Shown: one piece after another, positions 1 to 64,000 of the stretch
Layout: each line of letters starts with the position of its first letter
Position numbering within the stretch: the stretch's first letter is position 1
Assembly (NCBI GenBank): GCA_016699775.1
Contig: CP065010.1
Location: forward strand, 62,001-126,000
Reading direction: 5' to 3'
Origin: Candidatus Falkowbacteria bacterium
GTDB taxonomy: Bacteria; Patescibacteriota; Patescibacteriia; Patescibacteriales; Patescibacteriaceae
Length of the DNA stretch: 64,000 nt
The notes under the pieces: generated by a model
Database searches by the model: none
What the model was told of the DNA's origin: nothing
What the model saw: the letters and a program-made list of their open reading frames with translations, nothing else
Position numbers and translations under genes: made by a program

Positions 1-381
1 CCTGATTATGGAAGAACAGTTGATATCGTAACTAAGGCGGCAATTTCTCGTATGACTATTCCAGCTTTGATCCCGGTTGTTGTGCCAATTATTGTTGGCT
101 TTGGTTTGGGCGTTGAAGCTCTTGGTGGATTATTAATTGGAACAATTATTACAGGTATTTTTGTAGCTATTTCTATGACCTCAGGTGGAGGTGCTTGGGA
201 TAATGCCAAAAAATATATTGAGAACGGATTTTTTGGAGGCAAAGGTTCTGAGGCTCACAAAGCTGCTGTAACTGGTGATACTGTTGGTGATCCATACAAA
301 GATACAGCAGGACCGGCTATTAATCCAATGATTAAAATTATTAACATCATCGCCCTTCTGATTGTTGGACTTTTGATTTAA
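1..381 (+). CDS. hppA: Membrane-bound ion-pumping pyrophosphatase, C-terminal part
   Basis: C-terminal 126 residues of a membrane pyrophosphatase, which couples hydrolysis of pyrophosphate to H+ or Na+ export across the cytoplasmic membrane. The frame is open from base 1, so the gene begins outside the window. The motif [12 protein letters not shown] (about residues 63-74 of the fragment) and the acidic motif [18 protein letters not shown], both part of the family's pyrophosphate/Mg site, are intact, and the protein ends in a hydrophobic helix as expected. Two further membrane helices ([17 protein letters not shown] and [14 protein letters not shown]) precede these motifs. The ion specificity cannot be read from this fragment. 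Confidence 0.95.
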
Positions 382-390
382 ACATTGACC

Positions 391-1683
391 ATGAAAGTAG
401 AAAGAAAAAATATTTCTGAAAATCGAATAGAGTTAATCATTGAAGTTAGTGCTGAAGAAATGGTTGATTATTGTAAGATTGCCGCTCAAACAATTTCAGA
501 AAATACAAAAATTGAAGGATTTCGACCTGGAAAAGCGCCTTATGACATAGTTAAGGCGAGGGTTGGTGATATGGTGATTCTTGAAGAAGCATCACGTGTC
601 GCAGTCTCAAAAAGCATTGATAAAGCGATAACTGATAACGTTACCGAAGAATGGGTTGGTCAACCAGAAATAACTATTTCTAAACTTGCTCCAGAAAATC
701 CTTTTGAATATCGAGCATTAATGACATTGTTGCCATCTGTTGAACTTGGCGTCTATAAAGATTTAAATTTAGAGCCAGTATCAGTAGTTGTTTCAGATGA
801 TGAAGTTGAAAAAATGATTGAACAGTTACGCGATGTTCGTGTTAAAGAAGCGGCTGTTGATCGTGCTTCTGAACATGGTGACAAAGTAATAGCTGATGTA
901 AATTTATTTTTAGATAAAGTTCCGGTTGAAGGTGGTCAAGCAAAAGAAGTGGCAGTGATTCTTGGTAAAGATTATTTTGTGCCTGGTTTTGATGAACAAG
1001 TAACAGGAATGAAGGCTGATGAAAGTCGTGAATTTTTTCTAACCTACCCAGCTGACCATCATCAGAAAGGTTTGGCTGGAAAAAAAATTGAGTTTACCGT
1101 AAAAGTAAAGCAAGTGTATAGCCGTGAATTACCAATTGTTGATACTGAGTTTGTTTCTGCCTTTGGTTTAAAAGATGTTGACGAGTTAAAGAAAAATATT
1201 ATTCAAAGCCTAGAAGCTGAAAAAAAATCTGAGGCTGATAATACCTTTGAGCGAACAATGCTTGAAAAAATTATTAGTAATTCTACTTTAGGTGAATTGC
1301 CTGATAGTTTAATTATGCAAGAAGCTCGAACCATGATGCATGAACTTGAACATAATGTTACTCGTTCAGGTGGAAAGTTTGAAGACTATCTTTCAAATAT
1401 TGGTAAGACAACTCAACAATTAATTTCTGATTTTCGACCACAAGCAACTGATCGAGTAAAGGCGGCGCTTGTGTTGCGAGAAATAATTAAAGCTGAGAAT
1501 ATTATAGTAAGTGATAGCGATATTGAAACAGAATTAGATTTGTTAAAAAAGCAATATGGCCATGATCAAAAAGCTATGGAGTCTTTAACTAATCCGGCGT
1601 ATCGTCGACATCTTTCTACCTTGTTGTTAAATAGAGAGATTTTGAAAAAATTAAAAGATTGGAATACTAAACAATCTCTATGA
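391..1683 (+). CDS. tig: Trigger factor, ribosome-associated chaperone
   Basis: Trigger factor binds the ribosome near the peptide exit and shields nascent chains. The protein is 430 residues, a normal length. The ribosome-binding signature GFRPGKAP lies at residues 43-50, an FKBP-type peptidyl-prolyl isomerase domain spans roughly 150-235, and a helical C-terminal chaperone domain follows. I start at the ATG at 391 because the protein then begins MKVERKNISEN, the usual family start; a TTG two codons earlier is possible. There is no SD sequence. The gene lies 9 nt after the pyrophosphatase stop and its TGA overlaps the smpB start (ATGA), so the three are likely cotranscribed. Confidence 0.97.
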   Translation: MKVERKNISENRIELIIEVSAEEMVDYCKIAAQTISENTKIEGFRPGKAPYDIVKARVGDMVILEEASRVAVSKSIDKAITDNVTEEWVGQPEITISKLAPENPFEYRALMTLLPSVELGVYKDLNLEPVSVVVSDDEVEKMIEQLRDVRVKEAAVDRASEHGDKVIADVNLFLDKVPVEGGQAKEVAVILGKDYFVPGFDEQVTGMKADESREFFLTYPADHHQKGLAGKKIEFTVKVKQVYSRELPIVDTEFVSAFGLKDVDELKKNIIQSLEAEKKSEADNTFERTMLEKIISNSTLGELPDSLIMQEARTMMHELEHNVTRSGGKFEDYLSNIGKTTQQLISDFRPQATDRVKAALVLREIIKAENIIVSDSDIETELDLLKKQYGHDQKAMESLTNPAYRRHLSTLLLNREILKKLKDWNTKQSL

Positions 1684-2144
1684 CCGTCCTTGCGCTAAAC
1701 AAACGGGCCCGGTATGACTATGAGGTGCTCGAAACATTTAGCGCTGGTATTGTGTTAAGCGGAGCAGAAGTAAAATCAGCTAAGGCGGGCCAAGTTAGCC
1801 TTAAAGGTAGTTATGTAGTTTTCCATTCTAATGCTCATCATATTGAAGCCTTTGTAATCAACGTTCATATTTCCCCATATAAGTATGCTGTAAAAAAGGA
1901 ATTATACCTTCCTGATGCTCCACGAAAACTCCTTCTTCGTAGACGAGAAATCAACTATTTATTAGGAAAAAGAGAGGAAAAAGGCTTGACATTAGTGCCC
2001 TTAAAACTATATACTGAGAGAAGTCTTGTAAAGCTAGAATTCGCTGTAGCTCGCGGAAAAAAGCGTTTTGATAAGCGAGAAACAGAGAAGCGCCGAGACA
2101 TAAAACGTCGCTTAAAAGGTATTCGCCAATCTGGCATATTATAG
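1680..2144 (+). CDS. smpB: SsrA-binding protein SmpB
   Basis: SmpB binds tmRNA and delivers it to stalled ribosomes for trans-translation. The 154-residue protein has the family core (GIVLSGAEVKSAKAGQVSLKGSYV near the N terminus) and the basic C-terminal tail KRETEKRRDIKRRLKG that enters the mRNA channel. The start overlaps the tig stop codon (ATGA), which implies translational coupling. The tmRNA gene lies 23 nt downstream, so both partners of the rescue pathway sit together. Confidence 0.97.
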   Translation: MTVLALNKRARYDYEVLETFSAGIVLSGAEVKSAKAGQVSLKGSYVVFHSNAHHIEAFVINVHISPYKYAVKKELYLPDAPRKLLLRRREINYLLGKREEKGLTLVPLKLYTERSLVKLEFAVARGKKRFDKRETEKRRDIKRRLKGIRQSGIL

Positions 2145-2167
2145 ACAGTTCATAGACAAGAAAAGCC

Positions 2168-2541
2168 GGGGATGCCAGGCTTTGATAATAAGTTTTGCTC
2201 ATGTATGCAGAAGGTGCTGGTTGCCACCTAAATCCGACCAAACTACAGTTGTAAAAACTGCTACAGCGCAACCAATCTTCTCAATGAAGATCCCGGTTTA
2301 CGCTACTGTTGCCGCCTAAGAGCCGCAACCATCCGCCCAACAAGCCTACGCGTTGGATCACGGGTGTCATCAGTAGGCTAGGTTAATAGTTGCCGCTTGA
2401 GGCTATTAATTTAAATTCCCAAGCTGGTTTTCATCTTTTTTGTTAGATCTTAAGGATGGAAACAAGACAACAGATCTGACTATTTCTGTAGGCGTGCTTG
2501 AGTTGACTTGTTAGACAGGGGTTCAACTCCCCTCATCTCCA
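2168..2541 (+). ncRNA. ssrA: tmRNA (ssrA)
   Basis: Transfer-messenger RNA. The 5' end GGGGATG pairs with CATCTCC at 2534-2540; the third pair is G-U, the alanine identity element. The T arm (AGGGG TTCAACT CCCCT) directly precedes the acceptor strand, and CCA is not encoded. A tag frame ends in ...PVYATVAA followed by TAA at 2317-2319. If decoding resumes at the GTA at 2251 the tag is 22 codons, longer than the common ten or so, but the resume codon is uncertain. The smpB gene is immediately upstream. Confidence 0.93.
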
Positions 2542-2545
2542 CACA

Positions 2546-2640
2546 ACTAGGTTATAAAGTTGTAAGGTTATAAAGTTTATAAAGTAAGATTCAAACTAAC
2601 TTTATAACATTATAACTTTATGAACCTTATACTCTATTGT
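2546..2640 (+). repeat. AT-rich palindromic spacer repeat
   Basis: Spacer made of variants of TTATAAAGTT and its complement, forming an imperfect inverted repeat. Similar spacers recur at 2731-2818, 2899-3003, 3806-3865 and 4851-4936, between stable-RNA genes and translation genes. They may act as processing or termination hairpins. Confidence 0.7.
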
Positions 2641-2642
2641 TT

Positions 2643-2728
2643 GCCGGAGTGGCGGAACTGGTAGACGCGACGGACTTAAAATCCGTTTGTATTAACCTGC
2701 AGTGAGGGTTCGAGTCCCTCCTTCGGCA
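2643..2728 (+). tRNA. tRNA-Leu (TAA)
   Basis: Class II tRNA of 86 nt. Acceptor GCCGGAG pairs with CTTCGGC; the anticodon loop CTTAAAA places TAA at 2677-2679; a long variable arm precedes the T arm GAGGG TTCGAGT CCCTC. CCA is not encoded. Confidence 0.95.
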
Positions 2729-2730
2729 CT

Positions 2731-2818
2731 AAGTTAGTTAAAAGTTATAATGTTATAAAGTTCATAAAGTAAAATACAAATTCACTTTATAACTTTCAAC
2801 TTTATAACTTTCAACTGC
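2731..2818 (+). repeat. AT-rich palindromic spacer repeat
   Basis: Same family as the spacer at 2546: TTATAAAGTT-type words and their complements, with a potential hairpin between tRNA-Leu and tRNA-Gly. Confidence 0.65.
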
Positions 2819-2823
2819 TATAT

Positions 2824-2898
2824 GCGGGTATCGTATAATGGTTATTATATTGCCTTGCCAAGGCAGAGATACGGGTTCGATTCCCGTTACCCGCTCCA
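2824..2898 (+). tRNA. tRNA-Gly (GCC)
   Basis: Acceptor GCGGGTA pairs with TACCCGC. The anticodon arm TTGCC TTGCCAA GGCAG gives GCC. The T arm is CGGG TTCGATT CCCG. Unlike its neighbours it encodes the 3' CCA (2896-2898). Confidence 0.95.
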
Positions 2899-3003
2899 AG
2901 CTGAGTATAAAGTTATAAAGTTCTTAAAGTTATAAAGCCTGAACAAATAATTACTATATAACATTAAAAACTTTATAACCTTATAACCTTATAACTTTTA
3001 ACT
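2899..3003 (+). repeat. AT-rich palindromic spacer repeat
   Basis: Third copy of the TTATAAAGTT spacer family, between tRNA-Gly and infC. It occupies the place where an infC leader would lie, and no SD is seen before infC. Confidence 0.65.
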
Positions 3004-3011
3004 AATTAGTC

Positions 3012-3572
3012 ATGCGTAGAACACACCGTCGGCCAAAAACCTACGAACCAAAAAAGAAATTTCGTTTTAACTATGGGATTCATGCTCCGATTGTTATTTT
3101 AATTGATGAAGAAGGTAATCATCACGGTGAAGTTGAAATTGCTAAAGCGATTGCGATGGCCAAAGAGGCAGAGCTTGATTTAGTTGAAGTTAATCCAACC
3201 ATTAATCCACCAATGGTGAAGATTATGGATTTTGGTCAGTTTAAATATGAGTTAGATAAAAAAGCCCAAAAACAAAAAACACACCATAAAAAAGTTGATA
3301 CTAAGGGGATTCGACTTTCAATTCGAATTGGTGAGCATGATTTAGGTGTTCGTCGAGAACAAGCCAAAAAATTCTTGGCCAAAGGTAATAAATTACGCAT
3401 TGAATTGCCATTACGAGGTCGTGAACGACAGCACCCTGAATTAGCACGGGAAGTAATTAATAAATTTGTCGCTACTTTGGAAGCAGATCCAGAAGTATCA
3501 ATAGCTGTAGAGGAAAGCTTGACAAGCCAAGGGGGAAAGTTTACTATGTTATTGACTAGCAAAAAACCTTAA
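3012..3572 (+). CDS. infC: Translation initiation factor IF-3
   Basis: IF-3 binds the 30S subunit and proofreads start-codon selection. The 186-residue protein shows the N domain (PIVILIDEEGNHHGEVEIAKA; LDLVEVNP; PPMVKIMDFGQFKYE), a basic linker, and the C domain with KGIRLSIRIGEHDLGVRREQA and the basic patch LPLRGRERQHPE. It starts at ATG rather than the rare ATT/ATC start used in many bacteria. The order infC-rpmI-rplT is the conserved bacterial operon, with gaps of 32 and 62 nt. No SD sequence precedes the start. Confidence 0.97.
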   Translation: MRRTHRRPKTYEPKKKFRFNYGIHAPIVILIDEEGNHHGEVEIAKAIAMAKEAELDLVEVNPTINPPMVKIMDFGQFKYELDKKAQKQKTHHKKVDTKGIRLSIRIGEHDLGVRREQAKKFLAKGNKLRIELPLRGRERQHPELAREVINKFVATLEADPEVSIAVEESLTSQGGKFTMLLTSKKP

Positions 3573-3604
3573 ATTTTGCCTAAGATAATAGAAATTTTGA
3601 CGAT

Positions 3605-3805
3605 ATGCCAAAGATTAAAACACACAAAGCAACAGCCAAGCGTTTTACCTTAACTAAGACTAAAAAACTTCGTAGACGTAAGGCAGGCCAAGACCATTTT
3701 AACTCTCGCGAGTCAGGAAAAGTGGTTAGAAATAAACGACGAGATATTTTTGCTCATTCAACGGATGAGAAAAATGTCCGTAGCTTTATTCCATATAAGA
3801 AATAA
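3605..3805 (+). CDS. rpmI: 50S ribosomal protein L35
   Basis: Small basic large-subunit protein, 66 residues, beginning MPKIKTHKATAKRF and ending RSFIPYKK, both characteristic of L35. It lies between infC and rplT, the classic order. No SD is visible before the ATG. Confidence 0.97.
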   Translation: MPKIKTHKATAKRFTLTKTKKLRRRKAGQDHFNSRESGKVVRNKRRDIFAHSTDEKNVRSFIPYKK

Positions 3806-3865
3806 AAGTTTAAGTTATTTTTGCTATATATTATAACTTTTAACTTTATAAACCTTTAACTAAAT
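3806..3865 (+). repeat. AT-rich spacer repeat between rpmI and rplT
   Basis: Contains TTATAACTTTTAACTTTATAAACC, part of the spacer family found around the nearby tRNA genes. Its place inside the L35-L20 operon suggests a processing or regulatory hairpin; that is an inference. Confidence 0.5.
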
Positions 3866-3867
3866 TT

Positions 3868-4218
3868 ATGCCACGAGTAAAACGAGGAACTACCCATGTA
3901 AAAAAACGACGTAAACTACTTAAGAAAACTAAGGGTTATCGTTGGGGACGAAAAAAATTAATCAAAGCAGCTAAAACTGCAGTCTTGAAGGCTGGAGTCC
4001 ATGCTTATACAGATCGTAAAACCAAAAAGCGAACTCGCCGTGCTTTGTGGCAAATTAAGATTAGTGCTTTTGTTAAGGAGCGAGGACTTTCATATTCAAA
4101 ATTTATTGGCTTGTTAAAAGCTGGTAAGGTTGAAATAGATCGAAAAATTTTAGCAGATTTAGCAGAAAATCATCCAAAAGCTCTAGATGCTATTCTGGAA
4201 AAGGTGAATAAAAAGTAA
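3868..4218 (+). CDS. rplT: 50S ribosomal protein L20
   Basis: L20 binds 23S rRNA early in 50S assembly. The 116-residue protein has the family start MPRVKRGTTHVKKRRKLL and the motif GYRWGRKKLIKAA, followed by the globular part with SYSKFIGLLKAGKVEIDRK. Full length. The start is SD-less (TAACTAAATTT before ATG). secG begins one base after the stop. Confidence 0.97.
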   Translation: MPRVKRGTTHVKKRRKLLKKTKGYRWGRKKLIKAAKTAVLKAGVHAYTDRKTKKRTRRALWQIKISAFVKERGLSYSKFIGLLKAGKVEIDRKILADLAENHPKALDAILEKVNKK

Positions 4219-4219
4219 T

Positions 4220-4441
4220 ATGGATATTCGGATCATTCAAATTTCACAAATTGTTGTTGCAATACTTTTGATAGCTGCAATATTATTGCAAAATAGAGGA
4301 ACAGGTCTTTCCGGTGTCTTTGGTGGCGGTGGTGGAGTGTACCGAACCAAACGTGGTGTTGAAAAAATGTTATTTACTACCACAATTGTTTTAATAGTAT
4401 TATTTTTTGGTCTTTCTCTTTCCCGATTACTACTAAGATAA
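4220..4441 (+). CDS. secG: Protein-export membrane protein SecG
   Basis: SecG is the small third subunit of the SecYEG translocon. The 73-residue protein has the expected two helices (IVVAILLIAAILLQ and TTTIVLIVLFFGLSL) separated by the conserved loop QNRGTGLSGVFGGGGG. It begins one base after rplT, so it is probably cotranslated with the ribosomal-protein operon. Confidence 0.92.
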   Translation: MDIRIIQISQIVVAILLIAAILLQNRGTGLSGVFGGGGGVYRTKRGVEKMLFTTTIVLIVLFFGLSLSRLLLR

Positions 4442-4484
4442 GGTTTGGAATTGGCTTATTTTAATTATTTATTAAAGCCTTTAT

Positions 4485-4766
4485 ATGAACAAAGCAGGCT
4501 TAATTGAAAAGATTTCTGAAGAGACATCATTAACCAAAAAGCAGGTTGAAGATGTTATTGAAAATCTTATCACTACAACAATTAATGAGTTAAAGGCAGG
4601 TCGCAAAGTTAACCTTGTTGGCTTTGGAACTTTTGAGGCTCGAAAGCGACACACACGTGGTGGCGTAAATCCCCAAAAACCAAATGAACGGATTCAGATT
4701 CCAGAAGTAACAGTGGCAAAGTTTAAGACAGGAAAGACTTTAAAGGACGCTTTAAAAGGAAAATAA
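4485..4766 (+). CDS. hup: HU family DNA-binding protein
   Basis: Nucleoid-associated protein of 93 residues. It shows the dimerisation helices (MNKAGLIEKISEETSLTKKQ), the motif VNLVGFGTFEARKR and the C-terminal signature KFKTGKTLKDAL. The DNA-binding arm reads GGVNPQKPNERIQIPE, with the intercalating NPQ-type tip. HU bends DNA and compacts the chromosome. It follows secG by 43 nt and is followed by a tRNA cluster. Confidence 0.96.
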   Translation: MNKAGLIEKISEETSLTKKQVEDVIENLITTTINELKAGRKVNLVGFGTFEARKRHTRGGVNPQKPNERIQIPEVTVAKFKTGKTLKDALKGK

Positions 4767-4773
4767 CCCATCA

Positions 4774-4846
4774 GCACTCGTAGCTCAATGGATAGAGCAC
4801 TTGGCTTCGGACCAAGGGGTTGTGGGTTCGAATCCTGCCGGGTGCA
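4774..4846 (+). tRNA. tRNA-Arg (TCG)
   Basis: 73 nt; acceptor GCACTCG pairs with CGGGTGC; anticodon arm CTTGG CTTCGGA CCAAG gives TCG, reading CGA-type arginine codons; T arm TGTGGG TTCGAAT CCTGCC. CCA is not encoded. Confidence 0.93.
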
Positions 4847-4850
4847 CTAA

Positions 4851-4936
4851 CATTAAGTTAAAAGCTATAAAGTTCATACAGTTAAGGTTAAACTTGGCTT
4901 TAAATACTTTCAACTTTATAACTTTTAACTGTTTAA
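4851..4936 (+). repeat. AT-rich palindromic spacer repeat
   Basis: Another copy of the TTATAAAGTT/AACTTTATAA spacer family, between tRNA-Arg and tRNA-Met. Confidence 0.6.
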
Positions 4937-4945
4937 AAAATATTT

Positions 4946-5019
4946 GGCTGGGTAGCTCAGTTGGTTAGAGCGTAGCACTCATAACGCTAAGGTCGAGAGT
5001 TCGAGCCTCTCCTCAGCCA
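4946..5019 (+). tRNA. tRNA-Met (CAT)
   Basis: Acceptor GGCTGGG pairs with CTCAGCC; D arm GCTC-AGTTGGTTA-GAGC; anticodon loop CTCATAA; T arm GAGAG TTCGAGC CTCTC. The closing pair of the anticodon stem is an A-C mismatch, also present in the second copy at 5100. It could be elongator Met or an Ile-2 tRNA needing lysidine; the D arm and acceptor look Met-like. Confidence 0.88.
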
Positions 5020-5030
5020 CTGGTATAGGA

Positions 5031-5091
5031 AGGTCGGTAGAGCAGTCGCCTCTTAAGCGAATGGTCGTAGGTTCGAATCCTACTGGGCGCA
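5031..5091 (+). pseudogene. tRNA-Lys (CTT) remnant, 5' part lost
   Basis: The 3' two-thirds matches tRNA-Lys: anticodon stem TCGC/GCGA with loop CTCTTAA (CTT), T arm GTAGG TTCGAAT CCTAC and acceptor strand TGGGCGC plus A. The 5' acceptor strand that should read GCGCCCA is absent and the D arm is shortened to GGTCGGTAGAGC, so a cloverleaf cannot close. Probably a decayed or rearranged gene, 11 nt after tRNA-Met. Confidence 0.75.
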
Positions 5092-5099
5092 CTAAATTT

Positions 5100-5175
5100 G
5101 GCTGGGTAGCTCAGTTGGTTACCTGCCGTAGCACTCATAACGCTAAGGTCGAGAGTTCGAGCCTCTCCTCAGCCA
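5100..5175 (+). pseudogene. Second tRNA-Met copy with disrupted D arm
   Basis: Identical to the tRNA-Met at 4946 except that GAGC, the 3' strand of the D stem, is replaced by CCTGCC. The D stem therefore cannot form. Everything from the anticodon arm to the 3' end is unchanged. Probably a duplicated and inactivated copy; the replacement resembles the ACCTGCCG word found again near 8911. Confidence 0.75.
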
Positions 5176-5220
5176 CAAATTTAATATAGTATAGTGCACT
5201 TATAATTTAATACTCTGAAG

Positions 5221-5254
5221 ATCCTCCTAATTCATAGATAAGGGAGGATTTTTT
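5221..5254 (+). terminator. Rho-independent terminator overlapping an SD
   Basis: ATCCTCC at 5221-5227 pairs with GGAGGAT at 5243-5249, followed by a run of T. It can end the tRNA transcript. Its 3' arm contains AGGGAGG, the SD of the gene starting at 5257, so the hairpin could also mask that start. Confidence 0.7.
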
Positions 5255-5256
5255 GT

Positions 5257-5763
5257 ATGAAAAATTATGCTTTTATTGATGCCCAAAACTTGTATTATGG
5301 AATGAAAAGTTTAGGCTGGAAATTAGATTATAAGAGGTTTAGAGTATATTTGAAAGAAAAGTATAAAGTGGAAGTGGCTTATTTGTTTATGGGGGAAATA
5401 CCGGAATATTTTTTTATATATTCTCAAATGAGAAAGGCGGGTTTTGTAATTTGTTTTAAAGAAGTTATTAGAAGTAAGCAAGGCGAAGTAAAAGGGAATA
5501 TTGATGCGGAGTTAGTACTACAAGCTATGATAGATTATTTCAAGTATCAAAAAGCAATTATTATTTCGAGCGACGGTGATTTTAGTTGTTTAGTAAAGTA
5601 TTTATATGGTCAAAATAAACTTGAGGTAGTAATGAGTCCTTATGTTGGCGACTGTTCAATACTATTAAGAAAAGCAACAAAAGGGAAAATAGTTTTTTTG
5701 CAAAAACTAAAAGAAAAAATAGAATATATTAAAATTGGTAAAAATGAAAAAGCACCGCAGTAG
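5257..5763 (+). CDS. NYN/LabA-type PIN-like domain protein
   Basis: 168 residues with the NYN fold of PIN-like nucleases: YAFIDAQNLYYG at residues 4-15 carries the first metal-binding aspartate and asparagine, GNIDAELVLQAMID in the middle carries a second acidic site, and IIISSDGDFSCLVKYL supplies the third. Such proteins are predicted RNA-cleaving enzymes (DUF88 group). The start is set by a strong SD (AGGGAGG), part of a terminator-like hairpin. The last six codons lie inside a repeat that recurs twice downstream, so the C terminus may have been replaced by repeat insertion. Confidence 0.85.
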   Translation: MKNYAFIDAQNLYYGMKSLGWKLDYKRFRVYLKEKYKVEVAYLFMGEIPEYFFIYSQMRKAGFVICFKEVIRSKQGEVKGNIDAELVLQAMIDYFKYQKAIIISSDGDFSCLVKYLYGQNKLEVVMSPYVGDCSILLRKATKGKIVFLQKLKEKIEYIKIGKNEKAPQ

Positions 5764-5946
5764 GACAAAACCTAATGAAGTGCTATTTCGAATGTATTAT
5801 AAATGTAATTATAGCTTGTTAGTAAAAATAGTCAAGGTAAAATGAAAAAGCACCGCAGTAGGACAGAACCTAATGAAGTGCTTTCCCAAGAGTTCTCTAG
5901 AGTGAAAAGGCACCCCATTAGGAATGAACTAGGTGGTATGGTTTTT
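5741..5946 (+). repeat. Three copies of a hairpin-forming repeat
   Basis: Two near-identical units (5741-5785 and 5839-5882; one base differs in the core) and one diverged unit (5903-5946). Each forms AGCAC...GTGCT around an inner TAGG...CCTA; the third ends in a T run like a terminator. The first unit supplies the stop codon of the NYN gene. Confidence 0.8.
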
Positions 5947-5999
5947 TGTGTTGATACTAAATAATATTATTAATTTTTATTTAGTAGATAGCCAACCCC

Positions 6000-6028
6000 T
6001 TGCCCTAATCCCATTTCTCCTGTATACT
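6000..6028 (+). promoter_or_regulatory. uvrA promoter
   Basis: TTGCCC at 6000-6005, 17-bp spacer, TATACT at 6023-6028. The predicted transcript starts about 12 nt before the uvrA ATG, leaving no room for a normal SD; none is present. Confidence 0.65.
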
Positions 6029-6046
6029 AACGACGAAACATAAATT

Positions 6047-8866
6047 ATGCCCTCCTCTTCGCGACCAAAAATTTCTCACAATTTTATAAAAATCAAAGGC
6101 GCTCGTGTCCATAATTTAAAAAATATTGACGTTGAGATTCCCCGAGATAAATTAGTTGTTATAACAGGACTGTCAGGATCAGGAAAGTCTTCTTTAGCCT
6201 TTGATACTATCTATGCTGAAGGACAACGTCGGTATGTTGAATCACTGTCTGCCTACGCTCGTCAATTTGTTGGCTTGATTGATAAGCCTGACGTTGATTT
6301 AATTGAAGGTTTATCGCCTGCTATTTCAATAGATCAAAAATCTACCTCTCATAACCCTCGTTCAACAGTTGGTACAGTAACAGAAATATATGACTATTTG
6401 CGATTGCTGTATGCACGTATTGGAATTCCGCATTGTCCAAATTGTGGTGAAAAAGTTAAACCATACTCACTTGATGAAATTATTAATCAAATCAAAGATA
6501 AGTGTGCAAACTGCGAAGTAATTATTTTAGCGCCAATTATACGTGATAAAAAAGGAGAGCATAAAAGTGTTTTACCAAGTATTCAACGAGCCGGTTTTAG
6601 TAGATTACGATTTGATGGGATTATTTATACTCTTGAAGAATTTGAAGATTTAACAGTTGATAAACAAAAACGTCATAGCCTTGAGATTGTTATTGATCGA
6701 GTAATGGTAACAAAAGACAAAGAAGATATTTCTCGTTTAACTGAAGGAGTTGAAAGAGCCTTGGATTTAGGTGAGGGAATTGTCTATATATATCAAGTTA
6801 AAGAAGAAACCGAGAAAATGTATTCTCGTCTTTTAGCTTGTCCAAAATGTGGCTTAACGATTATGGAACCAGAGCCACATAACTTTTCGTTTAATTCACC
6901 ACACGGAGCTTGTACTGATTGTTCAGGACTAGGAACAAAACTAGAAATTGATCCAGATTTAGTTTTTAATGAAAAACTAACAATTGCTCAAGGCGGTGTT
7001 AAGCCTTGGATATATAACAATGTAAATGGACAGATGTGGTTAATGAAACAATTAGGCACAGCTGCCATGAAATATGATTTTGATTTAAATACCCCAATAG
7101 CACAATTATCATCAAAACAAAGAAATATGATTTTGGTTGGTGATAAAGATGGTGTCTTTGAAGGCGTTGTCCCAAACTTAATGCGACGGTATCAGCAAAC
7201 AGAATCAGATTATATTCGTAAAGAGATTGAAAGCTATATGCGTGTGCTTGAATGCCCCGGCTGTCATGGTCAGCGTTTAAAACCAGAAAGTTTGGCAGTG
7301 AAAATTGCCGGACTTTCAATTCATGAAGCAACGATTAAATCTTTAGATGATTCAGCAATATTTTTTAAAGAATTAGAATCATCAAAAATACTTGGCGTAC
7401 GAGAAAAAAAGATTGCTGCTCAAATTTTGAAAGAAATAAATTTACGATTGAAGTTTTTACTTAACGTTGGTTTAAATTATCTAACTTTAGCTCGGGCTGC
7501 CAATACATTGTCAGGCGGAGAAGCACAACGTATTCGCTTGGCAACCCAAATTGGTTCGGCTTTGATGGGAGTGTTATATATTTTAGACGAGCCCTCAATT
7601 GGTTTACACCAAAGAGATAATGATAAATTAATTGAAACACTAAAAGAACTTCGAGATCTTGGGAATACGGTGATTGTAGTTGAGCATGACACTGCCACTA
7701 TGCTGGCTTCAGATTATATTATTGATATTGGACCTGGTGCTGGTGAGCATGGAGGAACAATCGTTGCCGCAGGAACACCGGCTCAGATTATGAAAACCTC
7801 AAAGTCATTAACAGGGCAGTATTTGAATGGAAAAAAATCAATCCCAGCTCCAAATAACTATCGACCTGGAAATGGACAGTTTATAAAAATTGTAAATGCT
7901 ACTGAACATAATTTAAAAAATATTACAGTTGATTTCCCGTTAGGTAAATTAATCGCAGTTACCGGTGTATCTGGTTCCGGTAAATCAACCCTAATTACGG
8001 ATATTTTGGCCAAAGCGTTAACTCATCATTTCTATCATGCCAAAGACTTACCAGGAAAACATGATCGGATTGAAGGTTTAAAGCAGTTGGATAAAGTTAT
8101 TGATATTGATCAATCACCAATTGGTCGAACACCTCGCTCTAATCCTGCAACCTACACAGGTTTGTTTACACCAATTAGAGATTTGTTCGCTGGACTCCCT
8201 GAAGCAAAATTACGAGGCTATCAGCCAGGACGTTTTTCTTTTAACGTGGTTGGTGGACGTTGTGAAGCTTGTTCAGGGGATGGAATTATAAAAATTGAAA
8301 TGCAATTTTTGCCTGATGTCTATGTTGAATGTGATGTTTGTCATGGACATCGATATCAGCGGGAAGTTTTGGAAATTCATTATAAAGAAAAAAATATAGC
8401 TGATGTTTTAAACATGACAGTTGAAGAAGCAATGTTTTTTTTCAAAAATTTGCCGGCCATTCACCAGAAACTTGCAACGTTGTTTGAGGTTGGCCTTGGC
8501 TATATTAAACTTGGACAATCAGCAACAACATTGTCTGGCGGTGAAGCCCAACGTATTAAATTAGCAACTGAACTTTCTCGTCGTCCAACTGGTCAAACAT
8601 TGTATATTCTTGATGAACCAACCACTGGTTTGCACTTTGAAGATATTCGTCGTTTGCTCGGAATTTTGAATCGTTTAGTTGATCGTGGAAATACAGTTAT
8701 GATTATTGAGCATAACTTAGATGTTATTCGTTCCGTTGATTGGATCATTGATCTTGGACCTGACGGTGGGAATAAAGGTGGTGAAATTGTTGCCACTGGC
8801 ACACCACGAGAAGTTGCAAAAAATAAAAAAAGTTACACTGGTCACTATTTATCTCACATAATGTAA
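6047..8866 (+). CDS. uvrA: UvrABC excision nuclease subunit A
   Basis: Damage-recognition ATPase of nucleotide excision repair, 939 residues, full length. It has two ABC modules: Walker [10 protein letters not shown] near residue 43 and GVSGSGKST near 639; ABC signatures [12 protein letters not shown] and [12 protein letters not shown]; and Walker B/H-loop segments [11 protein letters not shown] and [11 protein letters not shown]. Zinc-binding cysteine pairs occur in CPNCGEK (about 128), CPKCGL with CTDCSG, and CEACSGDG with CDVCHGH near the C-terminal half. No uvrB or uvrC is in the window. The gene has its own promoter and a very short leader. Confidence 0.98.
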
Positions 8867-8904
8867 GAACACTTATTAATATAGTAGACCCACTTTCTTT
8901 ACTT

Positions 8905-8927
8905 ACGTACCGGCAGGTAGGCGGGGA
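8905..8927. repeat. Short GC-rich palindrome-like repeat
   Basis: CGTACCGGCAGGTAGGCGGG stands out in an AT-rich spacer between convergent genes. Its complement contains CTACCTGCCGGTACG, related to the ACCTGCCG that disrupts the tRNA-Met copy at 5121. It looks like a small dispersed genomic repeat. Confidence 0.5.
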
Positions 8928-8935
8928 TAATAGAA

Positions 8936-9643
8936 CTATTCGTTTAGGTGTTCTTTCTTGAAGGTTTTTTCAATATCTTGAAATGAGGTATTGTGTTTTT
9001 TTATATTAATATTTTTCTTGGACAGAGATCTACTTTTAATAAATTCATAAATTCCGGGAATGAACGAAATCAGAATAATTCCTAAAACAACAAATTCAAA
9101 ATTATCTTTTACAAACTGTAGTCCACCAAAAAAATAACCAGCAAACGTAAACGAGGTTACCCAAAGAAAAGCGCCAATTACATTATATAAAATAAATGTT
9201 TGGTAATGCATTTTTCCTATTCCGGCTACAAAAGGGGCAAAAGTTCTAACAATAGGCATAAAACGAGCAATAATAACGGCTTTTCCGCCATATTTTGTAT
9301 AAAAATCTCGGGTTTTTTCAAGGTAGGCTTTGTTAAAAAATCTTGAATTTTCTTTAGAAAATACTTTTGGTCCAAGATAGTGCCCCACCCAATAATTAAC
9401 CGTGTCACCAATAATAGCTGCAATTAACATTAAAAAATAGACTAGCCAAATATTAAGAAGCCCAGCTCCAGACAAGGTGCCAACGGAAAAGAGTAATGAA
9501 TCGCCAGGTAGAAAAGGAGTAATAATTAAACCGGTCTCAGCAAAAATTATTGCAAATAGTATTACATACACCCAGTGACCAAAAAGATTTATAATTTGGG
9601 TGAGATATGTATCAAAATGAATAAATAAATTTATAATTTCCAT
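8936..9643 (-). CDS. DedA-family membrane protein
   Basis: 235-residue integral membrane protein of the DedA/VTT group, proposed to act in lipid carrier recycling and membrane homeostasis. The family motif ETGLIITPFLPGDSLLF is at about residues 36-52, and KYGGKAVIIARFMPIVRTFAPFVAG matches the second conserved block with its essential arginines. About six hydrophobic segments are visible, followed by a basic cytosolic tail. It is the last gene of a minus-strand run, 24 nt after the phosphoesterase gene. Confidence 0.93.
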   Translation of the reverse strand: MEIINLFIHFDTYLTQIINLFGHWVYVILFAIIFAETGLIITPFLPGDSLLFSVGTLSGAGLLNIWLVYFLMLIAAIIGDTVNYWVGHYLGPKVFSKENSRFFNKAYLEKTRDFYTKYGGKAVIIARFMPIVRTFAPFVAGIGKMHYQTFILYNVIGAFLWVTSFTFAGYFFGGLQFVKDNFEFVVLGIILISFIPGIYEFIKSRSLSKKNINIKKHNTSFQDIEKTFKKEHLNE

Positions 9644-9667
9644 AGGATGTTTTGCGGTTCTAAATAG

Positions 9668-10156
9668 TTAAGCAGATATCGGAGTTTTTATTAATTCCGG
9701 GAGGGGTTTACCCATCTCCCAAACAGCAAATGTTGATGGTGAAGAAAATCCTCCAAGTGTTCCGGGGTTCATAATATGAGTTTTGTTTTTGCTTTCAATC
9801 CAGGGTTTATGTGTATGACCATAGAAAATTATATAATAATTTTTTAATAATAAATTTTCTATAAAATATGGTTCATGACATAAACCTATTTTTTTGTTAT
9901 TTATGATAACTTCTCCGGTTCGGCCTAGGTAAGTAATATTTTCTAAGGCAGGGAAAATTGAATCGTCAAAATTATCAGCATTACCTCTAATTAAATAGAT
10001 CGGTATTTTGATTGAATTTAAGATGATTAATGTATCATCATTGGTGACATCTCCACAACAAAGAATTGTTTCTATTTTGTTTTGCTGACAATAGACAGAA
10101 AAGGCTTGGGCGTACACTTCGTTATCATGTAGATCTGACATTATTGCAATTTTCAT
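9668..10156 (-). CDS. YfcE/MJ0936-type metallophosphoesterase
   Basis: Calcineurin-like phosphodiesterase, about 162 residues. The metal-binding motifs are in order: MSDLHDN, CGDVTND, RGNAD, FYGHTHKP and NPGTLG. Family members hydrolyse phosphodiesters; the physiological substrate is unknown. I start at the ATG at 10156 (MKIAIMSDLHD), one base after the upstream permease stop; a TTG three codons earlier would overlap that gene. It probably belongs to one operon with the permease, translin-like and PilB-like genes. Confidence 0.92.
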   Translation of the reverse strand: MKIAIMSDLHDNEVYAQAFSVYCQQNKIETILCCGDVTNDDTLIILNSIKIPIYLIRGNADNFDDSIFPALENITYLGRTGEVIINNKKIGLCHEPYFIENLLLKNYYIIFYGHTHKPWIESKNKTHIMNPGTLGGFSSPSTFAVWEMGKPLPELIKTPISA

Positions 10157-10157
10157 A

Positions 10158-11297
10158 TTATCCAAAAATTTCCCACAGTTGATACGTCATTCCAAGTAGT
10201 AGAAGTATTGTAACGCCATAGGCAACCAAGGGATTTATAGAAACTTTGAAGGGTGGTTTTTTTTCAGGTTTTGCTTTAACTCGTAGGCCTAAAAATATAT
10301 AAAAACTACCGAGCAGTCCCCCGGAGATTGCACCAGTTAAAGCAATGACTTTAGTAACATCACGAGCGCCAAGTGCATATAAAACCAAAGGAATTAGAAT
10401 AACAATTAGCCAAGCTAGATGTTTATTAATTCTATAATCCCAAATATACATTTCTTGAATTGATTCTGCAACGATAAAAAAAGAAGTTGTTACAGTCACC
10501 AAACCGATAATTAAAAGAATAGTATAGTAGAGAGGGTCAATAAATGAACCTAGGCCACCCAAAGCGTCGGGAGAAGTGGCAGATCCAGAAATAGAAGTAA
10601 CGATCACTGTAAAGAAAATCATTATGGCAATTGCCGAAATGATACCAACTCGTAGCGCACTGACAATTCGTTGTTTTTCTTTATTTAATAACATACAAAT
10701 ATCATTAATCGCGAGTGCACCGCCAACAGCAAATAAAACAGGACCATAGGCCAATAAAATATTACTACTGTTAAAAAATGTTATGTTAGTGATACTAGCT
10801 TGTCCTCCAGCTAAGGCGGCGATAATTAACAAAGAGCCAACTAAACCACCAGTTAATATTACTTCTACTCGGGTTACCCAGGCTAAGCCGAAATAAATTA
10901 TTAAGGCACGAAACGCTAGAAGTCCAACAGTATACTGAAATAGTGAACCGCCGAGATAGGGACTGACTAAGTGATACAAAAATTCTCCACCAATGATTGT
11001 GTAAGCCAGTAAGGCACCATAGCCTCCGAACATAGACAAAATAAAAATATATTTTTTACTTTTTATACCAAAATATTTTTCTGCGTAGCCTGGTAGTCGA
11101 TGTTGTTGTTTGGTGGACAAAACCACATTGGCATACACTGTATGAAACCAATGTTGGAAAAAACCAAGGACAATAAAATAACCGATAAGAGTAAACAGAC
11201 CTGTCTTGCTGGCTATATACGGTAAGGTAAACATACCAACACCAACAATTGAGCTAATTAAGATAGCTACAGCGGCAACATAATTTTTTGTAATCAT
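10158..11297 (-). CDS. Amino-acid permease-like membrane transporter
   Basis: 379-residue protein with about eleven hydrophobic helices. The N terminus AILISSIVGVGMFTLPY is the unwound first helix of the APC superfamily, closest in appearance to the hydroxy/aromatic amino-acid permease (tyrosine/tryptophan) group. The substrate cannot be deduced. It is 14 nt downstream of the translin-like gene and one base upstream of the phosphoesterase start, so translational coupling is likely. Uptake of host-derived amino acids would fit a reduced Patescibacteria metabolism, which is inference. Confidence 0.85.
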   Translation of the reverse strand: MITKNYVAAVAILISSIVGVGMFTLPYIASKTGLFTLIGYFIVLGFFQHWFHTVYANVVLSTKQQHRLPGYAEKYFGIKSKKYIFILSMFGGYGALLAYTIIGGEFLYHLVSPYLGGSLFQYTVGLLAFRALIIYFGLAWVTRVEVILTGGLVGSLLIIAALAGGQASITNITFFNSSNILLAYGPVLFAVGGALAINDICMLLNKEKQRIVSALRVGIISAIAIMIFFTVIVTSISGSATSPDALGGLGSFIDPLYYTILLIIGLVTVTTSFFIVAESIQEMYIWDYRINKHLAWLIVILIPLVLYALGARDVTKVIALTGAISGGLLGSFYIFLGLRVKAKPEKKPPFKVSINPLVAYGVTILLLLGMTYQLWEIFG

Positions 11298-11311
11298 AGA
11301 TGAATTCTTTT

Positions 11312-11887
11312 TTATTTTTCTTTATTTTGATGTCTGGAAATTTCGTATTGTAATTGCTCAAGTTTACGAAGATTATTTCGTGCTTGATCATATTTTGTTC
11401 GCAGATTACCAGTCATATCAAAATCAAGAAGTTCATCAACGATCATTTTACCGGCTGTTATTAAGCGCTTTGCTTCAGTAATATTTCCTTCAGAAATTAA
11501 ATTAGTAACCTTACGCACGAGCTCACCGGTAACATCACTGAGGGCTCCAAGATAGATATCAGCTTTGATCTCAATATTTTTTAGAGGAGAAATATTTTGT
11601 TTATTAATGACTGCATTAAGAAAAACTGCTTCTATGTATTCTTCTAAAGCTGCTTGAAAGGAGGGCTCAGGTACTATTCTTTCTTGACCATATTTTTTTA
11701 CAAGTTTTTCAAAATTTGATTGTAGCGTTTTTAATGTATTGCTTTGATTCTCACCTCGTTGCAGAGCAAATATTATTTTTTTTGCAGTATGCCCAAGTGG
11801 TGAGCTAGCGGAAATAATTTGCTGTCGGCTGACATTTTTTTGCTTATATGATTTTTTGAGAGAGGTGAGCCATGGTTTATTGAACAT
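11312..11887 (-). CDS. Translin/TRAX-family protein, predicted RNase
   Basis: 191 residues, all-helical. The block YLGALSDVTGELVRKVTNL followed by EAKRLITAGKMIVDELL and KYDQARNNLRKLEQLQYEI matches the translin/TRAX fold known from eukaryotes, archaea and some bacteria. EEYIEA at residues 82-87 matches the TRAX helix with two catalytic glutamates (E83, E86), and SDVTGE supplies D118 and E122, so all four acidic positions of the TRAX active site appear present. It is 18 nt after the PilB-like gene, which it follows in the operon. Predicted small-RNA or tRNA-fragment nuclease; the function is inferred from fold motifs only. Confidence 0.8.
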   Translation of the reverse strand: MFNKPWLTSLKKSYKQKNVSRQQIISASSPLGHTAKKIIFALQRGENQSNTLKTLQSNFEKLVKKYGQERIVPEPSFQAALEEYIEAVFLNAVINKQNISPLKNIEIKADIYLGALSDVTGELVRKVTNLISEGNITEAKRLITAGKMIVDELLDFDMTGNLRTKYDQARNNLRKLEQLQYEISRHQNKEK

Positions 11888-11905
11888 AGGTAAAATTAAT
11901 AATAA

Positions 11906-14900
11906 CTATAGTGCTACACGAAAAACTTCTTCCAAAGATGTTTCGCCAGCCAAGGCTTTAAAAATACCATCATGGATCATTAAAATAGAATTTTGATCAA
12001 GAGCAAGTTTTTCAATATCAAACTCTGTAACAGATTCAGCTTGAATTAATTTTTGCATATCACCGGTCATTGCCACAGCTTCATAAATTCCTACTCGTCC
12101 TTTATAGCCAAGCCCACCACATTTTTGACAGCCAACTGGTTCATAGAGCATCATTTCTTTTGGTATATCAAAAGGTGATTTATCCTTTAATTGATCAAGA
12201 TAGATATTTATTTTTTCTAATTGTTCTTTAGTCGGAGCCACGGTTTTTTTGCAACTTGGACAAAGTTTGCGAGCTAAGCGCTGGCCAATGGTACATTCAA
12301 TGGCACTGGATAGTAATGACTTTTCAATACCTAAACCGACAAAGCGAGCAATGGCTCCGGCAGCACTATTAGCATGAATAGTAGATAAAACTAAGTGACC
12401 AGTTAAAGCAGCTTCAACAGCGACTTTAGCCGTTTCGGCATCTCTAATTTCTCCTACCATAATTACGTTAGGATTTTGTCTAAGTAATGAACGCAGAGCG
12501 GAAGCAAAGGTATAGCCTTCTTCAGTATTAATTTGGGTTTGGACAATGCCTTCAAGATTATATTCAATCGGGTCTTCAATGGTAATAATTTTAATGCTTG
12601 GATTATTAAGAGTATTTAATAAACTATAGAGAGTTGTGGTTTTCCCAGAACCAGTGGGGCCTGTTGTGAAAATAATTCCTTTGGTCTTTTTTATTGAATT
12701 AGAAATAATATTAAAAGGGGTTGAGCTAATACCAAGGCCTTTCATATCAAGACTCTTGGCTTGGTTTGATAGCAATCTAATGGCGACTGTTTCACCATAC
12801 CCGCCAATAATAATTGATAGCCGACAATCAACTTTTTGTTCATCAGTAATTATCGCAAATCGACCATCGTAGGTAGCCTTTTTTAAATTTGTAGCAAAGC
12901 CAGCCGAGGTTTTTATTTCTCCAAGCAAAGGAATATAATACTCTTTGCTTAAAGAAGCAATGTCATATAATAAACCATCAATACGGTACCGAACTTTAAC
13001 ACTTGTTTCTGTTGGATCAATATTAACGTCGCTGGCTTCAGCGGCCAAGGCTCCAGCCATGACAATTGAAAGAATTTCATTTGTATGGTGGGAGGTTAAC
13101 ATTGAAGCATGATCAGCTGTTAGGTTGCTATTAATTTCTTTGCCAAGAGCAATTTGATCTTTATTCAGGGTAATACCACGGCCAATAGTTTTGGAAATAA
13201 CAATATCATATAAAGCGTCAACATATTCCATTTTCCCGGCTACTTTATAAACTTCTTCAAGACTGGTAATGCCTTCTAGGCATTTTAAAATACCATCTTG
13301 TAACATTGTTACCATGCCATTTTCAATTGCTTGTTCCAGAATTTTAAACGCCGGAGCATTAATTGCTGCCAACTCTTTGATGTTTTGCTTCATTAAAAGA
13401 ATTTCAAAAATACCAACACGTCCTTGATAACCAAGATTACTACATTTATCACAGCCAACTGCTTTGTAGATGGTTGGAAGAGTTTGCGGAACATCAATCT
13501 TTGATGAAGGGCTAATTACGGCTAAAATCTTTTTTATTTTTTCAATCTCAGCTGGAGCTAATTCTTGAGGAGTTTTGCAATGTGGACAGAGTTTTCTGAC
13601 TAAACGTTGTCCAATAATAGCATTGATTGAAGGACTTAATAGAAAAGGTTTAATGCCTAAATCTAGTAAACGAGGTATGGCACTGGCTGCATCGTTGGTG
13701 TGAATGGTGGATAATACTAAGTGGCCGGTTAAGGCTGCTCGGATACCAATTTCGGCTGTTTCTAGGTCGCGCATTTCACCAATCATAACGACATAAGGAT
13801 CTTGTCTAAGCACTGAACGCAAACCATTAGAAAAAGTATATCCCTTACTTTCATCAACTTGACTTTGATTAATATTTTCAAGTTGATATTCAATTGGATC
13901 TTCAAGCGTAATAATTTTGGTTCCAGGAACATTTAGATAATTAAGAGCCGAATATAAGGTGGTGGTTTTTCCAGAACCAGTTGGACCAGTTACTAAGATC
14001 AAGCCATTGGGTTTATTAATTTCTTCTTTGAGCTTTTCCAGATAATGAGATGATAGGCCCAAGGTATCAAATGATAATTTTACGGTATTAGAATGAAGTA
14101 AACGCATTACAACGCTTTCACCAAAAACCGTTGGCAGAAAAGAAGCTCGAACCGCAATATTTTCTTTTGAGGTAAAAATGGTGAATCGTCCTTCTTGAGG
14201 CTTATCTTCAATATTAATTTTTACTTTAGATAAAACTTTGAGACGTGAAATAATACGATGCCATTTCTCTTTTTCAATAACTGCCGCAGATTGTAGGGCT
14301 CCATCAACACGAAGTCGTATAACCACGCCTTTTTCCTCAGCTTCAATGTGGACATCGCTGGAATTTACTTTAAGAGCAGTGGCAATAAGTAAAACAATTA
14401 CCTCACTAATATTTACTTCGTTTATTTTAGTTGCCAAGCTTCTGAAATCATTTATCTCGGATTTGAATCGTTCTAGGCTCTGTTCATTAATTTCAACTCC
14501 TTCGGTTGGGGTTTGAATTTTTGGTAGATTTTTATACAGTGTCAAAGCATGATCTAGTCCTTGTCTTGAGACCAAATAGATTTGGTCATTTTTTGTAAAA
14601 AGTTGCGCTTCAAGCTCCCTAAGTTTTTTGTGGGTATCTGGTGCCAAAGGGTTTAGGGCTGCCAGTTTAAAATTCTGCCCATTAAAATAAAAACAAACAA
14701 CACCCAGAGCTCGAGCCTCCTCTTCTTTAATTAATCCAAGGGCCTCGTGTCCTATTGGAAAATTAATTAAATTAATATAAGGCACGCTCATAGTGGCAGC
14801 CTTCGAACTTGTCATTCGTTCAACATCGTGTTCTTGAATTTCGTGTTGTTTTTTTTCAAATTTTCCTTCAAGACTATCTTCATTAGTAGCATTCTCATCA

Positions 14901-14944
14901 CCACTATGGATTAAATCTTCAATGGATTGGATGTCGTCGCTCAT
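11906..14944 (-). CDS. Tandem-fused type IV pilus assembly ATPase (two PilB/GspE modules)
   Basis: 1012 residues, about twice the length of PilB/GspE. Two complete secretion ATPase modules occur in series. The first has Walker A GPTGSGKTTTLY near residue 320, Walker B MIGEMRD and a zinc motif CPHC...CDKC near 453-497. The second has GPTGSGKTTTLY near 763, GEIRDAET and CPSC...CQKC near 898-940. An N-terminal MshEN-like region (about 60-160) precedes module 1. The family energises pilus polymerisation as a hexamer at the inner membrane. No pilin or PilC gene is nearby. GEMRD replaces the usual GEIRD in module 1. Confidence 0.93.
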   Translation of the reverse strand: MSDDIQSIEDLIHSGDENATNEDSLEGKFEKKQHEIQEHDVERMTSSKAATMSVPYINLINFPIGHEALGLIKEEEARALGVVCFYFNGQNFKLAALNPLAPDTHKKLRELEAQLFTKNDQIYLVSRQGLDHALTLYKNLPKIQTPTEGVEINEQSLERFKSEINDFRSLATKINEVNISEVIVLLIATALKVNSSDVHIEAEEKGVVIRLRVDGALQSAAVIEKEKWHRIISRLKVLSKVKINIEDKPQEGRFTIFTSKENIAVRASFLPTVFGESVVMRLLHSNTVKLSFDTLGLSSHYLEKLKEEINKPNGLILVTGPTGSGKTTTLYSALNYLNVPGTKIITLEDPIEYQLENINQSQVDESKGYTFSNGLRSVLRQDPYVVMIGEMRDLETAEIGIRAALTGHLVLSTIHTNDAASAIPRLLDLGIKPFLLSPSINAIIGQRLVRKLCPHCKTPQELAPAEIEKIKKILAVISPSSKIDVPQTLPTIYKAVGCDKCSNLGYQGRVGIFEILLMKQNIKELAAINAPAFKILEQAIENGMVTMLQDGILKCLEGITSLEEVYKVAGKMEYVDALYDIVISKTIGRGITLNKDQIALGKEINSNLTADHASMLTSHHTNEILSIVMAGALAAEASDVNIDPTETSVKVRYRIDGLLYDIASLSKEYYIPLLGEIKTSAGFATNLKKATYDGRFAIITDEQKVDCRLSIIIGGYGETVAIRLLSNQAKSLDMKGLGISSTPFNIISNSIKKTKGIIFTTGPTGSGKTTTLYSLLNTLNNPSIKIITIEDPIEYNLEGIVQTQINTEEGYTFASALRSLLRQNPNVIMVGEIRDAETAKVAVEAALTGHLVLSTIHANSAAGAIARFVGLGIEKSLLSSAIECTIGQRLARKLCPSCKKTVAPTKEQLEKINIYLDQLKDKSPFDIPKEMMLYEPVGCQKCGGLGYKGRVGIYEAVAMTGDMQKLIQAESVTEFDIEKLALDQNSILMIHDGIFKALAGETSLEEVFRVAL

Positions 14945-15003
14945 ATAGCTATTATTTTATCATTTTATAGACCTTTATTCAATTATGATACAGCTTGAAA
15001 ATA

Positions 15004-15012
15004 TGGTATACT
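15004..15012 (+). promoter_or_regulatory. Extended -10 promoter for the hsp20 operon
   Basis: TGG followed by TATACT at 15007-15012, an extended -10 without a good -35, in the 150-bp divergent spacer between the PilB-like gene and hsp20. Confidence 0.45.
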
Positions 15013-15098
15013 TTAAGCAGAAAATGCTTTGATAAGTGGTATTTTTGATTTAATTGCAAATTATAAAAATTCGGGAAAATACCAAGCCTCAGTATTAT

Positions 15099-15557
15099 AT
15101 GAAGAAATTTTTTAAATTAATTGGACGAAATAATAATCAACCTACCTCTTTAGTGTTGCAGCCCACGGTCGAGCCAGATTATGAATGGCCCTTAATGAAT
15201 GAAGAGGAAGGTCAGTTGGCCGTAGATATCTATCAAACTGACGATTTTTTGGTTGTGAAATCAACTATTGCAGGGGCAACGGCTGATGATATTGAAGTAG
15301 CCCTTAACGAAGGATTGCTCACAATTAAAGGCCGTCGTGAATTATCAGAAATTGTCCCGGCAGATGCCTATTTATACCGTGAATGCTATTGGGGTAGATT
15401 TTCCAGATCAATAGTCTTGCCAATTGAGGTTAAAAGCGATAAGGTAAACGCCACTCTTGTTAATGGGGTCTTAACTATTAGTTTGCCCAAGGCACGAAGA
15501 TCCAAACAGACAACGATTAAAATTAAAGAAAATCAAGAAAAAGATTATGACGATTGA
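15099..15557 (+). CDS. Small heat-shock protein, Hsp20/alpha-crystallin family
   Basis: ATP-independent holdase chaperone, 152 residues from the ATG at 15099 (MKKFFKLIGRNN). The alpha-crystallin domain runs from about residue 42: AVDIYQTDDFLVVKSTIAGA, then DIEVALNEGLLTIKGRRE, then the C-terminal signature NATLVNGVLTISLPKA. A TTG start 15 codons upstream is open, but the ATG gives the normal short N-terminal arm. The stop overlaps the next gene's start by 11 nt, so the pair is translationally coupled. Confidence 0.92.
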   Translation: MKKFFKLIGRNNNQPTSLVLQPTVEPDYEWPLMNEEEGQLAVDIYQTDDFLVVKSTIAGATADDIEVALNEGLLTIKGRRELSEIVPADAYLYRECYWGRFSRSIVLPIEVKSDKVNATLVNGVLTISLPKARRSKQTTIKIKENQEKDYDD

Positions 15558-15765
15558 AACAACAATTAAAAGTAAAGATACGGAAACTATTTTGTTAGCA
15601 ACAGATGGTTCTGAAATACGATTGCCTACAACGCTCCTCCCACAAGATGTAGAAGTTGGCACGTCACTATGGGTGTCTTTAGATAAAGTGCCACCAGTAG
15701 AGCCAAGTCCAAAAGAAATTTTAAATGAGTTATTAGGTTCAGATCAGTATGAAGAGGCTGTCTAA
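15547..15765 (+). CDS. Small conserved-looking acidic protein
   Basis: 72 residues, not recognised. The first half (ILLATDGSEIRLPTTLLPQDVEVGTSLWVSLD) looks like a small beta-barrel that senses or binds a ligand, and the tail PSPKEILNELLGSD is helical. It overlaps hsp20 upstream and the VanW gene downstream (17 nt), so the three form one tightly coupled operon. The function is unknown. Confidence 0.75.
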   Translation: MTIETTIKSKDTETILLATDGSEIRLPTTLLPQDVEVGTSLWVSLDKVPPVEPSPKEILNELLGSDQYEEAV

Positions 15766-17590
15766 GTTGCCTGACTGGGTATTAATTACGGCCGCTAGTA
15801 TAACGGCGGTAATTTTTGTTGTAATGGCAAGTTATTTTTTCTTTCAGCAGCGATATAAAAATAAAATATATCCTGGTGTTCAGGTTGCCGGTATTTCTAT
15901 TGGTGGCCTTGACTATAGTGCTGCTCAAAGAATTATTGAGGAAAAAATTAATCTGTTTGATCAGGGAGTTGTGGTTCAGTTTCAAGACAGATCAACGTCT
16001 ATTGCCCCGCAAACTCTTGCCCTTAGTCCGGAGTCAATTGACCCAGTTATATTTGATTCCCCTTCAACCTTAAAAAATGCAATCAGTATTGGAAGATTTG
16101 AGTCTTCTTTAGATAATTTTTTTGAGCAGATATCGGCTCTCTTTGGTAATTATTCATTACGCTTAGTGGTAACTATTGATCGCATACAGTTAACTGAAAA
16201 AATGAAAATTAGTTTTTCTGATTTAGAAAAACCGGCCGAGAATGCTCAGTTGATAATTAGTGATAAAAGTAATATGAGCATTAAACCTGGTCAAGATGGT
16301 TTAGCTTTTAATTATGATGCCACTGTTAGTAGGCTTATCGATCAGTTTCAATCTGGCAATACTAATGCCTTACCCCTTATTGTTGAAAAAACAAATCCGG
16401 AAATACCTATTGCTTCTATTGAAGATGTTCGTGAAGAGGCTTTACGTCTAACAAATCTTCCATTATTAGTGTTGAAATATAATGATGAAAAATGGAATAT
16501 TAAGACAGCTACGTTAACTTCATGGATTGGTTTAGTTTTGAAAGATAATAAAGTCATTGCTGGTCTTGATAGAAAAAAAATTGAAGAATACTTAACTACT
16601 GAAATTAGTCCTGATGTAACCGTTGAAGCAATGGCTCCACGTTTACAAATTGATAATGGTCGAGTGACAGTTTGGCAATCTGGGCGGGATGGTGTTGAGC
16701 TTAATCAAGAAGCGACCGCAAAGGCCATTGCTGATTGGTCAGAACAAACGACCGATGAAATTTCTTTGGTGACAGAAGTAACAGTAAATTCAGCTGTCGA
16801 TAAAAATGCTGAAGATCTTGGTTTAAAAGAAATTATCGGTACCGGCATTTCTCATTTTGCTGGTTCACCAAAAAATCGTCGTCATAATATTAAAGTTGGT
16901 GCTGATTCTTTAAACGGCTTATTAATCAAACCCGGCGAAGAATTTTCGTTATTAAAAGCTCTGGGTGAGATTGATGGTAAACATGGTTATTTGCCAGAAT
17001 TAGTAATTAAAGAAAATAAAACCATTCCTGAGTTTGGCGGTGGTTTGTGTCAGGTTGGTACAACAATTTTTCGAGCAACTTTTAATTCAGGTTTGCCAGT
17101 GACCCAGCGTCGTAATCACTCATATCGAGTGGTGTATTATGAACCAGCTGGAACTGATGCAACTATTTATGATCCAGCACCAGATTATCGTTTTGTTAAT
17201 GATACCAGCCACCATATTTTAATTCAGACACGCATAGAAGGAGATGATTTAATTTTTGATTTATGGGGAACAAAAGATGGTCGAATTGTTGAAGCCACAA
17301 AACCAGTTATATATAATATTGTCCAACCTGGACCAACAAAAATTATTGAAACAAAAGATCTTCCTGAAGGTGAAAAGAAATGTACTGAAAAAGCTCATGC
17401 TGGTGCTGATGCCTATTTTGATTATTCAGTAACCTATTCAGATGGAGAAACAAAGAAAACTCGTTTTTCTTCACACTATGTTCCTTGGCAAGCGGTTTGT
17501 TTAGTCGGTGCTAAAAAAACAACACCACAATCTGAACTTCCTCCAACTCCAACTTCAATTATTACTCCAAGTATTTCACCTGGTACGTAA
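15749..17590 (+). CDS. VanW-family protein with peptidoglycan-binding-like domain
   Basis: 613 residues anchored by one N-terminal helix (WVLITAASITAVIFVVMASYFF), so the bulk lies outside the membrane. Residues about 45-340 contain two repeats of a PG_binding_4-like domain (VQVAGISIGGLDYSAAQRII), and about 355-490 is the VanW domain (FSLLKALGEIDGKHGYLPELV; GGGLCQVGTTIFRA; RRNHSYRV). A C-terminal region with PGPTKIIETKDLPEGEKKC resembles a G5-like tail and ends in a Thr/Pro-rich stretch. Homologues are cell-wall-associated; the molecular role is unknown. The gene is the last of the hsp20 operon and is followed by a terminator. Confidence 0.9.
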   Translation: MKRLSKLPDWVLITAASITAVIFVVMASYFFFQQRYKNKIYPGVQVAGISIGGLDYSAAQRIIEEKINLFDQGVVVQFQDRSTSIAPQTLALSPESIDPVIFDSPSTLKNAISIGRFESSLDNFFEQISALFGNYSLRLVVTIDRIQLTEKMKISFSDLEKPAENAQLIISDKSNMSIKPGQDGLAFNYDATVSRLIDQFQSGNTNALPLIVEKTNPEIPIASIEDVREEALRLTNLPLLVLKYNDEKWNIKTATLTSWIGLVLKDNKVIAGLDRKKIEEYLTTEISPDVTVEAMAPRLQIDNGRVTVWQSGRDGVELNQEATAKAIADWSEQTTDEISLVTEVTVNSAVDKNAEDLGLKEIIGTGISHFAGSPKNRRHNIKVGADSLNGLLIKPGEEFSLLKALGEIDGKHGYLPELVIKENKTIPEFGGGLCQVGTTIFRATFNSGLPVTQRRNHSYRVVYYEPAGTDATIYDPAPDYRFVNDTSHHILIQTRIEGDDLIFDLWGTKDGRIVEATKPVIYNIVQPGPTKIIETKDLPEGEKKCTEKAHAGADAYFDYSVTYSDGETKKTRFSSHYVPWQAVCLVGAKKTTPQSELPPTPTSIITPSISPGT

Positions 17591-17611
17591 TTAATATTTT
17601 CTGTTTAAATT

Positions 17612-17639
17612 AAAAAAGCCATCACTGATAGCTTTTTTT
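17612..17639 (+). terminator. Terminator after the VanW gene
   Basis: AAAAAAGC pairs with GCTTTTTT around an 11-nt loop, followed by T residues. Confidence 0.85.
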
Positions 17640-17650
17640 GTTTTTCAAAA

Positions 17651-17850
17651 AACAAAAACTCGATCAGTCGACCGAGTTTTTTGAAGTACAGTTCAGCTCA
17701 AGCGGGTAGGCAAGAAATTTTCATTAGAAAAAATCTAGTCGTAACCGGATTGTTTCTAACGAAGAAATCCCCATGCTTGTCGTGCCTAGCCCGCTTCAAC
17801 TGAACTGCTATTAGATTGTGAAATTAAGCGAATATTACCCAAAGGGGTAA
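17651..17850 (-). ncRNA. Structured non-coding RNA, 6S-like architecture
   Basis: About 200 nt on the minus strand between a matching promoter and a terminator. After a 5' hairpin (ATTACCCC/GGGTAAT), a 24-bp arm at 17783-17807 pairs with 17689-17712 with two mismatches and one bulge. Inside, GTTAGAAA pairs with TTTCTAAT, giving one long rod with internal loops. The RNA ends at AAAACTCG...CGAGTTTT plus T run (17655-17682). A long interrupted rod of this size resembles 6S RNA, but primary-sequence identity was not established. SRP RNA is unlikely because its conserved loop is missing. Confidence 0.65.
17655..17682. terminator. Bidirectional terminator
   Basis: AAAACTCG pairs with CGAGTTTT. Read on the minus strand it ends the structured RNA; on the plus strand it backs up the VanW terminator. 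Confidence 0.8.
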
Positions 17851-17856
17851 TTGCTG

Positions 17857-17885
17857 ATGATAGCATACCAATATAAAAAAGTCAA
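17857..17885 (-). promoter_or_regulatory. Promoter of the structured RNA
   Basis: On the minus strand: TTGACT, exactly 17 bp, TATCAT, with TGC directly before the -10 (extended -10). It points into the structured RNA and lies downstream of the terminator at 17951. Confidence 0.75.
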
Positions 17886-17950
17886 GAGGGAGGTGATCTT
17901 ATTACTTATTTTTGGCTAATATTAAATAAAAAATCTATATCAAATATAAA

Positions 17951-17974
17951 AAAACCTGTTTATAGCAGGTTTTC
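17951..17974. terminator. Terminator of the 18057 gene
   Basis: AAAACCTG pairs with CAGGTTTT around TTTATAG; it lies downstream of the minus-strand gene at 18057-18563. Confidence 0.75.
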
Positions 17975-18056
17975 TAAAAGAATAGTCTATGAATTTGAAT
18001 ATATGGCTTACAACCGTAAAAATGTATTAAATTACTTGAAGGTTAATTATTGGGAA

Positions 18057-18563
18057 CTATTTTTTTTGTGGATTTCGTAAATGTTCAATAGTTTTAGCAA
18101 GTTGTTGTAGCTCTGTTTGAATTTTGTCTAGAGTTTGAGCTTGTTGACGTTCAAAAGTTTCAGCTTCTTTCTCATCTTCCACAATATCATCAACGTCTTC
18201 TTGAATTTCATCGACATCTTCTTGGATAACGTCAATATCTTTTTGAATTTCATCGACATCTTCTTGGATCTCTTCAATATCTTCTTCAACTTCAGCCAAA
18301 CTTTGAGTATTTTGGTTAACAGTCATTTGGATAAATATTGCTAGGTATATAGCCTCTAAAGAAACAATGGTTGTTAATATTAAAAGTAGTGTATTCCAAT
18401 CAGCTCCTGCCAGTCCCAAAATAATGAAAATTAAAAAAATAAAAGAATGGATGATAATAGAACCTATTGAACCAATTCGATTAATAAAAGCAAAAGCTCC
18501 TCGCTCAAGAAAAGCCGTGCTTTTACGTTTCTTTTTTTTAATATTTTTAAATTCTTTTTTCAT
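18057..18563 (-). CDS. Membrane protein with DUF1003-like helices and a long coiled coil
   Basis: 168 residues. After a very basic N terminus, two hydrophobic helices (IIIHSFIFLIFIILGLAG and LLLILTTIVSLEAIYLAIFIQ) resemble the DUF1003 core, including the SLEA motif. Residues about 88-160 are a coiled coil built from five near-repeats of EIQEDVD, highly acidic. It would sit in the membrane with the coiled coil in the cytoplasm. The function is unknown. It is monocistronic, with its own terminator. Confidence 0.7.
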   Translation of the reverse strand: MKKEFKNIKKKKRKSTAFLERGAFAFINRIGSIGSIIIHSFIFLIFIILGLAGADWNTLLLILTTIVSLEAIYLAIFIQMTVNQNTQSLAEVEEDIEEIQEDVDEIQKDIDVIQEDVDEIQEDVDDIVEDEKEAETFERQQAQTLDKIQTELQQLAKTIEHLRNPQKK

Positions 18564-18631
18564 ATCAATCTGTCTTGTTTATAAGTATAACATATTAATC
18601 TTAGTATAAGTGAAATGTATTTATTCAAGTG

Positions 18632-18660
18632 TTGACATATCGAATATTTATCTATATAAA
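18632..18660 (+). promoter_or_regulatory. Strong sigma-70-type promoter
   Basis: TTGACA at 18632-18637, 17-bp spacer, TATAAA at 18655-18660; it reads into the gene at 18721. Confidence 0.85.
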
Positions 18661-18720
18661 GATGCTACAGAACATTGATAATTCAAAATAATAAAAAAAT
18701 AAACTTCGAAAGGGGTTCAA

Positions 18721-19563
18721 ATGAAAAATTCTCAAATAGCAGTGGAAAATTTTCAAATACCGCCAGACTTTGTTAACCAGGTCTTGCAGGATAGTATTGC
18801 AACATTTTCAGTTGCCGATCAAGTAACATGTTTAATCAAAAAGATTACAGGTCAATGGAGAAAGTTTGTAGAAGAACCAATTGACTATAAAAGGCAATTT
18901 ACTTTGGGCAAAGATGGCTGTCGCGGCTGGAGACAAGGAACTAGAAAAGAAAAAAAAGATGCAAGGAGTAATGATGGGCAAGAACTTTTTCATTTTCATA
19001 AAGACTATGTTTCACGTCTGGAATCAAAGAAAATTGACTACTCCAAGTATAGTAAGCTTTTTTTAGATCTTGGAGATTTGTATCAAATTTCTGTTGAGGC
19101 TTCATTGCAAATTGCAGGATTACTTGATAAAAGATTGCCAGGAAGAGAAATAAAAAGACAGATAAAAAAATGCAATACTAAAAATAAATCCTGGCACATG
19201 ATAAGGTTATTGTACTGCCCTAAAAATAACCTTACTGTAAATGAACAACAGTATTCTGCGGATACTAACGCCCATTTCAACAGGAATGCATGGACTTTTT
19301 CTTTTATTGGTACAGCACCTGCTTTACGTCTTGGACTTCATTTAGAGAAAGAATATGAGCATCAAGAGGGTAGGGTGATATTCTTTGCTGGAGCAAAATT
19401 AGAAAAACAAACTGCCAGAACCATTGATATGGTTCGCAATTCTGTTGTAGTAGAAAAATCAAAAGCAAGAACTGTTTTAGATTTTTTTGCCCACACTGCG
19501 CTGAGTGAAAAGATTACTCAGTTATATGTAAATAAAAGGGAAAAAGAATTTGGTTTTTTATGA
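18721..19563 (+). CDS. Hypothetical protein with weak 2-oxoglutarate/Fe(II) oxygenase resemblance
   Basis: 280 residues. The C-terminal half has the rhythm of an isopenicillin-N-synthase-like double-stranded beta helix: HMIRLLYCP, then AHFNRNAWTFSFIGTAPALRLG, then GRVIFFAGAKLEKQTA and SKARTVLDFFAHT. The usual iron-binding HxD would align with HFN, and the distal histidine position reads as MVRNSV, so the metal site looks altered and the protein may be inactive or a different family. A good SD (GAAAGGGG) sets the ATG, unlike the SD-less core genes around it. The 3' end overlaps the convergent alkD-like gene by 6 nt. Confidence 0.6.
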   Translation: MKNSQIAVENFQIPPDFVNQVLQDSIATFSVADQVTCLIKKITGQWRKFVEEPIDYKRQFTLGKDGCRGWRQGTRKEKKDARSNDGQELFHFHKDYVSRLESKKIDYSKYSKLFLDLGDLYQISVEASLQIAGLLDKRLPGREIKRQIKKCNTKNKSWHMIRLLYCPKNNLTVNEQQYSADTNAHFNRNAWTFSFIGTAPALRLGLHLEKEYEHQEGRVIFFAGAKLEKQTARTIDMVRNSVVVEKSKARTVLDFFAHTALSEKITQLYVNKREKEFGFL

Positions 19564-20313
19564 TGAATGATCTTTTACTGACATCTCTCTGCTAAATAGC
19601 AGGGAGATTTTTTTATCTAAAAATTTCTTTCGTTCTATATTTGAAAAATGCTCAATTGCATACCGGAGCATTGTTCGTGGCATTGTTTTGCTATATTGAT
19701 TAAGAAAAACCATGAGTTCTTTTTTTGAAATTCTCTTCCCGACTTCTCGCAACATCCAGCCACAGGCTTTATGAATAAGATCATGGGTATCGTGCAAAAG
19801 TATTTTGGAAATTGTAAAGGTTAAAGTATGGTCTCCTTTTTTTATAAAAGCAAAAGTAGCAATAATAGCTATTCTCCGTTCCCAAAGGTTTTTTGATTTT
19901 GCAAATTTTTGTAAAATGGATGATGATCTTGTATAGAGAAATTCGCCAACAATTTTATCAGCCGAAGTATCAACTAAATCCCAATTATTAATATATTGAG
20001 TGTTTGAAATATAAAAATTATAAATAATTTTTTTCTCCTGCTCGCTACCACGACTAAATTGATCAACTAAAATTAATAAGGCAATTAAACGTTCTTCATG
20101 GATTTTTGAGACAAGTAGTTTTTTAATTGTTGGCAGGGAGATTGTTTTATAGCCTTGGGAAATTAAACGACATTGTGGAACTGTGAGTCCAATAAAAATA
20201 TCCCCTTCACCGTATTGACCATGACCAGTTTTAAAAAAACGAGCTGAACCGATAGCCCGTTTTTTATTACTTAGTTTATGAATTGCTGAATGTACCTGTA
20301 TATAATCTGACAT
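19558..20313 (-). CDS. AlkD-like DNA alkylation repair glycosylase
   Basis: 251-residue all-helical HEAT-repeat protein of the AlkC/AlkD family, which removes alkylated bases. Matching blocks are ARFFKTGHGQYGEGDIFIGLTVPQCR, NNWDLVDTSADKIVG (with the catalytic-type WDLVD aspartate), KSKNLWERRIAIIATFAFIK and HKACGWMLREVGKR. The length is normal. No SD is seen. It lies 6 nt after the gene at 20320 on the same strand, so they are probably cotranscribed. Confidence 0.93.
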   Translation of the reverse strand: MSDYIQVHSAIHKLSNKKRAIGSARFFKTGHGQYGEGDIFIGLTVPQCRLISQGYKTISLPTIKKLLVSKIHEERLIALLILVDQFSRGSEQEKKIIYNFYISNTQYINNWDLVDTSADKIVGEFLYTRSSSILQKFAKSKNLWERRIAIIATFAFIKKGDHTLTFTISKILLHDTHDLIHKACGWMLREVGKRISKKELMVFLNQYSKTMPRTMLRYAIEHFSNIERKKFLDKKISLLFSREMSVKDHSS

Positions 20314-20319
20314 AGATTT

Positions 20320-21030
20320 TTACTGTCTTACACTTTCGGTAATTTTTTTTGCTAATTCAGTAGTCCCATCACCAACTGGGTAGACAATTAAAATTGTTTG
20401 ATTTTTTTCATTACTTAGATCAACAATAAAAAAAGTTGCTTCAGTGGATACTGTTGAGGCCTCGGGGCCAAAAGTTTTTTCTTCACGAGTAAGAGTTAGA
20501 GTATAGGCTGGAAGACCAGAAGTAGTTTGTAGGGGTTGGATATTATTTTGCTTTGGGCAGCTCACAGAAACACCTCCACCATCAGCATCACATAGAAGCT
20601 TAGTTGAATTAAAAATAAATTCTTCTATGGGCGTTGTCTTTTTGGTTGCGGTTGAGCTTGAAGCGATTACAAGACTGACTTTTCCATTCACAAATTCTTC
20701 ATCACCTGATTTTCCAATAATTCCAATTGTGGCATTGGTCTCATTATAATTTTTTATTTGTAAATTTGTTGGGTAGTCTAAAGTATAATTATAATTAGAA
20801 TTAGTATAGGACTTTGTTTCACCATTAACTGACACTGGTTGATGTTCTTCTGGAATTTCTAGTGAAGAAATATCAAGGGGTATTTTTTCTAGTTCTTTAA
20901 TTCTATCTTCTAGCTTTCTGACTTTTGAAAAGTGCCAGTTGAGCGATCCAGCAACAACAAGAATGAAAAAAATACTAATTATGGCTATAATAAGTGGTTT
21001 TTGTTTATGAGAGTGGTGAAAAAGCATCAT
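20320..21030 (-). CDS. Secreted, membrane-anchored hypothetical protein
   Basis: 236 residues. The N-terminal anchor is LIIAIISIFFILVVAGSLNW, followed by a short coiled coil (KVRKLEDRIKELEK). The exposed part contains NYNYTLDYPTNLQIK, a PsbP/DUF-like fold signature seen in many Patescibacteria surface proteins, and a pair of cysteines (LLCDADGGG...VSCPKQ) that could form a disulfide. The function is unknown. Upstream in the operon of the AlkD-like gene. Confidence 0.65.
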   Translation of the reverse strand: MMLFHHSHKQKPLIIAIISIFFILVVAGSLNWHFSKVRKLEDRIKELEKIPLDISSLEIPEEHQPVSVNGETKSYTNSNYNYTLDYPTNLQIKNYNETNATIGIIGKSGDEEFVNGKVSLVIASSSTATKKTTPIEEFIFNSTKLLCDADGGGVSVSCPKQNNIQPLQTTSGLPAYTLTLTREEKTFGPEASTVSTEATFFIVDLSNEKNQTILIVYPVGDGTTELAKKITESVRQ

Positions 21031-21160
21031 ATGAGAAATTTATGTATATAAATTATCAAATTAAACGGTAAAATTCTGAATTTATTTATTACTAGATAGT
21101 TATAGTATACCATAGTAGCTATATTTTAATAATAATTGTGTTTTGTTGGGGTTTTACCTC

Positions 21161-21189
21161 TTGAAATTTCTTAAAAAATGTGCTATAAT
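21161..21189 (+). promoter_or_regulatory. Consensus promoter for the 21242 gene
   Basis: TTGAAA at 21161-21166, 17 bp, TATAAT at 21184-21189. Just downstream, AGGCC pairs with GGCCT before a short T run, forming a small hairpin in the leader. Confidence 0.85.
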
Positions 21190-21241
21190 GATGTTATATA
21201 GGCCTTTTTATTGGCCTTTTAATAAAATAAAAATAAAAAAT

Positions 21242-22132
21242 ATGAAAAAAGTTCTCTATAGTCTTTTGGCTGTAACTTTTGCTGGTAGTATGTTGGCAGC
21301 TGTTGTGTTTGCTGAAGAATCTTCTTCAAATACACCTAACCAACGACCAATGAAGACAAGTGATGAACGTTCCGCTTCGTTAACTCAAAATACTGAAGGT
21401 TTGGAAAAGATCTCAAATCCAGAAATGATTCGCTATTATGAATCAATTCGAAAAATTGGTAATTCACTTTGGGGTAAAAGGAGAACAAATATTTCCGGAA
21501 CTGCTGAAAAGAATCGACAAAATACTGAGAAAAAACCAGCTTCAAGCACAAACTCACGAAAGTTAGAGAAGATTAAGAGTCCTTCAGAAATTAAAAATTA
21601 CCAAGAAATTCGAAAAATTGAGAGCTCTTTGTGGGGGATAAAAAAAGATAGCTCTGGTAAAAAAGATGAAAAAAAAGAGGGAGAGGTTAAAGAAAGAAAG
21701 CCTGAAGTAAAAAAATCAGAGAAAGAATCAGTTTTTGTTAAACCAGAAGCAGCGCAGTGTGTAAAAACTGCTATTGATAAGAAGGATGCCTCTTTAAAAG
21801 CTTCAATGAGTTCACAGAATGTTTTGGCTTTAGCAGCCGTTGATGCCCGCAATACTTGTCAGAAAGCGGCTTTAGATAAAACTACTCTTTCTGAGCAAGC
21901 TCAATCAAATAAATCTTGTTTGGAAAGTTACCATCAGGCTGTATGGGATAGTTTGAATGTTTTGAAACAGTCAAAAGAAAATAGTTGGAAAACTTATACA
22001 GATGATTTAAAGGCTTGTGCAAATTTGCAACGTGAAATAAATACCACTACGAGCGAAGAAAAAATTGTGATTGAAGATGGTGAAATGCAAATAAATCTTA
22101 AAGCCGAGACTGAAGAAAGTACAGAAAAATAA
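21242..22132 (+). CDS. Secreted protein with duplicated SLWG motif
   Basis: 296 residues from the ATG at 21242. This start is chosen because it gives a clean signal peptide (MKKVLYSLLAVTFAGSMLAAVVFA) and lies downstream of a consensus promoter; the frame is open further 5' but runs through the promoter. Two tandem modules share LEKI-x-(N/S)P-E-I-x-x-Y-x-x-IRKI-x-x-SLWG, joined by Ser/Lys-rich linkers. The rest is a helical, lysine-rich region with four cysteines. No family was recognised; probably a surface or periplasmic binding protein. Confidence 0.75.
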   Translation: MKKVLYSLLAVTFAGSMLAAVVFAEESSSNTPNQRPMKTSDERSASLTQNTEGLEKISNPEMIRYYESIRKIGNSLWGKRRTNISGTAEKNRQNTEKKPASSTNSRKLEKIKSPSEIKNYQEIRKIESSLWGIKKDSSGKKDEKKEGEVKERKPEVKKSEKESVFVKPEAAQCVKTAIDKKDASLKASMSSQNVLALAAVDARNTCQKAALDKTTLSEQAQSNKSCLESYHQAVWDSLNVLKQSKENSWKTYTDDLKACANLQREINTTTSEEKIVIEDGEMQINLKAETEESTEK

Positions 22133-22150
22133 GTATTTTTGACTAAGATT

Positions 22151-22186
22151 AAAGCACCCTGGCTCATTATTGAGCGGGGTGCTTTT
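22151..22186 (+). terminator. Strong terminator
   Basis: AAAGCACCC...GCTCA pairs with TGAGC...GGTGCTTTT around TTAT. Confidence 0.9.
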
Positions 22187-22454
22187 AGAATACTAATAGG
22201 TTTTCTTATTTTTAATATGAAAATAGTCTCTAATAGAGATATATTTTGAGTATAGTGTGGGGTATATATTTTTTGCTGTAGTTACTAGGAAAAAGTGTTT
22301 AATTCTATAAAAAACTTGAATATATTGGCTGAACCTTGACAATATGTAATTTATACGCTAAAGTACTTTCTGTCATAAAGGCTCTGTGGGGCTTTTGTTT
22401 TTTTGACAATTAATCAAAAATCCTAAAATTAAACACCCCAATACGGGGAAAGTA
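22187..22454 (+). promoter_or_regulatory. Leader of the type IX-tail protein gene with attenuator-like hairpin
   Basis: TTGACA at 22336-22341, 17 bp, TAAAGT at 22359-22364. The transcribed leader then has AAAGGCTC/GGGCTTTT followed by seven T residues (22377-22407), which looks like an intrinsic terminator before the gene. A second hairpin, CCCC-AATAC-GGGG, ends in the SD (GGGGAAAG). Nothing else is seen in 22187-22335. Confidence 0.55.
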
Positions 22455-23861
22455 ATGAAGAAATGGTATTCTATGCTACTGTTAGCTGTTTTATTTTTTA
22501 GCTATAATGATGGGACTTCACAGTGCATTGGTGGAAATTCCGCTGTAACCGTTATTTCCGTTGCAGAAGGCAGTAGTGTGACATTTACAGATCCGCGGCC
22601 ACCAAACGGACAGATTTCACAGTTTGCCGGACTGATAAACTGCAGTATGGACGGAAATCCGTTCAAGTCTTATTGCATTGATCTGTTCCATAGCGTCAGT
22701 CTTCCTGATGCTGGATATTCTGAAACATGTGAGTATACTGTACCCAGGGCACAATATATTCTCAATAACTATTTTCCGTTAAGAACTGGATATCCTGGGA
22801 TATTATCGGACAATGAAGAAGCAGCTGCAATCCAAATGGTATTGTGGTCTCTCTATGATAATGTTTCGTTAGGGAGTATAACAAACTCGGTTATTAGGGA
22901 CAGGGCTATAGCTATAAGAAGTGATGCGGATTTGAATGGAATTATTACCCCTTCAATTCCGACATTTTCATTTGAGACTGGAATGGACCCGGATGGTTTC
23001 TTCATCAAGACGATTGATGAAAATGGAAATCCAATTTCTGTACAGAATATTGTAATCTCAATATCTGAGGGAAATGTATCTGAAGATACGGTCAGTACGG
23101 ATGTTACGGGATTCTCCCCCCAAATAATTGTTTCCGGTGCAAGTAATGGGACAATAATAATAGCTGAGGGAACTATGTTATATGCCCCAGGAAGAATTGT
23201 TGACGGTATCCTGCCGGATAAGCAAACCCTCTCAATAGCGTTCCCGGTTTTTGGAACGATGAAAATATCAATTTCTTGGGGCGCACTTCCGGTAGAAGTT
23301 TCCTCATTCACTTCAATGGTGAACGGAAGAAACGTTGACCTCAATTGGGCAACATCAGCTGAAACCAATAATTCAGGTTTTGAAGTTGAGAGAACAGTAA
23401 CCGGTGTTAACACATGGACAAAGATTGGCTTTGTCAACGGTAATGGAACTTCTGCAACTCCTCATAACTATACATACTCAGACAGAGGACTGCAGACAGC
23501 TAATTATTCCTACAGATTGAAACAGATTGATTACAACGGTAACTTTGAGTATCATTATCTGTCCAATGAAGTAATCATCGGAGTTCCGGATAAGTTTGTT
23601 CTCTCTCAAAACTATCCGAATCCGTTCAATCCCTCAACAAAGATCCACTATGCAATTCCGTTCGACGGAAAAGTATCACTTACGATCTATGACAACTCAG
23701 GTAAGGAAGTAGCAAAGCTTGTGAACAATACACTCACAGCTGGAAACTACACTGCCAACTTCGATGCTTCAAGCTTCGCAAGTGGTGTATATTACTACAG
23801 ACTGAACCTGAATGGACCAATTAACTTCTCTGAAACAAAGAGAATGATGTTGGTCAAATAA
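22455..23861 (+). CDS. Secreted protein with type IX secretion (Por) C-terminal sorting domain
   Basis: 468 residues with an N-terminal signal peptide (WYSMLLLAVLFFSYNDGTSQ). The first 270 residues are a cysteine-containing extracellular region (CIGGNSAVTVIS; SYCIDLFHSV), of the kind found in thioester- or adhesin-like domains. Then comes a fibronectin-like domain (ALPVEVSSFTSMVNGRNVDLNW) and a C-terminal sorting domain: SQNYPNPFNPSTKIHYAIP, VSLTIYDNSGKEV, SGVYYYRL, TKRMMLVK. This tail is the type IX secretion signal of Bacteroidota, Ignavibacteria and relatives. No secretion genes are in the window. The gene is visibly richer in G and C than its neighbours, has an SD, and is probably imported. 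Confidence 0.9.
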   Translation: MKKWYSMLLLAVLFFSYNDGTSQCIGGNSAVTVISVAEGSSVTFTDPRPPNGQISQFAGLINCSMDGNPFKSYCIDLFHSVSLPDAGYSETCEYTVPRAQYILNNYFPLRTGYPGILSDNEEAAAIQMVLWSLYDNVSLGSITNSVIRDRAIAIRSDADLNGIITPSIPTFSFETGMDPDGFFIKTIDENGNPISVQNIVISISEGNVSEDTVSTDVTGFSPQIIVSGASNGTIIIAEGTMLYAPGRIVDGILPDKQTLSIAFPVFGTMKISISWGALPVEVSSFTSMVNGRNVDLNWATSAETNNSGFEVERTVTGVNTWTKIGFVNGNGTSATPHNYTYSDRGLQTANYSYRLKQIDYNGNFEYHYLSNEVIIGVPDKFVLSQNYPNPFNPSTKIHYAIPFDGKVSLTIYDNSGKEVAKLVNNTLTAGNYTANFDASSFASGVYYYRLNLNGPINFSETKRMMLVK

Positions 23862-23882
23862 TAATTGTAGCCTTCTAGGCTA

Positions 23883-23928
23883 TGCCCCTTCGCATTGTGT
23901 CAAAATTTGACATGAACGGAGGGGTTTT
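23883..23928 (+). terminator. Large terminator
   Basis: CCCCTTCG pairs with CGGAGGGG; inside, TGTCAAA pairs with TTTGACA; followed by eight T residues. Confidence 0.88.
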
Positions 23929-23978
23929 TTTTATTTTATTTGTCTGCCTTCCCACCTGTTATCCTCGCGTATTCCTTT

Positions 23979-24093
23979 CCTGTCATCCCCGCATGCGGGG
24001 ATCTGAGTAAAATATATTACACATAGTATTCACGAGATCCCCGATCAAGTCGGGGATGACAGTATATAAGAAGGGATGACAGTGGAGAGGCGG
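23979..24093. repeat. TCATCCCCG inverted-repeat element
   Basis: TGTCATCCCCG-CATG-CGGGGATCT at 23981-24004 is palindromic and also pairs with AGATCCCCG...CGGGGATGACA at 24035-24062; two degraded pieces (GGGATGACAG, GCGGGGATGA) follow. This is a dispersed-repeat type known from many genomes. It lies directly after the imported gene and may have come with it. Confidence 0.75.
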
Positions 24094-24158
24094 GGATGAT
24101 AAAGAGGTGTTTAGTATTGAATTTTCCAAGCCTTAGAAAATGATAGGGTTACTATATT

Positions 24159-25526
24159 CTATTTAATTTCTTTTCCCCAAATGTTTTCGTTTATCCCTGG
24201 GCCAATTGGGTTGTAACCATTTAAAATTTCAGTGCTATCATCATATCCATCACCATCAGTGTCTGGATTGTTTTTGTCAGTACCATATGCAGCTTCCAGG
24301 TGATCTTGTATATCGTCATTATCACTGTCTATATAATCAGTAGCAACATTATCTTGAGTAAACTCCATGCCTCCAAACATGCCTTGACCTGCACTAAAGA
24401 GGGCTACAATAAATTCCTCAAAGTTTTTTGTTGGAGTTGGAACTTCAATTGCAACTGGTTGATTATAGTTTTTAACTTGCAAAGTAAGATCTGATATTAT
24501 ATTTCCTTCAGTATCATTGATATTTTTAAAGATTGAGGAGACGGTTAATTTATAGGGTAAATAATCTTTTTTACCTATCCATATTTCACCTGTTGGAGTA
24601 TCGGTTTTTTCTAAATCTTCATCCATCTTTGCCAGGTCTTCGGCGGTAAAAGTTTTTTGCCCCATAATGGTATTTGCTGTTTGAACAAATCTTTTAATTC
24701 CTTCCTTATCAATAATATAGCGATAGTGCCACATCTTCCTGCCATCAATAGTTTCTGTTGGCAAAGTTTGAGTAACTTTAATAACTTGTGCTTTGAAAAA
24801 TTCATCACGCAGTTGTTTAATTTTTTCCGGATTTAATTCGTTTTCAATTGATTCTTTCTTCTCTATTAACTCTTCTGTATTAAATTGTTCATCAATCTGT
24901 TTTTGTTCAATTTTAAGCCAGGTATTTTCTATAGGCTTCAAACTAAATAAACCAAAATCGGGGGCACTTGTTAAGCGAATATAAAAAGCTTTTTCAATAT
25001 TTCTAAATTCAAGGCCAAGTTTTCCGTTTTCCTTAAAGGCTTTGATGTCAGTGGTAAAAGCAAAGCTATTTTGTGGATTTTCAACTTGACGTAAATCAGA
25101 GATTCCATTAAATACGATTGAAAATTCTTCGTTTGAAGAGTTTGAGCTTGATTTGTCTAAGGGAATTATTAAATTATTTTCTAAGGCCACTTTATCAACT
25201 GAGAGCACTAAATTTCCAGAATAATCAATGGTCGTTATTTCCGGAATTTTCAGCGCCATTTTTTGTAATACTTTTTCTGGGGCTGGGAAAAAATACATAT
25301 AACCAAACACACCACAAGCCCCAAGTAGGAGTAAGCTTAAGATGCTAATAACTAACCATTTAATTTTTTTAGTTGCTGGATGAGCGGTTATGGGTTGAAT
25401 TGATGGGATTGCTGAGAAAGGAGGGACTGCAGCTGGAGAAAGTGGCGGTATGGGATTTAGTTTCTGGTTTGGTGACATCTCTAGAGTTGTGTCCTTTGGC
25501 GGATTTTGTAAATTTTGATTATCCAT
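24159..25526 (-). CDS. Membrane-anchored extracellular protein with calcium-binding repeats
   Basis: 455 residues. A Pro-rich cytoplasmic N terminus is followed by one helix (WLVISILSLLLLGACGVFGYMYFF) and a large exposed region with an LppX/LolA-like beta architecture (TIDYSGNLVLSV; WHYRYIIDKEGIKRFV; PTGEIWIGKKDYLPYKLTV). The C terminus has thrombospondin type 3-like calcium motifs (DSDNDDIQDHLEAAYGTD; NPDTDGDGYDDSTEI; NGYNP). Proteins of this layout are common on Patescibacteria surfaces; the ligand is unknown. The same calcium module recurs in the gene at 43465. Confidence 0.8.
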   Translation of the reverse strand: MDNQNLQNPPKDTTLEMSPNQKLNPIPPLSPAAVPPFSAIPSIQPITAHPATKKIKWLVISILSLLLLGACGVFGYMYFFPAPEKVLQKMALKIPEITTIDYSGNLVLSVDKVALENNLIIPLDKSSSNSSNEEFSIVFNGISDLRQVENPQNSFAFTTDIKAFKENGKLGLEFRNIEKAFYIRLTSAPDFGLFSLKPIENTWLKIEQKQIDEQFNTEELIEKKESIENELNPEKIKQLRDEFFKAQVIKVTQTLPTETIDGRKMWHYRYIIDKEGIKRFVQTANTIMGQKTFTAEDLAKMDEDLEKTDTPTGEIWIGKKDYLPYKLTVSSIFKNINDTEGNIISDLTLQVKNYNQPVAIEVPTPTKNFEEFIVALFSAGQGMFGGMEFTQDNVATDYIDSDNDDIQDHLEAAYGTDKNNPDTDGDGYDDSTEILNGYNPIGPGINENIWGKEIK

Positions 25527-25783
25527 AATAGTAAAAATGATAATAATAGTCTATATATAGTATACATGTTTCGTTAGATAAAAGCAGTAGATATCTCTAG
25601 ATGTTCTAGTCTTAAATACGAAAATTATATGCCTGGGGTGTAATGATTGCAAAACATAAAAAAATTCAAACCTTACATAAATATAAAGAATATACAAGTA
25701 AATATAGGTAGCTAAAAGATACAATAAGTAGTCTTTCATAGAGATCTAGGCTGATTTAATGAATTGAGCTATGATTAAGTCAT

Positions 25784-26272
25784 ATGAAACAAAAAAAAGT
25801 TAGCCAAACCTTTACCAGAAATTTTATTTTTGGTGCAGAGGATAGTTTAGTTTCAACTGTTGGTTTATTATCGGGCGTGGCTTTTGCTGGTGTTGGACGA
25901 TCAACGATTATTTTAACTGGAGTTATTTTAATTTTTGTTGAGGCTTTTTCAATGGGGGTTGGTAGTTATTTGACTGAATATATTATTCGCCCAAGTGACA
26001 ATGTAAAACAAAAAATACCGACTACAGCTGGTATCGTAATGTTTATATCATATATTATTTCAGGCGGAATCCCACTTTCTCCGTATATATTTTTTTCGGG
26101 CACGTTGGCTTTAACGCTTTCAATTATTTTTTCTCTAGTGGCTTTAATTTGTCTGGGAATTGTCAGTAGCGTATTGTCAAAAACAAATATGGTAAAAAAT
26201 ACTTTACGTATGTTTGTATTAGGGGGTAGTGCTATTGCTATTGGTCTTGTGGTTGGTATTATTTTAAAGTAA
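25784..26272 (+). CDS. VIT/CCC1-family metal transporter
   Basis: 162 residues with five hydrophobic helices. RNFIFGAEDSLVSTVGLLSGVAFAG is the helix 1 signature of the vacuolar iron transporter family, and EAFSMGVGSYLTEY contains the conserved acidic and methionine residues of helix 2. The family moves Fe2+ or Mn2+ out of the cytosol. The short cytoplasmic ferritin-like loop seen in larger members is absent, as in compact bacterial forms. No SD; monocistronic. Confidence 0.9.
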   Translation: MKQKKVSQTFTRNFIFGAEDSLVSTVGLLSGVAFAGVGRSTIILTGVILIFVEAFSMGVGSYLTEYIIRPSDNVKQKIPTTAGIVMFISYIISGGIPLSPYIFFSGTLALTLSIIFSLVALICLGIVSSVLSKTNMVKNTLRMFVLGGSAIAIGLVVGIILK

Positions 26273-26335
26273 TTATTAATCTTGTCTTGGCTATATTGAA
26301 AAAACCGCCATATGTGTGTATGTTACTTTTTGATA

Positions 26336-26364
26336 TTGACTGATTTTAGCTAGTTAATTATACT
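26336..26364 (+). promoter_or_regulatory. Promoter for a non-coding or leader RNA
   Basis: TTGACT at 26336-26341, 17 bp, TATACT at 26359-26364. It reads into a 270-nt stretch with no gene but with a terminator at 26611. Confidence 0.7.
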
Positions 26365-26370
26365 GAACAT

Positions 26371-26640
26371 AGCTCATTAAATATAATATATACAGGTATA
26401 TACCAGTGCAGTCCCAATGGGAATTAGCAATATGAATTTTGAACAGGAATAACTTCACGGTATTGTATTTTGTATATATATTTTCATGAAAATACTTAAA
26501 AAAATTGAGCTCACTCAGCTTAAAATAAACGGCAAAAAGTCTTTTTAAAAAAGGAGGGTATCATGACAGGTCATTGAATAAAAGTTAAAGAGGGTTTTGA
26601 CAAGACCGAGAGCCTATACCTTTGCGTATAGGCTTTTTTT
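26371..26640 (+). ncRNA. Predicted 270-nt RNA with strong SD and a four-codon ORF
   Basis: Lies between the promoter at 26336 and a terminator. It contains AAAAAAGGAGGG, a near-perfect SD, 5 nt before ATGACAGGTCATTGA (26563-26577), which encodes only MTGH. It may be the remnant of a lost accessory gene, a leader-peptide RNA, or a small RNA exposing an SD. The 488-nt gap between genes holds nothing else I can support. Confidence 0.45.
26611..26640 (+). terminator. Terminator
   Basis: AGCCTATAC pairs with GTATAGGCT, followed by seven T residues. Confidence 0.88.
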
Positions 26641-26760
26641 ATTTTCCTATTAAATTTTTTAATGTATTAGAGATATCATAGTAATTCCATATTGACACAG
26701 CAATAAAAAAATAGTAGTTTGACAGGAGTTATTTAAAAATTTAACCAATGGAGGTTTGAA

Positions 26761-27069
26761 ATGGTAAATACACAGAGTAATAGGGTTGACTTTGTTTGTG
26801 ATGATAATTGTCATGACCTACTTATAAAAGTGTATAAAGTAAAAAAAGTGAATAACCCAGTTACTTTCTCTGTGCAGTTTTTCGTCGAAAATGATTGCAC
26901 AGATAATTTACGAGAAGTCCCTGCTATGACTGGATTTCAATCAGTAACAATGGCTCTTGAAGAAGCTAAAAATTTATTAATGAAAGACAATGGAAACTTA
27001 AATATACAAAGTATATATATCAAATTTTTGTACGCCAGCTATATAATAATTCTTGGGCGTATAAAGTAG
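26761..27069 (+). CDS. Small accessory protein, probably frameshifted
   Basis: 102 residues as read, not recognised. The first 80 residues (MVNTQSNRVDFVCDDNCHDLL... ALEEAKNLLMKDNGN) look like a normal soluble protein with regular codon use, set by a strong SD (GGAGG). After about 26985 the frame turns into an odd hydrophobic tail, while another frame continues in protein-like style (KVVDTLDHIELVIEYNPANEEAALCL) to a TAG at 27177-27179. A single-base frameshift near 26990 is therefore likely, and the ancestral gene would span 26761-27179. A terminator follows. Confidence 0.6.
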   Translation: MVNTQSNRVDFVCDDNCHDLLIKVYKVKKVNNPVTFSVQFFVENDCTDNLREVPAMTGFQSVTMALEEAKNLLMKDNGNLNIQSIYIKFLYASYIIILGRIK

Positions 27070-27188
27070 TTGATACATTAGATCATATAGAGTTGGTAAT
27101 AGAATATAACCCCGCCAACGAAGAAGCTGCCTTGTGTTTGGCAGTTGAGTATCTAAGAGAATACTTGGAAAGTGTTTAGACAAATTCA

Positions 27189-27222
27189 AAAGGCAGTTAC
27201 GAACATCGTGACTGCCTTTTTT
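27189..27222. terminator. Terminator, probably bidirectional
   Basis: AAGGCAGT pairs with ACTGCCTT around 15 nt, then T residues; it serves the 26761 gene and lies downstream of the minus-strand gene ending at 27277. Confidence 0.85.
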
Positions 27223-27276
27223 CATAAATAAACGAGAGATTTATGAGAGAATGTTTTGATATTAGATAGCTATGTA

Positions 27277-28464
27277 TTACTTAATTGTATTGGGACTAGG
27301 GTTAGGATACGAAGTCAAATATTTTTTTCCGTATCTGATTGCTGCCTCAACATTAATTTTACCATAACCTACTTCATTATTTCTGACACCTTGGTTGGAA
27401 GCGGTGGCTCTGGCAAAGTCAACAGCTTGAGGAAAGGTGCAGTTTGTACTATTCATTATTTGTTTGAGTTTAGAGGCTACTACTGCAGTGGTGCCACTTA
27501 AGTAATTGACATGAGCTGTTCCGGATATAAAGGTGCCAATATCAATAGGGCTATTAACTGTAATATAACCACTTGTTGACACTTCAGATATACTATATCG
27601 TTGGTACACATTTCCAACACTGCCTTGTAGGTTTAACCAAACTTGCCAACCAACTCTGACGTGTTGTGCTAAAGTAGAGTTATAAATTTTTGTGTAATTT
27701 CCAGTTTTGGTGATTGAACTAACAGTATAGTTCATTTGTGGCTCAGGGTTAACATATTGAACCTCAACTGAATCAATAAAATCTAGCTTATTTCCTCTGG
27801 TCCAATCATTAGTTACATATCCACCTCCAACTAAAGCCATTTTATAATTACTACTAGAATTATAGGTGTTCGGAAAGGGGTTAGATAAATTAATATAGGG
27901 CATTACAAGATTAAGGCCATTAGGTTCCGGATATTCAGTGGCAATTAAGCTATTGATTGCCTGATAGTTAGCTGTTGGTATGACAATAATGGGCCATTTT
28001 TCAGGGGGAAGTTCTTTATATTTTTCAGACATTGCATTAAACACAGTGCGAACTGGAGTGTCCCCGTCATTCCAATATTCAAAATTATCTTCATTTAAAA
28101 AGGGATCAATATTTTTTGCAACAGCTTCAATATATGGACCTTCATACAACGCAATAATTTGAATGCCTTCTTGCCTGGAGTTTTGCTCAAGTGAGTTATC
28201 TATTGAGATTGGAGTTGGTGAAATTTGGGGAGTTGTTGAAGAATTGGTCTCCTGGTTAATTGGTGAAATTTTTTGATTTTTTTTAACTCGTTTATTTGAA
28301 TTATTAAGTATTTTTTCTTTAAGGATAGATAACGTGGTATCAATCTTGGCAATAAGGCTTTTTTTATTATTTTGAGCCAGAGATTTTGTGGGGCTAAAAA
28401 TAATTGTAAAGATTGAAAATACAATAACTGAGATAAGAATGATTAACAAGGTTTTTTTTGACAT
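27277..28464 (-). CDS. Secreted protein with subtilase-like C-terminal segment
   Basis: 395 residues with an N-terminal signal anchor (LLIILISVIVFSIFTIIF) and a Ser/Thr/Pro linker. The final 70 residues (HVNYLSGTTAVVASKLKQIMNS ... GVRNNEVGYGKINVEAAI) match the serine-containing segment of S8 subtilases, where GTSxAxxxVA and GYGxV are typical. The expected catalytic Asp and His segments were not found, so this is either a diverged pseudo-protease or a protein that kept only that subdomain. The central region (about 100-300) is unrecognised. Confidence 0.6.
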   Translation of the reverse strand: MSKKTLLIILISVIVFSIFTIIFSPTKSLAQNNKKSLIAKIDTTLSILKEKILNNSNKRVKKNQKISPINQETNSSTTPQISPTPISIDNSLEQNSRQEGIQIIALYEGPYIEAVAKNIDPFLNEDNFEYWNDGDTPVRTVFNAMSEKYKELPPEKWPIIVIPTANYQAINSLIATEYPEPNGLNLVMPYINLSNPFPNTYNSSSNYKMALVGGGYVTNDWTRGNKLDFIDSVEVQYVNPEPQMNYTVSSITKTGNYTKIYNSTLAQHVRVGWQVWLNLQGSVGNVYQRYSISEVSTSGYITVNSPIDIGTFISGTAHVNYLSGTTAVVASKLKQIMNSTNCTFPQAVDFARATASNQGVRNNEVGYGKINVEAAIRYGKKYLTSYPNPSPNTIK

Positions 28465-28534
28465 AGAATATAATAAGTAAGTATACCTATATTATACATT
28501 AGTTAAGAAAAAAAAGTATATATTATATTTTTCA

Positions 28535-28570
28535 ATAAAAAATACCCCAAGATTAGGGATATTTTTTTAT
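28535..28570. terminator. Terminator of the LRR lipoprotein gene
   Basis: AATACCCC pairs with GGGATATT with T runs on both sides; it lies just downstream of the minus-strand LRR gene. Confidence 0.75.
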
Positions 28571-28592
28571 TAAGTCTGAATAATATTTTTAA

Positions 28593-29120
28593 TTATAGAA
28601 TAAATTGTGTGTTAGGGAGGCGTTGTTTAATATAATCTAAGTCTTGCTGTGAGTAGTTATTTCCTGAGAGATTCATAGTTTTAAGATTTTTTAAATTTCC
28701 AAGTTCATTTGGTAGACCCGTTAATTGATTATTGGAAAGATCCAGTGTTTCTAAATTACTTAATTGTCCGACTTCTGCTGGAACTCCGGTCATTAGGTTA
28801 TTACTGGCTTTTAAAATTCTTAAATTTTTTAAAAAGCGAATTTCACCCGGAAGCGCACCAGTTAATTGATTATTAGAAAGGTCGAGAACTTCGGTGTTAG
28901 TTTGATTGAAGATTGTTGATGGTACTTTTTCTAATTTTTGATTGCTGAGGTTGATCGTTTGATTATTATCGGTGTTAGTTTTTTTGACTGGTTCTTTTTC
29001 TTCTTTTGTATTATCAGATACATCATTTTTCGTTTCTTTTGGTATGCTATCAGACGAAATTGTGCAGCCACTTAAGATAATTGAGACAACTAAGATTATG
29101 GGTAAGATTATTTTCTTCAT
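28593..29120 (-). CDS. Leucine-rich-repeat lipoprotein
   Basis: 175 residues. A lipoprotein signal peptide ends in the lipobox ILSGC (Cys19), so the protein is probably lipid-anchored outside the membrane. After a charged linker there are about four LRR units with the consensus LxxLxxLDLSNNQLTGLPxELGxL (for example NLETLDLSNNQLTGLP and NLKTMNLSGNNYS). LRRs mediate protein binding; the partner is unknown. Confidence 0.85.
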   Translation of the reverse strand: MKKIILPIILVVSIILSGCTISSDSIPKETKNDVSDNTKEEKEPVKKTNTDNNQTINLSNQKLEKVPSTIFNQTNTEVLDLSNNQLTGALPGEIRFLKNLRILKASNNLMTGVPAEVGQLSNLETLDLSNNQLTGLPNELGNLKNLKTMNLSGNNYSQQDLDYIKQRLPNTQFIL

Positions 29121-29306
29121 ATATTTAGATTAAAGTAGCTTAAGCTGAACTTACAGTAAGTATAGAGTAGCACGGTAAAAGTATAATTGATATATTTAGT
29201 TTTTCTATGATCGAAGTTTTGTTTTTATATGTGTTAAGATATATTTTTTGATATATAGGCCTAGATTAGTAGAGAATGCAACATGTGTGCATATTACCTC
29301 TGCTTC

Positions 29307-29335
29307 TTGACAAACGCAACTCAGTTGCGTATAAT
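29307..29335 (+). promoter_or_regulatory. Zur-operon promoter with embedded operator
   Basis: TTGACA at 29307-29312, exactly 17 bp, TATAAT at 29330-29335. The spacer is filled by CGCAACTCAGTTGCG (29315-29329), a perfect 7-1-7 palindrome, so a repressor bound there would block RNA polymerase. Transcription should start within a few bases of the ATG at 29344. Confidence 0.85.
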
Positions 29336-29343
29336 TTGGTTAT

Positions 29344-29769
29344 ATGAAAAGTGCACAAGATATTTTACTGTGCTTATCACAGCAGGGATATAAGAAAACC
29401 AAATTAAGGGAGATGCTTGTCTCTTTGTTTGAGCATTTAAAAAAGCCGCTATCGGCTCTTGAGATACAGGCTTTTCTTAAAAAAAAGAAGTTATTGTTAA
29501 ATAAAACAACCGTCTATCGAGAACTACAATTTTTGCGTGAACAGCGAGTGATTGTAGAGATTGATTTTGGTGATGGTAAAAAACGATATGAAATGGCTGG
29601 ATTACCACATCATCATCACTTGGTTTGTGATAAGTGTCGGTCGGTAGAGGATGTTTTTATTGAACAGGATTTAATGACCGTTGAGAAAAAAATAAAACAG
29701 ACAACGTCTTTTTTTGTTAAGAGACATAGCTTAGAATTTTTTGGTTTATGTAAACATTGTCTTAATTAA
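29344..29769 (+). CDS. Fur-family metalloregulator, probably Zur
   Basis: 141 residues. The N-terminal winged helix (SAQDILLCLSQQGYKKTKLREMLVSLF; NKTTVYRELQFLREQRVI) is followed by the metal-binding domain with HHHHLVCDKC and a second CxxC at the end (GLCKHC), which form the structural zinc site. Fur-family proteins repress transport genes when loaded with metal. The next gene, 9 nt away, is a ZIP zinc transporter, so zinc regulation (Zur) fits best. The operator palindrome lies in its own promoter, so it is probably autoregulated. The mRNA is predicted to be leaderless. Confidence 0.88.
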   Translation: MKSAQDILLCLSQQGYKKTKLREMLVSLFEHLKKPLSALEIQAFLKKKKLLLNKTTVYRELQFLREQRVIVEIDFGDGKKRYEMAGLPHHHHLVCDKCRSVEDVFIEQDLMTVEKKIKQTTSFFVKRHSLEFFGLCKHCLN

Positions 29770-29778
29770 ATAACTCCA

Positions 29779-30450
29779 ATGACAACTCATCATTTACTTG
29801 GATCAAATCGCTATACCTTGTCATTCTTGGTTGGCATGGTTGCAGCTAATTTCGCTATTCATTTACTGCCGGAAGCTTTTGGAGACTCTGATATTTCTCC
29901 GTGGTTGGTGAGTATTGCTTTGATAGGTGGTGTGGCATTGCAATATTCTCTGCATCGATATCTTAGCCCAACAAAAAAAACTGGCAATCAATTTTTATTG
30001 TTTCTTCATATTCATAATGTAACTGATGGTTTAACAATTGGTTTAGCCTTTTTGGCTCATGTCAGTTTGGGAATATTTACTACAGTGGCAATCATGATTC
30101 ATGACATCGTTCATAAAATTATTGGTTTTGGATTTTTGAGATCAGCTGGTGACTCAGTAAGAAAAGCCTTTTTAAAAATCATGACTACTTTTATTAGTAT
30201 CTTGGTTGGATTACTGTTAATGCTGGTTTTTCGACCAGACCATGAGTTTAGTGTTATTGGCGGAGGGTTTGCTGCTGGATCCTTGGCATATGTAGTTATG
30301 CTTTTACTAAAAGAGGTCTTTGGGAAAAAGGCCATTGTGCCTCGACGCTATGAAACCTTATTAAAGTCGGCTTTTTTTGGTTTAGGTGGGGTCGTGATGG
30401 TTGTTATAATTTTGTTACTTCAGGCTTATGCCCCTGAATCCAGTCATTAG
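29779..30450 (+). CDS. ZIP-family divalent metal transporter
   Basis: 223 residues, about seven helices. It has the ZIP signatures HLLPEAFGD (helix 2), HIHNVTDGLTIGLAF (helix 4; HNxxDG metal site) and MIHDIVHKIIGFGFL (helix 5). ZIP proteins import Zn2+ or other divalent cations. It begins 9 nt after the Fur-family regulator without an SD, so both are expressed from the palindrome-controlled promoter and probably form a zinc-uptake operon. Confidence 0.88.
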   Translation: MTTHHLLGSNRYTLSFLVGMVAANFAIHLLPEAFGDSDISPWLVSIALIGGVALQYSLHRYLSPTKKTGNQFLLFLHIHNVTDGLTIGLAFLAHVSLGIFTTVAIMIHDIVHKIIGFGFLRSAGDSVRKAFLKIMTTFISILVGLLLMLVFRPDHEFSVIGGGFAAGSLAYVVMLLLKEVFGKKAIVPRRYETLLKSAFFGLGGVVMVVIILLLQAYAPESSH

Positions 30451-30500
30451 TATGGAGTTAATTTAATTATTTGAAGTAAACGAGGCTAGTGAATACTTTT

Positions 30501-30529
30501 TTGACAATTATGCTATTTTGCTATAGGAT
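30501..30529 (+). promoter_or_regulatory. Promoter of the 30578 gene
   Basis: TTGACA at 30501-30506; candidate -10 elements TATAGG (15-bp spacing) or TAGGAT (17-bp) around 30522-30529. Confidence 0.55.
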
Positions 30530-30577
30530 GTCTATAATTTGCTCATTGTAAACTTTAAACTTAAAAGGAGAATAGAC

Positions 30578-31078
30578 ATGATACATGTTCAAATACTTGA
30601 TGAGGAGCTTTGGTACCTCAATTTTGTCGATGGAATGACTTCTATTTTTTTCGAAAAAAATGACGAGATAAGGTCAGAAAAAATGTATAATTATTTCATG
30701 AAATTAATCGATGAAAAACCCGGAGAGCTTAAAGATCATTTTAGAAAATTTTATCAAGGCAGGTATCCTGATAGTGATGATGGAATAGATTTAAGAGATG
30801 GAATTGAAAGACGTCATGATTCCGCCCTTGGTAAGGCAATTCGAAAATTTCCTGATGAATTTTGGACTGCAGTTATTGCAGATATGATTATGTGGTCTAA
30901 GCAAGAAGGAAAAATCACTGATGCAAAAAAAATTGTGCATGAGTTAATAATACCCATGCATTCAGGAATAAAAGATCCAGATGTATTTAAGAAAAGAATT
31001 ATAAGTTATCTGGAAATCAGGTTACACACTTTTTCTGAAAATGAAAAAGAAAATCTGAGAAGTGAAGCCGGTTTTTGA
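30578..31078 (+). CDS. Hypothetical accessory protein
   Basis: 166 residues, not recognised. I start at the ATG at 30578, which follows AAAAGGAG by 8 nt; an upstream in-frame start lacks an SD. The protein is soluble, acidic and helical (DEFWTAVIADMIMWSKQEGKITDAKKIVHELI), with no signal peptide or cysteines. It carries the strong SD typical of accessory genes in this window and has its own promoter and terminator. Confidence 0.65.
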   Translation: MIHVQILDEELWYLNFVDGMTSIFFEKNDEIRSEKMYNYFMKLIDEKPGELKDHFRKFYQGRYPDSDDGIDLRDGIERRHDSALGKAIRKFPDEFWTAVIADMIMWSKQEGKITDAKKIVHELIIPMHSGIKDPDVFKKRIISYLEIRLHTFSENEKENLRSEAGF

Positions 31079-31083
31079 AAAAT

Positions 31084-31138
31084 AAAAGCCTGTCTGTACT
31101 TGTCGCGATAGCGATTTTGTACGAACAGGCTCTTTTAT
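31084..31138. terminator. Bidirectional terminator between convergent genes
   Basis: AAAAGCCTGT pairs with ACAGGCTCTTTT; inside, GTAC pairs with GTAC and TCGC with GCGA. Confidence 0.8.
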
Positions 31139-31143
31139 TTTGT

Positions 31144-31941
31144 TTAGTCAATTGAGCAGAAGAATATTTTTTTTGCTTCTTTTTGATTTTTTACATCAGG
31201 ATTTATCAAGAAATATGATTTTTTTTCAAAATCAATTCCCACTAACTTTTTAGGCTGATCATGTTGCAATAGCATGGTTCTTGTAATGACTTTTCCCTGG
31301 TCAATTGGTTTACCGTTTTTAAATTTTTCAAACATATTTCTGAGCAGTAACTCTTTTAAACTACATACTCGAATATTGTTATCTAAAACGATTTGTTTGA
31401 GAATCGGGTCATTATTTAGTGCATCAAGTCGGATGGCTGACGCCTCTTTTGAACAACTCTGACCGGGAGTCCAGGCAGCGTATGTTCCTTTTCTTTCTGG
31501 CTCCTCACATAGATTATAATCTTCACCTTTTTCCACTTTAAATCTAAAAGGAAGTCCAAGATTGTTTTCAAGCATAAGCATCAGTGTCGTTATGTTGGTT
31601 ATTACAATCAGAAGAGATAATGCTTGACTATGGACCAATCTTGTTTGATCTATTCTTACCGACAAGACACCTTCATTGGTCATTGATTCCGGGAAAAATT
31701 CATTATAGAAATTGAGCCACTTGGTTCTTTCAGAAAAATAGTTTCGCCTTAATCCATTTACCATTTCTTCAAGCATTCTTTTGCCGGTGTTTGTCTCAGT
31801 TAGTATTTTGAGAAATTCCAGTGTTAGACCATTTGTTTCTAATATCTCGAAAAAATTCAATGGTAGTCCATTGGCCTCGAGATTTTTATAAAAATTATTA
31901 ATCTCAATTTTTCTTTGAATTTCTGTCTTATTAATAGGCAT
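31144..31941 (-). CDS. Hypothetical protein
   Basis: 265 residues, not recognised. The N-terminal part is charged and helical with two imperfect copies of NGL-x-L-x-F-x-x-IL (residues 24-45). One hydrophobic stretch (SLLIVITNITTLMLML, about residues 110-125) could be a membrane helix or a buried core. Three cysteines lie in the second half (NLCEEP, GQSCSKE, RVCSLKE) plus one near the end. A strong SD (GAAAGGAG) precedes the ATG. Convergent with the gene at 30578, sharing its terminator. Confidence 0.6.
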   Translation of the reverse strand: MPINKTEIQRKIEINNFYKNLEANGLPLNFFEILETNGLTLEFLKILTETNTGKRMLEEMVNGLRRNYFSERTKWLNFYNEFFPESMTNEGVLSVRIDQTRLVHSQALSLLIVITNITTLMLMLENNLGLPFRFKVEKGEDYNLCEEPERKGTYAAWTPGQSCSKEASAIRLDALNNDPILKQIVLDNNIRVCSLKELLLRNMFEKFKNGKPIDQGKVITRTMLLQHDQPKKLVGIDFEKKSYFLINPDVKNQKEAKKIFFCSID

Positions 31942-32044
31942 TATTCACTCCTTTCAAAAGTTTATTTTTTTAATATGCTAGGCTCTTTATAGCTGAAAAA
32001 TAGGCCATTGTCAAGATTGGCCTTATAGAAAAATAGAAAATATA

Positions 32045-33718
32045 TTATAGACCAGCTGGAGTAGATGGATTTAAAATCCTTATTGATCGAGAAATGGATG
32101 TTGAAATATTGCCGTCACTATCCTTAGCCCAGGCATATAGAGTTTTATTACCAAAAGAGGTAAAAGTATATGATGATGGTGCTGAGGCGCTCCATAAAGG
32201 ATTATTCAAACTTGGGACAGTTGGTGATTCAGTTAATAGATAACCAGTAACGGCAACATCATCTATTGCTGAGAAAGCAAGGATTGGCACTGTTAATGAG
32301 CTATGTTTTATTGGGGTAGAAAAATTTGTGATAACCGGTGAGATCATTGTCACTGGCTCATCAAAGGCAACTGACCAATTATATAATGGTAGGTTAGTTG
32401 ATCCAGGAGCTTGGGAAACAGAATTATCTGAATCTCTTATATTTCCGCCGGCATACCACCAAGTTGCAGCTCCTCCACAGAACCACGTATAATTTCCACA
32501 TCCCCAAGCATACCTGATTTTCTGGCTAGCACCGGTTGGAACTTGATTAAGAGTTATTTTTACTTTGGTATTGTTACTTGCTAATTGTACTGATGAAATA
32601 GAAACGTTAGATCCATTGCCTCCGCTTTGAGCAAAGGTAAATCCATAATTTTGTCGGGCTGCCACACGGGTAGTATCAATAGCTAACTGTCCAACAGGAA
32701 TTGCATAACTAATGGTAATAATATTTCCTGTTCGGATTACTGAGGTTGGCATAAGTGGGTTCCAGGTTTGGCCTTGTACTGCAACTTTATTAATAACTTT
32801 TCCCATCAACTCACCCATATATTTTGAGTCCTGATTTGTTAAGTGAAGATGGTCAGTGTGATATGTCATTTGATATTTTGGACCAACTAATATGACTTTG
32901 CCGGGGTTAGATTTATGAGCTTGTAATTGTGCAACGGCAATCTCGCCGGTCCAAGCGGAGTTCATTTGATTAATGAAGAGTGGAATAGTAAGATTACTGC
33001 CGACCAAGGTGCTTAGATCGATTTGATAATCACTCTGCCATTGTTTTAAAGCATTGGCATAAGCTGCCCAACTCTGTCCATTATTAGTGGTTCCATCCAA
33101 GTAGTCGGTCTCCCCATGTATAGCAGTTACTGCTAAAGGACGGTATGAACCTCCTAGGGTATTTTGAACATAATTTTTTGCGTTTGTTGCTTGGGTTATG
33201 CCTTTAGTATAATTTTGAGTACCTTTTTTTAAACCAAGATAGTTTGTGGCTCCGCGTCCATGAAGACTAACAATTATACTTCTTGCGAGATTGTCTAAAG
33301 AACGTAGAGTGTTTCCTAGCCCAGATGAGGGAGATTCAGTATTCTGCCATTCTTTAGCACTTCCAAGTTCAGTTAAAGGAACCAAGGGTGTGTTGATTTG
33401 ATCAGCCCCATTTTGCATCATGAGATTATTATACGGTTGAGCTGAAGTAATAGTTGGGCTGGAATATACGCCAAGTGAGAGACTTTGGCCGGTTGAAAGA
33501 ACATGGAAATATTCAATTGGACTATTATCTCTAGTTTTTTGTTCAGCTTGTTTATTATTGGGCGTTGATATTTTTGCTGTTGCCTTCATTATTGGCAAGA
33601 TGGTTAAAAGACCACTTACAAAAAGAAGACCAATGAAGTAAGTAAATTTCAGAATATGAAAATGTTTATGTATTGAATTGAAAAAAGCATGCAGTATTTT
33701 ATTCTTTCGTTTGCGCAT
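32045..33718 (-). CDS. Secreted SGNH/sialate O-acetylesterase-like hydrolase
   Basis: 557 residues with an N-terminal membrane anchor (about 27-45). The SGNH hydrolase blocks are readable: FHVLSTGQSLSLG (nucleophile serine of block I) at about residue 73, AIHGETDYLDG in the middle, and HTDHLHLTNQDSKYMGELMG with the catalytic Asp-His pair. This arrangement is that of carbohydrate acetylesterases (SASA group). C-terminal beta domains (Ig-like, NWSVAFDEPVTM; FSAIDDVAVTGYLLTES) probably bind glycan or the cell surface. Likely deacetylates extracellular polysaccharide; the substrate is unknown. Confidence 0.85.
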   Translation of the reverse strand: MRKRKNKILHAFFNSIHKHFHILKFTYFIGLLFVSGLLTILPIMKATAKISTPNNKQAEQKTRDNSPIEYFHVLSTGQSLSLGVYSSPTITSAQPYNNLMMQNGADQINTPLVPLTELGSAKEWQNTESPSSGLGNTLRSLDNLARSIIVSLHGRGATNYLGLKKGTQNYTKGITQATNAKNYVQNTLGGSYRPLAVTAIHGETDYLDGTTNNGQSWAAYANALKQWQSDYQIDLSTLVGSNLTIPLFINQMNSAWTGEIAVAQLQAHKSNPGKVILVGPKYQMTYHTDHLHLTNQDSKYMGELMGKVINKVAVQGQTWNPLMPTSVIRTGNIITISYAIPVGQLAIDTTRVAARQNYGFTFAQSGGNGSNVSISSVQLASNNTKVKITLNQVPTGASQKIRYAWGCGNYTWFCGGAATWWYAGGNIRDSDNSVSQAPGSTNLPLYNWSVAFDEPVTMISPVITNFSTPIKHSSLTVPILAFSAIDDVAVTGYLLTESPTVPSLNNPLWSASAPSSYTFTSFGNKTLYAWAKDSDGNISTSISRSIRILNPSTPAGL

Positions 33719-33973
33719 ATTATTTTAGATTTAATAAGTTATAATATAATTTAAATTTTAAAAAATTTGAGCGAGTGTAGTAGGTTTATAGTTTTTGGAA
33801 ACTAAAGGACTTTATTCGGTACCCCCTCTATGTTTTTTTGCCAAGAAAAATTATTTTATGATATGTCTATGTATAATTTTTACTATTTAAGTATATCATA
33901 ATTAACTCTTTTTATAGTGGTTTTATATACCTGAGATGGGTAAAAAAAATCTGGGTTAATTTTTGATGATTAC

Positions 33974-34489
33974 TTAAGGTTGAAATAAATCACTTGGTTT
34001 AATGATAACGCTGGATACCTCGGCAAATTGTTTGGCAGTGGCTTTAATTTGATGTTGTAGAATTTGCACACGACAAGCGCCACCAGAAGTTTTCAGTGCA
34101 GGATCATTAAAGGTTAAGGTTAGAACTCCTGACTGTAAATCACTACTAATTAGTTCAAAGTCCGTTAAAGGAAATTCAGTAGTAATGCCTTGGGCTTTTT
34201 CATCATTAGATAATTCACCATTTATTAATAATTGTATTGTATCGTTTATAATCAAGTTAGATTGTGAAATTTGTCTTTCGACGCCCACCAATCCTTTCTC
34301 AGAGCAGAGAATATTATCAGTCTCATCTTTATCTAATTTTTCGGAGTAATAATATAATGTGACTGTTTGAAATGAAGGAGTTGGCAAAGAATTTATTTGA
34401 GGTGTGGGACTAGAAATTATTTTACTATAATATATGAATCCTAGGATTAGGATGATTAGGACAATAGAGACACTAAGTATTTTTTTCAT
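33974..34489 (-). CDS. GerMN-domain membrane-anchored protein
   Basis: 171 residues. One N-terminal helix (LSVSIVLIILILGFIYYS) anchors an extracellular GerMN domain: QTVTLYYYSEKLD, IQLLINGELSNDEKAQGITTEFP, GVLTLTFNDPALKTSGGACRV and ATAKQFAEVSSVII. In spore formers GerM assists assembly of an envelope complex; in Patescibacteria such small GerMN proteins are common but uncharacterised. Monocistronic, without an SD. Confidence 0.8.
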   Translation of the reverse strand: MKKILSVSIVLIILILGFIYYSKIISSPTPQINSLPTPSFQTVTLYYYSEKLDKDETDNILCSEKGLVGVERQISQSNLIINDTIQLLINGELSNDEKAQGITTEFPLTDFELISSDLQSGVLTLTFNDPALKTSGGACRVQILQHQIKATAKQFAEVSSVIIKPSDLFQP

Positions 34490-34634
34490 AAATTTTGGAT
34501 ATTTTTCGAGTAATAAATCAAATTGAATTCTTGTATTTAAATTATAATTACCGTATGAGGAAAATGAGGAATTATTACACTGTTATTTAATTATATCATG
34601 ATGCGGTTTTAGAAGAGTTAGAGATTTGATTTGC

Positions 34635-34787
34635 TTGACAAAACATGATTGTAGTGATAATTTCTCGTTGAACATAGTTCCTTACAATTTAACTATTCTG
34701 TTATATTTATTGAATTTTTTTTGCCTTTCTTCTTGAGGATGGTTAAAGAAATTCAATAAATAAAAAATTAAAAAAGGAGAATCAATC
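34635..34787 (+). promoter_or_regulatory. Conserved leader, type B copy 1
   Basis: TTGACA (34635), 17 bp, TAATTT (34658), then GTTCCTTACAATTTAAC and a long hairpin: TTTATTGAATTT at 34706-34717 pairs with AAATTCAATAAA at 34749-34760, with an inner stem (GCCTTTCTT/AGGATGGT). An AAAAAAGGAG SD follows. The same leader precedes the unrelated genes at 45145 and 49849. Confidence 0.8.
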
Positions 34788-35021
34788 ATGATTCGTAAAT
34801 ATAGATTCCAAATCTTGACAGTATTTTTTTTGTTTTTAACAGGACTGTCAGGGGCCATGGAAGGCACAACTGAAAACTTTTTTTTCAACTTCTTTTTTGT
34901 CAGTACATTTTCAAGTTCAACAATTCATTGGATTGCTGGAGGATATGAAGAAAATATCAAATCAAAAATGAATAAAAGTGAAGTGTTCATGAGTAGTTTT
35001 TTATTATGGGCACTATGGTGA
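34788..35021 (+). CDS. Small membrane protein of a three-gene operon
   Basis: 77 residues, not recognised. An N-terminal hydrophobic helix (FQILTVFFLFLTGLSGAM), a Phe-rich segment (FFFNFFFVSTF) and a final FLLWALW suggest a membrane protein. Its stop overlaps the next start (ATGGTGA), so the pair is translationally coupled. Expressed from a type B leader with a strong SD (AAAAAAGGAG). Confidence 0.6.
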   Translation: MIRKYRFQILTVFFLFLTGLSGAMEGTTENFFFNFFFVSTFSSSTIHWIAGGYEENIKSKMNKSEVFMSSFLLWALW

Positions 35022-35176
35022 TCTGTGTTTCAAGTGTTTATAGGGTCCTTCCAGAGTCACTGAAGATATACGGCAAAGAAATATCATTAATTGTATGTGT
35101 GGTTTTTCTTTCCCTTATCTTGATAATTGGAAAGAAGGAAAGAAAAATCAGGTCAAAAGTGCAAAAACAAAATTAA
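35015..35176 (+). CDS. Small single-helix membrane protein
   Basis: 53 residues starting at the ATG that overlaps the previous stop codon (ATGGTGA). One transmembrane helix (ISLIVCVVFLSLILIIG) is followed by a strongly basic tail (KKERKIRSKVQKQ), so the C terminus is probably cytoplasmic. No family was recognised. The overlap and tight spacing to the next gene make it likely to be real. Confidence 0.6.
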   Translation: MVICVSSVYRVLPESLKIYGKEISLIVCVVFLSLILIIGKKERKIRSKVQKQN

Positions 35177-35200
35177 AAAATTAAACTGGAAGGAGAAAAG

Positions 35201-35395
35201 ATGGCAAAGCTTTCATTTGTATTAATGTTGTTGTTTCTTTTTTTGACAATATTATTTCTGGCAAAACTTCTTAGTCCAGAAATTGATATATTGCCATTAA
35301 ATGAGATTAGTAAAGGCTCTTTGCTTGGTTATTCCTTGATATGCATAGTCTTAACAATCGTATTTTTTTATTGTAGTAAAAAGTTTTTTAGATGA
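35201..35395 (+). CDS. Small two-helix membrane protein
   Basis: 64 residues: LSFVLMLLFLFLTILFLAKLL and GYSLICIVLTIVFFYC are two helices joined by a short polar loop, ending in a basic tail KKFFR. A strong SD (GGAAGGAG) lies 8 nt before the ATG. Third gene of the type B operon; unknown function. The set of three tiny membrane proteins suggests a small membrane complex, toxin or lysis-like module, but nothing identifies which. Confidence 0.6.
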   Translation: MAKLSFVLMLLFLFLTILFLAKLLSPEIDILPLNEISKGSLLGYSLICIVLTIVFFYCSKKFFR

Positions 35396-35421
35396 ATTAA
35401 CTAAATAACTTTCCTTTTGCT

Positions 35422-35462
35422 AAATAGGCCTTTCTTAATGTAATTTTGAGGCCTATTTTTTT
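35422..35462 (+). terminator. Terminator
   Basis: AAATAGGCCT pairs with AGGCCTATTT, followed by T residues. Confidence 0.88.
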
Positions 35463-35495
35463 GTATATTAGTAACCATAAAAGTGAGGAGAACGA

Positions 35496-35524
35496 TTGAC
35501 AAATATCATATAAAACTTTAAAGT
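35496..35524 (+). promoter_or_regulatory. Promoter
   Basis: TTGACA (35496), 17 bp, TAAAGT (35519); reads into the gene at 35553. Confidence 0.7.
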
Positions 35525-35552
35525 AGCAATAATCAAACAAAAAGGAGTAGTT

Positions 35553-35696
35553 ATGCCCATTAAAAACCTAAAAAAGAAAAGTGGCGTTAGTGTTGAAATT
35601 CTTTCAGAAGGGGCGGTTAGAGAAGGATTGACTCTTGAGGAGTATATTTGTCAGGTTGGTCTCCCCGATAACCCTACATTTCAGATCTTAATTTAA
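35553..35696 (+). CDS. Small hypothetical protein
   Basis: 47 residues, starting MPIKNLKKKSGVSVEIL and ending PDNPTFQILI. A strong SD (AAAAAGGAG) lies 6 nt upstream and a promoter lies 30 nt further up. It is soluble with no recognisable motif. A second open frame starts 19 nt downstream and appears to be its operon partner. Confidence 0.55.
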   Translation: MPIKNLKKKSGVSVEILSEGAVREGLTLEEYICQVGLPDNPTFQILI

Positions 35697-35715
35697 AGTA
35701 TTAAGGAGTAAAGAG

Positions 35716-36117
35716 ATAGATTCTGGTTTTAAAAATTTTGTATTTCAAGCAGCACTTGAAATAAGTAAAACTGATGAGGATCGTGAGGCGTTAGCACCTT
35801 ATGTAGAAGAATTTGAATCTATAAGCGGGGCTACATCAAGTAATGCTTTATTGGAAACAAAAAAAATAGAATTTATAACGGACGTCGAGCGGAAATTTTT
35901 TAAAGATTTATTAAATGAGTTAACTTCTGAGATTTCTAAAAATGAAAAGAGAAGAGTTTTAGAAAAGCTGAATGAATTTGTTAACGATTTAATTAAGAGA
36001 GCAAATGGCAATCTTGATTATTTACAAGAAATTTTTTACTTATCACCAGGAGGTATAAATATCAAAAGTGCCTTCATAAAACAAGAGTTAAAGAAAGGAG
36101 GGATTAATTTATCTTGA
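35716..36117 (+). CDS. Hypothetical helical protein with a non-canonical start
   Basis: 133 residues if begun at the ATA at 35716, 7 nt after AAGGAG. The frame from there is protein-like throughout (DSGFKNFVFQAALEISKTDEDREALAPYVEEFE...), and no ATG, GTG or TTG occurs until TTG at 35851, which would discard a third of the protein. So either ATA is used or an ATG has mutated to ATA. The protein is charged and helical (KRRVLEKLNEFVNDLIKRANGN) without known motifs. Partner of the 47-residue protein upstream. Confidence 0.5.
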   Translation: MDSGFKNFVFQAALEISKTDEDREALAPYVEEFESISGATSSNALLETKKIEFITDVERKFFKDLLNELTSEISKNEKRRVLEKLNEFVNDLIKRANGNLDYLQEIFYLSPGGINIKSAFIKQELKKGGINLS

Positions 36118-36146
36118 AGACTCCCGGTAAATGGATAAAATAATAT

Positions 36147-36178
36147 GGCCGCTTGTTTGCACAATGCGGCTTTTATTT
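36147..36178 (+). terminator. Terminator
   Basis: GCCGC at 36148 pairs with GCGGC at 36166, then TTTTATTTTT. Confidence 0.75.
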
Positions 36179-36610
36179 TTACTTTATACCTAATAATTTA
36201 CTAAAGTAATGTATTAAGTTTTAGTCATATAAAAAATGTAATTGATGGGCTACTTAAATATGATTGTTTGGAATAATTGAGTGTTTGGGTTAAGAATGGT
36301 TATGTAGACAAAGATATTTTTTGTATAATCTATAACACTAAATATTGAAATGATGATAGCTATAAGAAGGTTAGGGAATGTAAATATAGAAGTTTTAAAG
36401 GACTGAAATGGATTTAATTGGTTATTATCGATAAAAACTAACAAAATAATTATAGCTATATATATTTTTTACTAGAATACTCAATAAATCATGGGATTAG
36501 CGGTAAATTATGATTATAGGTCTATCTCATTGACTAATGCCGTAGAGGAAGGATAGAGCAGATGAAATATGCAATAAGAAAAGTGCCTATTTATAAGGGA
36601 TTTTCTGCTC
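36179..36610 (+). other. Gene-poor AT-rich stretch
   Basis: I see no convincing gene. A 24-codon frame at 36562-36636 (MKYAIRKVPIYKGFSALDKK...) follows an AGGAAGGA sequence but runs through the promoter at 36611, so it may be only a gene remnant. Confidence 0.5.
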
Positions 36611-36639
36611 TTGACAAGAAAAAATATCCATGCTAGTAT
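36611..36639 (+). promoter_or_regulatory. Promoter of the G-free repeat RNA
   Basis: TTGACA at 36611-36616, exactly 17 bp, TAGTAT at 36634-36639, with TGC before the -10 (extended -10), as in the other accessory promoters here. Confidence 0.75.
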
Positions 36640-36700
36640 TTAGACATAAATTGCTCCTTTAAATTAAACATCTCATTCTCGAAACAGAGAATAAACCCAA

Positions 36701-36900
36701 CTCATCAACAAAAATCCCACCACATCAAAAAAACAACACATCTCACATCAAAAATCCCACCACATCAAAAAAACAACACATCTCACATCAAAAATCCCAC
36801 CACATCAAAAAAACAACACATCTCACATCAAAAATCCCACCACATCAAAAAAACAACACATCTCACATCAAAAATCCCACCACATCAACAAAAAACCCAC
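36701..36900 (+). repeat. Four perfect 40-bp tandem repeats, G-free
   Basis: Identical units at 36721-36760, 36761-36800, 36801-36840 and 36841-36880, flanked by partial units. The unit begins CACATCAAAAAAACAACACA and ends in AAAAATCCCAC. There are no spacers, so this is not a CRISPR array. Confidence 0.95.
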
Positions 36901-36931
36901 CACAAAAAACTTCAACAAATATCCAATCCCG

Positions 36932-36965
36932 CCTTTAAGAAATCTTCTTGAAGGTTCTTTTTTTT
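36932..36965 (+). terminator. Terminator after the repeat array
   Basis: CCTTTAAGAA pairs with TTCTTGAAGG around a 3-nt loop, followed by TTCTTTTTTTTT. Confidence 0.88.
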
Positions 36966-37032
36966 TATTTAAAAAATATTTTCTGTTTATAAATACCTTT
37001 AAATATATACATCATTAGTATCAAGGTGTTTC

Positions 37033-37080
37033 ATCGATGGGAGTAAAGGGTACGTACTCAGAGCTATTCGGTTAGGTAAT
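37033..37080. repeat. Diverged copy of the GGGTGGC intergenic element
   Basis: TTTCATCGATGGGAGTAAAG...TCAGAGCTATTCGGT aligns with the elements at 44876 and 46149 (TCGATGGGTGGCAAATGGG...TCAGAACTATT). Confidence 0.5.
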
Positions 37081-37155
37081 TAAAATTGACTAATTGAATA
37101 CTATGATGTAATGTAAAAAAATTCATTAACAATAAAATCTAAAAGGAGAATCAAG

Positions 37156-37557
37156 ATGGCAAAAAGAAAGTCTGAAAAAATTGTTTTAAAAGAAGGTAAT
37201 ATTATCGTGATTAAGAAGTTTGACAATCACACTAACAAAGAGTTTTATGATAAGGGGGAGGGTCCGGATAAAGCTAAAATCCTTGATCTTATTGAAGAAA
37301 ATGGTAAGTACAAGGAAATTGCAGTAGAAATTATCGGAGGCAAAATGTCTGCCAGAAAAATAGAATTTACATATTTTGGTAGTAATACGTGGCGATTGTT
37401 ATTTGAAGACCCGCATTCATTAAAAAGGGTCTATAGCATTAATGCCCCGTACTATAGGATGGAAATATTAAATGATGAAAAGCTGATTCCTTATGAGGAT
37501 GATCTTTTTACAGCGGAGGAACTTGCAGACTTAATATCGCGAGATGCCTTTGGATGA
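37156..37557 (+). CDS. Hypothetical accessory protein
   Basis: 133 residues, not recognised. Soluble, mixed alpha/beta, starting with a basic segment and ending with an acidic one (EDDLFTAEELADLISRDAFG). There are no cysteines, signal peptide or membrane helix. A strong SD (AAAAGGAG) precedes the ATG by 8 nt, and a terminator (37601-37632) follows. TTGACT at 37087 could be its -35 element. Confidence 0.6.
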   Translation: MAKRKSEKIVLKEGNIIVIKKFDNHTNKEFYDKGEGPDKAKILDLIEENGKYKEIAVEIIGGKMSARKIEFTYFGSNTWRLLFEDPHSLKRVYSINAPYYRMEILNDEKLIPYEDDLFTAEELADLISRDAFG

Positions 37558-37600
37558 GGGAAATAGCTTCCAAAATTGACTTGAGATGAATACATCCGTG

Positions 37601-37632
37601 AAGTCTTGACTAACAATAGTTCAAGACTTTTT
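37601..37632 (+). terminator. Terminator
   Basis: AAGTCTTGA pairs with TTCAAGACTT, followed by a T run. Confidence 0.85.
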
Positions 37633-37741
37633 TATTTATAAAAATACTCCATGCCTAATATGATTTATCAACGAATAGCAAATAGGAACTTAATTAAGTT
37701 ACTCAAAATATCATAACTATATAAAGTTATAGGCAAAATCA

Positions 37742-37884
37742 TTGACAAATACTAGTAAATATGATAATTTCTAGGATACTTGTTTTTTAACAATTTGGTT
37801 ATTTTTGAATGATTTGCTGATCTTCTAACTAATTTAGAGGCTTAGGAAATCATTCAAAAAACAAAAAACGAAAGGAGCTACAAA
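37742..37884 (+). promoter_or_regulatory. Conserved leader, type A copy 1
   Basis: TTGACA (37742), 17 bp, TAATTT (37765); then a leader whose hairpin pairs TTTTTGAATGATTT (37802) with AAATCATTCAAAAA (37847), enclosing an inner stem CTTCTAA/TTAGAGG, then CGAAAGGAG. It is almost identical to the leader at 40491 although the downstream genes differ. Confidence 0.85.
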
Positions 37885-38523
37885 ATGAAAAAAATTATTG
37901 TTTTTTATTTCGCAATATTTTTTTTAATATATACACAAAAGCTTTTTGCTCAAATTGAATGCTCTGAACTTCCAAATAAAAATAAATTTCCTCAAGCCGT
38001 AAATGATTTTGCTTACATTATAAATGATAGTGTTGAGCAAAAAATAGAACAAAAACTCCGTAGTTACTTTGAGTCTACGGGACTCGCATTAATCGTTGTA
38101 ACAGTTGATAGCTTAGATGGTTATACGGATGATTCTTACGCTCAAAATTTATTTGATTGCTGGAAACCCGGAGGAGAGAATAACGCCGGTATAATATTTT
38201 TAGTTGCACCTGGGGAAAGGAAATTAAGAATTCATACTGGCTACGGAATTGAAAGTAGTCTAACGGATGCACAATGCAACTTATTAATTAATAATATTTG
38301 TGTTCCCTATTTCAAAAAATCAAAGTATTCTTCAGGGATATTGAATGGGGTTGAGGAAATATTGGCAATAATTTTTCCGCAGGAACAACGTGATCGAATA
38401 AAAGAGGAGGAAGATAAGAATGCTGGGGATAATATACAGCATACAAAAAGAAGAAATAGCAAAACTTTTGGCGGGTTTCTTAAAGGAAAGAGTGGAGGCG
38501 GCGGAGATTCAGGATTCTGGTAA
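37885..38523 (+). CDS. Secreted TPM-domain protein, short form
   Basis: 212 residues. A signal peptide (IIVFYFAIFFLIYTQKLFAQ) precedes a TPM/YgcG domain: VNDFAYIINDSVEQKIEQKL, LIVVTVDSLDGYTDDSYAQNLFDCW, NAGIIFLVAPGERKLRIHTGYG and YFKKSKYSSGILNGVEEI. The C-terminal tail GGFLKGKSGGGGDSGFW is the Gly-rich SGxW ending typical of the family. It closely matches the first 160 residues of the protein at 41275 but lacks that protein's membrane helix and coiled coil. TPM proteins take part in membrane-associated quality control; the activity is uncertain. Expressed from a type A leader. Confidence 0.85.
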   Translation: MKKIIVFYFAIFFLIYTQKLFAQIECSELPNKNKFPQAVNDFAYIINDSVEQKIEQKLRSYFESTGLALIVVTVDSLDGYTDDSYAQNLFDCWKPGGENNAGIIFLVAPGERKLRIHTGYGIESSLTDAQCNLLINNICVPYFKKSKYSSGILNGVEEILAIIFPQEQRDRIKEEEDKNAGDNIQHTKRRNSKTFGGFLKGKSGGGGDSGFW

Positions 38524-38550
38524 TATTAGTGAAAATGAAATGTTGGGTTT

Positions 38551-38579
38551 AGCAGTTGTCCCTTAACAACTGCATTTTA
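38551..38579 (+). terminator. Terminator
   Basis: GCAGTTGT pairs with ACAACTGC, followed by ATTTTATTTT. Confidence 0.8.
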
Positions 38580-39043
38580 TTTTACAAAAAAATTCTATTG
38601 CAAAAGTGGTTTTTTAGTAGTTTTTACTGTAGCGGTTTCCAGAATTAGAATAAGGAGAATGCAGAAGTTACCTTACTAGACGTTGCTTACTATAGAATCA
38701 GATGTTGCCATGCTATTGAACCATTATTATCTAATCTTTTAAGTATTTCTGTAATATTCTCTCATAAACGCGACATTCCGATTACTTTATTGTGTATTCT
38801 TTCCCAGTCACCTTCCTTACTGTGTATTGTTGACCAATCAGAAAATAATATTATTAAGATATTTGATTTTTATATTTCTACTGACACGGATAAGGCAGTC
38901 GTAACTATCATACAAATTACTTCGTATTCACAGCGAGTCAGTTGCTTCTATATATTAAAAAAATTCATGGCAACATTCGGCACTCCTTTGATAATTTTAT
39001 ATTTTTTCGGTTATCGATTATTATAGTAGCTTTAATTTACACT
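38580..39043. other. Intergenic stretch without a supported gene
   Basis: Short open frames exist on the plus strand but lack an SD, a promoter or protein-like composition. Possibly decayed sequence between the first TPM unit and the toxin-antitoxin pair. Confidence 0.5.
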
Positions 39044-39754
39044 CTATTTTTCGTTACTATAGGCGAGTTTCAACAAGAATATCGTTTCAGTTCTAAGCTT
39101 TGCTCTTGCCCAATCTTTCTGTGGTTCTGTGAGTAGCTCACCAAGACCGTCGAGAATGTGCTTATTGTCCATCTGCTCAAGTTTATGAATGCATTTTTTT
39201 AACAAATCCTTAAAAGGCATGTTTGCTCTTAATTCTACTATGGTTTTATTTATCTCCCACATTTTTTTGTAGAAGAAATAGACATCAAATATATCTCGAC
39301 TTGTTTCTCCAATTCTTTCATACATTGCCATGAGTTTATGAGCAAACATATCCTCTCTAACCATTACAAGCATAGAAATACCAAGTAATGTTCTAATTTC
39401 GTATTCTGAACCAAAATTTCGAAGATTCACCTCTACTTTTATCTGCTGTGTGCCAAGTGCATAAGAAATAACATTCAATAAGTTGTAGTGCTTTATCATT
39501 GATTCAGTAATGGTTCCGTAGCTTGCTGTAATTTTCTGGAGCTTTTCAAATACTTCTTGCTTTTTAGTATCATCAAGCAAATCAAAATCAAGGTCAACTG
39601 AATTTCGGTTAAGATCATAAAACAAAAGTGCTGCCGTCCCACCTTTGAAACCTAGCGTAGTAGCCAGAGAAGTATCAGAATAGATATCCTTCAAGATTTG
39701 GAGCAAAATATTTTTATGTTTTAAATAATCGAGTGTCATATTATTGTTTTTCAT
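39044..39754 (-). CDS. AbiEii-type nucleotidyltransferase toxin
   Basis: 236 residues. The DNA-polymerase-beta-like nucleotidyltransferase motif LGFKGGTAALLFYDLNRNSVDLDFDLL (GG...DLDF) and the later KLMAMYERIGETSRDIFDVYFFYK are the hallmarks of AbiEii/MenT toxins, which modify tRNA acceptor ends or otherwise arrest translation. The start overlaps the upstream antitoxin gene by 14 nt, the usual toxin-antitoxin arrangement. It interrupts the two TPM units. Confidence 0.9.
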   Translation of the reverse strand: MKNNNMTLDYLKHKNILLQILKDIYSDTSLATTLGFKGGTAALLFYDLNRNSVDLDFDLLDDTKKQEVFEKLQKITASYGTITESMIKHYNLLNVISYALGTQQIKVEVNLRNFGSEYEIRTLLGISMLVMVREDMFAHKLMAMYERIGETSRDIFDVYFFYKKMWEINKTIVELRANMPFKDLLKKCIHKLEQMDNKHILDGLGELLTEPQKDWARAKLRTETIFLLKLAYSNEK

Positions 39755-40346
39755 TTAATTTTTTATAACGTTCAAAATATCTTTTCATAGTTTTTTCCAT
39801 TCGTTTGTTATGATATATTGGTAAAATTTCAAAAACCATATCCCAATCTATGCCACGCAAATTATCAAAATAATAATTTTTACTTACATAGACACGATCT
39901 AACAATGCACGTTCCTTGGTCGCCGTAGCAATGCCATTAACATGTTCGATGCCTGTTGTGTTGCTTAACACATAATCTTTCATTCGTATAAAAGTTATTT
40001 TTTGATCACTAATTTGAATCTCACGACTCACATAAGATGCAACAAAAATATTTCCATAGTATTGGAAATTCACACCCTCGCGAGTTAAGACAGTTTCAAA
40101 GCTCACGTATGATGGAGTATAGATTCGAGTCGCTAATTCAAAGCGACTATAATTTCTATCTTTTACATAAAACCCTCGGCGAACTCTAATCAACTTTCCG
40201 GCATTCACATATTTCTTCAATCTGTCGCCAACAATCACTTCATCGCTTTCATTCCATAACAAAGCAACATCTTTGGTCGAAAAGACTGTTTTAGTGGATC
40301 TCAATAATATATCTAAATATTCACCTTTTGTTGGTTTTATAATCAT
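39741..40346 (-). CDS. AbiEi-type antitoxin, winged-helix regulator
   Basis: 201 residues. The N-terminal winged helix (VFSTKDVALLWNESDEVIVGDRLKKYVNAGKLIRVRRGFY) is characteristic of AbiEi antitoxins, which repress their own operon and block the toxin. The C-terminal part (TKERALLDRVYVSKNYYFDNL) is the antitoxin domain. It lies directly upstream of and overlaps the toxin gene. Confidence 0.88.
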   Translation of the reverse strand: MIIKPTKGEYLDILLRSTKTVFSTKDVALLWNESDEVIVGDRLKKYVNAGKLIRVRRGFYVKDRNYSRFELATRIYTPSYVSFETVLTREGVNFQYYGNIFVASYVSREIQISDQKITFIRMKDYVLSNTTGIEHVNGIATATKERALLDRVYVSKNYYFDNLRGIDWDMVFEILPIYHNKRMEKTMKRYFERYKKLNEKQ

Positions 40347-40490
40347 TTGTAGACTGGAATAGGCTTTAAAAGCCCGTTACAGTCTATATATTAGCATAAT
40401 TTAGAAAATAAAGCAATAGTTAGTTTATGGAAGACAAAGCTTTACCTTACTAGAGATAGAGCTTTTGTACTTAAAAATGTCATAAAATCA

Positions 40491-40633
40491 TTGACAAATA
40501 CAAGAAAATATGATATGTTCTAGGATACTTGTTTTTTAACAATTTGGTTATTTTTGAATGATTTACTGATCTTCTAACTAATTTAGAGGCTTAGGAAATC
40601 ATTCAAAAAACAAAAAACGAAAGGAGCTACAAA
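40491..40633 (+). promoter_or_regulatory. Conserved leader, type A copy 2
   Basis: TTGACA (40491), 17 bp, TATGTT (40514) with TGA before it; then the same leader as at 37742 with only a few differences, including the hairpin at 40551-40610 and CGAAAGGAG before the ATG. Confidence 0.85.
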
Positions 40634-41158
40634 ATGAAAATCCTTATTAGGATTATTACTGTAATAATAGCTTTACTGTCTATTTTAATCTGTTTAGAGG
40701 TTTTACACTCCGTAATTTTATTGCCCCTATCTTCTCGAACTCTCGGGTCGATAATAGCCATAATCCTAAATAGTAAAAGTATTTGTATGTTTTCTCTTTT
40801 GATAGTAGGACTTGTTTTATTTCTTTATTTGTTTACTAAGGAGACTCCTAAAAAAGATTTTTACACCTTCCAAGTGTGTAAAATCAATTTAATGGTAAGG
40901 GGTAGTATCGAGTCTTCATATAGCATTTATAATCCGGAAAAAGTTTTTTGTAATGATATGAATGAATTAGTAACACAATTCAAAGAATTAAACATAAAAC
41001 TGAAGAGGCTGAAGGGAAATAAAAATCATGAAATAGTAATTGAGTTTAATCAGAGTCCGTTTATAGAGGGTGTAAATAATTATTTCACTCTATATACTGG
41101 GCTTACAGCCGAAGAACAGAATGAATTCTACAGAGAACTATATAAGGACTCATTTTAA
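40634..41158 (+). CDS. Two-helix membrane protein
   Basis: 174 residues, not recognised. Two N-terminal helices (RIITVIIALLSILICLEVLHSVILL and ICMFSLLIVGLVLFLYLF) are followed by a cytoplasmic or external domain of about 110 residues (YSIYNPEKVFCNDMNELVTQF...). First gene of an operon with the long TPM protein; the type A leader with SD lies directly upstream. Probably works at the membrane together with the TPM protein, which is inference from position. Confidence 0.65.
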   Translation: MKILIRIITVIIALLSILICLEVLHSVILLPLSSRTLGSIIAIILNSKSICMFSLLIVGLVLFLYLFTKETPKKDFYTFQVCKINLMVRGSIESSYSIYNPEKVFCNDMNELVTQFKELNIKLKRLKGNKNHEIVIEFNQSPFIEGVNNYFTLYTGLTAEEQNEFYRELYKDSF

Positions 41159-41274
41159 ATGAGGAATTATATAATTGCTGAGAGGAGAAGCTGATAATAA
41201 GACAAAACAAGTCACATTTCATTCTTTGTTGTTGTAACCTAAATCACAAACCTAAACTAAAACGAAAGGGAAAA

Positions 41275-43257
41275 ATGAAAAGAATCATTGTTATTTGCTT
41301 TGCATTACTTATTTTCATTATCAACGTTCAACAAGTTTTTGCAAAGAAAGATTGTTCCGAAATGCCTTCAAAACCCAATCCCCTACGAGCCGTAAATGAT
41401 TTTGCCAATATTATTGATGATAAAATTGAGCAAAACATAGAGCAAAAACTCCGGGATTACTATAATACAACAACGATTGCATTAATTGTTGTGACGGTTA
41501 ATAGTTTGGATGGAAAGGCGGATGATTCCTATGCTCAAGATTTATTCGATTGTTGGGGACCGGGTGGAAAGAATAATGCTGGTATTATTTTTTTAGTAGC
41601 TCCCAAGGAAAGAAAAACAAGAATTCATACCGGCTATGGAATTGAGGGTGATTTGACAGATGCTCAATCCAAAAAAATTATTGAGAAGAATATTATTCCC
41701 TATTTCAAAAAATCAGATTATTCTTCTGGAATATTGAATGGGGTGGAGAATATACTAGCTGTAACTGGTCCACAGAGCATGGAACAACGTAAGGAGGCAG
41801 TACGAATTAGAGAGGAGGAAAGTAGAAAAGTAAAGAAACAAATATTCGATGTGGTAATTAATATTGGAATAGGAATTATATTAATTATCGGTTTATTCTA
41901 TTTATCTCGATTCATGCTTAGTTTCTTGAGAAAAAAGAAATTAAGTAATCAGTTATTAAAGAGTTTAGAAAATCAGACTGAACAAATAATTCAGGCCCGT
42001 AAAGTAATTTCTGATTTATGTGAGAATACTAAAACTGCTCCAAAATGGGTTCAAGAAGAAGCAACTGAACATATGGAACAGGCAAATCAAAAATTACTTG
42101 AAGCTTCGCGTATCTTAGAAAAAGCTAAAGGTTCTGTAAAAGAAGCACCGGATCAAGTGTATGGTTTCTTACTCAAGGCCCGCACTTTGATTCATAAAGC
42201 AGAGAATAACTTCATTAAAGTAGATAAAGACTTACGTATAAAAGTTAATAAATTTGCTCAAGCTGCTCCTGTTAAAGCAGAGAAGGCAGTGCAGATTCTT
42301 GAGAAAAATCTCTGCGAAACTTTAGAGTTAACGAATCAGGGTTTTCGTTTTAATGAAGCAGTTACAAATCAAAATGATTTAAAAAAGAAATTTGAAGAAA
42401 CTGCAAAAAATCTTGGAAATAAAGAGTATGACCACATAATATGTCGAGAAAGCGATATAATTGCTTCAAAATCGAATGAGCTTTTTTCAGACATTAAAGA
42501 GGTTGTTCTCAAGAAAAAAGAAATCCATCAGAATCTTGATAGTCTTCTGAAGGTTGCCAAGGATCACTACTCTTCTTTTGAAAAATATGTTAAAGAAGTA
42601 GATCACCTTAAGAAGCAGTATCCAGAAAACGTATGGAAAAAACTTGAAACAGATTTATTAAGACTTACAGTAAAACTTCATCCTGAAAAAATTAAGGTTT
42701 TGAAAAATGAAATTGAAGATTTAAATAATATGAAAAATCAAAAATTTCATTTGGCAGCTTCAAAATTTAACAACTTTCAGGAACTAATAAATGATGTTGA
42801 GAAAGTATATTCTGAAATCAATGCTGTTTCTAGCCAACAGGAAAAATCAAAAAAAGATTTCTTTTCAGAGTACAAAAAAACAGAGACAGCTGTAAATTCA
42901 GCTTTAAGCAAAATAAAAGATTCAGATGTTTCTGGTGAAACAAAGCAAATTGCTAAGAAAGCAGCAATTAAATTAAATGAGACTGCCGTAGAATCAAGCA
43001 CTTCTATAGTTGATTGGTTTTTTCTTATCACTCTCTTGAAATCAACATGTTCTCTTGCTGAAGATGCATTTAAAAAAGCACAAAATGACATAGATGATGC
43101 AGAGAGAAGAAGAAGTCGCGAGAGAGATGATGAGGCAGAAAGTCGCAGAAATAGCTATTCAAATTCGGATACTTCATTCTCTTTTAGTTCAGATAGTGAT
43201 TTTGGTGGATTTGGAGGAGGAATGAGCGGAGGAGGTGGTGCTTCTGGAAGTTGGTAA
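41275..43257 (+). CDS. Membrane-anchored TPM-domain protein with long coiled coil
   Basis: 660 residues. Signal peptide (IIVICFALLIFIINVQQVFA), TPM domain (about 28-175; ALIVVTVNSLDGKADDSYAQDLFDCWGPGG), one membrane helix (IFDVVINIGIGIILIIGLFYLSRFML, about 195-220) and about 400 residues of charged helices with coiled-coil character. The tail SSDSDFGGFGGGMSGGGGASGSW is the standard Gly-rich ending of YgcG-type proteins. The TPM domain would be outside and the coiled coil inside. Paralogue of the short protein at 37885. SD GAAAGGG before ATG; 116 nt after the membrane-protein gene. Confidence 0.85.
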   Translation: MKRIIVICFALLIFIINVQQVFAKKDCSEMPSKPNPLRAVNDFANIIDDKIEQNIEQKLRDYYNTTTIALIVVTVNSLDGKADDSYAQDLFDCWGPGGKNNAGIIFLVAPKERKTRIHTGYGIEGDLTDAQSKKIIEKNIIPYFKKSDYSSGILNGVENILAVTGPQSMEQRKEAVRIREEESRKVKKQIFDVVINIGIGIILIIGLFYLSRFMLSFLRKKKLSNQLLKSLENQTEQIIQARKVISDLCENTKTAPKWVQEEATEHMEQANQKLLEASRILEKAKGSVKEAPDQVYGFLLKARTLIHKAENNFIKVDKDLRIKVNKFAQAAPVKAEKAVQILEKNLCETLELTNQGFRFNEAVTNQNDLKKKFEETAKNLGNKEYDHIICRESDIIASKSNELFSDIKEVVLKKKEIHQNLDSLLKVAKDHYSSFEKYVKEVDHLKKQYPENVWKKLETDLLRLTVKLHPEKIKVLKNEIEDLNNMKNQKFHLAASKFNNFQELINDVEKVYSEINAVSSQQEKSKKDFFSEYKKTETAVNSALSKIKDSDVSGETKQIAKKAAIKLNETAVESSTSIVDWFFLITLLKSTCSLAEDAFKKAQNDIDDAERRRSRERDDEAESRRNSYSNSDTSFSFSSDSDFGGFGGGMSGGGGASGSW

Positions 43258-43322
43258 AATAAATTAATGAAAGGAGAAAATGAAAAAATAAGTTTTGGAT
43301 GAACTTTAATGTACCTTTACTG

Positions 43323-43357
43323 AGCCAGGAATTTCTTAAATGAAACTACTGGCTTTT
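43323..43357 (+). terminator. Terminator
   Basis: GAGCCAG pairs with CTGGCTTT, followed by T residues. Confidence 0.8.
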
Positions 43358-43365
43358 TTATTACT

Positions 43366-43405
43366 CTTTAGGCTATGACAATATTGGGAAAAGTGAGAGA
43401 TTGAG
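43366..43405. repeat. TAGGCTA-GGCAATATTGG-type repeat
   Basis: TTTAGGCTATGACAATATTGGG...AGTGAGAGATTGAGA matches 49623-49655 and 50222-50260 (TAGGCTAGGGCAATATTGGAAG..GTG). All three lie between a terminator and the next gene. Confidence 0.65.
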
Positions 43406-43406
43406 A

Positions 43407-43464
43407 TTGACAAATAACTCTAAAAGTACCAGGATTTAAGTATCTATTATTAATATGTACATAT
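43407..43464 (+). promoter_or_regulatory. Conserved upstream region, type C copy 1
   Basis: TTGACA at 43407, then CTAAAA, CCAGGATTTAA and TATCTATTATTAATATG up to the start. The same block precedes the unrelated gene at 61283. The -10 element is unclear and there is no SD. Confidence 0.65.
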
Positions 43465-44817
43465 ATGAAAAAAATATTGGTCTTATTATTACTATTTAGT
43501 ATTGTAGCTTTGCCGATGATTTCTCAAGCTGAAGATTTTTCTTTCTCTCAAGTTGAGACAGATATATCTACAAATCGTTTTAGTGTTGGTATTATGAACA
43601 ATGCTGAAAGTAGTTGTAAGATGTACTGGGGCAATAGTATAAACAGTTTAAACTATATACTTTCATCAGATCATGGAGAAAATTTTAGACCAGCAAATAA
43701 TTTCCATGGTTTTTTGTTGGTAGATCTTTCTCCTGGTACTAATTATGCTTATAAGATAGTCTGTAGAACACCAGGTGGTCAAACATTTCAAACTGCTATA
43801 AATACTTTTACTACTCTTTCATTGAATAATCAAACTGCACATGTACAAGTAGTATCACCTAATGGAGGTGAGTCTTATAAAGTTGGAGATACAATAAGGA
43901 TTTCTTGGGATCAATGGAATCAAGGAAATAGTGCTTTTATTTTAAGGGTAAAGATTTCTGAGTCCAGTGTTTACCCAATTGATTTTGTAGTAGACGGACA
44001 ATGGGATAATAAAAAGGAGCCCTTTAATAGTGCCAATGGTAGAAATTATTATGATTGGAAAATTCCTTTTGCCATGCCTTTCATTTCTAAAGATTATAAA
44101 TATCTAATTCAGGTTATTGGTGGTAATGTAGATCTTCACGTTCAAACTAATGATTTAAGTGATAACACCTTTACAACTTATATAGCGATACCTGAAACCA
44201 ATACTGGAAATAATAATATTAATGTCCCACCTACAGTCCCATTAACTAATAACTCTGAAGTTAGGACAATCAAGAATAGGCCATTATATAAGCGCTTAAA
44301 AGGGGCCATTCTCATAAAAGTTGAAGATCAGGGTAAGGCTTATTATATTAGTTCTTCTAAGGAAAAGTCATATTTTCTTGGGCGTCCTCAAGATGCTTTC
44401 ATAATTATGCGTGAGCAAGGTATTGGGATAAAAAACAACGATTTAATAAAGATCCCAATTGGTTTAGGAAAATTGTCAGGCGGTGATCCTGATCAAGACG
44501 GTTTAGGAGATATGTTAGAGGACGCATTATTGACTGATAAATCTATTGCTGATACTGATGGTGATGGTATTAATGATAAAGTGGAGATTATTAATGGATA
44601 TAACCCAAAAGCATCAGGAAAAATGCCGATTGATAAGAATTTTGCTAAAAGTCTAATGGGTAAGATCCTTCTTCAAGTTGAAGGTAGAGGAGAGGCTTGG
44701 TATGTCAATCCAATTGACAATAAACGATATTTTTTAGGCAGAGCAGATGACGCGTTTGATCTTATGAGGAGTTTAGGAGTAGGAATAAATAATAAAGATT
44801 TTAATAAACTAAATTAA
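43465..44817 (+). CDS. Secreted multidomain surface protein with calcium-binding repeats
   Basis: 450 residues with a signal peptide (ILVLLLLFSIVALPMISQAE). First comes a fibronectin type III-like domain (about 30-120, LSPGTNYAYKIVCRTPG), then a Kre9/KNH-like beta domain opening with VVSPNGGESYKVGDTIRISW. Two copies of a Patescibacteria surface module follow (KGAILIKVEDQGKAYYISS...YFLGRPQDAFIIMREQGIGI and GKILLQVEGRGEAWYVNP...YFLGRADDAFDLMRSLGVGI). Between them lies a calcium-binding DPDQDGLGDMLE...DTDGDGIND repeat. Probably displayed on the surface; ligand unknown. Confidence 0.82.
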   Translation: MKKILVLLLLFSIVALPMISQAEDFSFSQVETDISTNRFSVGIMNNAESSCKMYWGNSINSLNYILSSDHGENFRPANNFHGFLLVDLSPGTNYAYKIVCRTPGGQTFQTAINTFTTLSLNNQTAHVQVVSPNGGESYKVGDTIRISWDQWNQGNSAFILRVKISESSVYPIDFVVDGQWDNKKEPFNSANGRNYYDWKIPFAMPFISKDYKYLIQVIGGNVDLHVQTNDLSDNTFTTYIAIPETNTGNNNINVPPTVPLTNNSEVRTIKNRPLYKRLKGAILIKVEDQGKAYYISSSKEKSYFLGRPQDAFIIMREQGIGIKNNDLIKIPIGLGKLSGGDPDQDGLGDMLEDALLTDKSIADTDGDGINDKVEIINGYNPKASGKMPIDKNFAKSLMGKILLQVEGRGEAWYVNPIDNKRYFLGRADDAFDLMRSLGVGINNKDFNKLN

Positions 44818-44846
44818 TTACTTTCCGAAATTTTCTTTATTTACTA

Positions 44847-44874
44847 AAAAACAGCCCGTAAACAGGCTGCTTTA
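44847..44874 (+). terminator. Terminator
   Basis: CAGCC pairs with GGCTG around CGTAAACA, flanked by A and T runs. Confidence 0.75.
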
Positions 44875-44875
44875 T

Positions 44876-44932
44876 TGATGGGTGGCAAATGGGACGTGTT
44901 CAGAACTATTCCGTGGGGTGAAATCAAGGAAA
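44876..44932. repeat. GGGTGGC intergenic element, copy
   Basis: GATGGGTGGCAAATGGGACG followed by TGTTCAGAACTATT...GTGGGGTGAAAT. Copies lie at 46149, 47650 and (diverged) 37033. The GATGGGTGGC head equals the end of the tRNA-His-like elements at 49430 and 51093. Confidence 0.8.
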
Positions 44933-44993
44933 TGGCTGAAACAATAGGTTCATCTCAAAAAATAGACTAATATAAGCCTATTTTAGGTATATA

Positions 44994-45144
44994 TTGACAA
45001 ATTACTATAAAAATGCTATTGTACTATGATAGCTAGTTCCTTACAATTTAACATTTTAGGTTATATTTATTGGATTTTTTGAGCTTTTTTGCACGAGAAG
45101 GCTGGGAAAATTCAATAATTATAAACTTAAAAAAGGAGATAAAA
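44994..45144 (+). promoter_or_regulatory. Conserved leader, type B copy 2
   Basis: TTGACA (44994), 17 bp, TATTGT (45017) preceded by TGC; then GTTCCTTACAATTTAAC and the hairpin ATTTATTGGATTTT/AAAATTCAATAAT with inner stem AGCTTTTTT/GAGAAGGCT. An AAAAAAGGAG SD follows. Confidence 0.8.
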
Positions 45145-45810
45145 TTGAAATGGTCAAAAATTATTTTTGGAATGGTTAAAACCATATATCATTTAATATG
45201 GTTCGAATATGTCCGATATGCTTTAAAAGAAATAGTTGAAGATATATTTAAAGAAAATTCCAAAAAGTCTACCGGTAATACCTTCATACTTCTTGTTGGT
45301 TTTACTCACTCTGGCAAAGAAACACTTGTAAAAAATAATAAACAGTTACGGGAAATGTTTCTCGTTCATAGTGATGAGATTCATGTATATCTAAATGAAT
45401 CTTTGAGATTTTTAAGAGATGATAACACCATTACTGGAGAAGCATATTGGGAACGACAATTCTTAACTCACATTGTTAGAAAGATGCTTTTACGGAGAGC
45501 TTTTAAAAGTAATATCAATGTCGTTAACGATTCGGCTAATCTCAGAAAGAGAGACCGATCTACTAAACTGGCGCTCGCTAAGAAATATGGATACCAAACA
45601 ATCATTATCCAGGTACAGTGTCCAGAGAGCGTTCTTCTAAAACGATTAGAAGATTCGGATAATAAGAAGTCAGATTTGGATCAATCCAGTAATTGGGTTG
45701 CTTTGTACGCAACACAAAAATCTCGTTTTTGCCCAGTTAAAGGCAATGAAGCTGATAGAGTAATTCATTATCATAGTGATTTTCTAAAACCAGAATATCT
45801 ACGAATATAA
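45145..45810 (+). CDS. P-loop kinase of the AAA_33/zeta-like group
   Basis: 221 residues from a TTG start, chosen because AAAAAAGGAG lies 7 nt upstream; a longer frame would run into the leader hairpin. Walker A is GFTHSGKET (about residues 52-60). The Asp-containing HSDEIHVYLNE and the NDSANLRKRDRS block correspond to the substrate and lid regions of small nucleic-acid or sugar kinases. LIIQVQCPES is the usual fourth strand. The N-terminal 45 residues are amphipathic and could associate with membrane. Substrate unknown; zeta-toxin-like activity is possible but not shown. Confidence 0.75.
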   Translation: MKWSKIIFGMVKTIYHLIWFEYVRYALKEIVEDIFKENSKKSTGNTFILLVGFTHSGKETLVKNNKQLREMFLVHSDEIHVYLNESLRFLRDDNTITGEAYWERQFLTHIVRKMLLRRAFKSNINVVNDSANLRKRDRSTKLALAKKYGYQTIIIQVQCPESVLLKRLEDSDNKKSDLDQSSNWVALYATQKSRFCPVKGNEADRVIHYHSDFLKPEYLRI

Positions 45811-45851
45811 TAAATGTAGTAAGTTAAATAACTTAAACCGAAAGGGAAATA

Positions 45852-46034
45852 ATGGTTAAAAAAATCTTTAAAATTGTTGTTTTTTGTATCGTGGCTTCGA
45901 TAATTATCGAAGGAGTTTGCTATTTACTAGGCCTAAAGTTAAATGGATCATTTATTGCTCAGACGGCTTTTAGAACTATGTATATAACATACGGATGGAT
46001 ACTCTCTAAAATGGTATCTCAGAGTGAGGATTAG
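45852..46034 (+). CDS. Small membrane protein
   Basis: 60 residues with two hydrophobic segments (IFKIVVFCIVASIIIEGVCYLLG and FRTMYITYGWILSKM). The SD is in ACCGAAAGGGAAA, the same intercistronic motif as before the genes at 41275 and 47321. Second gene of the kinase unit. Unknown function. Confidence 0.6.
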   Translation: MVKKIFKIVVFCIVASIIIEGVCYLLGLKLNGSFIAQTAFRTMYITYGWILSKMVSQSED

Positions 46035-46077
46035 TAATAGATAATTAAAATACTACCGGGAGAAATTCTGGAACAAC

Positions 46078-46113
46078 AAAACCCTGATCAGAGAAATCTA
46101 GTCGGGGTTTTTT
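46078..46113 (+). terminator. Terminator
   Basis: AAACCC pairs with GGGGTTT around 17 nt, followed by a T run. Confidence 0.78.
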
Positions 46114-46122
46114 ATTTACAAA

Positions 46123-46205
46123 AACACCCCATAACTAGGGCGTTTCTTCGATGGGTGGCAAATGGGATGTGTTCAGAACTATTAGGTGGCATGAAATAGA
46201 GGTAA
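46123..46205. repeat. Hairpin plus GGGTGGC intergenic element
   Basis: AACACCCC-ATAACTA-GGGCGTTT hairpin, then TCGATGGGTGGCAAATGGGA and TGTTCAGAACTATT. The hairpin is shared with the tRNA-His-like elements at 49396 and 51057. Confidence 0.8.
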
Positions 46206-46208
46206 TCA

Positions 46209-46351
46209 TTGATATTTTAGCCTAAATATGATATATTCTAGAATACTTGTTTTTTGACAATTTAGCAGATTATTGAATGATTTACTAAATTTCTAAGGCT
46301 TATTAGAGGTTTGGGAAATCATTTAATAATTTAAAGAAGAAGGAGTAAAAA
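46209..46351 (+). promoter_or_regulatory. Conserved leader, type A copy 3
   Basis: TTGATA (46209), 17 bp, TATATT (46232) preceded by TGA. Hairpin ATTATTGAATGATTT (46269-46283) pairs with AAATCATTTAATAAT (46316-46330), inner stem TTCTAA/TTAGAG. Compared with copies 1 and 2, both strands of the outer stem have changed together, which supports a selected RNA structure. Confidence 0.82.
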
Positions 46352-47302
46352 ATGTCTACAAAAGATATTATCAAAGATTATGGCACTACTGTTTCAGCTG
46401 AAGTATATAACAATGCTTTGCAGGGACATCAGTATATCCCACAAGCCGACCAAAGAATTGTTAATATTGTTTTAGAAAAAATTAATGATTTGCAGAAGGT
46501 AAAATCAATAATTTCCATCTTAGACCTTGGATGCGGACCCGGAAGACTTACGTATAAATTTGCTAAGAAAGGGACTCTGGTTCACGGAATAGATTTATCA
46601 GAAAGTTTTATCAATGCTGCAATCAATTTTAACTCTACTTATTCTCAAATTTCTTTCATGCAGTATGATTTTGCATCGGTCAATTTTCCTCACGAAGATA
46701 TGGCATCACAGTATGACATTATTGTTATGCAAGGTGTCATGCATCATGTTCATGGAGAAGAAAGAAAACTTTTTCTCGAAAGATGTCATAAACTTTTAAA
46801 CTCTGATGGCATACTTATTATCGGTGATGAATTCATTAAGCCATATATCCAGGAAGCCGACAGAATAGTTAATGTTGCAGAATTCTATCTGCATATTATC
46901 GGAGAAGCGATAAAGGGTGGTTTTATGGATCTTGCTTTTGAGGAAGCAAAAAACCTTATCGATGATACATTGTCAGGAGAAGAAGGTGCCGGTTTTGCAA
47001 ATGACGAGATTATTAAGTGGATATTTTATGTAGCCCAAAGATGTAATAAAGATTTCTATGAAGGGGGTTCAATGTATTACATTGATGTCCAGGATTTAAT
47101 TACCTTCCTTAAAAGGGAGTGTAGTGAGCTTGCCTCTACAAATGAAAAAAGCTTTAATCGAGGAGACTTCAAAGTGTCTCTTGATGTTTTTGAAAGAGAG
47201 CTACAGAAATATTCTTTCCAATTAGATAATACCAATACAATTGGCCCCGTTGATCAACTTGGAGGAATGGCCGTACTTACCTTTAAACAAAAAAATAATT
47301 AA
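46352..47302 (+). CDS. Class I SAM-dependent methyltransferase
   Basis: 316 residues. Motif I is ILDLGCGPGRLTYKFA (about residues 55-70), motif II VHGIDLSESFINAA, followed by FMQYDFASVNF and IIVMQGVMHHVHGEER, an ordinary Rossmann methyltransferase. The C-terminal third (HIIGEAIKGGFMDLAFEEAKNLI) is a helical insertion or cap. The substrate is not apparent. It follows a type A leader with a strong SD (GAAGGAG) and is followed 18 nt later by a small membrane protein. Confidence 0.85.
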   Translation: MSTKDIIKDYGTTVSAEVYNNALQGHQYIPQADQRIVNIVLEKINDLQKVKSIISILDLGCGPGRLTYKFAKKGTLVHGIDLSESFINAAINFNSTYSQISFMQYDFASVNFPHEDMASQYDIIVMQGVMHHVHGEERKLFLERCHKLLNSDGILIIGDEFIKPYIQEADRIVNVAEFYLHIIGEAIKGGFMDLAFEEAKNLIDDTLSGEEGAGFANDEIIKWIFYVAQRCNKDFYEGGSMYYIDVQDLITFLKRECSELASTNEKSFNRGDFKVSLDVFERELQKYSFQLDNTNTIGPVDQLGGMAVLTFKQKNN

Positions 47303-47320
47303 GCCGAAAGGAAAAATAGA

Positions 47321-47536
47321 ATGAAGCTAAAAACAATCGCTATTATTCTTGCCACCTTTGTTGTCTCGCAGATTTATTGCTTGGTGATAGGGGGATTAAC
47401 AATGGGAATACAGGGCCATGACTTTTTTTCAGTCATATGGATATCTCTATGGGTTGGACTTCTCTTTCTTGGTATTTGTGGATTATTATTTTGGATAAAT
47501 AATACCAAAGCTGACCTCTATTCTGATGGTCCCTAA
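47321..47536 (+). CDS. Small membrane protein
   Basis: 71 residues with two helices (TIAIILATFVVSQIYCLVIGG and VIWISLWVGLLFLGICGLLFWI). The SD lies in GCCGAAAGGAAAA. It repeats the layout of the previous unit: an enzyme gene followed by a small two-helix membrane protein. Unknown function. Confidence 0.6.
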   Translation: MKLKTIAIILATFVVSQIYCLVIGGLTMGIQGHDFFSVIWISLWVGLLFLGICGLLFWINNTKADLYSDGP

Positions 47537-47558
47537 AAATAAATATTGTACTTTCAAA

Positions 47559-47592
47559 TAAACCGTTACGCTTATATAAGTAACGGTTTTTT
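47559..47592 (+). terminator. Terminator
   Basis: AACCGTTAC pairs with GTAACGGTT, followed by T residues. Confidence 0.88.
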
Positions 47593-47649
47593 ATTTTAGT
47601 CAGAACTAAAAATACTCTATAAAGTAAGGCTAATCTAAAGAATTTCTAC

Positions 47650-47700
47650 TATGGGTGGCAAATGGGACGTGTTTAGAATAATTGAGTGGGGTGAGCGTGA
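47650..47700. repeat. GGGTGGC intergenic element, copy
   Basis: ATGGGTGGCAAATGGGACGT then TTTAGAATAATTGAGTGGGGTG. Upstream, AAGGCTAATCT is shared with the region at 49530. Confidence 0.75.
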
Positions 47701-47705
47701 GGTGA

Positions 47706-47802
47706 TTGACAAAATTAGTAAAATGTTTTAACCTATTAAGTTATTTCATTTAAAATATATTTCAAAAATAAAATCCGCCAAAAGCGGAGAAGGGATAGGA
47801 AA
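47706..47802 (+). promoter_or_regulatory. Promoter and hairpin leader
   Basis: TTGACA (47706), 17 bp, TAACCT (47729). A perfect hairpin TCCGC-CAAAA-GCGGA (47774) sits next to the SD (GAAGGG). A hairpin adjoining the SD is also seen before the other type IX-tail gene at 22455. Confidence 0.6.
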
Positions 47803-49332
47803 ATGAAACACATTATATTAGCTTTAGTATTACTCGTTTATTTAAACAAAGGATTTTCTCAGCAAGAACCATGGCAGCCGATCTGGTCTAGCGTTGTAGG
47901 TAGCTGGTCATACGCAGGAATATTTGTTGATAATGATCGCGGTTGCATTTTAAATTATAATCAACCCATTTTAGCAACTACTAATGGAGGAGAAACATGG
48001 CAATCATCTAATGTTTCTAACGGAAGATATATTGAAAAAGTCGCATTTTCACCACGGGGAGATACAGGTTATGCATTATTAACTTATATGCAATTAAATT
48101 TGTATAGAACCACAAACAGTGGAGTAACGTGGGGAATATATTCCCATGATCCGGGTTTATGGCAAACTAAGTGTTTCCATTTTGTAAATGGTTCTGTGGG
48201 CTTCTCAGGAACAAATAATGGTCTATACAAAACTGTAAATGCTGGTGTTAATTGGAGTAGAATTTCCTACTTACCTATTTGGGAGCCTTCTCCAGTTGAA
48301 AGTATCTCATTTATAAATGAGAATAAAGGTTTTATGATTGCGCATACAGCTAGTAACGATACGATTATTCTTCATAATACTACGGATGGAGGAAACAGCT
48401 GGAATGCATTATATTCTACAGGGAGTACGGTGATAAGAAAAATATATTTTACTGATGAAAGTATTGGATATATGTTGGATGGTAATAAAATTTTACGGAC
48501 ATCTGACAGTGGGGTACACTGGAATGTTCAACATGAAAGCAGTGCATTGTTGCAATCAATAAGTATAAATGCACAAGGAATAGGATATGCAGTAGGCAAG
48601 GCAGGTGGTAATCTTTATTTAGTAAAAACTATTAATAATGGATTATCTTGGAATGAATATATTCCCGCAAATATATCTGATGGTAATTTAATTAGTGATG
48701 TTCAAGTGCATTCTTCATACGCCTTTATCACAACATTTAATCATATCTACAAACTTCAACTAGATTGGGTACTTCCGGTTGAATTATCGGCATTTACTTC
48801 TTTGGTAACTAACAATAATGTAATTTTAAACTGGACTACCATTTCGGAAATAAACAACTCAGAATTTCAGGTGGAAAGAAAGAATGAAAGTAACTGGGAA
48901 ACAGTTGGGTATGTAGAGGGAAATGGAACAGCATCTATGCCTCATTCTTATCAATATATTGATAGAGATATACAATCAGGAAGTTACTTATATCGATTAA
49001 AACAAATTGATTATAATGGTAATTTTGAATATCTCAATTTGAGTAATGAAGTTATAATTGCAGTACCAAAGAAGTTTAATCTAAAACAGAACCACCCTAA
49101 TCCGTTTAATCCCTTAACAAGGATAGAATATACTGTTCCTTATGATGGAATAGTCACCTTGGCCATTTACGACATAAATGGGAGAGAGATTAGTAGTTTG
49201 GTAAAAGAAATTAAATCATCTGGGTATTACTCAGTTGATTTTGATGGAAGTAACTTAAGCAGTGGAATTTATTTTTACAGATTAATTGCTGGAAATTACA
49301 AAGTGACAAAGAGAATGATGTTGATAAAATAG
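47803..49332 (+). CDS. Secreted beta-propeller protein with type IX sorting tail
   Basis: 509 residues with a signal peptide (IILALVLLVYLNKGFSQ). Residues about 25-325 are repeats of the Ycf48/BNR type (TTNGGETWQSS, TTNSGVTWGIY, TVNAGVNWSRI, TTDGGNSWNAL, TSDSGVHWNVQ), a beta propeller. From LPVELSAFTS onward it matches the gene at 22455: fibronectin-like domain, then KQNHPNPFNPLTRIEYTVP, SSGIYFYRL and KRMMLIK, the type IX secretion sorting domain. It is AT-rich, unlike the first copy, so its import is older or from a different donor. No type IX apparatus is seen. Confidence 0.88.
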   Translation: MKHIILALVLLVYLNKGFSQQEPWQPIWSSVVGSWSYAGIFVDNDRGCILNYNQPILATTNGGETWQSSNVSNGRYIEKVAFSPRGDTGYALLTYMQLNLYRTTNSGVTWGIYSHDPGLWQTKCFHFVNGSVGFSGTNNGLYKTVNAGVNWSRISYLPIWEPSPVESISFINENKGFMIAHTASNDTIILHNTTDGGNSWNALYSTGSTVIRKIYFTDESIGYMLDGNKILRTSDSGVHWNVQHESSALLQSISINAQGIGYAVGKAGGNLYLVKTINNGLSWNEYIPANISDGNLISDVQVHSSYAFITTFNHIYKLQLDWVLPVELSAFTSLVTNNNVILNWTTISEINNSEFQVERKNESNWETVGYVEGNGTASMPHSYQYIDRDIQSGSYLYRLKQIDYNGNFEYLNLSNEVIIAVPKKFNLKQNHPNPFNPLTRIEYTVPYDGIVTLAIYDINGREISSLVKEIKSSGYYSVDFDGSNLSSGIYFYRLIAGNYKVTKRMMLIK

Positions 49333-49356
49333 ACACACAGAAATAAATTTATTATA

Positions 49357-49388
49357 AGGGACCATGGACAATTTAATGGTCCTTTTTT
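49357..49388 (+). terminator. Terminator
   Basis: AGGGACCAT pairs with ATGGTCCTT, followed by T residues. Confidence 0.88.
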
Positions 49389-49395
49389 ATTTCCA

Positions 49396-49516
49396 AAAAA
49401 CACCCCATAACTAGGGCGTTTTATCGATGGGTGGCTAGAGGGAATCGAACCCTCGCTAACGGGACCACAACCATTTAAGGGTGTTTTGGGCACTTCTACG
49501 AATACACTAGGCAAAC
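49396..49516 (-). pseudogene. tRNA-His-derived element 1 (3' half intact)
   Basis: On the minus strand, TTGTGGTCCCGT carries the GTG anticodon and 3' anticodon stem, followed by the T arm GAGGG TTCGATT CCCTC, acceptor TAGCCAC and a terminator hairpin (AACGCCC/GGGTGTT). The 5' half is unrelated apart from CTAGTGTA, so no cloverleaf forms. It looks like an attachment-site or duplication remnant of tRNA-His. Confidence 0.7.
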
Positions 49517-49697
49517 ACTATAAACCTTATAAAATAAGGCTAATCTGACTTTCTCAATTTCTTCAGTAGTCATCAATATTCTCATATTCTTCACTTCTTG
49601 GCCACAATATGGCCACAAAATTAGGCTAGGGCAATATTGGAAGGAGTGGAGACATAGAGTTATAAATGGCCCCCAAAATAGCCTATTTTATGCTATA
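49517..49697. other. Spacer with integration-site-like repeats
   Basis: No gene. It contains GTGGCCATATTGTGGCC (minus strand, 49598-49616), matched by a GTGACC version at 51264-51281, and the TAGGCTAGGGCAATATTGG repeat (49623). Both repeat words recur beside other units. Confidence 0.55.
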
Positions 49698-49848
49698 TTG
49701 ACAAATATTGATATATATGCTATTATGCCGTAATAGCTAGTTCCTTACAATTCAACTATTTAGGTTATATTTATTGAATTTTTTGAGCCTTTCTTAATGA
49801 GGAGGGTTGGAAAAATTCAATAAATAATAAACTAAAGGAGAAAGAACC
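49698..49848 (+). promoter_or_regulatory. Conserved leader, type B copy 3
   Basis: TTGACA (49698), 17 bp, TATTAT (49721) preceded by TGC; GTTCCTTACAATTCAAC; hairpin TTTATTGAATTTTT (49770) / AAAAATTCAATAAA (49811), perfect 14 bp, with inner stem CCTTTCTT/GAGGAGGG; SD AAAGGAG. Confidence 0.82.
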
Positions 49849-50160
49849 ATGATAGAATTAGAAATTATCCAATCCGTAGCAATTGTAATATATTGTGCTA
49901 CGGCTGCATTCCTAGTTTCAGGAGTAATATCTCAGCAACTCTGGCCCCGGATTTCAATTTCGAAACGAAGTCTACGCGGCTTACTATTTCTTGTTATACT
50001 TGCAGCCACTTATTTTATTCTCTTCAGTTTCTATGGAGAGTCTCTGGTAATATATAAAGGGGAAGGATTAATCTTAATATTCTCTCCTCTTATAATTACA
50101 ATACTCATCATTAATGCTAAAAATATCTTCAAAAAACCTTGGCGGATATTAAGCCAATGA
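49849..50160 (+). CDS. Small membrane protein
   Basis: 103 residues with three hydrophobic helices (IQSVAIVIYCATAAFLVSGVI, GLLFLVILAATYFILFSFYG and LILIFSPLIITILII). Not recognised. The start is fixed by AAAGGAG 9 nt upstream. Sole gene of its unit, driven by a type B leader and closed by a strong terminator. Confidence 0.62.
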   Translation: MIELEIIQSVAIVIYCATAAFLVSGVISQQLWPRISISKRSLRGLLFLVILAATYFILFSFYGESLVIYKGEGLILIFSPLIITILIINAKNIFKKPWRILSQ

Positions 50161-50182
50161 ATAGTTAAATTAATAAACTATA

Positions 50183-50216
50183 AAACCCGCAGTCGAACAA
50201 TTGCGGGCTTTTTTTA
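50183..50216 (+). terminator. Terminator
   Basis: ACCCGCA pairs with TGCGGGC, followed by seven T residues. Confidence 0.88.
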
Positions 50217-50221
50217 TTTCC

Positions 50222-50260
50222 TTTAGGCTAGGGCAATATTGGAAGAAGTGAAAGATTGAG
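50222..50260. repeat. TAGGCTAGGGCAATATTGG repeat, copy 3
   Basis: Same word as at 43366 and 49623, directly after a terminator. Confidence 0.65.
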
Positions 50261-50295
50261 AAAGTTAACGGAAAATAGTTATTGATGAATTTATC

Positions 50296-51003
50296 TTATG
50301 ATTTTTCAGCAGTAATAAAGTAAGCATATTTTTCATATGCAATATCTGAGTATTCATTAATATTATTAAAACCCGTTTTTAATAAAATTGACTTTACTTT
50401 TTCTTTATTTAATACACTGATCAAAATATTTTTTGCATTCACTGCACTTGTATTAAGAAATTCATCCCATTCTTTTTGATGTTTAGGTAGTATCCCTTTT
50501 TTAGTTAGTTCTTCTTTTATTTTATTATTTAAAAATTGGTAGATATCTGGCTCTGGTGACCATCCAGAAATTGAAAATATACCATTACTCTTTATTGTTT
50601 TATAAATATTTTTAAAGTAATTATCTGGTTTAGCTATAAATGGTAATAGAAACATAGATGTTGCCCCGTCAAAAGAGTTTTCTCTAAAGTTCATTGAGCA
50701 AACATCACCCAGTATTATTGTAAGATTGTTGTTTTCTCCAATCTTATTTTTTAATTGCTCCAGCGCAAAGGGCTCGTTGTCAACAGCTGTCACTATATGT
50801 CCTTCGTTAATTAAGGCTTTTGTTAAGTTACCTGATCCAGAACCGGTATCAAGAATATTTTTACAATCTTTAATTTGTTTAGTATGAAATCGAATAGTTT
50901 GTTTATACCACTCGAGATTGTTTTGAAAAAAATCATAATGTTCAAAATGCTTTTTCCAAAATTCTGAATTTTGTGATGTCAGTTTAGGTTGTTCATTTTT
51001 CAT
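50296..51003 (-). CDS. Class I SAM-dependent methyltransferase
   Basis: 235 residues. Motif I is ILDTGSGSGNLTKALINEG (about residues 50-68), then VTAVDNEPFALEQL, LGDVCSMNFRENSFDGATSMFLLPF and FSISGWSPEPD: a small-molecule-type methyltransferase of the UbiE/Methyltransf_11 style. Opposite in orientation to the surrounding units, SD-less, and not related to the methyltransferase at 46352 beyond the fold. Substrate unknown. Confidence 0.82.
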   Translation of the reverse strand: MKNEQPKLTSQNSEFWKKHFEHYDFFQNNLEWYKQTIRFHTKQIKDCKNILDTGSGSGNLTKALINEGHIVTAVDNEPFALEQLKNKIGENNNLTIILGDVCSMNFRENSFDGATSMFLLPFIAKPDNYFKNIYKTIKSNGIFSISGWSPEPDIYQFLNNKIKEELTKKGILPKHQKEWDEFLNTSAVNAKNILISVLNKEKVKSILLKTGFNNINEYSDIAYEKYAYFITAEKS

Positions 51004-51056
51004 ATAAAGTTATTATATCTTTTATATTTATCTCCCACTAGGGCTTAACTATTAAT

Positions 51057-51175
51057 AATAAAACACCCCATAACTAGGGCGTTTTATTGATGGGTGGCTA
51101 GAGGGAATCGAACCCTCGCCAACGGGACCACAACATAGAACAGGTATTTTCAGGAATCCCGTTACACTAGCCATT
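51057..51175 (-). pseudogene. tRNA-His-derived element 2
   Basis: Minus strand: acceptor strand TGGCTA, GTGTAACGGG, an unrelated 25-nt stretch, then TTGTGGTCCCGTTGGC, T arm GAGGG TTCGATT CCCTC, TAGCCAC and the AACGCCC/GGGTGTT terminator hairpin. The 3' half is nearly identical to element 1; the anticodon-stem 5' strand is missing, so it is not a working tRNA. Confidence 0.7.
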
Positions 51176-51321
51176 ATTACTATAAAACCTAAGGAAAATT
51201 AAGAATTTGGTATTGTCACCTGAGGACAATCATACCTAAGAAAGGACAACTTTACTCACTTTTTGGTCACTATATGGTCACCAGTTTTGTGACTGGCAGT
51301 ATAGGGGAGGTGATTTGGTTA
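51176..51321. other. Spacer with repeat fragment
   Basis: No gene. It holds the diverged copy (51254-51281) of the repeat word at 49591-49616, so the module 'terminator, tRNA half, tail word' is duplicated around the 49849-51003 segment. Confidence 0.5.
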
Positions 51322-51915
51322 CTAAACAGGTTTAATTAAAAAATTAACATCAAAAAATTTACCCTCTAAATCATCCTTATTAGATTTACAATCTTTTAGA
51401 TGCCTTATATAAAACTTCATTCCTTCACATATTTCTCTAAACTTTGTAATTTGATTTTCCATGTGCTCATTTGTCAGAGTTTCAACTGCAGGTGTCGTTG
51501 TCGATGTAACGTCTAAAAAACCGCCTATCATACTTCCGTGCATCAAAAAATTTCTTGTTTTCGCAAAATCTTTCATCGTCCCGATGATTCTGTGATGTTT
51601 ATCTGCTTCATGTAATTCTCCTGAAAAATCATATTTTTCCATATATATAAATAATGTAGCTTTTTCTATAAATGATATTTTATCCAAGTTCTCAACTATT
51701 TTCGCTTTGTCAATTGTTTTTTGCAAATTGTTTATTACAATATCTCGAATACAAGCATTTATACTTATTTCTAGTACTAAATGTAAACTTATTAGAAAAT
51801 CCGCAATGTCGTTAGGACTTCTATATTCTTTTGAAACAATTCTCCTGCACTCTTCAATATTCTTAATAAGAAGGTGTAATGATTCTACAATAATTGAAGA
51901 GTTTTCTGTTGGCAT
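51322..51915 (-). CDS. HEPN-like domain protein
   Basis: 197 residues, all-helical. DFAKTRNFLMHGS carries an R-x4-H motif (RNFLMH) of the kind that forms the active site of HEPN ribonucleases, common in toxin and antiviral systems. A long N-terminal helix bundle (SLHLVLEISINACIRDIVINNL) fits the fold. It has a strong SD (TTTGGAGGAAG), unlike the restriction genes beyond. First gene at the edge of the defence island; no cognate antitoxin is adjacent, though the 52028 protein is on the same strand. Confidence 0.6.
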   Translation of the reverse strand: MPTENSSIIVESLHLLIKNIEECRRIVSKEYRSPNDIADFLISLHLVLEISINACIRDIVINNLQKTIDKAKIVENLDKISFIEKATLFIYMEKYDFSGELHEADKHHRIIGTMKDFAKTRNFLMHGSMIGGFLDVTSTTTPAVETLTNEHMENQITKFREICEGMKFYIRHLKDCKSNKDDLEGKFFDVNFLIKPV

Positions 51916-52027
51916 AATCTTCCTCCAAAGAATAAAATAGGTTTATTAAAAGCACACCGTCTTATAAATCTTGAAATTAACGTATCTATCTAATTTATTA
52001 GTTTCATACAGGAGATAAAAGCTTTTT

Positions 52028-52477
52028 TTATAATCCCGAAGCTTTAGACTTACCTATACCTGGGGCATGGCTGGCTATTTTTTCAGAGTCCAAAGTACCT
52101 GCATTTTCTTTTAATAACAACTTTCGACATTCTATAACAATCGTTAATATATTGTTCTCTCGAGATGGCGAGGTAAGAGCTTGGCCCATCTTTTCGTATA
52201 GTTCAGTAGGTAGCCACATTGCCAACTCCCATGATAGTTGATTGGCTCGTTCATAATCAGATGGAGGGGAATCTGTTTTTAATCTGTGAGCTAATGCTAA
52301 GTACTCTGCTGTTCTTGCTGCTTGTTCTCTAATTTTTATATTATACTTATAATCCTCAATAAGTTTATCGTATTCATGCTTAATTGAATTCTCTAATCTT
52401 GCCTCAAGCCACTTACTAAATAGGTATTGTAATATACCAAGGGAAATAATAATTATTAGAGTTTGCATTATGTTCAT
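52028..52477 (-). CDS. Membrane-anchored helical protein
   Basis: 149 residues: one N-terminal helix (TLIIIISLGILQYLFSKWL) followed by a charged helical region (ARLENSIKHEYDKLIEDYKYNIKIREQAARTAEYLALA). Not recognised; similar small proteins are widespread as uncharacterised neighbours of defence genes. It begins 22 nt after the SppA-like gene and is likely its last operon partner. Confidence 0.65.
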   Translation of the reverse strand: MNIMQTLIIIISLGILQYLFSKWLEARLENSIKHEYDKLIEDYKYNIKIREQAARTAEYLALAHRLKTDSPPSDYERANQLSWELAMWLPTELYEKMGQALTSPSRENNILTIVIECRKLLLKENAGTLDSEKIASHAPGIGKSKASGL

Positions 52478-52499
52478 ATATGGTTGTAAAACATGCTAG

Positions 52500-53453
52500 T
52501 TACCAACAAATCTGGATATCTTCTCCTACTTTTTCCTTCAAATAATCTTTCACTTCTGCGATACCACCAATCTTATCAATTAGACCGATTTTAAGAGCAG
52601 CTTCGCCAAGCATAGATGAACCATCTGCCAAGGCTCTTACTTTGTTAGGATCTAAATTACGGTTAGTAGCCACTGTCTTAATAAAGTTATCGTTTATAAT
52701 ATAGGCATCTCTCATAATGAGGTTCCGTTCAGCTTCTGTTAAAGCTTTATCAGGGTCTTGAGTATCTTTAAACATTCCAGTACTCAACGAATTATAGGTT
52801 AAACCATCCTTTGCATTCTTTTTAGAGTTATCAAGATATGAGTTAGTAACACCTATGCCACCAACATCTGAGTTGGCCGATGCAAAAATAATATTAGCCC
52901 CCGTCGCTGACCAATATGCTGCTGAAATACCTGCTTTGCGAATCATGGCTACTGTTGGTTTAGTCGCTCGTTTCATGGCTTGAGCCATTTCTTCTGCTGC
53001 AACAGGATAACCACCATAGGAATCAATTTCTAAAATAATGGCCTTTATCTTTTCATCTTTTTCGGCCTGGTTGATAGCACCAACAACATCCTCTGAAGCG
53101 GTAGCATCAATAGCTTCGGTAGCATCGGGATCACTATTGTTATAAGAAATATAAGTATCAATACTTCCATGCAGTTCAATACCAGAGACATTACAGTTTT
53201 CTTCTTGTGCTTGGTCATCTTCCGTTATCGTTTCCTCTGAAGAACTATTATCAGAAATGCCCAAAAGATCAAGTTGATAGTTCACCTCGTCTTTGACAAT
53301 AATAAGGGCTCCCAAAAATATTACGCTTACACCTAAACCCTTGAGGAAAGATTTAAAACCAGACCATGTAAAATTATGTGGGTTTAGTTTTGAGTAATTA
53401 ATCTTATGTTTGAATATTTCAAAATGTAGAATTTTTTTCAAAATGTCGGACAT
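52500..53453 (-). CDS. SppA-like S49 serine protease
   Basis: 317 residues. One membrane helix (GLGVSVIFLGALIIVKDEV) anchors an S49 protease domain: GIELHGSIDTYISY, LEIDSYGGYPVAAEEMAQAM (substrate-binding), KAGISAAYWSATGA with the nucleophile serine, and SLSTGMFKDTQDPDKALTE with the general-base lysine of the Ser-Lys dyad. Family members cut signal peptides or membrane proteins. The position, 17 nt after a Cas4/RecB-like nuclease gene inside a restriction island, is unusual and suggests a defence role. Confidence 0.88.
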   Translation of the reverse strand: MSDILKKILHFEIFKHKINYSKLNPHNFTWSGFKSFLKGLGVSVIFLGALIIVKDEVNYQLDLLGISDNSSSEETITEDDQAQEENCNVSGIELHGSIDTYISYNNSDPDATEAIDATASEDVVGAINQAEKDEKIKAIILEIDSYGGYPVAAEEMAQAMKRATKPTVAMIRKAGISAAYWSATGANIIFASANSDVGGIGVTNSYLDNSKKNAKDGLTYNSLSTGMFKDTQDPDKALTEAERNLIMRDAYIINDNFIKTVATNRNLDPNKVRALADGSSMLGEAALKIGLIDKIGGIAEVKDYLKEKVGEDIQICW

Positions 53454-53469
53454 AAAAGTATATTATATT

Positions 53470-54219
53470 TTATTTCTCAAAGCTTTTTCTAGCGTTCCAG
53501 TATGCACACCAGTCACACTGTTTTCCTGTTTTTGGTATCACAGAACTCTCTAAGCATTTCTTTATTTCAAACAATGTTTTTTCTACCCAAGAGTCATCAC
53601 CTGTATGTTCTATCAAGTTAACATCGAAGTCAATTCTCTTGTCAAAAGCTTGTCGGTCCATTCTCCCAGTACAATATACAAAATACCCAATATCAGAAAC
53701 TTTTAAACCATTCTGTCTTAATAACCATTGATAAACCTCCATCTGTCGTTTATAGCCGTCTTGCCACTCTTTATCTAAGGCTGTAACAGCCTCATCCTTG
53801 GCGGTAGCTTTATAATCAACAACAATATATTCATCTTTACCATTAATCCATAAATCATCAATTGCCCCAGTTACTAACAATCCCGTTGGTTGATGTAAAT
53901 GTTTAATACCACCAAAATTTCTTCGCCATTCATCAAGTTCGTCATGAGACATTGGCCTTGCATCTATACCATATTCTTCCTGTATTGGATGTTGTTTATT
54001 TTGGACACGAAAAGAATCAAACTCTTGTTTAAGAAGATGGTCTACAGCACTATTGATAGAGAAGGGGAATCCTGGAACTCGTTTTACTCCAAGTTTATTA
54101 TCTATATAGAAACATCGGGGACATTCCTTAAATAAATCAATCTTAGAGCGACTAAGCTTCCAGTCCTTTCCTCCATAATTCCATGAGTCTTTTCTATTTG
54201 GATTGTAATATTCAGACAT
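53470..54219 (-). CDS. PD-(D/E)XK nuclease, Cas4/RecB-like
   Basis: 249 residues. LSRSKIDLFKECPRCFYID is the N-terminal Cas4/RecB signature; VTGAIDDLWI followed by EYIVVDYKAT gives the D...DYK catalytic core; QMEVYQWLL is the QxxxY helix. Cysteines in ECPRC and CDWC near the C terminus could hold an iron-sulfur cluster as in Cas4/AddB proteins. There are no cas genes or CRISPR here, so a stand-alone defence nuclease is more likely. 26 nt after the DUF262 gene. Confidence 0.85.
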   Translation of the reverse strand: MSEYYNPNRKDSWNYGGKDWKLSRSKIDLFKECPRCFYIDNKLGVKRVPGFPFSINSAVDHLLKQEFDSFRVQNKQHPIQEEYGIDARPMSHDELDEWRRNFGGIKHLHQPTGLLVTGAIDDLWINGKDEYIVVDYKATAKDEAVTALDKEWQDGYKRQMEVYQWLLRQNGLKVSDIGYFVYCTGRMDRQAFDKRIDFDVNLIEHTGDDSWVEKTLFEIKKCLESSVIPKTGKQCDWCAYWNARKSFEK

Positions 54220-54245
54220 GGCTTTTATTTCAAAATTAGGTTTTT

Positions 54246-55985
54246 TTAAACCAATTTTCCGATAAAATTATTAATACTTTCAGCTATTTTTTCTCTTCGC
54301 CAGACTAGAAAATCCTTATAGTTATCAATTTCCCATAAACTTTTATCTAGTGGAATAAGTTGGGAAGTTAATGTATCCTCACCTTGTTTTTCTAATACTT
54401 CTTTTTCTAAATATTCAATCGGTTGTTTATTCGTGATGTAACGATTTGTTTTTCCACCAATAAAAGCCATATTTGCCATTTCGTTAATTTCCTTTTTATC
54501 ATAATTGGCATCGCGTAAAAGTGATTTAGGAAAAATATGATGATACTGTATAGAGTGAGCCGAGCCTGTATGTTTGTCTGAAAGACTCAATCCAGTAGTC
54601 CAATCTTTAGCACCTTCTTGCTTAAGAACAAAATATAGCATTGAAAAAAATGGGCTTCTAATTCCACGATTTATTAAATCATCGCTACTAACAACTATTC
54701 TTTTAACATGTTGTTCAAGTACAGCTAAAAGTTCATTTAAACTACTTGAGCGATACATTACTGATACATCGGCATCTAAGATTGATTCTGATGAACCCAT
54801 ACTATAGTGTCCTCTCATGTGTGCTAGATAAAACCACCTAAGTAATGCGTTGGTTTCCGAGGGAGAAATTTGACCATTCTTAAGATTAAAATATACAGCT
54901 ATAGGGATTAATAGAAAAGGTGATGAAAGAAATTCGAGATTATCTATACCTGCATTGCTACGTAAAAAATTAATAGCAAAACGTAATGCTTCTTTTGCTT
55001 TATCCCAGTTATTTTTTAGTTCTTCTAAGCTAATTTTACCAACAGTTTTAAATTTACTTTGTTTAGTTGCAAATACAACAAGCGCTCTAACTGGAATATT
55101 TGATTCAATAATATATTGTGCATCGTCATTAAATTCATCTGAAAAATCCTCAATAAGCTTCATAAAACCTGGCCAACGCGAAGTTATTTGAGCTAAGGCA
55201 AGATCTGAGCCACGTAATTTAACGCCTAAGGAATTTACCCTAACAAATATCTCAGTGACTTCTTCATAAGACATAGACTTTTCCAGCACCTGCATTACAT
55301 AAGGGTAGTTCGCGATCTGACGAACTTTTTGCAAACGCTCAGAATACTTATCCCATCTTTCATCATCGGAATTAATACCAATAGGTTTTAGGATATCTCT
55401 ATCTGTTTTTACAAAAATATCTGAAACAGGTACCCAAAGAGGGTTATTTTGTAACATTCTGCTTGTCACTACAAAAGTTTTCTTTTTAAACTCTTCTTGT
55501 ATGTCACGTTCAACCGCCTCCTCGTCCTCATCTTCAATATCATGATTAATATCATTTTCATCTACTTCAATAACCTCAGTAAGAACTCCTTCTGGATGAT
55601 CTAAATTAAATAATATATCTATTGGTTTTGATTTATTTCTAATATGGACCTTTTCCCCACTTAAGATGGCAGACAAGGATGTTATGCGTTGTTGGCCATC
55701 GAGCAGTAAAAGTTTTTGAGTAGTGGTCGGTGCAGCGGTTGCTCTCACTGCCATTTCATGCGTTTCAATGTTTTCGTCTGTTTCCCAGGTTAAAATAACT
55801 CCGGAAGGATATCCACGATACAGTGAATCTAGTAAATCGCGAACGCGAGTAGCGGGCCATACATAACGACGTTGCATTTCCGGCAAAGTTAATTCTCCTC
55901 TGCGTACTTTATCTACGAGTTCTCGAACGGTTATATCGGTTTTTTGCATATTATTTATTAGATTTATTAATTTTGGAGAATTCAT
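54246..55985 (-). CDS. DUF262-DUF1524 protein, GmrSD-like (type IV restriction)
   Basis: 579 residues. The N-terminal DUF262 domain (LTLPEMQRRYVWPATRVRDLLDSLYRGYPSG; LLLLDGQQRITSLSAIL) is the ParB-like nucleotide-dependent module of GmrS. The C-terminal DUF1524 part has the HNH-type motif HHIFPKSLL and the family block NMAFIGGKTNRYITNKQP of GmrD. Together they form a single-chain GmrSD-type system that cleaves modified DNA. The start is either the ATG at 55985 or the ATG at 55949 (MQKTDITVREL), which fits the family start better. Confidence 0.9.
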   Translation of the reverse strand: MNSPKLINLINNMQKTDITVRELVDKVRRGELTLPEMQRRYVWPATRVRDLLDSLYRGYPSGVILTWETDENIETHEMAVRATAAPTTTQKLLLLDGQQRITSLSAILSGEKVHIRNKSKPIDILFNLDHPEGVLTEVIEVDENDINHDIEDEDEEAVERDIQEEFKKKTFVVTSRMLQNNPLWVPVSDIFVKTDRDILKPIGINSDDERWDKYSERLQKVRQIANYPYVMQVLEKSMSYEEVTEIFVRVNSLGVKLRGSDLALAQITSRWPGFMKLIEDFSDEFNDDAQYIIESNIPVRALVVFATKQSKFKTVGKISLEELKNNWDKAKEALRFAINFLRSNAGIDNLEFLSSPFLLIPIAVYFNLKNGQISPSETNALLRWFYLAHMRGHYSMGSSESILDADVSVMYRSSSLNELLAVLEQHVKRIVVSSDDLINRGIRSPFFSMLYFVLKQEGAKDWTTGLSLSDKHTGSAHSIQYHHIFPKSLLRDANYDKKEINEMANMAFIGGKTNRYITNKQPIEYLEKEVLEKQGEDTLTSQLIPLDKSLWEIDNYKDFLVWRREKIAESINNFIGKLV

Positions 55986-56018
55986 TAAACTTAGCTAACA
56001 TGATTGGATTCCCGCATG

Positions 56019-56939
56019 TTAATTTTTTGTAAATATATCTACAAATCTCACAGCTTTATTATTACTCCAATCCATAATTTTGACATATTTGCCATTGTGT
56101 TTATGGGGCAGATCGTACCTACAACCTTCACACTCGTATATCTTGACTATGTCCGGCGTCTTTTCGAAAAGTGTCCATTCGCCACGAATCACTTTATTTT
56201 CATGATGACAACTCATAGGTATAGTATACTTGAGTCCATCCATTTGAAAGATATTCCAACTTATAATTTCGGCAACTTCTTCTTGTGTTTTAAGGGTCGG
56301 TGGTCGCTTAAATTTAGCCTTATAATAATCTATAAATGTATACAGTAAATTCTCGCGCGCCAGCAACACATTGTCCCCCTGCCACTCATACCCGTAGCTT
56401 GCCTTGAATGCTTCTTTTGCCCAAAATATCCATTCATTTTTATTTTGGCAATACTTCGATACTATTTTTAATTTTTTATCCAAAAAACCAACACGCTTAT
56501 TTAAACTAATAAGTTTGCGAGTATGTGCAGTTGGATTATAACGACTCACAATAAAAGGGGCTTCACCACAGGTAATCTCTAGCTTTATCTCACTAATATA
56601 TTCTTGCCAATTGTTTTTATTGGGTGGTTGATTTTCAACTGCTTTATTAATATGATCAACAATCTTCAGCGGGGTGAAAACTTCAGCCTTGTCTTTGGTC
56701 CGTTTTCTCTGTTCTTCTAAGCTCTTGGCTGCGCGGGGCTGTATAAGCAGACCAAATTTACCAGACACTAATACTGGTGCAATACACAATTTAGGCGAAA
56801 ACTCCTTACCGTATTTTTCATATGAATCAGTTGCCCAGATAATATTTTTTTTTGATGTGCGATCTAACAAAAGAACGTCTAGTAAATTACCAGTACGACG
56901 AAGTGTATTTTCAAGTATATCAATATTACGCGTCAACAC
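56019..56939 (-). CDS. Restriction-system companion protein (methylase subunit-like)
   Basis: 306 residues. It resembles proteins annotated as restriction endonuclease subunit M: KAEVFTPLKIVDHINKAVE is the usual start motif of N6-adenine methylases, EITCGEAPFIVSRYN and GFLDKKLKIVSKY are family blocks, and YGYEWQGDNVLLARENLLYTFIDYY precedes a C-terminal part with a CxxC pair (ECEGC) and several histidines. No NPPY catalytic motif was seen, so it probably aids the large fusion protein 9 nt upstream rather than methylating on its own. Confidence 0.75.
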   Translation of the reverse strand: MLTRNIDILENTLRRTGNLLDVLLLDRTSKKNIIWATDSYEKYGKEFSPKLCIAPVLVSGKFGLLIQPRAAKSLEEQRKRTKDKAEVFTPLKIVDHINKAVENQPPNKNNWQEYISEIKLEITCGEAPFIVSRYNPTAHTRKLISLNKRVGFLDKKLKIVSKYCQNKNEWIFWAKEAFKASYGYEWQGDNVLLARENLLYTFIDYYKAKFKRPPTLKTQEEVAEIISWNIFQMDGLKYTIPMSCHHENKVIRGEWTLFEKTPDIVKIYECEGCRYDLPHKHNGKYVKIMDWSNNKAVRFVDIFTKN

Positions 56940-56948
56940 ATTGATAAT

Positions 56949-59900
56949 TTATGCCATGGGCTTAACACGAGTTTCAATGAAGGTTACTTCTTTTTTATCC
57001 AACCCATATTTCGCATACAGCTGTTTATCTATTTCAGGGATAGATTTCGACCAATCAATATCGGATGTGTTTTTGAAATTTTGTATAGGTATATTTGCCC
57101 AGACCTTACTTGGATTGTGCTGAGTTGTCTTTAATGTACCCAACAATGCCCGGAAAAATTTAGTTTTAATATAATTTAAACAGTTTTGTGCCTCTTTTTT
57201 ACTATCAAAGGGCCCAATTTGTAAGAAAGTATACGTACAGCCAACTTGGGGTCCAACTAACATAGGATTACTTAGGATTTCACCGAATAAACCACTACCG
57301 TTTGATTCGGGTATAAGTATTTTCCAGTTATCAAGTTTAGAATCAAAAATAATGTCATTTTTTACAAAACGAGACGTTCGCTTATTTCCCTTTTCGAGAC
57401 CTATAATTTCAACATCATTTTGTCTAACCCTTTTACTTAAAAAAACATCGGGGAATCTTTCGAAATAGTTAGATGCAATACGCTGCTCATCAGGATATTT
57501 GGGATCAAGGCTGATTCTTAATTTTGTATCTCCCTTAATACCCACAAGTTTATTAAAACTACCGCTACCTACCCTATCTATTATCATTCCTAGTTCATCG
57601 TGTGCTACAAATGAACCCCCAAGTCCACCACCCGAATTGTTTTTGTTCCAAAGCGTAACACATATGCCTCCTTTTATATCAACACCAGAGAATATCTTTT
57701 GTGAATTTGGTTCATATAGCGGTACGCTGAGGTGCGAATCATTGAGCATTTGCTTATTCCATTCTTTGGGTGTGGCACCGGCATTAAACAAAAACCGTGC
57801 AGGCTGAATCAGACTTATGTAGTCTGGATTTAAATTCTTAGCTGCCTCAAAGAACAGGTGATATACGGGTGTAGCAAAATTGGTATCAGTTGTTACTTGA
57901 TAAGGCGGGTTTCCTACGACTGCTGTAAATTTCATATTTTTGTTTGTTAAATTAAATTTTTCTAATAACTCGACTTTTAAATTGTAATCTTTATAATTTT
58001 CTTTCTGTTGGAGTTTCTTAATTAAATCTTCAATATAAATAATATTTGTCTTTACCCCTTTGTTATATCCAGCTAACGTTCTAAATGTAATACTCTTAGC
58101 CATTGGACTTTTGCAAAGCACATAAATATTGTTCGCTAACACCTTATTCCATATTTGTCGAGATAATTTTTCTTCCGAATTCTTTCCTTTTTCTTTTTTG
58201 AGTTTTCTTGAATATATATTATAAGTTGCGAGTAATGGATATAATCCAGATTTTGAGTTTATCTCAAGTATCTTTGTATCGTCTTGTGTCCATATACTTG
58301 TATCGACATCATAACTTTTCCATTCAGGTTTCTCTCTAGTCTTGTCAGTTCCGCCACTGGTAAAATCATGGCCTCCAAAAGCTTTGGTTATATGTATATT
58401 TACAACATTCCATGGCGTAAGCACTGTTTCTTTGTCGGGATTCTTGAAGGTTTTAAATATTTCAGCAATCGCTTGTATTCGCTCTGTTGGCAAAAGATCA
58501 TCACAATCAAAGGCTTTGGCACGTATGCTGTGAGCGACTCCTTTAAATACATCTTCATCATAATATTTTGTAAACTCCTTAAATTTCTCTTTTGATAATC
58601 CAGCTGGCATAAATTCTTGCCAAGAATCTTCGTCCACCAGGTTAATGAACTTTTGTAAGGTTATATCTTCTCGTACCGACACATCGGCACCATACACTAG
58701 CATAGGCATACGTACACTTACTGCACGTAATATATTAATAGCATTTTTCTTTTGCTCACGGGCTTCTTTCAGTTTTTTTAAGGCTTCCTTTTCTTCTTGT
58801 GATAACTCTATCTTTTGCTTTTTCTTAAGCTCAGCTTCTGCCGCTTTCTGTGTTTTTAGATCATCCATACCAAGTTCATTAATCTTAATCTCATTCACCC
58901 GATCACTTGATGATGTCCCAATAATAGCTTTGAGTTCATTGAATTTAGACACATCCATTTCATTAAGTTTTAACAATTCATCATTATAAAGCTTAGGGTC
59001 ATCGAAACCGTTTCGACTAACACGTTCGATAATTGCCTTTTTAAGCTGACCTAACATGGCTTCCACATCGTATGGTTTCATTGCTCCACCCTTTGCAGCG
59101 AGAATTGGGCAGAAGTTTAAAAACTCTCTCATTGCATCTTTTTGTTCAGGCGAGTTTGTTTTTCCTGATTTGTGATTGAGTTCTATTGCTTCAGCAACGA
59201 GTTTAAGTGTACGATCAGGGGCAAAATCAAATACGTATCCCTGCGTTTTAAATTTTCCATCAATTCTAGCTGGCGTCTGACATCGAAAGGCAGTCTGTAA
59301 ATAAGTTGTTGCGGAGTTTGTATCTGACATCATAAAGACTGCTGTCCATTCGGGGATAGAAGCTCCAGTTGTGAGGCGTTGACCTGTTAATGTAATTGTA
59401 TAGTCGTGATTTTTAATAGCTTTAGTAACACGTTCCTTGGCATCTTTATCCTCTTCATCATCGCGACTATCCCCAGAAATGTTTACAATACCGAAATTTC
59501 CAGATCCAAATACCGAATGTATTTTAAGTAACTTCTCCATGGCTTCTATAACTTTGACACGATTAGGTAATAGCCAAAGAGAGTGTTTGTTGTAGTTACG
59601 ATATTCTTCCGTAACGTATGGAAACTTCGTATCTAAGGTATTGTCAACTAGTAAATCTAGAAATTTTTTAACCATCACCACATGTACAAATTCAGCTGTA
59701 TCGTTACCTTCATCATCTTTGTGCACTCGGAAAAACTCATGGAATTTAAAAGCTCCATCTAATTCATCTTTAAAATTTTTATCAAAACTACCTATATTAT
59801 TTTCAAACGTATCTATATCATAAGTAAATATACTGAGCGCTGGTAGCTCTGCATAAGGATTTGGTACTCCAGGATTTTGTTCATCCCAATTAAGCTTTGC

Positions 59901-60938
59901 TTCTTGCTCCATTACGTAATCCCACGTGTATATATCTTCTTCTTCACGCTTATCTAAAATATTAAAGGGTGTACCGGAAAGTAAAAGTGTAAAATTAGCC
60001 GGTATTTTTGAAAAAGTGGCATCACCAAGGATACTTTGTGTTCCCTCATGAGCCTCGTCAACGATCAGCATATCCCACATAGTGTCAAAAACTTCATCAT
60101 TTTTAGTGAAACCACCAGCATGAGAACCGGAAGACTCATCATCTACCACTCTTTTTGATAGCCGTAAATCTTGTAGTGATGCAAAGTAAACGAACGCCTT
60201 GTCCCCATTAATGAGTGTATTGATATTCTCTCCTTTTGTTTTCGAAGAATATTCATAATTTGCGCTTGCTAATACCTTGTTGAAGTCATCATACCAATCA
60301 ATACTAACGCTGGGGCGATGGGTAACAATGAGAACCTTCTTCATTTTATTTTCTTTGGCCACTTGCATAGCGGCAGATGTTTTACCAAAACGCATTTTTG
60401 CGTTCCAAAGAAAATGTTTACGATTTCTCTTTATGGCTTTGGTAGTTTTGTCAATTGCCTCAAGCTGGTTTGGACGAAACGGAAATTCAGAAATTTTGAT
60501 AGACACCCTCTCTTTAGTTGATAATGCTGTTCTGCCTTCTTTCGTAGCTTGAATTGCATTTTTGGCTACTTCTAAACTAAGCTCAAACCATTCCGAATGT
60601 GGATTTTTAACACTTTCAGCTTTACGTTCGTAGCCAGAGCGTTTGAGGACTTCATGGACATCATAGTCAGAAAAATATTTGCCATCATTGGTTACTGCAA
60701 GCTCTGCATGCTCAAGAAGATAAGGAATATCAGCTGTTTTTGTTTGCTGTTTTATACGATCGTGAGCAGCTGAATCGATATTTTCTTGTGTTGGATTGGA
60801 GGAAATTATCGTTGCACTACCAATTTTTAAGCGACCAGTATGTTTTTTGTCTGGAATAGAATAAATATAGATTATTCCGTATGAAAAAGTTTCATTTATA
60901 TTACTTCCTTTTTCGCTTTTTTTGAGGTTTTTGGACAT
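56949..60938 (-). CDS. Single-chain restriction-modification enzyme: GIY-YIG-like nuclease, SF2 helicase, Eco57I-type methylase
   Basis: 1329 residues. N terminus: YGIIYIYSIPDKKHTGRLKIGSA (about 20-43), a GIY-YIG/T5orf172-type nuclease motif. Then an SF2 helicase: FPFRPNQLEAI, Walker A NAKMRFGKTSAAM (about 178), DEAH box VDEAHEG (about 291), and QTAFRCQTPARIDG in motif VI. After a charged coiled-coil linker (about 690-730) comes the methylase with VVGNPPYQ (NPPY, about 1007) and a likely SAM motif ILEINSKSGLYPLL. The C-terminal 250 residues probably recognise the target. Layout resembles type ISP enzymes but with a GIY-YIG-like rather than an Mrr nuclease. 4 nt after the XRE regulator. Confidence 0.9.
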   Translation of the reverse strand: MSKNLKKSEKGSNINETFSYGIIYIYSIPDKKHTGRLKIGSATIISSNPTQENIDSAAHDRIKQQTKTADIPYLLEHAELAVTNDGKYFSDYDVHEVLKRSGYERKAESVKNPHSEWFELSLEVAKNAIQATKEGRTALSTKERVSIKISEFPFRPNQLEAIDKTTKAIKRNRKHFLWNAKMRFGKTSAAMQVAKENKMKKVLIVTHRPSVSIDWYDDFNKVLASANYEYSSKTKGENINTLINGDKAFVYFASLQDLRLSKRVVDDESSGSHAGGFTKNDEVFDTMWDMLIVDEAHEGTQSILGDATFSKIPANFTLLLSGTPFNILDKREEEDIYTWDYVMEQEAKLNWDEQNPGVPNPYAELPALSIFTYDIDTFENNIGSFDKNFKDELDGAFKFHEFFRVHKDDEGNDTAEFVHVVMVKKFLDLLVDNTLDTKFPYVTEEYRNYNKHSLWLLPNRVKVIEAMEKLLKIHSVFGSGNFGIVNISGDSRDDEEDKDAKERVTKAIKNHDYTITLTGQRLTTGASIPEWTAVFMMSDTNSATTYLQTAFRCQTPARIDGKFKTQGYVFDFAPDRTLKLVAEAIELNHKSGKTNSPEQKDAMREFLNFCPILAAKGGAMKPYDVEAMLGQLKKAIIERVSRNGFDDPKLYNDELLKLNEMDVSKFNELKAIIGTSSSDRVNEIKINELGMDDLKTQKAAEAELKKKQKIELSQEEKEALKKLKEAREQKKNAINILRAVSVRMPMLVYGADVSVREDITLQKFINLVDEDSWQEFMPAGLSKEKFKEFTKYYDEDVFKGVAHSIRAKAFDCDDLLPTERIQAIAEIFKTFKNPDKETVLTPWNVVNIHITKAFGGHDFTSGGTDKTREKPEWKSYDVDTSIWTQDDTKILEINSKSGLYPLLATYNIYSRKLKKEKGKNSEEKLSRQIWNKVLANNIYVLCKSPMAKSITFRTLAGYNKGVKTNIIYIEDLIKKLQQKENYKDYNLKVELLEKFNLTNKNMKFTAVVGNPPYQVTTDTNFATPVYHLFFEAAKNLNPDYISLIQPARFLFNAGATPKEWNKQMLNDSHLSVPLYEPNSQKIFSGVDIKGGICVTLWNKNNSGGGLGGSFVAHDELGMIIDRVGSGSFNKLVGIKGDTKLRISLDPKYPDEQRIASNYFERFPDVFLSKRVRQNDVEIIGLEKGNKRTSRFVKNDIIFDSKLDNWKILIPESNGSGLFGEILSNPMLVGPQVGCTYTFLQIGPFDSKKEAQNCLNYIKTKFFRALLGTLKTTQHNPSKVWANIPIQNFKNTSDIDWSKSIPEIDKQLYAKYGLDKKEVTFIETRVKPMA

Positions 60939-60942
60939 AATT

Positions 60943-61140
60943 TTATCTTATCAAATCATCAACCTCAACATTCAAAGCTTTTGCAATCTTCTGCAAGGTT
61001 TCAATTGTTGGGTTTGGCCTATCATTTAACTCTATTTTAGCCACAGTATTTGAAGAAATATCGGCTAATTTAGAGAGTCTATCTTGGGATATGCCCTCTT
61101 TTTCTCTAAGTTTTTTTATGTTTCTACCTATATTGACCAT
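60943..61140 (-). CDS. XRE-family regulator, likely controller of the restriction operon
   Basis: 65 residues, a single helix-turn-helix: IKKLREKEGISQDRLSKLADISSNTVAKIELNDRPNPTIETLQKIAKALNVEVDDL. The size and its place directly upstream of the restriction enzyme match controller (C) proteins that delay nuclease expression after entry into a new host. No SD is seen. Probably represses or times the whole minus-strand island. Confidence 0.88.
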   Translation of the reverse strand: MVNIGRNIKKLREKEGISQDRLSKLADISSNTVAKIELNDRPNPTIETLQKIAKALNVEVDDLIR

Positions 61141-61218
61141 AATTTTATACTTGATTGTAATATATTGATTATATTATATCCATTCGTGATGACTTATGTA
61201 AATATACCTATTAATTAG

Positions 61219-61282
61219 TTGACAGATGCGACTAAAAAGGCCAGGATTTAATTATCTATTATTAATATGAAAATGTATAAAT
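61219..61282 (+). promoter_or_regulatory. Conserved upstream region, type C copy 2
   Basis: TTGACA at 61219, then CTAAAA, CCAGGATTTAA and TATCTATTATTAATATG, matching the block before the gene at 43465. A short overlapping frame (MKMYKYEG) starts at 61267. Confidence 0.62.
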
Positions 61283-62590
61283 ATGAAGGATGAGTCTACG
61301 GGTTATTATAGGTATTTGGGTTATTTTCTTTATTTTAGTTGGCTTTTTTCAAGAATTCTTCAACGTGAGATGGAGTCCAAAAAATATTGGAAAAGGATAT
61401 TAAAAGGTAATGAGGTAGGTGAATTAGAAATAAAAGAATATAAAGAAAAAGAAGATCGGCATGTAGGGTTTGATTTTGAATTTTCTTTTCTTCCCGATCA
61501 CATGATTGATTCTGAAAAGGAATATAATACAAGAGTTTTGAAGCCCAGTGAAATTGTTCAAATGTTTTCTAAAATAGAAGAGCCGAAATTTGACGATGAA
61601 TGGTTTGAAGAGAAAATACATTTTCTTTATGACTTTGGAGATTGGTACACCGTAGAAGATGAAGAAGTAGCACAAGATATATACGATAGTACAGACTTTG
61701 AAAAAATTAAAGAAACGGAACTTAAAAAGACTCCTAGGGATTTCTTTTTTTATACTGAGTTAAAGAAAAATAACTTTGACGACAACTTAATTCAGGAAAT
61801 TTCAGACTACTGTTTGATGGGAAAAAGCAAATATGGGGAAATATTACTTTCCTGTATTAGTTTTAAGTTAGACTCAGAAAGACGATATGAGTATAGAAAA
61901 AAGGATATAAAAGAAAGCTTGAAAGCTTTTAAATCCGATCGTCTTGAAAGCCGTCACCCAAAAAATCTTTATACTTATAAAATTCAAAAAGAAAATACTT
62001 TAAAGATACTCACAGCAAAATATAATTTTTTTGGAAAACGCTTCATACTTTCATTCTCAGAAATTCCATCATTAGAATATTACAATATATACGAAATATT
62101 ATTTTGCCTTGAGAGTGATCAAGTCATCAAAATAAACTTCTTTAAAAGAACAGATGGTGACTCAATAGATGTTTATCTTGAATTTGATCCCCAAAAAATT
62201 GGAAGGGAAGAACTAAATATTTTAGGAATAAGTAAAGAAGAAAATAATATTAAAAAAATTTACCTCTATAAACAATCCCTACTGAAATATAAGTTAATAG
62301 TAGTAGGGAGTATTAGTAGTAAACTGATTAATCCAAAAAGTTCTACAAATCCCAATAGTTGGGTTGAGGGACTGTATGAGATTTCAGAAAAAGGTAAATG
62401 TATCTTTTCTGATAGTATCCAAGGAATAAATAACAATACAAGCTTACAGTTATACGGTAAGGGTACTTTTTCTAAAACTAAAATAGTAAAAATAGTTGGT
62501 AACACTGTAAGAAAAGAAAGAGAGATAGAAATTGTAAAAGTAAAAGATGAAGAAGAATTTAGAGAATTACAAAGAAAGTACAAAGTTTAG
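61283..62590 (+). CDS. Hypothetical protein at the edge of the defence island
   Basis: 435 residues, not recognised. Charged and lysine/glutamate-rich, without signal peptide. The N-terminal 130 residues are acidic and aromatic (EWFEEKIHFLYDFGDWYTVEDEE), the middle resembles a beta-rich domain (DSIDVYLEFDPQKIGREEL), and the end is a basic helix. It may be a defence or regulatory protein given its divergent position next to the restriction operon. The upstream block is shared with the secreted-protein gene at 43465. No SD. A terminator follows. Confidence 0.6.
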   Translation: MKDESTGYYRYLGYFLYFSWLFSRILQREMESKKYWKRILKGNEVGELEIKEYKEKEDRHVGFDFEFSFLPDHMIDSEKEYNTRVLKPSEIVQMFSKIEEPKFDDEWFEEKIHFLYDFGDWYTVEDEEVAQDIYDSTDFEKIKETELKKTPRDFFFYTELKKNNFDDNLIQEISDYCLMGKSKYGEILLSCISFKLDSERRYEYRKKDIKESLKAFKSDRLESRHPKNLYTYKIQKENTLKILTAKYNFFGKRFILSFSEIPSLEYYNIYEILFCLESDQVIKINFFKRTDGDSIDVYLEFDPQKIGREELNILGISKEENNIKKIYLYKQSLLKYKLIVVGSISSKLINPKSSTNPNSWVEGLYEISEKGKCIFSDSIQGINNNTSLQLYGKGTFSKTKIVKIVGNTVRKEREIEIVKVKDEEEFRELQRKYKV

Positions 62591-62624
62591 ACTCTAACTT
62601 TGTTAATAACTTTTTTCCTTCAGA

Positions 62625-62650
62625 AACACCAATAAAAATGGTGTTTTTTT
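62625..62650 (+). terminator. Terminator
   Basis: AACACCA pairs with TGGTGTT, followed by T residues. Confidence 0.88.
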
Positions 62651-62660
62651 GTATTACTTT

Positions 62661-62680
62661 AGACACTAAAGTCAGTGTCT
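62661..62680. promoter_or_regulatory. Palindromic operator candidate
   Basis: AGACACT-N6-AGTGTCT, a perfect 7-bp inverted repeat 46 bp before the gene at 62726. Confidence 0.5.
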
Positions 62681-62725
62681 TATTCAATAATATAAGAGAT
62701 AATAATAAAAATAATACATAATAAT

Positions 62726-62968
62726 ATGAAAAATATCTATCAAAATTTCTATACGACCAAAGATTTTGAACTAGCTAGTATTTTATATGCTAGTAAGCAG
62801 GTATTAGACTCCTCATATTGGGAGAATAATACATGCTTTTTCGTTTTTGAGAATATTGAAGCCTGTGAGGCCATTATTGCTGATTACTTTAAGGATAGCC
62901 TTATTATGAGCGCTAAATCGCTTATGGAGGCCATCAAAACTATTAAAAGCATATTATTTGCTAGATAG
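62726..62968 (+). CDS. DUF5659-like small protein
   Basis: 80 residues. FYTTKDFELASILYASKQVL, CFFVFENIEACEAIIADYFKDSL and SLMEAIKTIKSILF match the pattern of DUF5659, a family found beside replication and mobile-element genes in Patescibacteria. Function unknown. Preceded by a palindromic operator candidate and followed 11 nt later by a helix-turn-helix gene. Confidence 0.7.
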   Translation: MKNIYQNFYTTKDFELASILYASKQVLDSSYWENNTCFFVFENIEACEAIIADYFKDSLIMSAKSLMEAIKTIKSILFAR

Positions 62969-62979
62969 GTCCAACAAAG

Positions 62980-63336
62980 ATGTATATGGAATCTATAGGA
63001 GACGTTTTAAATGAAAAGGTCCAAGAAAATAAAGCTATTAAAGGCAAAGTATTAGGTTTCGTTCAGATTCCACGGTGGTTAGTATTTAGTACAGAATTTT
63101 CCTGTTATGAAAAATGTGTCTTCAGTATTCTGGTCGCTTTCCAGATGAAAAAGGATAAATGTTGGCCGAGCCAAGAAACAATTGCTCATAAAGTTCCTTG
63201 TAGTATCTCAACTGTAAAGAAAACACTTGGTTCTCTTATCGCTAAAGGCTGGGTGGCAAAGACTCATGAAAAAGGGAAGAAAAGTAATGTTTATTATGTA
63301 AAGAAATTAGTGGTTGCTAAAAAGCCAGCATACTAG
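62980..63336 (+). CDS. Helix-turn-helix protein (HTH_36 type)
   Basis: 118 residues. GFVQIPRWLVFSTEFSCYEKCVFSILVAF followed by CWPSQETIAHKVPCSISTVKKTLGSLIAKGWV and the wing KSNVYYVKKL is the winged-helix arrangement of HTH_36 proteins, often found at the N terminus of plasmid or phage replication initiators. Here it stands alone. It probably binds DNA of a mobile element. The first or third codon ATG may be the start. Confidence 0.82.
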   Translation: MYMESIGDVLNEKVQENKAIKGKVLGFVQIPRWLVFSTEFSCYEKCVFSILVAFQMKKDKCWPSQETIAHKVPCSISTVKKTLGSLIAKGWVAKTHEKGKKSNVYYVKKLVVAKKPAY

Positions 63337-63469
63337 GTATCAGATGCCTCTCATGTGGGTGTGAGAAAGCTACTAAGTATATAAAGGAATAATAATAAAT
63401 GAATAATATAGATTTAAATTTAAATGCTTCTATCTCTAATTATTTCGGTTAGAGGAAGAATTCAATTAT

Positions 63470-64000
63470 ATGACTAAAATTCTTGCTGAAGACTGCAAAA
63501 AACTAAGCATCTACAAACTTTGTAGTTGGAAGTATTTGAAACAGGGTAATTGCGCCGTTGGAAATTTCTATTGGACATCGAGTTGGAAAGAAAATCAAGA
63601 CAAGATGGGATTCCTCCTAGATCTACGTGATCCCAATAATATGTATATGGACTTGGATTACACGATTCGTAATGGAGGAGATGATGAATGGCGTCCTATT
63701 AAGAATCGTTATCCAATTGTATCAACAACTTGTAACTACGGGGGAAAGAGATACTGGTTTAAATGCTCAATCTACACTAATGGCTGGTATTGTGGTCGAC
63801 GAGTAGCTACCCTCTATCTAGGCGGAGGGAGTGATTATATGGCTTGTAGACACTGTTATAACCTCACTTATAGCTCTAGAAACCAGGGATATTCCTTTGT
63901 TAATCCAGATGTTGAAGAGTATGCAAGAAAGATTAAAAAATGGTACTACCAGGGCAAACTAACGAGAAAACATAGGCGATATTTAAAAATGGAATCTGCC
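63470..64000 (+). CDS. Zinc-ribbon-like mobile-element protein, 5' part
   Basis: First 177 residues of a gene that runs out of the window. After a basic N ter half, the block RYWFKCSIYTNGWYCGRRVATLYLGGG followed by YMACRHCYNLTYSSRNQ carries cysteine pairs of a zinc-ribbon-like fold, a pattern known from uncharacterised proteins on plasmids and integrated elements. The start is the ATG at 63470 after AGAGGAAG. Its neighbours (HTH_36, DUF5659) point to a mobile element starting here. Confidence 0.7.
   Translation, partial: MTKILAEDCKKLSIYKLCSWKYLKQGNCAVGNFYWTSSWKENQDKMGFLLDLRDPNNMYMDLDYTIRNGGDDEWRPIKNRYPIVSTTCNYGGKRYWFKCSIYTNGWYCGRRVATLYLGGGSDYMACRHCYNLTYSSRNQGYSFVNPDVEEYARKIKKWYYQGKLTRKHRRYLKMESA

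Follow-up and report, generated by a model that had tools for sequence, protein, structure and literature searches.

Six promoter-hairpin leaders in front of unrelated genes

The window (the whole stretch of 64,000 nt of Ca. Falkowbacteria DNA that was analysed) contains six leaders, beginning at 34635, 37742, 40491, 44994, 46209 and 49698, where the original prediction had placed them. Their promoters consist of TTGACA or TTGATA, a spacer of 17 nt and TANNNT; a TG one base upstream of the -10, previously claimed for most of them, was seen by eye in all six. The downstream genes are unrelated, as had been stated, and include a TPM-domain protein, a methyltransferase, an AAA_33 P-loop protein and ORFs without a Pfam family; the units behind the leaders comprise 1-3 short genes. 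The features are as follows.

34635..34663, + strand: promoter of leader B1 (TTGACA-N17-TAATTT, TG before the -10; from sequence)
34677..34687, + strand: boxA-like element of B1 (GTTCCTTACAA, 2 mismatches to GYTCTTTRANA; same box in leader L274 of the sister species G005)
34704..34762, + strand: hairpin of B1 (from folding)
34788..35021, + strand: 77-aa ORF after B1 (no Pfam family)
37742..37770, + strand: promoter of leader A1 (from sequence)
37782..37792, + strand: boxA-like element of A1 (GTTTTTTAACA, 1 mismatch)
37802..37860, + strand: hairpin of A1 (from folding)
37885..38523, + strand: TPM-domain protein after A1 (E 8.5e-35)
40491..40519, + strand: promoter of leader A2 (from sequence)
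40531..40541, + strand: boxA-like element of A2 (1 mismatch)
40551..40609, + strand: hairpin of A2 (from folding)
40634..43257, + strand: after A2, a 174-aa ORF (40634-41158; no Pfam family) and a TPM-domain protein (41275-43257)
44994..45022, + strand: promoter of leader B2 (from sequence)
45036..45046, + strand: boxA-like element of B2 (2 mismatches)
45065..45120, + strand: hairpin of B2 (from folding)
45145..45810, + strand: AAA_33 P-loop protein after B2 (E 6.7e-13; likely TTG start)
46209..46237, + strand: promoter of leader A3 (from sequence)
46249..46259, + strand: boxA-like element of A3 (GTTTTTTGACA, 1 mismatch to GYTCTTTRANA, 2 to GYTCTTTAANA)
46267..46332, + strand: hairpin of A3 (from folding)
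46352..47302, + strand: methyltransferase after A3 (E 8.1e-17)
49698..49726, + strand: promoter of leader B3 (from sequence)
49740..49750, + strand: boxA-like element of B3 (2 mismatches)
49768..49826, + strand: hairpin of B3 (from folding)
49849..50160, + strand: 103-aa ORF after B3 (no Pfam family)

The gene after B2 probably starts at the TTG at 45145, downstream of the Shine-Dalgarno (SD) sequence as judged by eye, which corrects the earlier assignment. Over 165 nt, A1 and A2 share 95% identity, in line with the near-identity described before.

Hairpin structure and copies in relatives

Each of the six leaders folded alone gave a z-score between -4.75 and -6.97, and none of 200 dinucleotide shuffles per leader was as stable. 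All 36 curated hairpins likewise had z-scores below -3, which is not a blind test because these leaders were picked for their hairpins. The hairpins are imperfect and span 40-85 nt, and in all listed copies they lie between the box and the start codon in a single orientation. Within one genome they differ in the stem, the internal loop and the apical loop, and share no common recognition sequence. The stems differ between copies and still pair, which supports the RNA structure proposed to be maintained. The covariation behind that proposal held in part. In four sequences (A1-A3 and an A-type copy from a different species), paired cells made up 95.8%, 15 of the 24 pairs were invariant and 4 changed on both sides. 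The score of 0.264 (shuffled mean 0.159) was reached by 1 of 500 shuffles, and slid versions gave at most 0.090; however, 12 of 500 shuffles had as many pairs changed on both sides, and 151 of 500 as many pair types.

The division into two families A and B was not borne out, as the two are not clearly separate. The model of A matched the B copies at E 5.6e-6, 3e-5 and 0.0044, and that of B matched the A copies at E 8.7e-7, 1.8e-6 and 0.089. These cross-scores partly reflect symmetry and AT content, because each model also matched its own hairpins on the reverse strand, with scores that were as good or better (down to 3.4e-8 and 8.2e-7). The most suitable reading takes A and B as subtypes of a single leader.

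The relatives compared were the sister species G005, the further relatives G004, G001, G002 and G003, and a second family of the class. A promoter-hairpin scan gave 49 rows (2 from the window, 16 from G005, 30 from G004 and 1 from G001); it is neither complete nor clean, because it recovered 2 of the 6 window leaders, and by eye many rows were coding DNA, tRNA genes, terminators or core genes. Further copies of the leaders do exist outside the window. The sister species has one A-type copy (L154/L275, E 5.9e-8) and one B-type copy (L093/L274, E 1.2e-5), in which TAGTTCCTTACAATTTAA is retained and the stem is different yet paired; four of its leaders were picked by eye (L272-L275). G004 has about 20 curated leaders built in the same way and scattered over its contigs (19 picked by eye, L253-L271, and one on contig C6); four of these leaders (L260, L262, L263 and L270) do not have the full TTGAC-TANNNT pattern. 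L276 (G005), L277 (G002) and L278 (G001) were omitted from the 36 curated leaders, and the matches in G001 and G002 (L092 and L091) have no clear box.

The second family contains at least seven leaders of this build, 7 of 14 loci having been accepted. L297 and L301, called by the script, were dropped for want of a frame and for a hairpin inside the frame, respectively; L296 and L302, which the script had missed, were added by eye and then folded. A class-wide search with R2 gave matches in at least 2 of 380 genomes, and is weak on absence because at most 10 candidates per genome were scored. In viral contigs, the leader build was absent from every stretch matched by two exact patterns (2 and 8 stretches), and a strict B pattern had no match in the collection of genome contigs.

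A boxA-like element downstream of the promoter

The original prediction of a common cis-element is probably right; however, the part most widely shared is a linear element that it did not name, and the stems vary. This element lies some 7-20 nt downstream of the -10, upstream of the hairpin, and by its sequence it likely corresponds to boxA, the NusB/S10 site. In well-studied bacteria, boxA is the docking site of NusB with S10 (NusE). The curated leaders have 0-3 mismatches to GYTCTTTRANA, the window boxes being off by one (A) or two (B).

Among the 30 promoter-hairpin rows of G004, which were chosen without the box, 10 contain GTTCTTTGAAAA within 2 mismatches (permuted mean 0.15; 0 of 2000 permutations reach 10). 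The published consensus GYTCTTTAANA occurs within 1 mismatch in 6 of these rows (permuted mean 0.18; 0 of 2000) and exactly in none; in the 16 rows of G005 it occurs exactly once, and the box within 2 mismatches in only two. Beside TTGACA promoters, TCTTTRAAAA was found exactly 6 times in G004 (mean 0.06) and 3 times in G005 (0.04), and within 1 mismatch 22 (1.86) and 12 (1.30) times; none of 400 permutations was as high in either genome. In the window alone, there was no exact match beside promoters and one within one mismatch, which 71 of 400 permutations reached. With 3 mismatches allowed, the B box matched the window three times, at the known B copies (4.08 expected by chance), and the A box four times, at the A copies and one other site (0.93 expected).

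Promoter-linked boxA was detected in 117 of 380 class genomes, with 184 matches versus 5 for the reversed pattern, a control that destroys the promoter as well as the box; the second family gave 14 matches versus 0. Most of the class-wide matches lack a hairpin. In the catalogue of promoter-linked boxes, 13 of the 30 G004 rows and 2 of the 21 G005 rows had a long hairpin called (one of the latter two being, by eye, a tRNA gene); among the 6 matches that the class-wide promoter-boxA search gave in G004, only two did. The box and the hairpin are not tied together. Box plus hairpin without the promoter is a poor statistic, barely above the permuted level in G004 (18 rows; 60 permutations with mean 5.4 and maximum 14), and promoter-anchored tests were used instead. 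The distance from box to start codon is about 90 nt with the hairpin counted. With the hairpin left out, its median is 31.5 nt (28 leaders), versus 30 nt in 23 hairpin-less leaders.

By eye, the rRNA leaders of G003, G004 and G005 carry the similar word GAACTTTGAAAA or GAACTTTRA. The leaders described here share a boxA-like word with rRNA operon leaders (boxB, boxA, boxC); whereas they belong to protein-coding mRNAs, with a 16S gene downstream in 0 of 30 loci viewed. The Nus factors surveyed in the family of the window organism were NusB and NusG. NusB is encoded in 12 of the 13 genomes of the family, a set that lacks the genome of the window itself, and exactly one NusG-domain gene was found in 12 and none in the 13th. 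The Rho RNA-binding domain was found in none of these 13 genomes, some of which are incomplete, and in 9 of 14 control genomes.

Possible function and relation to known systems

On the sequence evidence, the leaders are rather more probably than otherwise Nus-factor (boxA) mRNA leaders with a hairpin module. Each copy runs from an extended -10 promoter through a boxA-type element and an imperfect hairpin to the start codon, often with an SD sequence. NusB-S10 may grip the element as it emerges from the RNA polymerase, and the hairpin would be looped out, which would leave boxA about 30 nt ahead of the start codon, the spacing of the hairpin-less boxA leaders of the class. The Nus complex might then tune the start of translation or the coupling of transcription and translation, comparable to the translational step of E. 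coli suhB. The effect would not be protection from Rho or its provocation, because no Rho domain was found in the 13 family genomes. The hairpin may additionally guard the 5' end of the mRNA, and the module could serve newly acquired genes because its own promoter comes along. If the element is boxA, the chance of an effect on translation or coupling is judged about even; resistance to intrinsic termination or pausing is less likely, and some other effect is the least expected.

Two other explanations appear improbable to a similar degree. One is processive antitermination similar to that of the lambda nut site, in which boxA would load the Nus factors and the hairpin would play the part of boxB by binding a specificity protein, allowing RNA polymerase to pass intrinsic terminators or pauses in the accessory genes. 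The order of boxA and hairpin matches nut as described in PMC10250234, and boxA lies close to the transcript start; whereas the hairpins of one genome vary in stem and loop without a common recognition sequence, no second NusG-domain gene of the LoaP kind and no Rho domain were found in the 13 family genomes, and the window units are only 1-3 short genes. The lambda site, as outlined in PMC10250234 and PMC12691694, also has boxA and then a hairpin near the transcript start; however, its boxB is short with a conserved loop bound by N, unlike the hairpins of 40-85 nt without a common loop seen here, and the present leaders stand before single accessory genes in a cellular genome. The other explanation is a stabilising 5' hairpin with a favoured initial transcribed sequence, where the boxA-like word reflects promoter escape or AT-rich 5' ends and no Nus factor takes part. 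The stems and loops vary freely with stability kept (36 of 36 z-scores below -3 in the list chosen for hairpins), as this would predict; however, the word is specific relative to permutations of the same letters and occurs class-wide without the hairpin.

A translational switch, in which pairing of the 5' element with the SD region across the hairpin would be tipped one way or the other by a ligand or protein, is quite unlikely. The pairing of the 5' element with its own SD region is slightly stronger than in swapped leaders (-4.82 versus -4.32 kcal/mol, a strength equalled in 6 of 200 swaps; 35 leaders, with winA2 omitted), and B has TTCCTT opposite AAGGAG; whereas 20 of the 35 leaders keep the box without an SD-like word (the pattern used for this word is crude and overlooks L259 and L275 at least), and there is no conserved ligand core and no Rfam match. 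Very improbable is a DNA-level feature, with units moved as cassettes by recombination at inverted repeats, which tRNA-3'-end-like repeats upstream of several window units (44878, 46151, 47651, 49427 and 51090) and the duplication-like A1 and A2 would fit, whereas the single orientation of box, hairpin and start codon, the spread of leaders over G004 contigs and the differing stems speak against it.

Several candidates were set aside. A riboswitch lacks a conserved ligand-binding core here, with stems and internal and apical loops varying between copies. A known Rfam leader is not indicated, since only tmRNA and tRNAs in the window reached the gathering cut-off, and none of the three weak matches at E up to 1 overlaps a leader. 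A recombination site was rejected because the orientation is single and the stems vary, integration at the 3' end of the tmRNA because the window has no second copy of that end, and Rho protection because no Rho domain was found in the 13 family genomes. LoaP antitermination leaders also place a hairpin before accessory genes according to PMC12691694; whereas LoaP is a NusG paralogue, and a LoaP leader was dismissed because the family genomes have one NusG-domain gene (12) or none (the 13th).

Among the closest known systems are the boxA mRNA leaders of gamma-proteobacteria, including suhB and a ParE-like toxin gene of Citrobacter koseri. In PMC5725501, these are described as a limited side use of the rRNA system, with 0-7 targets per genome, located no more than 50 bp from the start, and the outcome at suhB acts through Rho. 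Both groups have a boxA-like word in the mRNA 5' UTR, unrelated targets and Nus factors as likely partners (predicted here). Unlike them, the present leaders have many more copies per genome and a long hairpin between boxA and the start codon, and no Rho domain was found in the 13 family genomes. No account of boxA mRNA leaders in Patescibacteria was found in the open-licence PMC literature, judged from titles and the beginnings of abstracts.

The same mRNA front end on many unrelated genes suggests a shared control element in bacteria where Rho was not found. More tentatively, promoter-linked boxA could be a general 5' mRNA signal in a class of Patescibacteria, at least partly without Rho. 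The Nus complex would then couple transcription and translation at many genes instead of acting mainly on rRNA, with a looped-out hairpin between boxA and the start codon in at least two families, mainly at accessory genes. If true, the Nus complex would be separable from Rho, and Rho-free Nus action on mRNA would become testable. In addition, the leaders would offer a way into the gene control of bacteria that are ultra-small and mostly uncultured, and would amount to a recognisable module for expressing accessory genes in them.

Leader copies in the window and their surroundings

All six predicted leaders, the A-type copies A1-A3 (37742, 40491 and 46209) and the B-type copies B1-B3 (34635, 44994 and 49698), were located at these positions by sequence inspection. 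Each runs from a TG-bearing promoter (TG before the -10) through a long hairpin to a Shine-Dalgarno (SD) and a gene, and an SD-like word is present in 6/6 copies. Each leader was more stable than 200/200 dinucleotide shuffles (z -4.75 to -6.97), and the Rfam search over the six copies revealed no matching family. Judged by Pfam, the downstream genes are unrelated, with a TPM domain, AAA_33, a methyltransferase and family-less ORFs. The UvrA in the window shares 91% identity with that of a MAG (L011), 83% with Ca. Falkowbacteria UBA2355 (L012) and 70% with another Falkowbacteria (L013); the remaining matches share 56-61%. Other features of the window are as follows:

22455-23861 and 47803-49332, two proteins, each carrying a C-terminal sorting domain of the Por secretion-system type
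36666-36905, a 40-nt CA-rich repeat, five copies in tandem
39044-40346, minus strand, an AbiEii-type toxin and a weak AbiEi-type partner, adjoining leader A2
49397-49471 and 51060-51134, repeats with a tRNA-like T arm; shorter relatives at 44847, 46120 and 47620

Read on the reverse strand, the repeats close with a T arm like that of a tRNA (CGAGGGTTCGATTCCCTCTAGCCACCC), and a terminator-like hairpin comes next. Several gene units have such a repeat ahead of them, which may be a trace of repeated integration; the repeats are not the tmRNA 3' end, as that end does not recur in the window. The Por sorting domain is typical of Bacteroidota-like lineages, and such proteins in a Falkowbacteria were probably acquired.

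Copies in relatives and the hairpin structure

Genome-wide statements refer to the relatives (G001-G013 of one family, G378 of a second family in the same class, and others). Covariance models built from A1-A3 (R1) and B1-B3 (R2) found further copies. Family-wide, at E up to 0.01, R2 matched 4/13 genomes and R1 2/13; outside the family, R2 matched G378. At E up to 0.05, R2 matched 4/4 genomes in the genus of G002, and the G001 and G002 copies showed no clear box.

The original prediction separated two leader families; both types are real, but they are better read as subtypes of one leader kind. R1 matched the B copies and R2 the A copies, aligning from a CTAG box into the hairpin; these cross-matches alone count for little, since the hairpins reach equal or higher scores on their reverse strands. 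Better evidence comes from G005, where an A-type copy (L154, E 5.9e-8; reverse strand 1.5e-5) lies 1.8 kb from a B-type one (L093, E 1.2e-5), close to what looks by eye like a tRNA gene. The B-type copy keeps TAGTTCCTTACAATTTAA, and its stem differs with pairing retained (TTTATGGTTAAGAAATA with TATTTCTTAATCATAAA). Ahead of the promoter, both G005 leaders also share a stretch of about 45 nt (TATTTATTATATTAA..CACTTCA.GCTT.AATTCAGC), possibly an upstream element or a scar:

L099, around 8600-8680 and 10420-10500, minus strand

Compensatory change had been taken as a sign of a selected RNA structure, and covariation among four A-type sequences is good evidence for this, though from a small sample. 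In this alignment 95.8% of cells are paired, and of 24 pairs 15 are invariant and four changed on both sides. Covariation was 0.264 against 0.159 for shuffled alignments (1/500 as high), with slid versions at most 0.090; two other pairing measures were less striking (12/500 and 151/500 shuffles as high).

The 36 curated hairpins, chosen for having hairpins, span 40-85 nt with a median z of -6.9; all lie below -3, and 0/100 shuffles of each were as stable. The layout is a lower stem, a small mismatch, an upper stem and a short loop. To the eye, many appear to share two motifs around the hairpin's midpoint, RAG in the 5' arm and GGYUU in the 3' arm. The sequences vary even inside G004, and recognition of the hairpin by sequence therefore seems unlikely. 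Hairpins whose 5' arm contains GGTTGGTTTTC or TTTGGTTTTC, possibly a third type, occur at the places below, and the G004 ones come after a boxA-like word:

G004 C4:94567-
G004 C5:52157-
L091 (G002) and L092 (G001)

The boxA-like element

A promoter, hairpin and frame scan of G004 contigs C1-C5 gave 30 rows, in which the stretch before the hairpin is commonly GTTCTTTGAAAA or a near-variant. GTTCTTTGAAAA occurred within two mismatches in 10/30 rows (permuted mean 0.15; 0/2000 reach 10) and within one in 7/30. Because GTTCTTTGAAAA had been read off the same data, the test was redone with the boxA consensus GYTCTTTAANA, as given in a passage of PMC5725501. No G004 row matched exactly; 6/30 matched within one mismatch (mean 0.18, 0/2000 permutations) and 13/30 within two (mean 2.01, 1/2000). 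The G005 rows gave 1/16 exact and 2/16 within one mismatch (8/2000 permutations each).

At TTGACA promoters alone, with no hairpin demanded and G004 contig C6 included, TCTTTRAAAA occurred exactly six times in G004 (mean 0.06) and three times in G005 (mean 0.04), and within one mismatch 22 (mean 1.86) and 12 times (mean 1.30); 0/400 permutations were as high. The window held no exact match and one within one mismatch, which is not significant, so the boxA identity of its elements would follow from homology with the G005 and G004 leaders.

Promoter-linked TTYTTTRAAA gave 34 matches in 11 of the 13 family genomes versus 2 with the reversed pattern, a control that also breaks the promoter; the permutation control is stricter and covers only G004, G005 and the window. 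All six G004 matches lead into a long hairpin, and the other loci (30/34 loci viewed) mostly continue directly to the SD or frame. TCTTTRAAAA stands at six places in G004, with a called hairpin in only two; box and hairpin are therefore separable. The family of G378 gave 14 matches in 12/39 genomes versus 0 reversed (accepted hairpin in 7/14), and the whole class 184 (summed over the table) in 117/380 genomes versus 5. Among 30 class loci read, 23 had no long hairpin and seven had one by a loose rule; 0/30 had a 16S start downstream of the box within the stretch examined. Inspection of rRNA leaders by eye also showed a boxA-like word in those of G003, G004 and G005 (GAACTTTGAAAA, GAACTTTGATAA, GAACTTTAAAAA); none was seen in that of G001, and G002 is masked at that site. 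At L140 (G005:C1 about 96750-97420), an insert whose reading frame looks like a homing endonuclease interrupts the 16S rRNA gene, which matches RF00177 in two pieces.

Arrangement and possible function

Among 28 leaders outside the window (box within two mismatches, with a start codon), the distance from box to start was 31.5 nt when the hairpin is left out of the count (IQR 25-40) and 90 nt when it is included; the 23 hairpin-less class loci gave 30 nt (IQR 18.5-39.5). Most simply, box and start would keep a fixed arrangement, from which an inserted hairpin is looped out. Pfam assigned a family above its cut-off to two of 20 proteins behind leaders in G004 and G005 (one TPM domain and one UVR motif), and two further matches fall below it; a TPM-domain gene stands behind a leader in the window as well as in G004. 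By eye, many downstream proteins open with a signal- or membrane-like stretch.

NusB was found in 12/13 family genomes, as was a single NusG domain match; the Rho RNA-binding domain was found in 0/13, with 9/14 controls positive. In Escherichia coli suhB, according to a passage of PMC5725501, the boxA lies 6 nt from the SD and keeps translation down, which then leads to Rho termination. The translation repression step could work without Rho. We infer with moderate confidence that the leader is a Nus-factor leader. Antitermination at intrinsic terminators is a less probable alternative to it. Pairing of the 5' element with the SD region has weak support: 6/200 swaps paired as strongly, yet a crude pattern detected no SD-like word ahead of the start in 20/35 curated leaders of G004, G005 and the second family. 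A plain stabiliser hairpin would leave the box and its hairpin-less use unexplained. The window leaders and those of the relatives are better interpreted as one leader kind, composed of a boxA-like element and a hairpin module.
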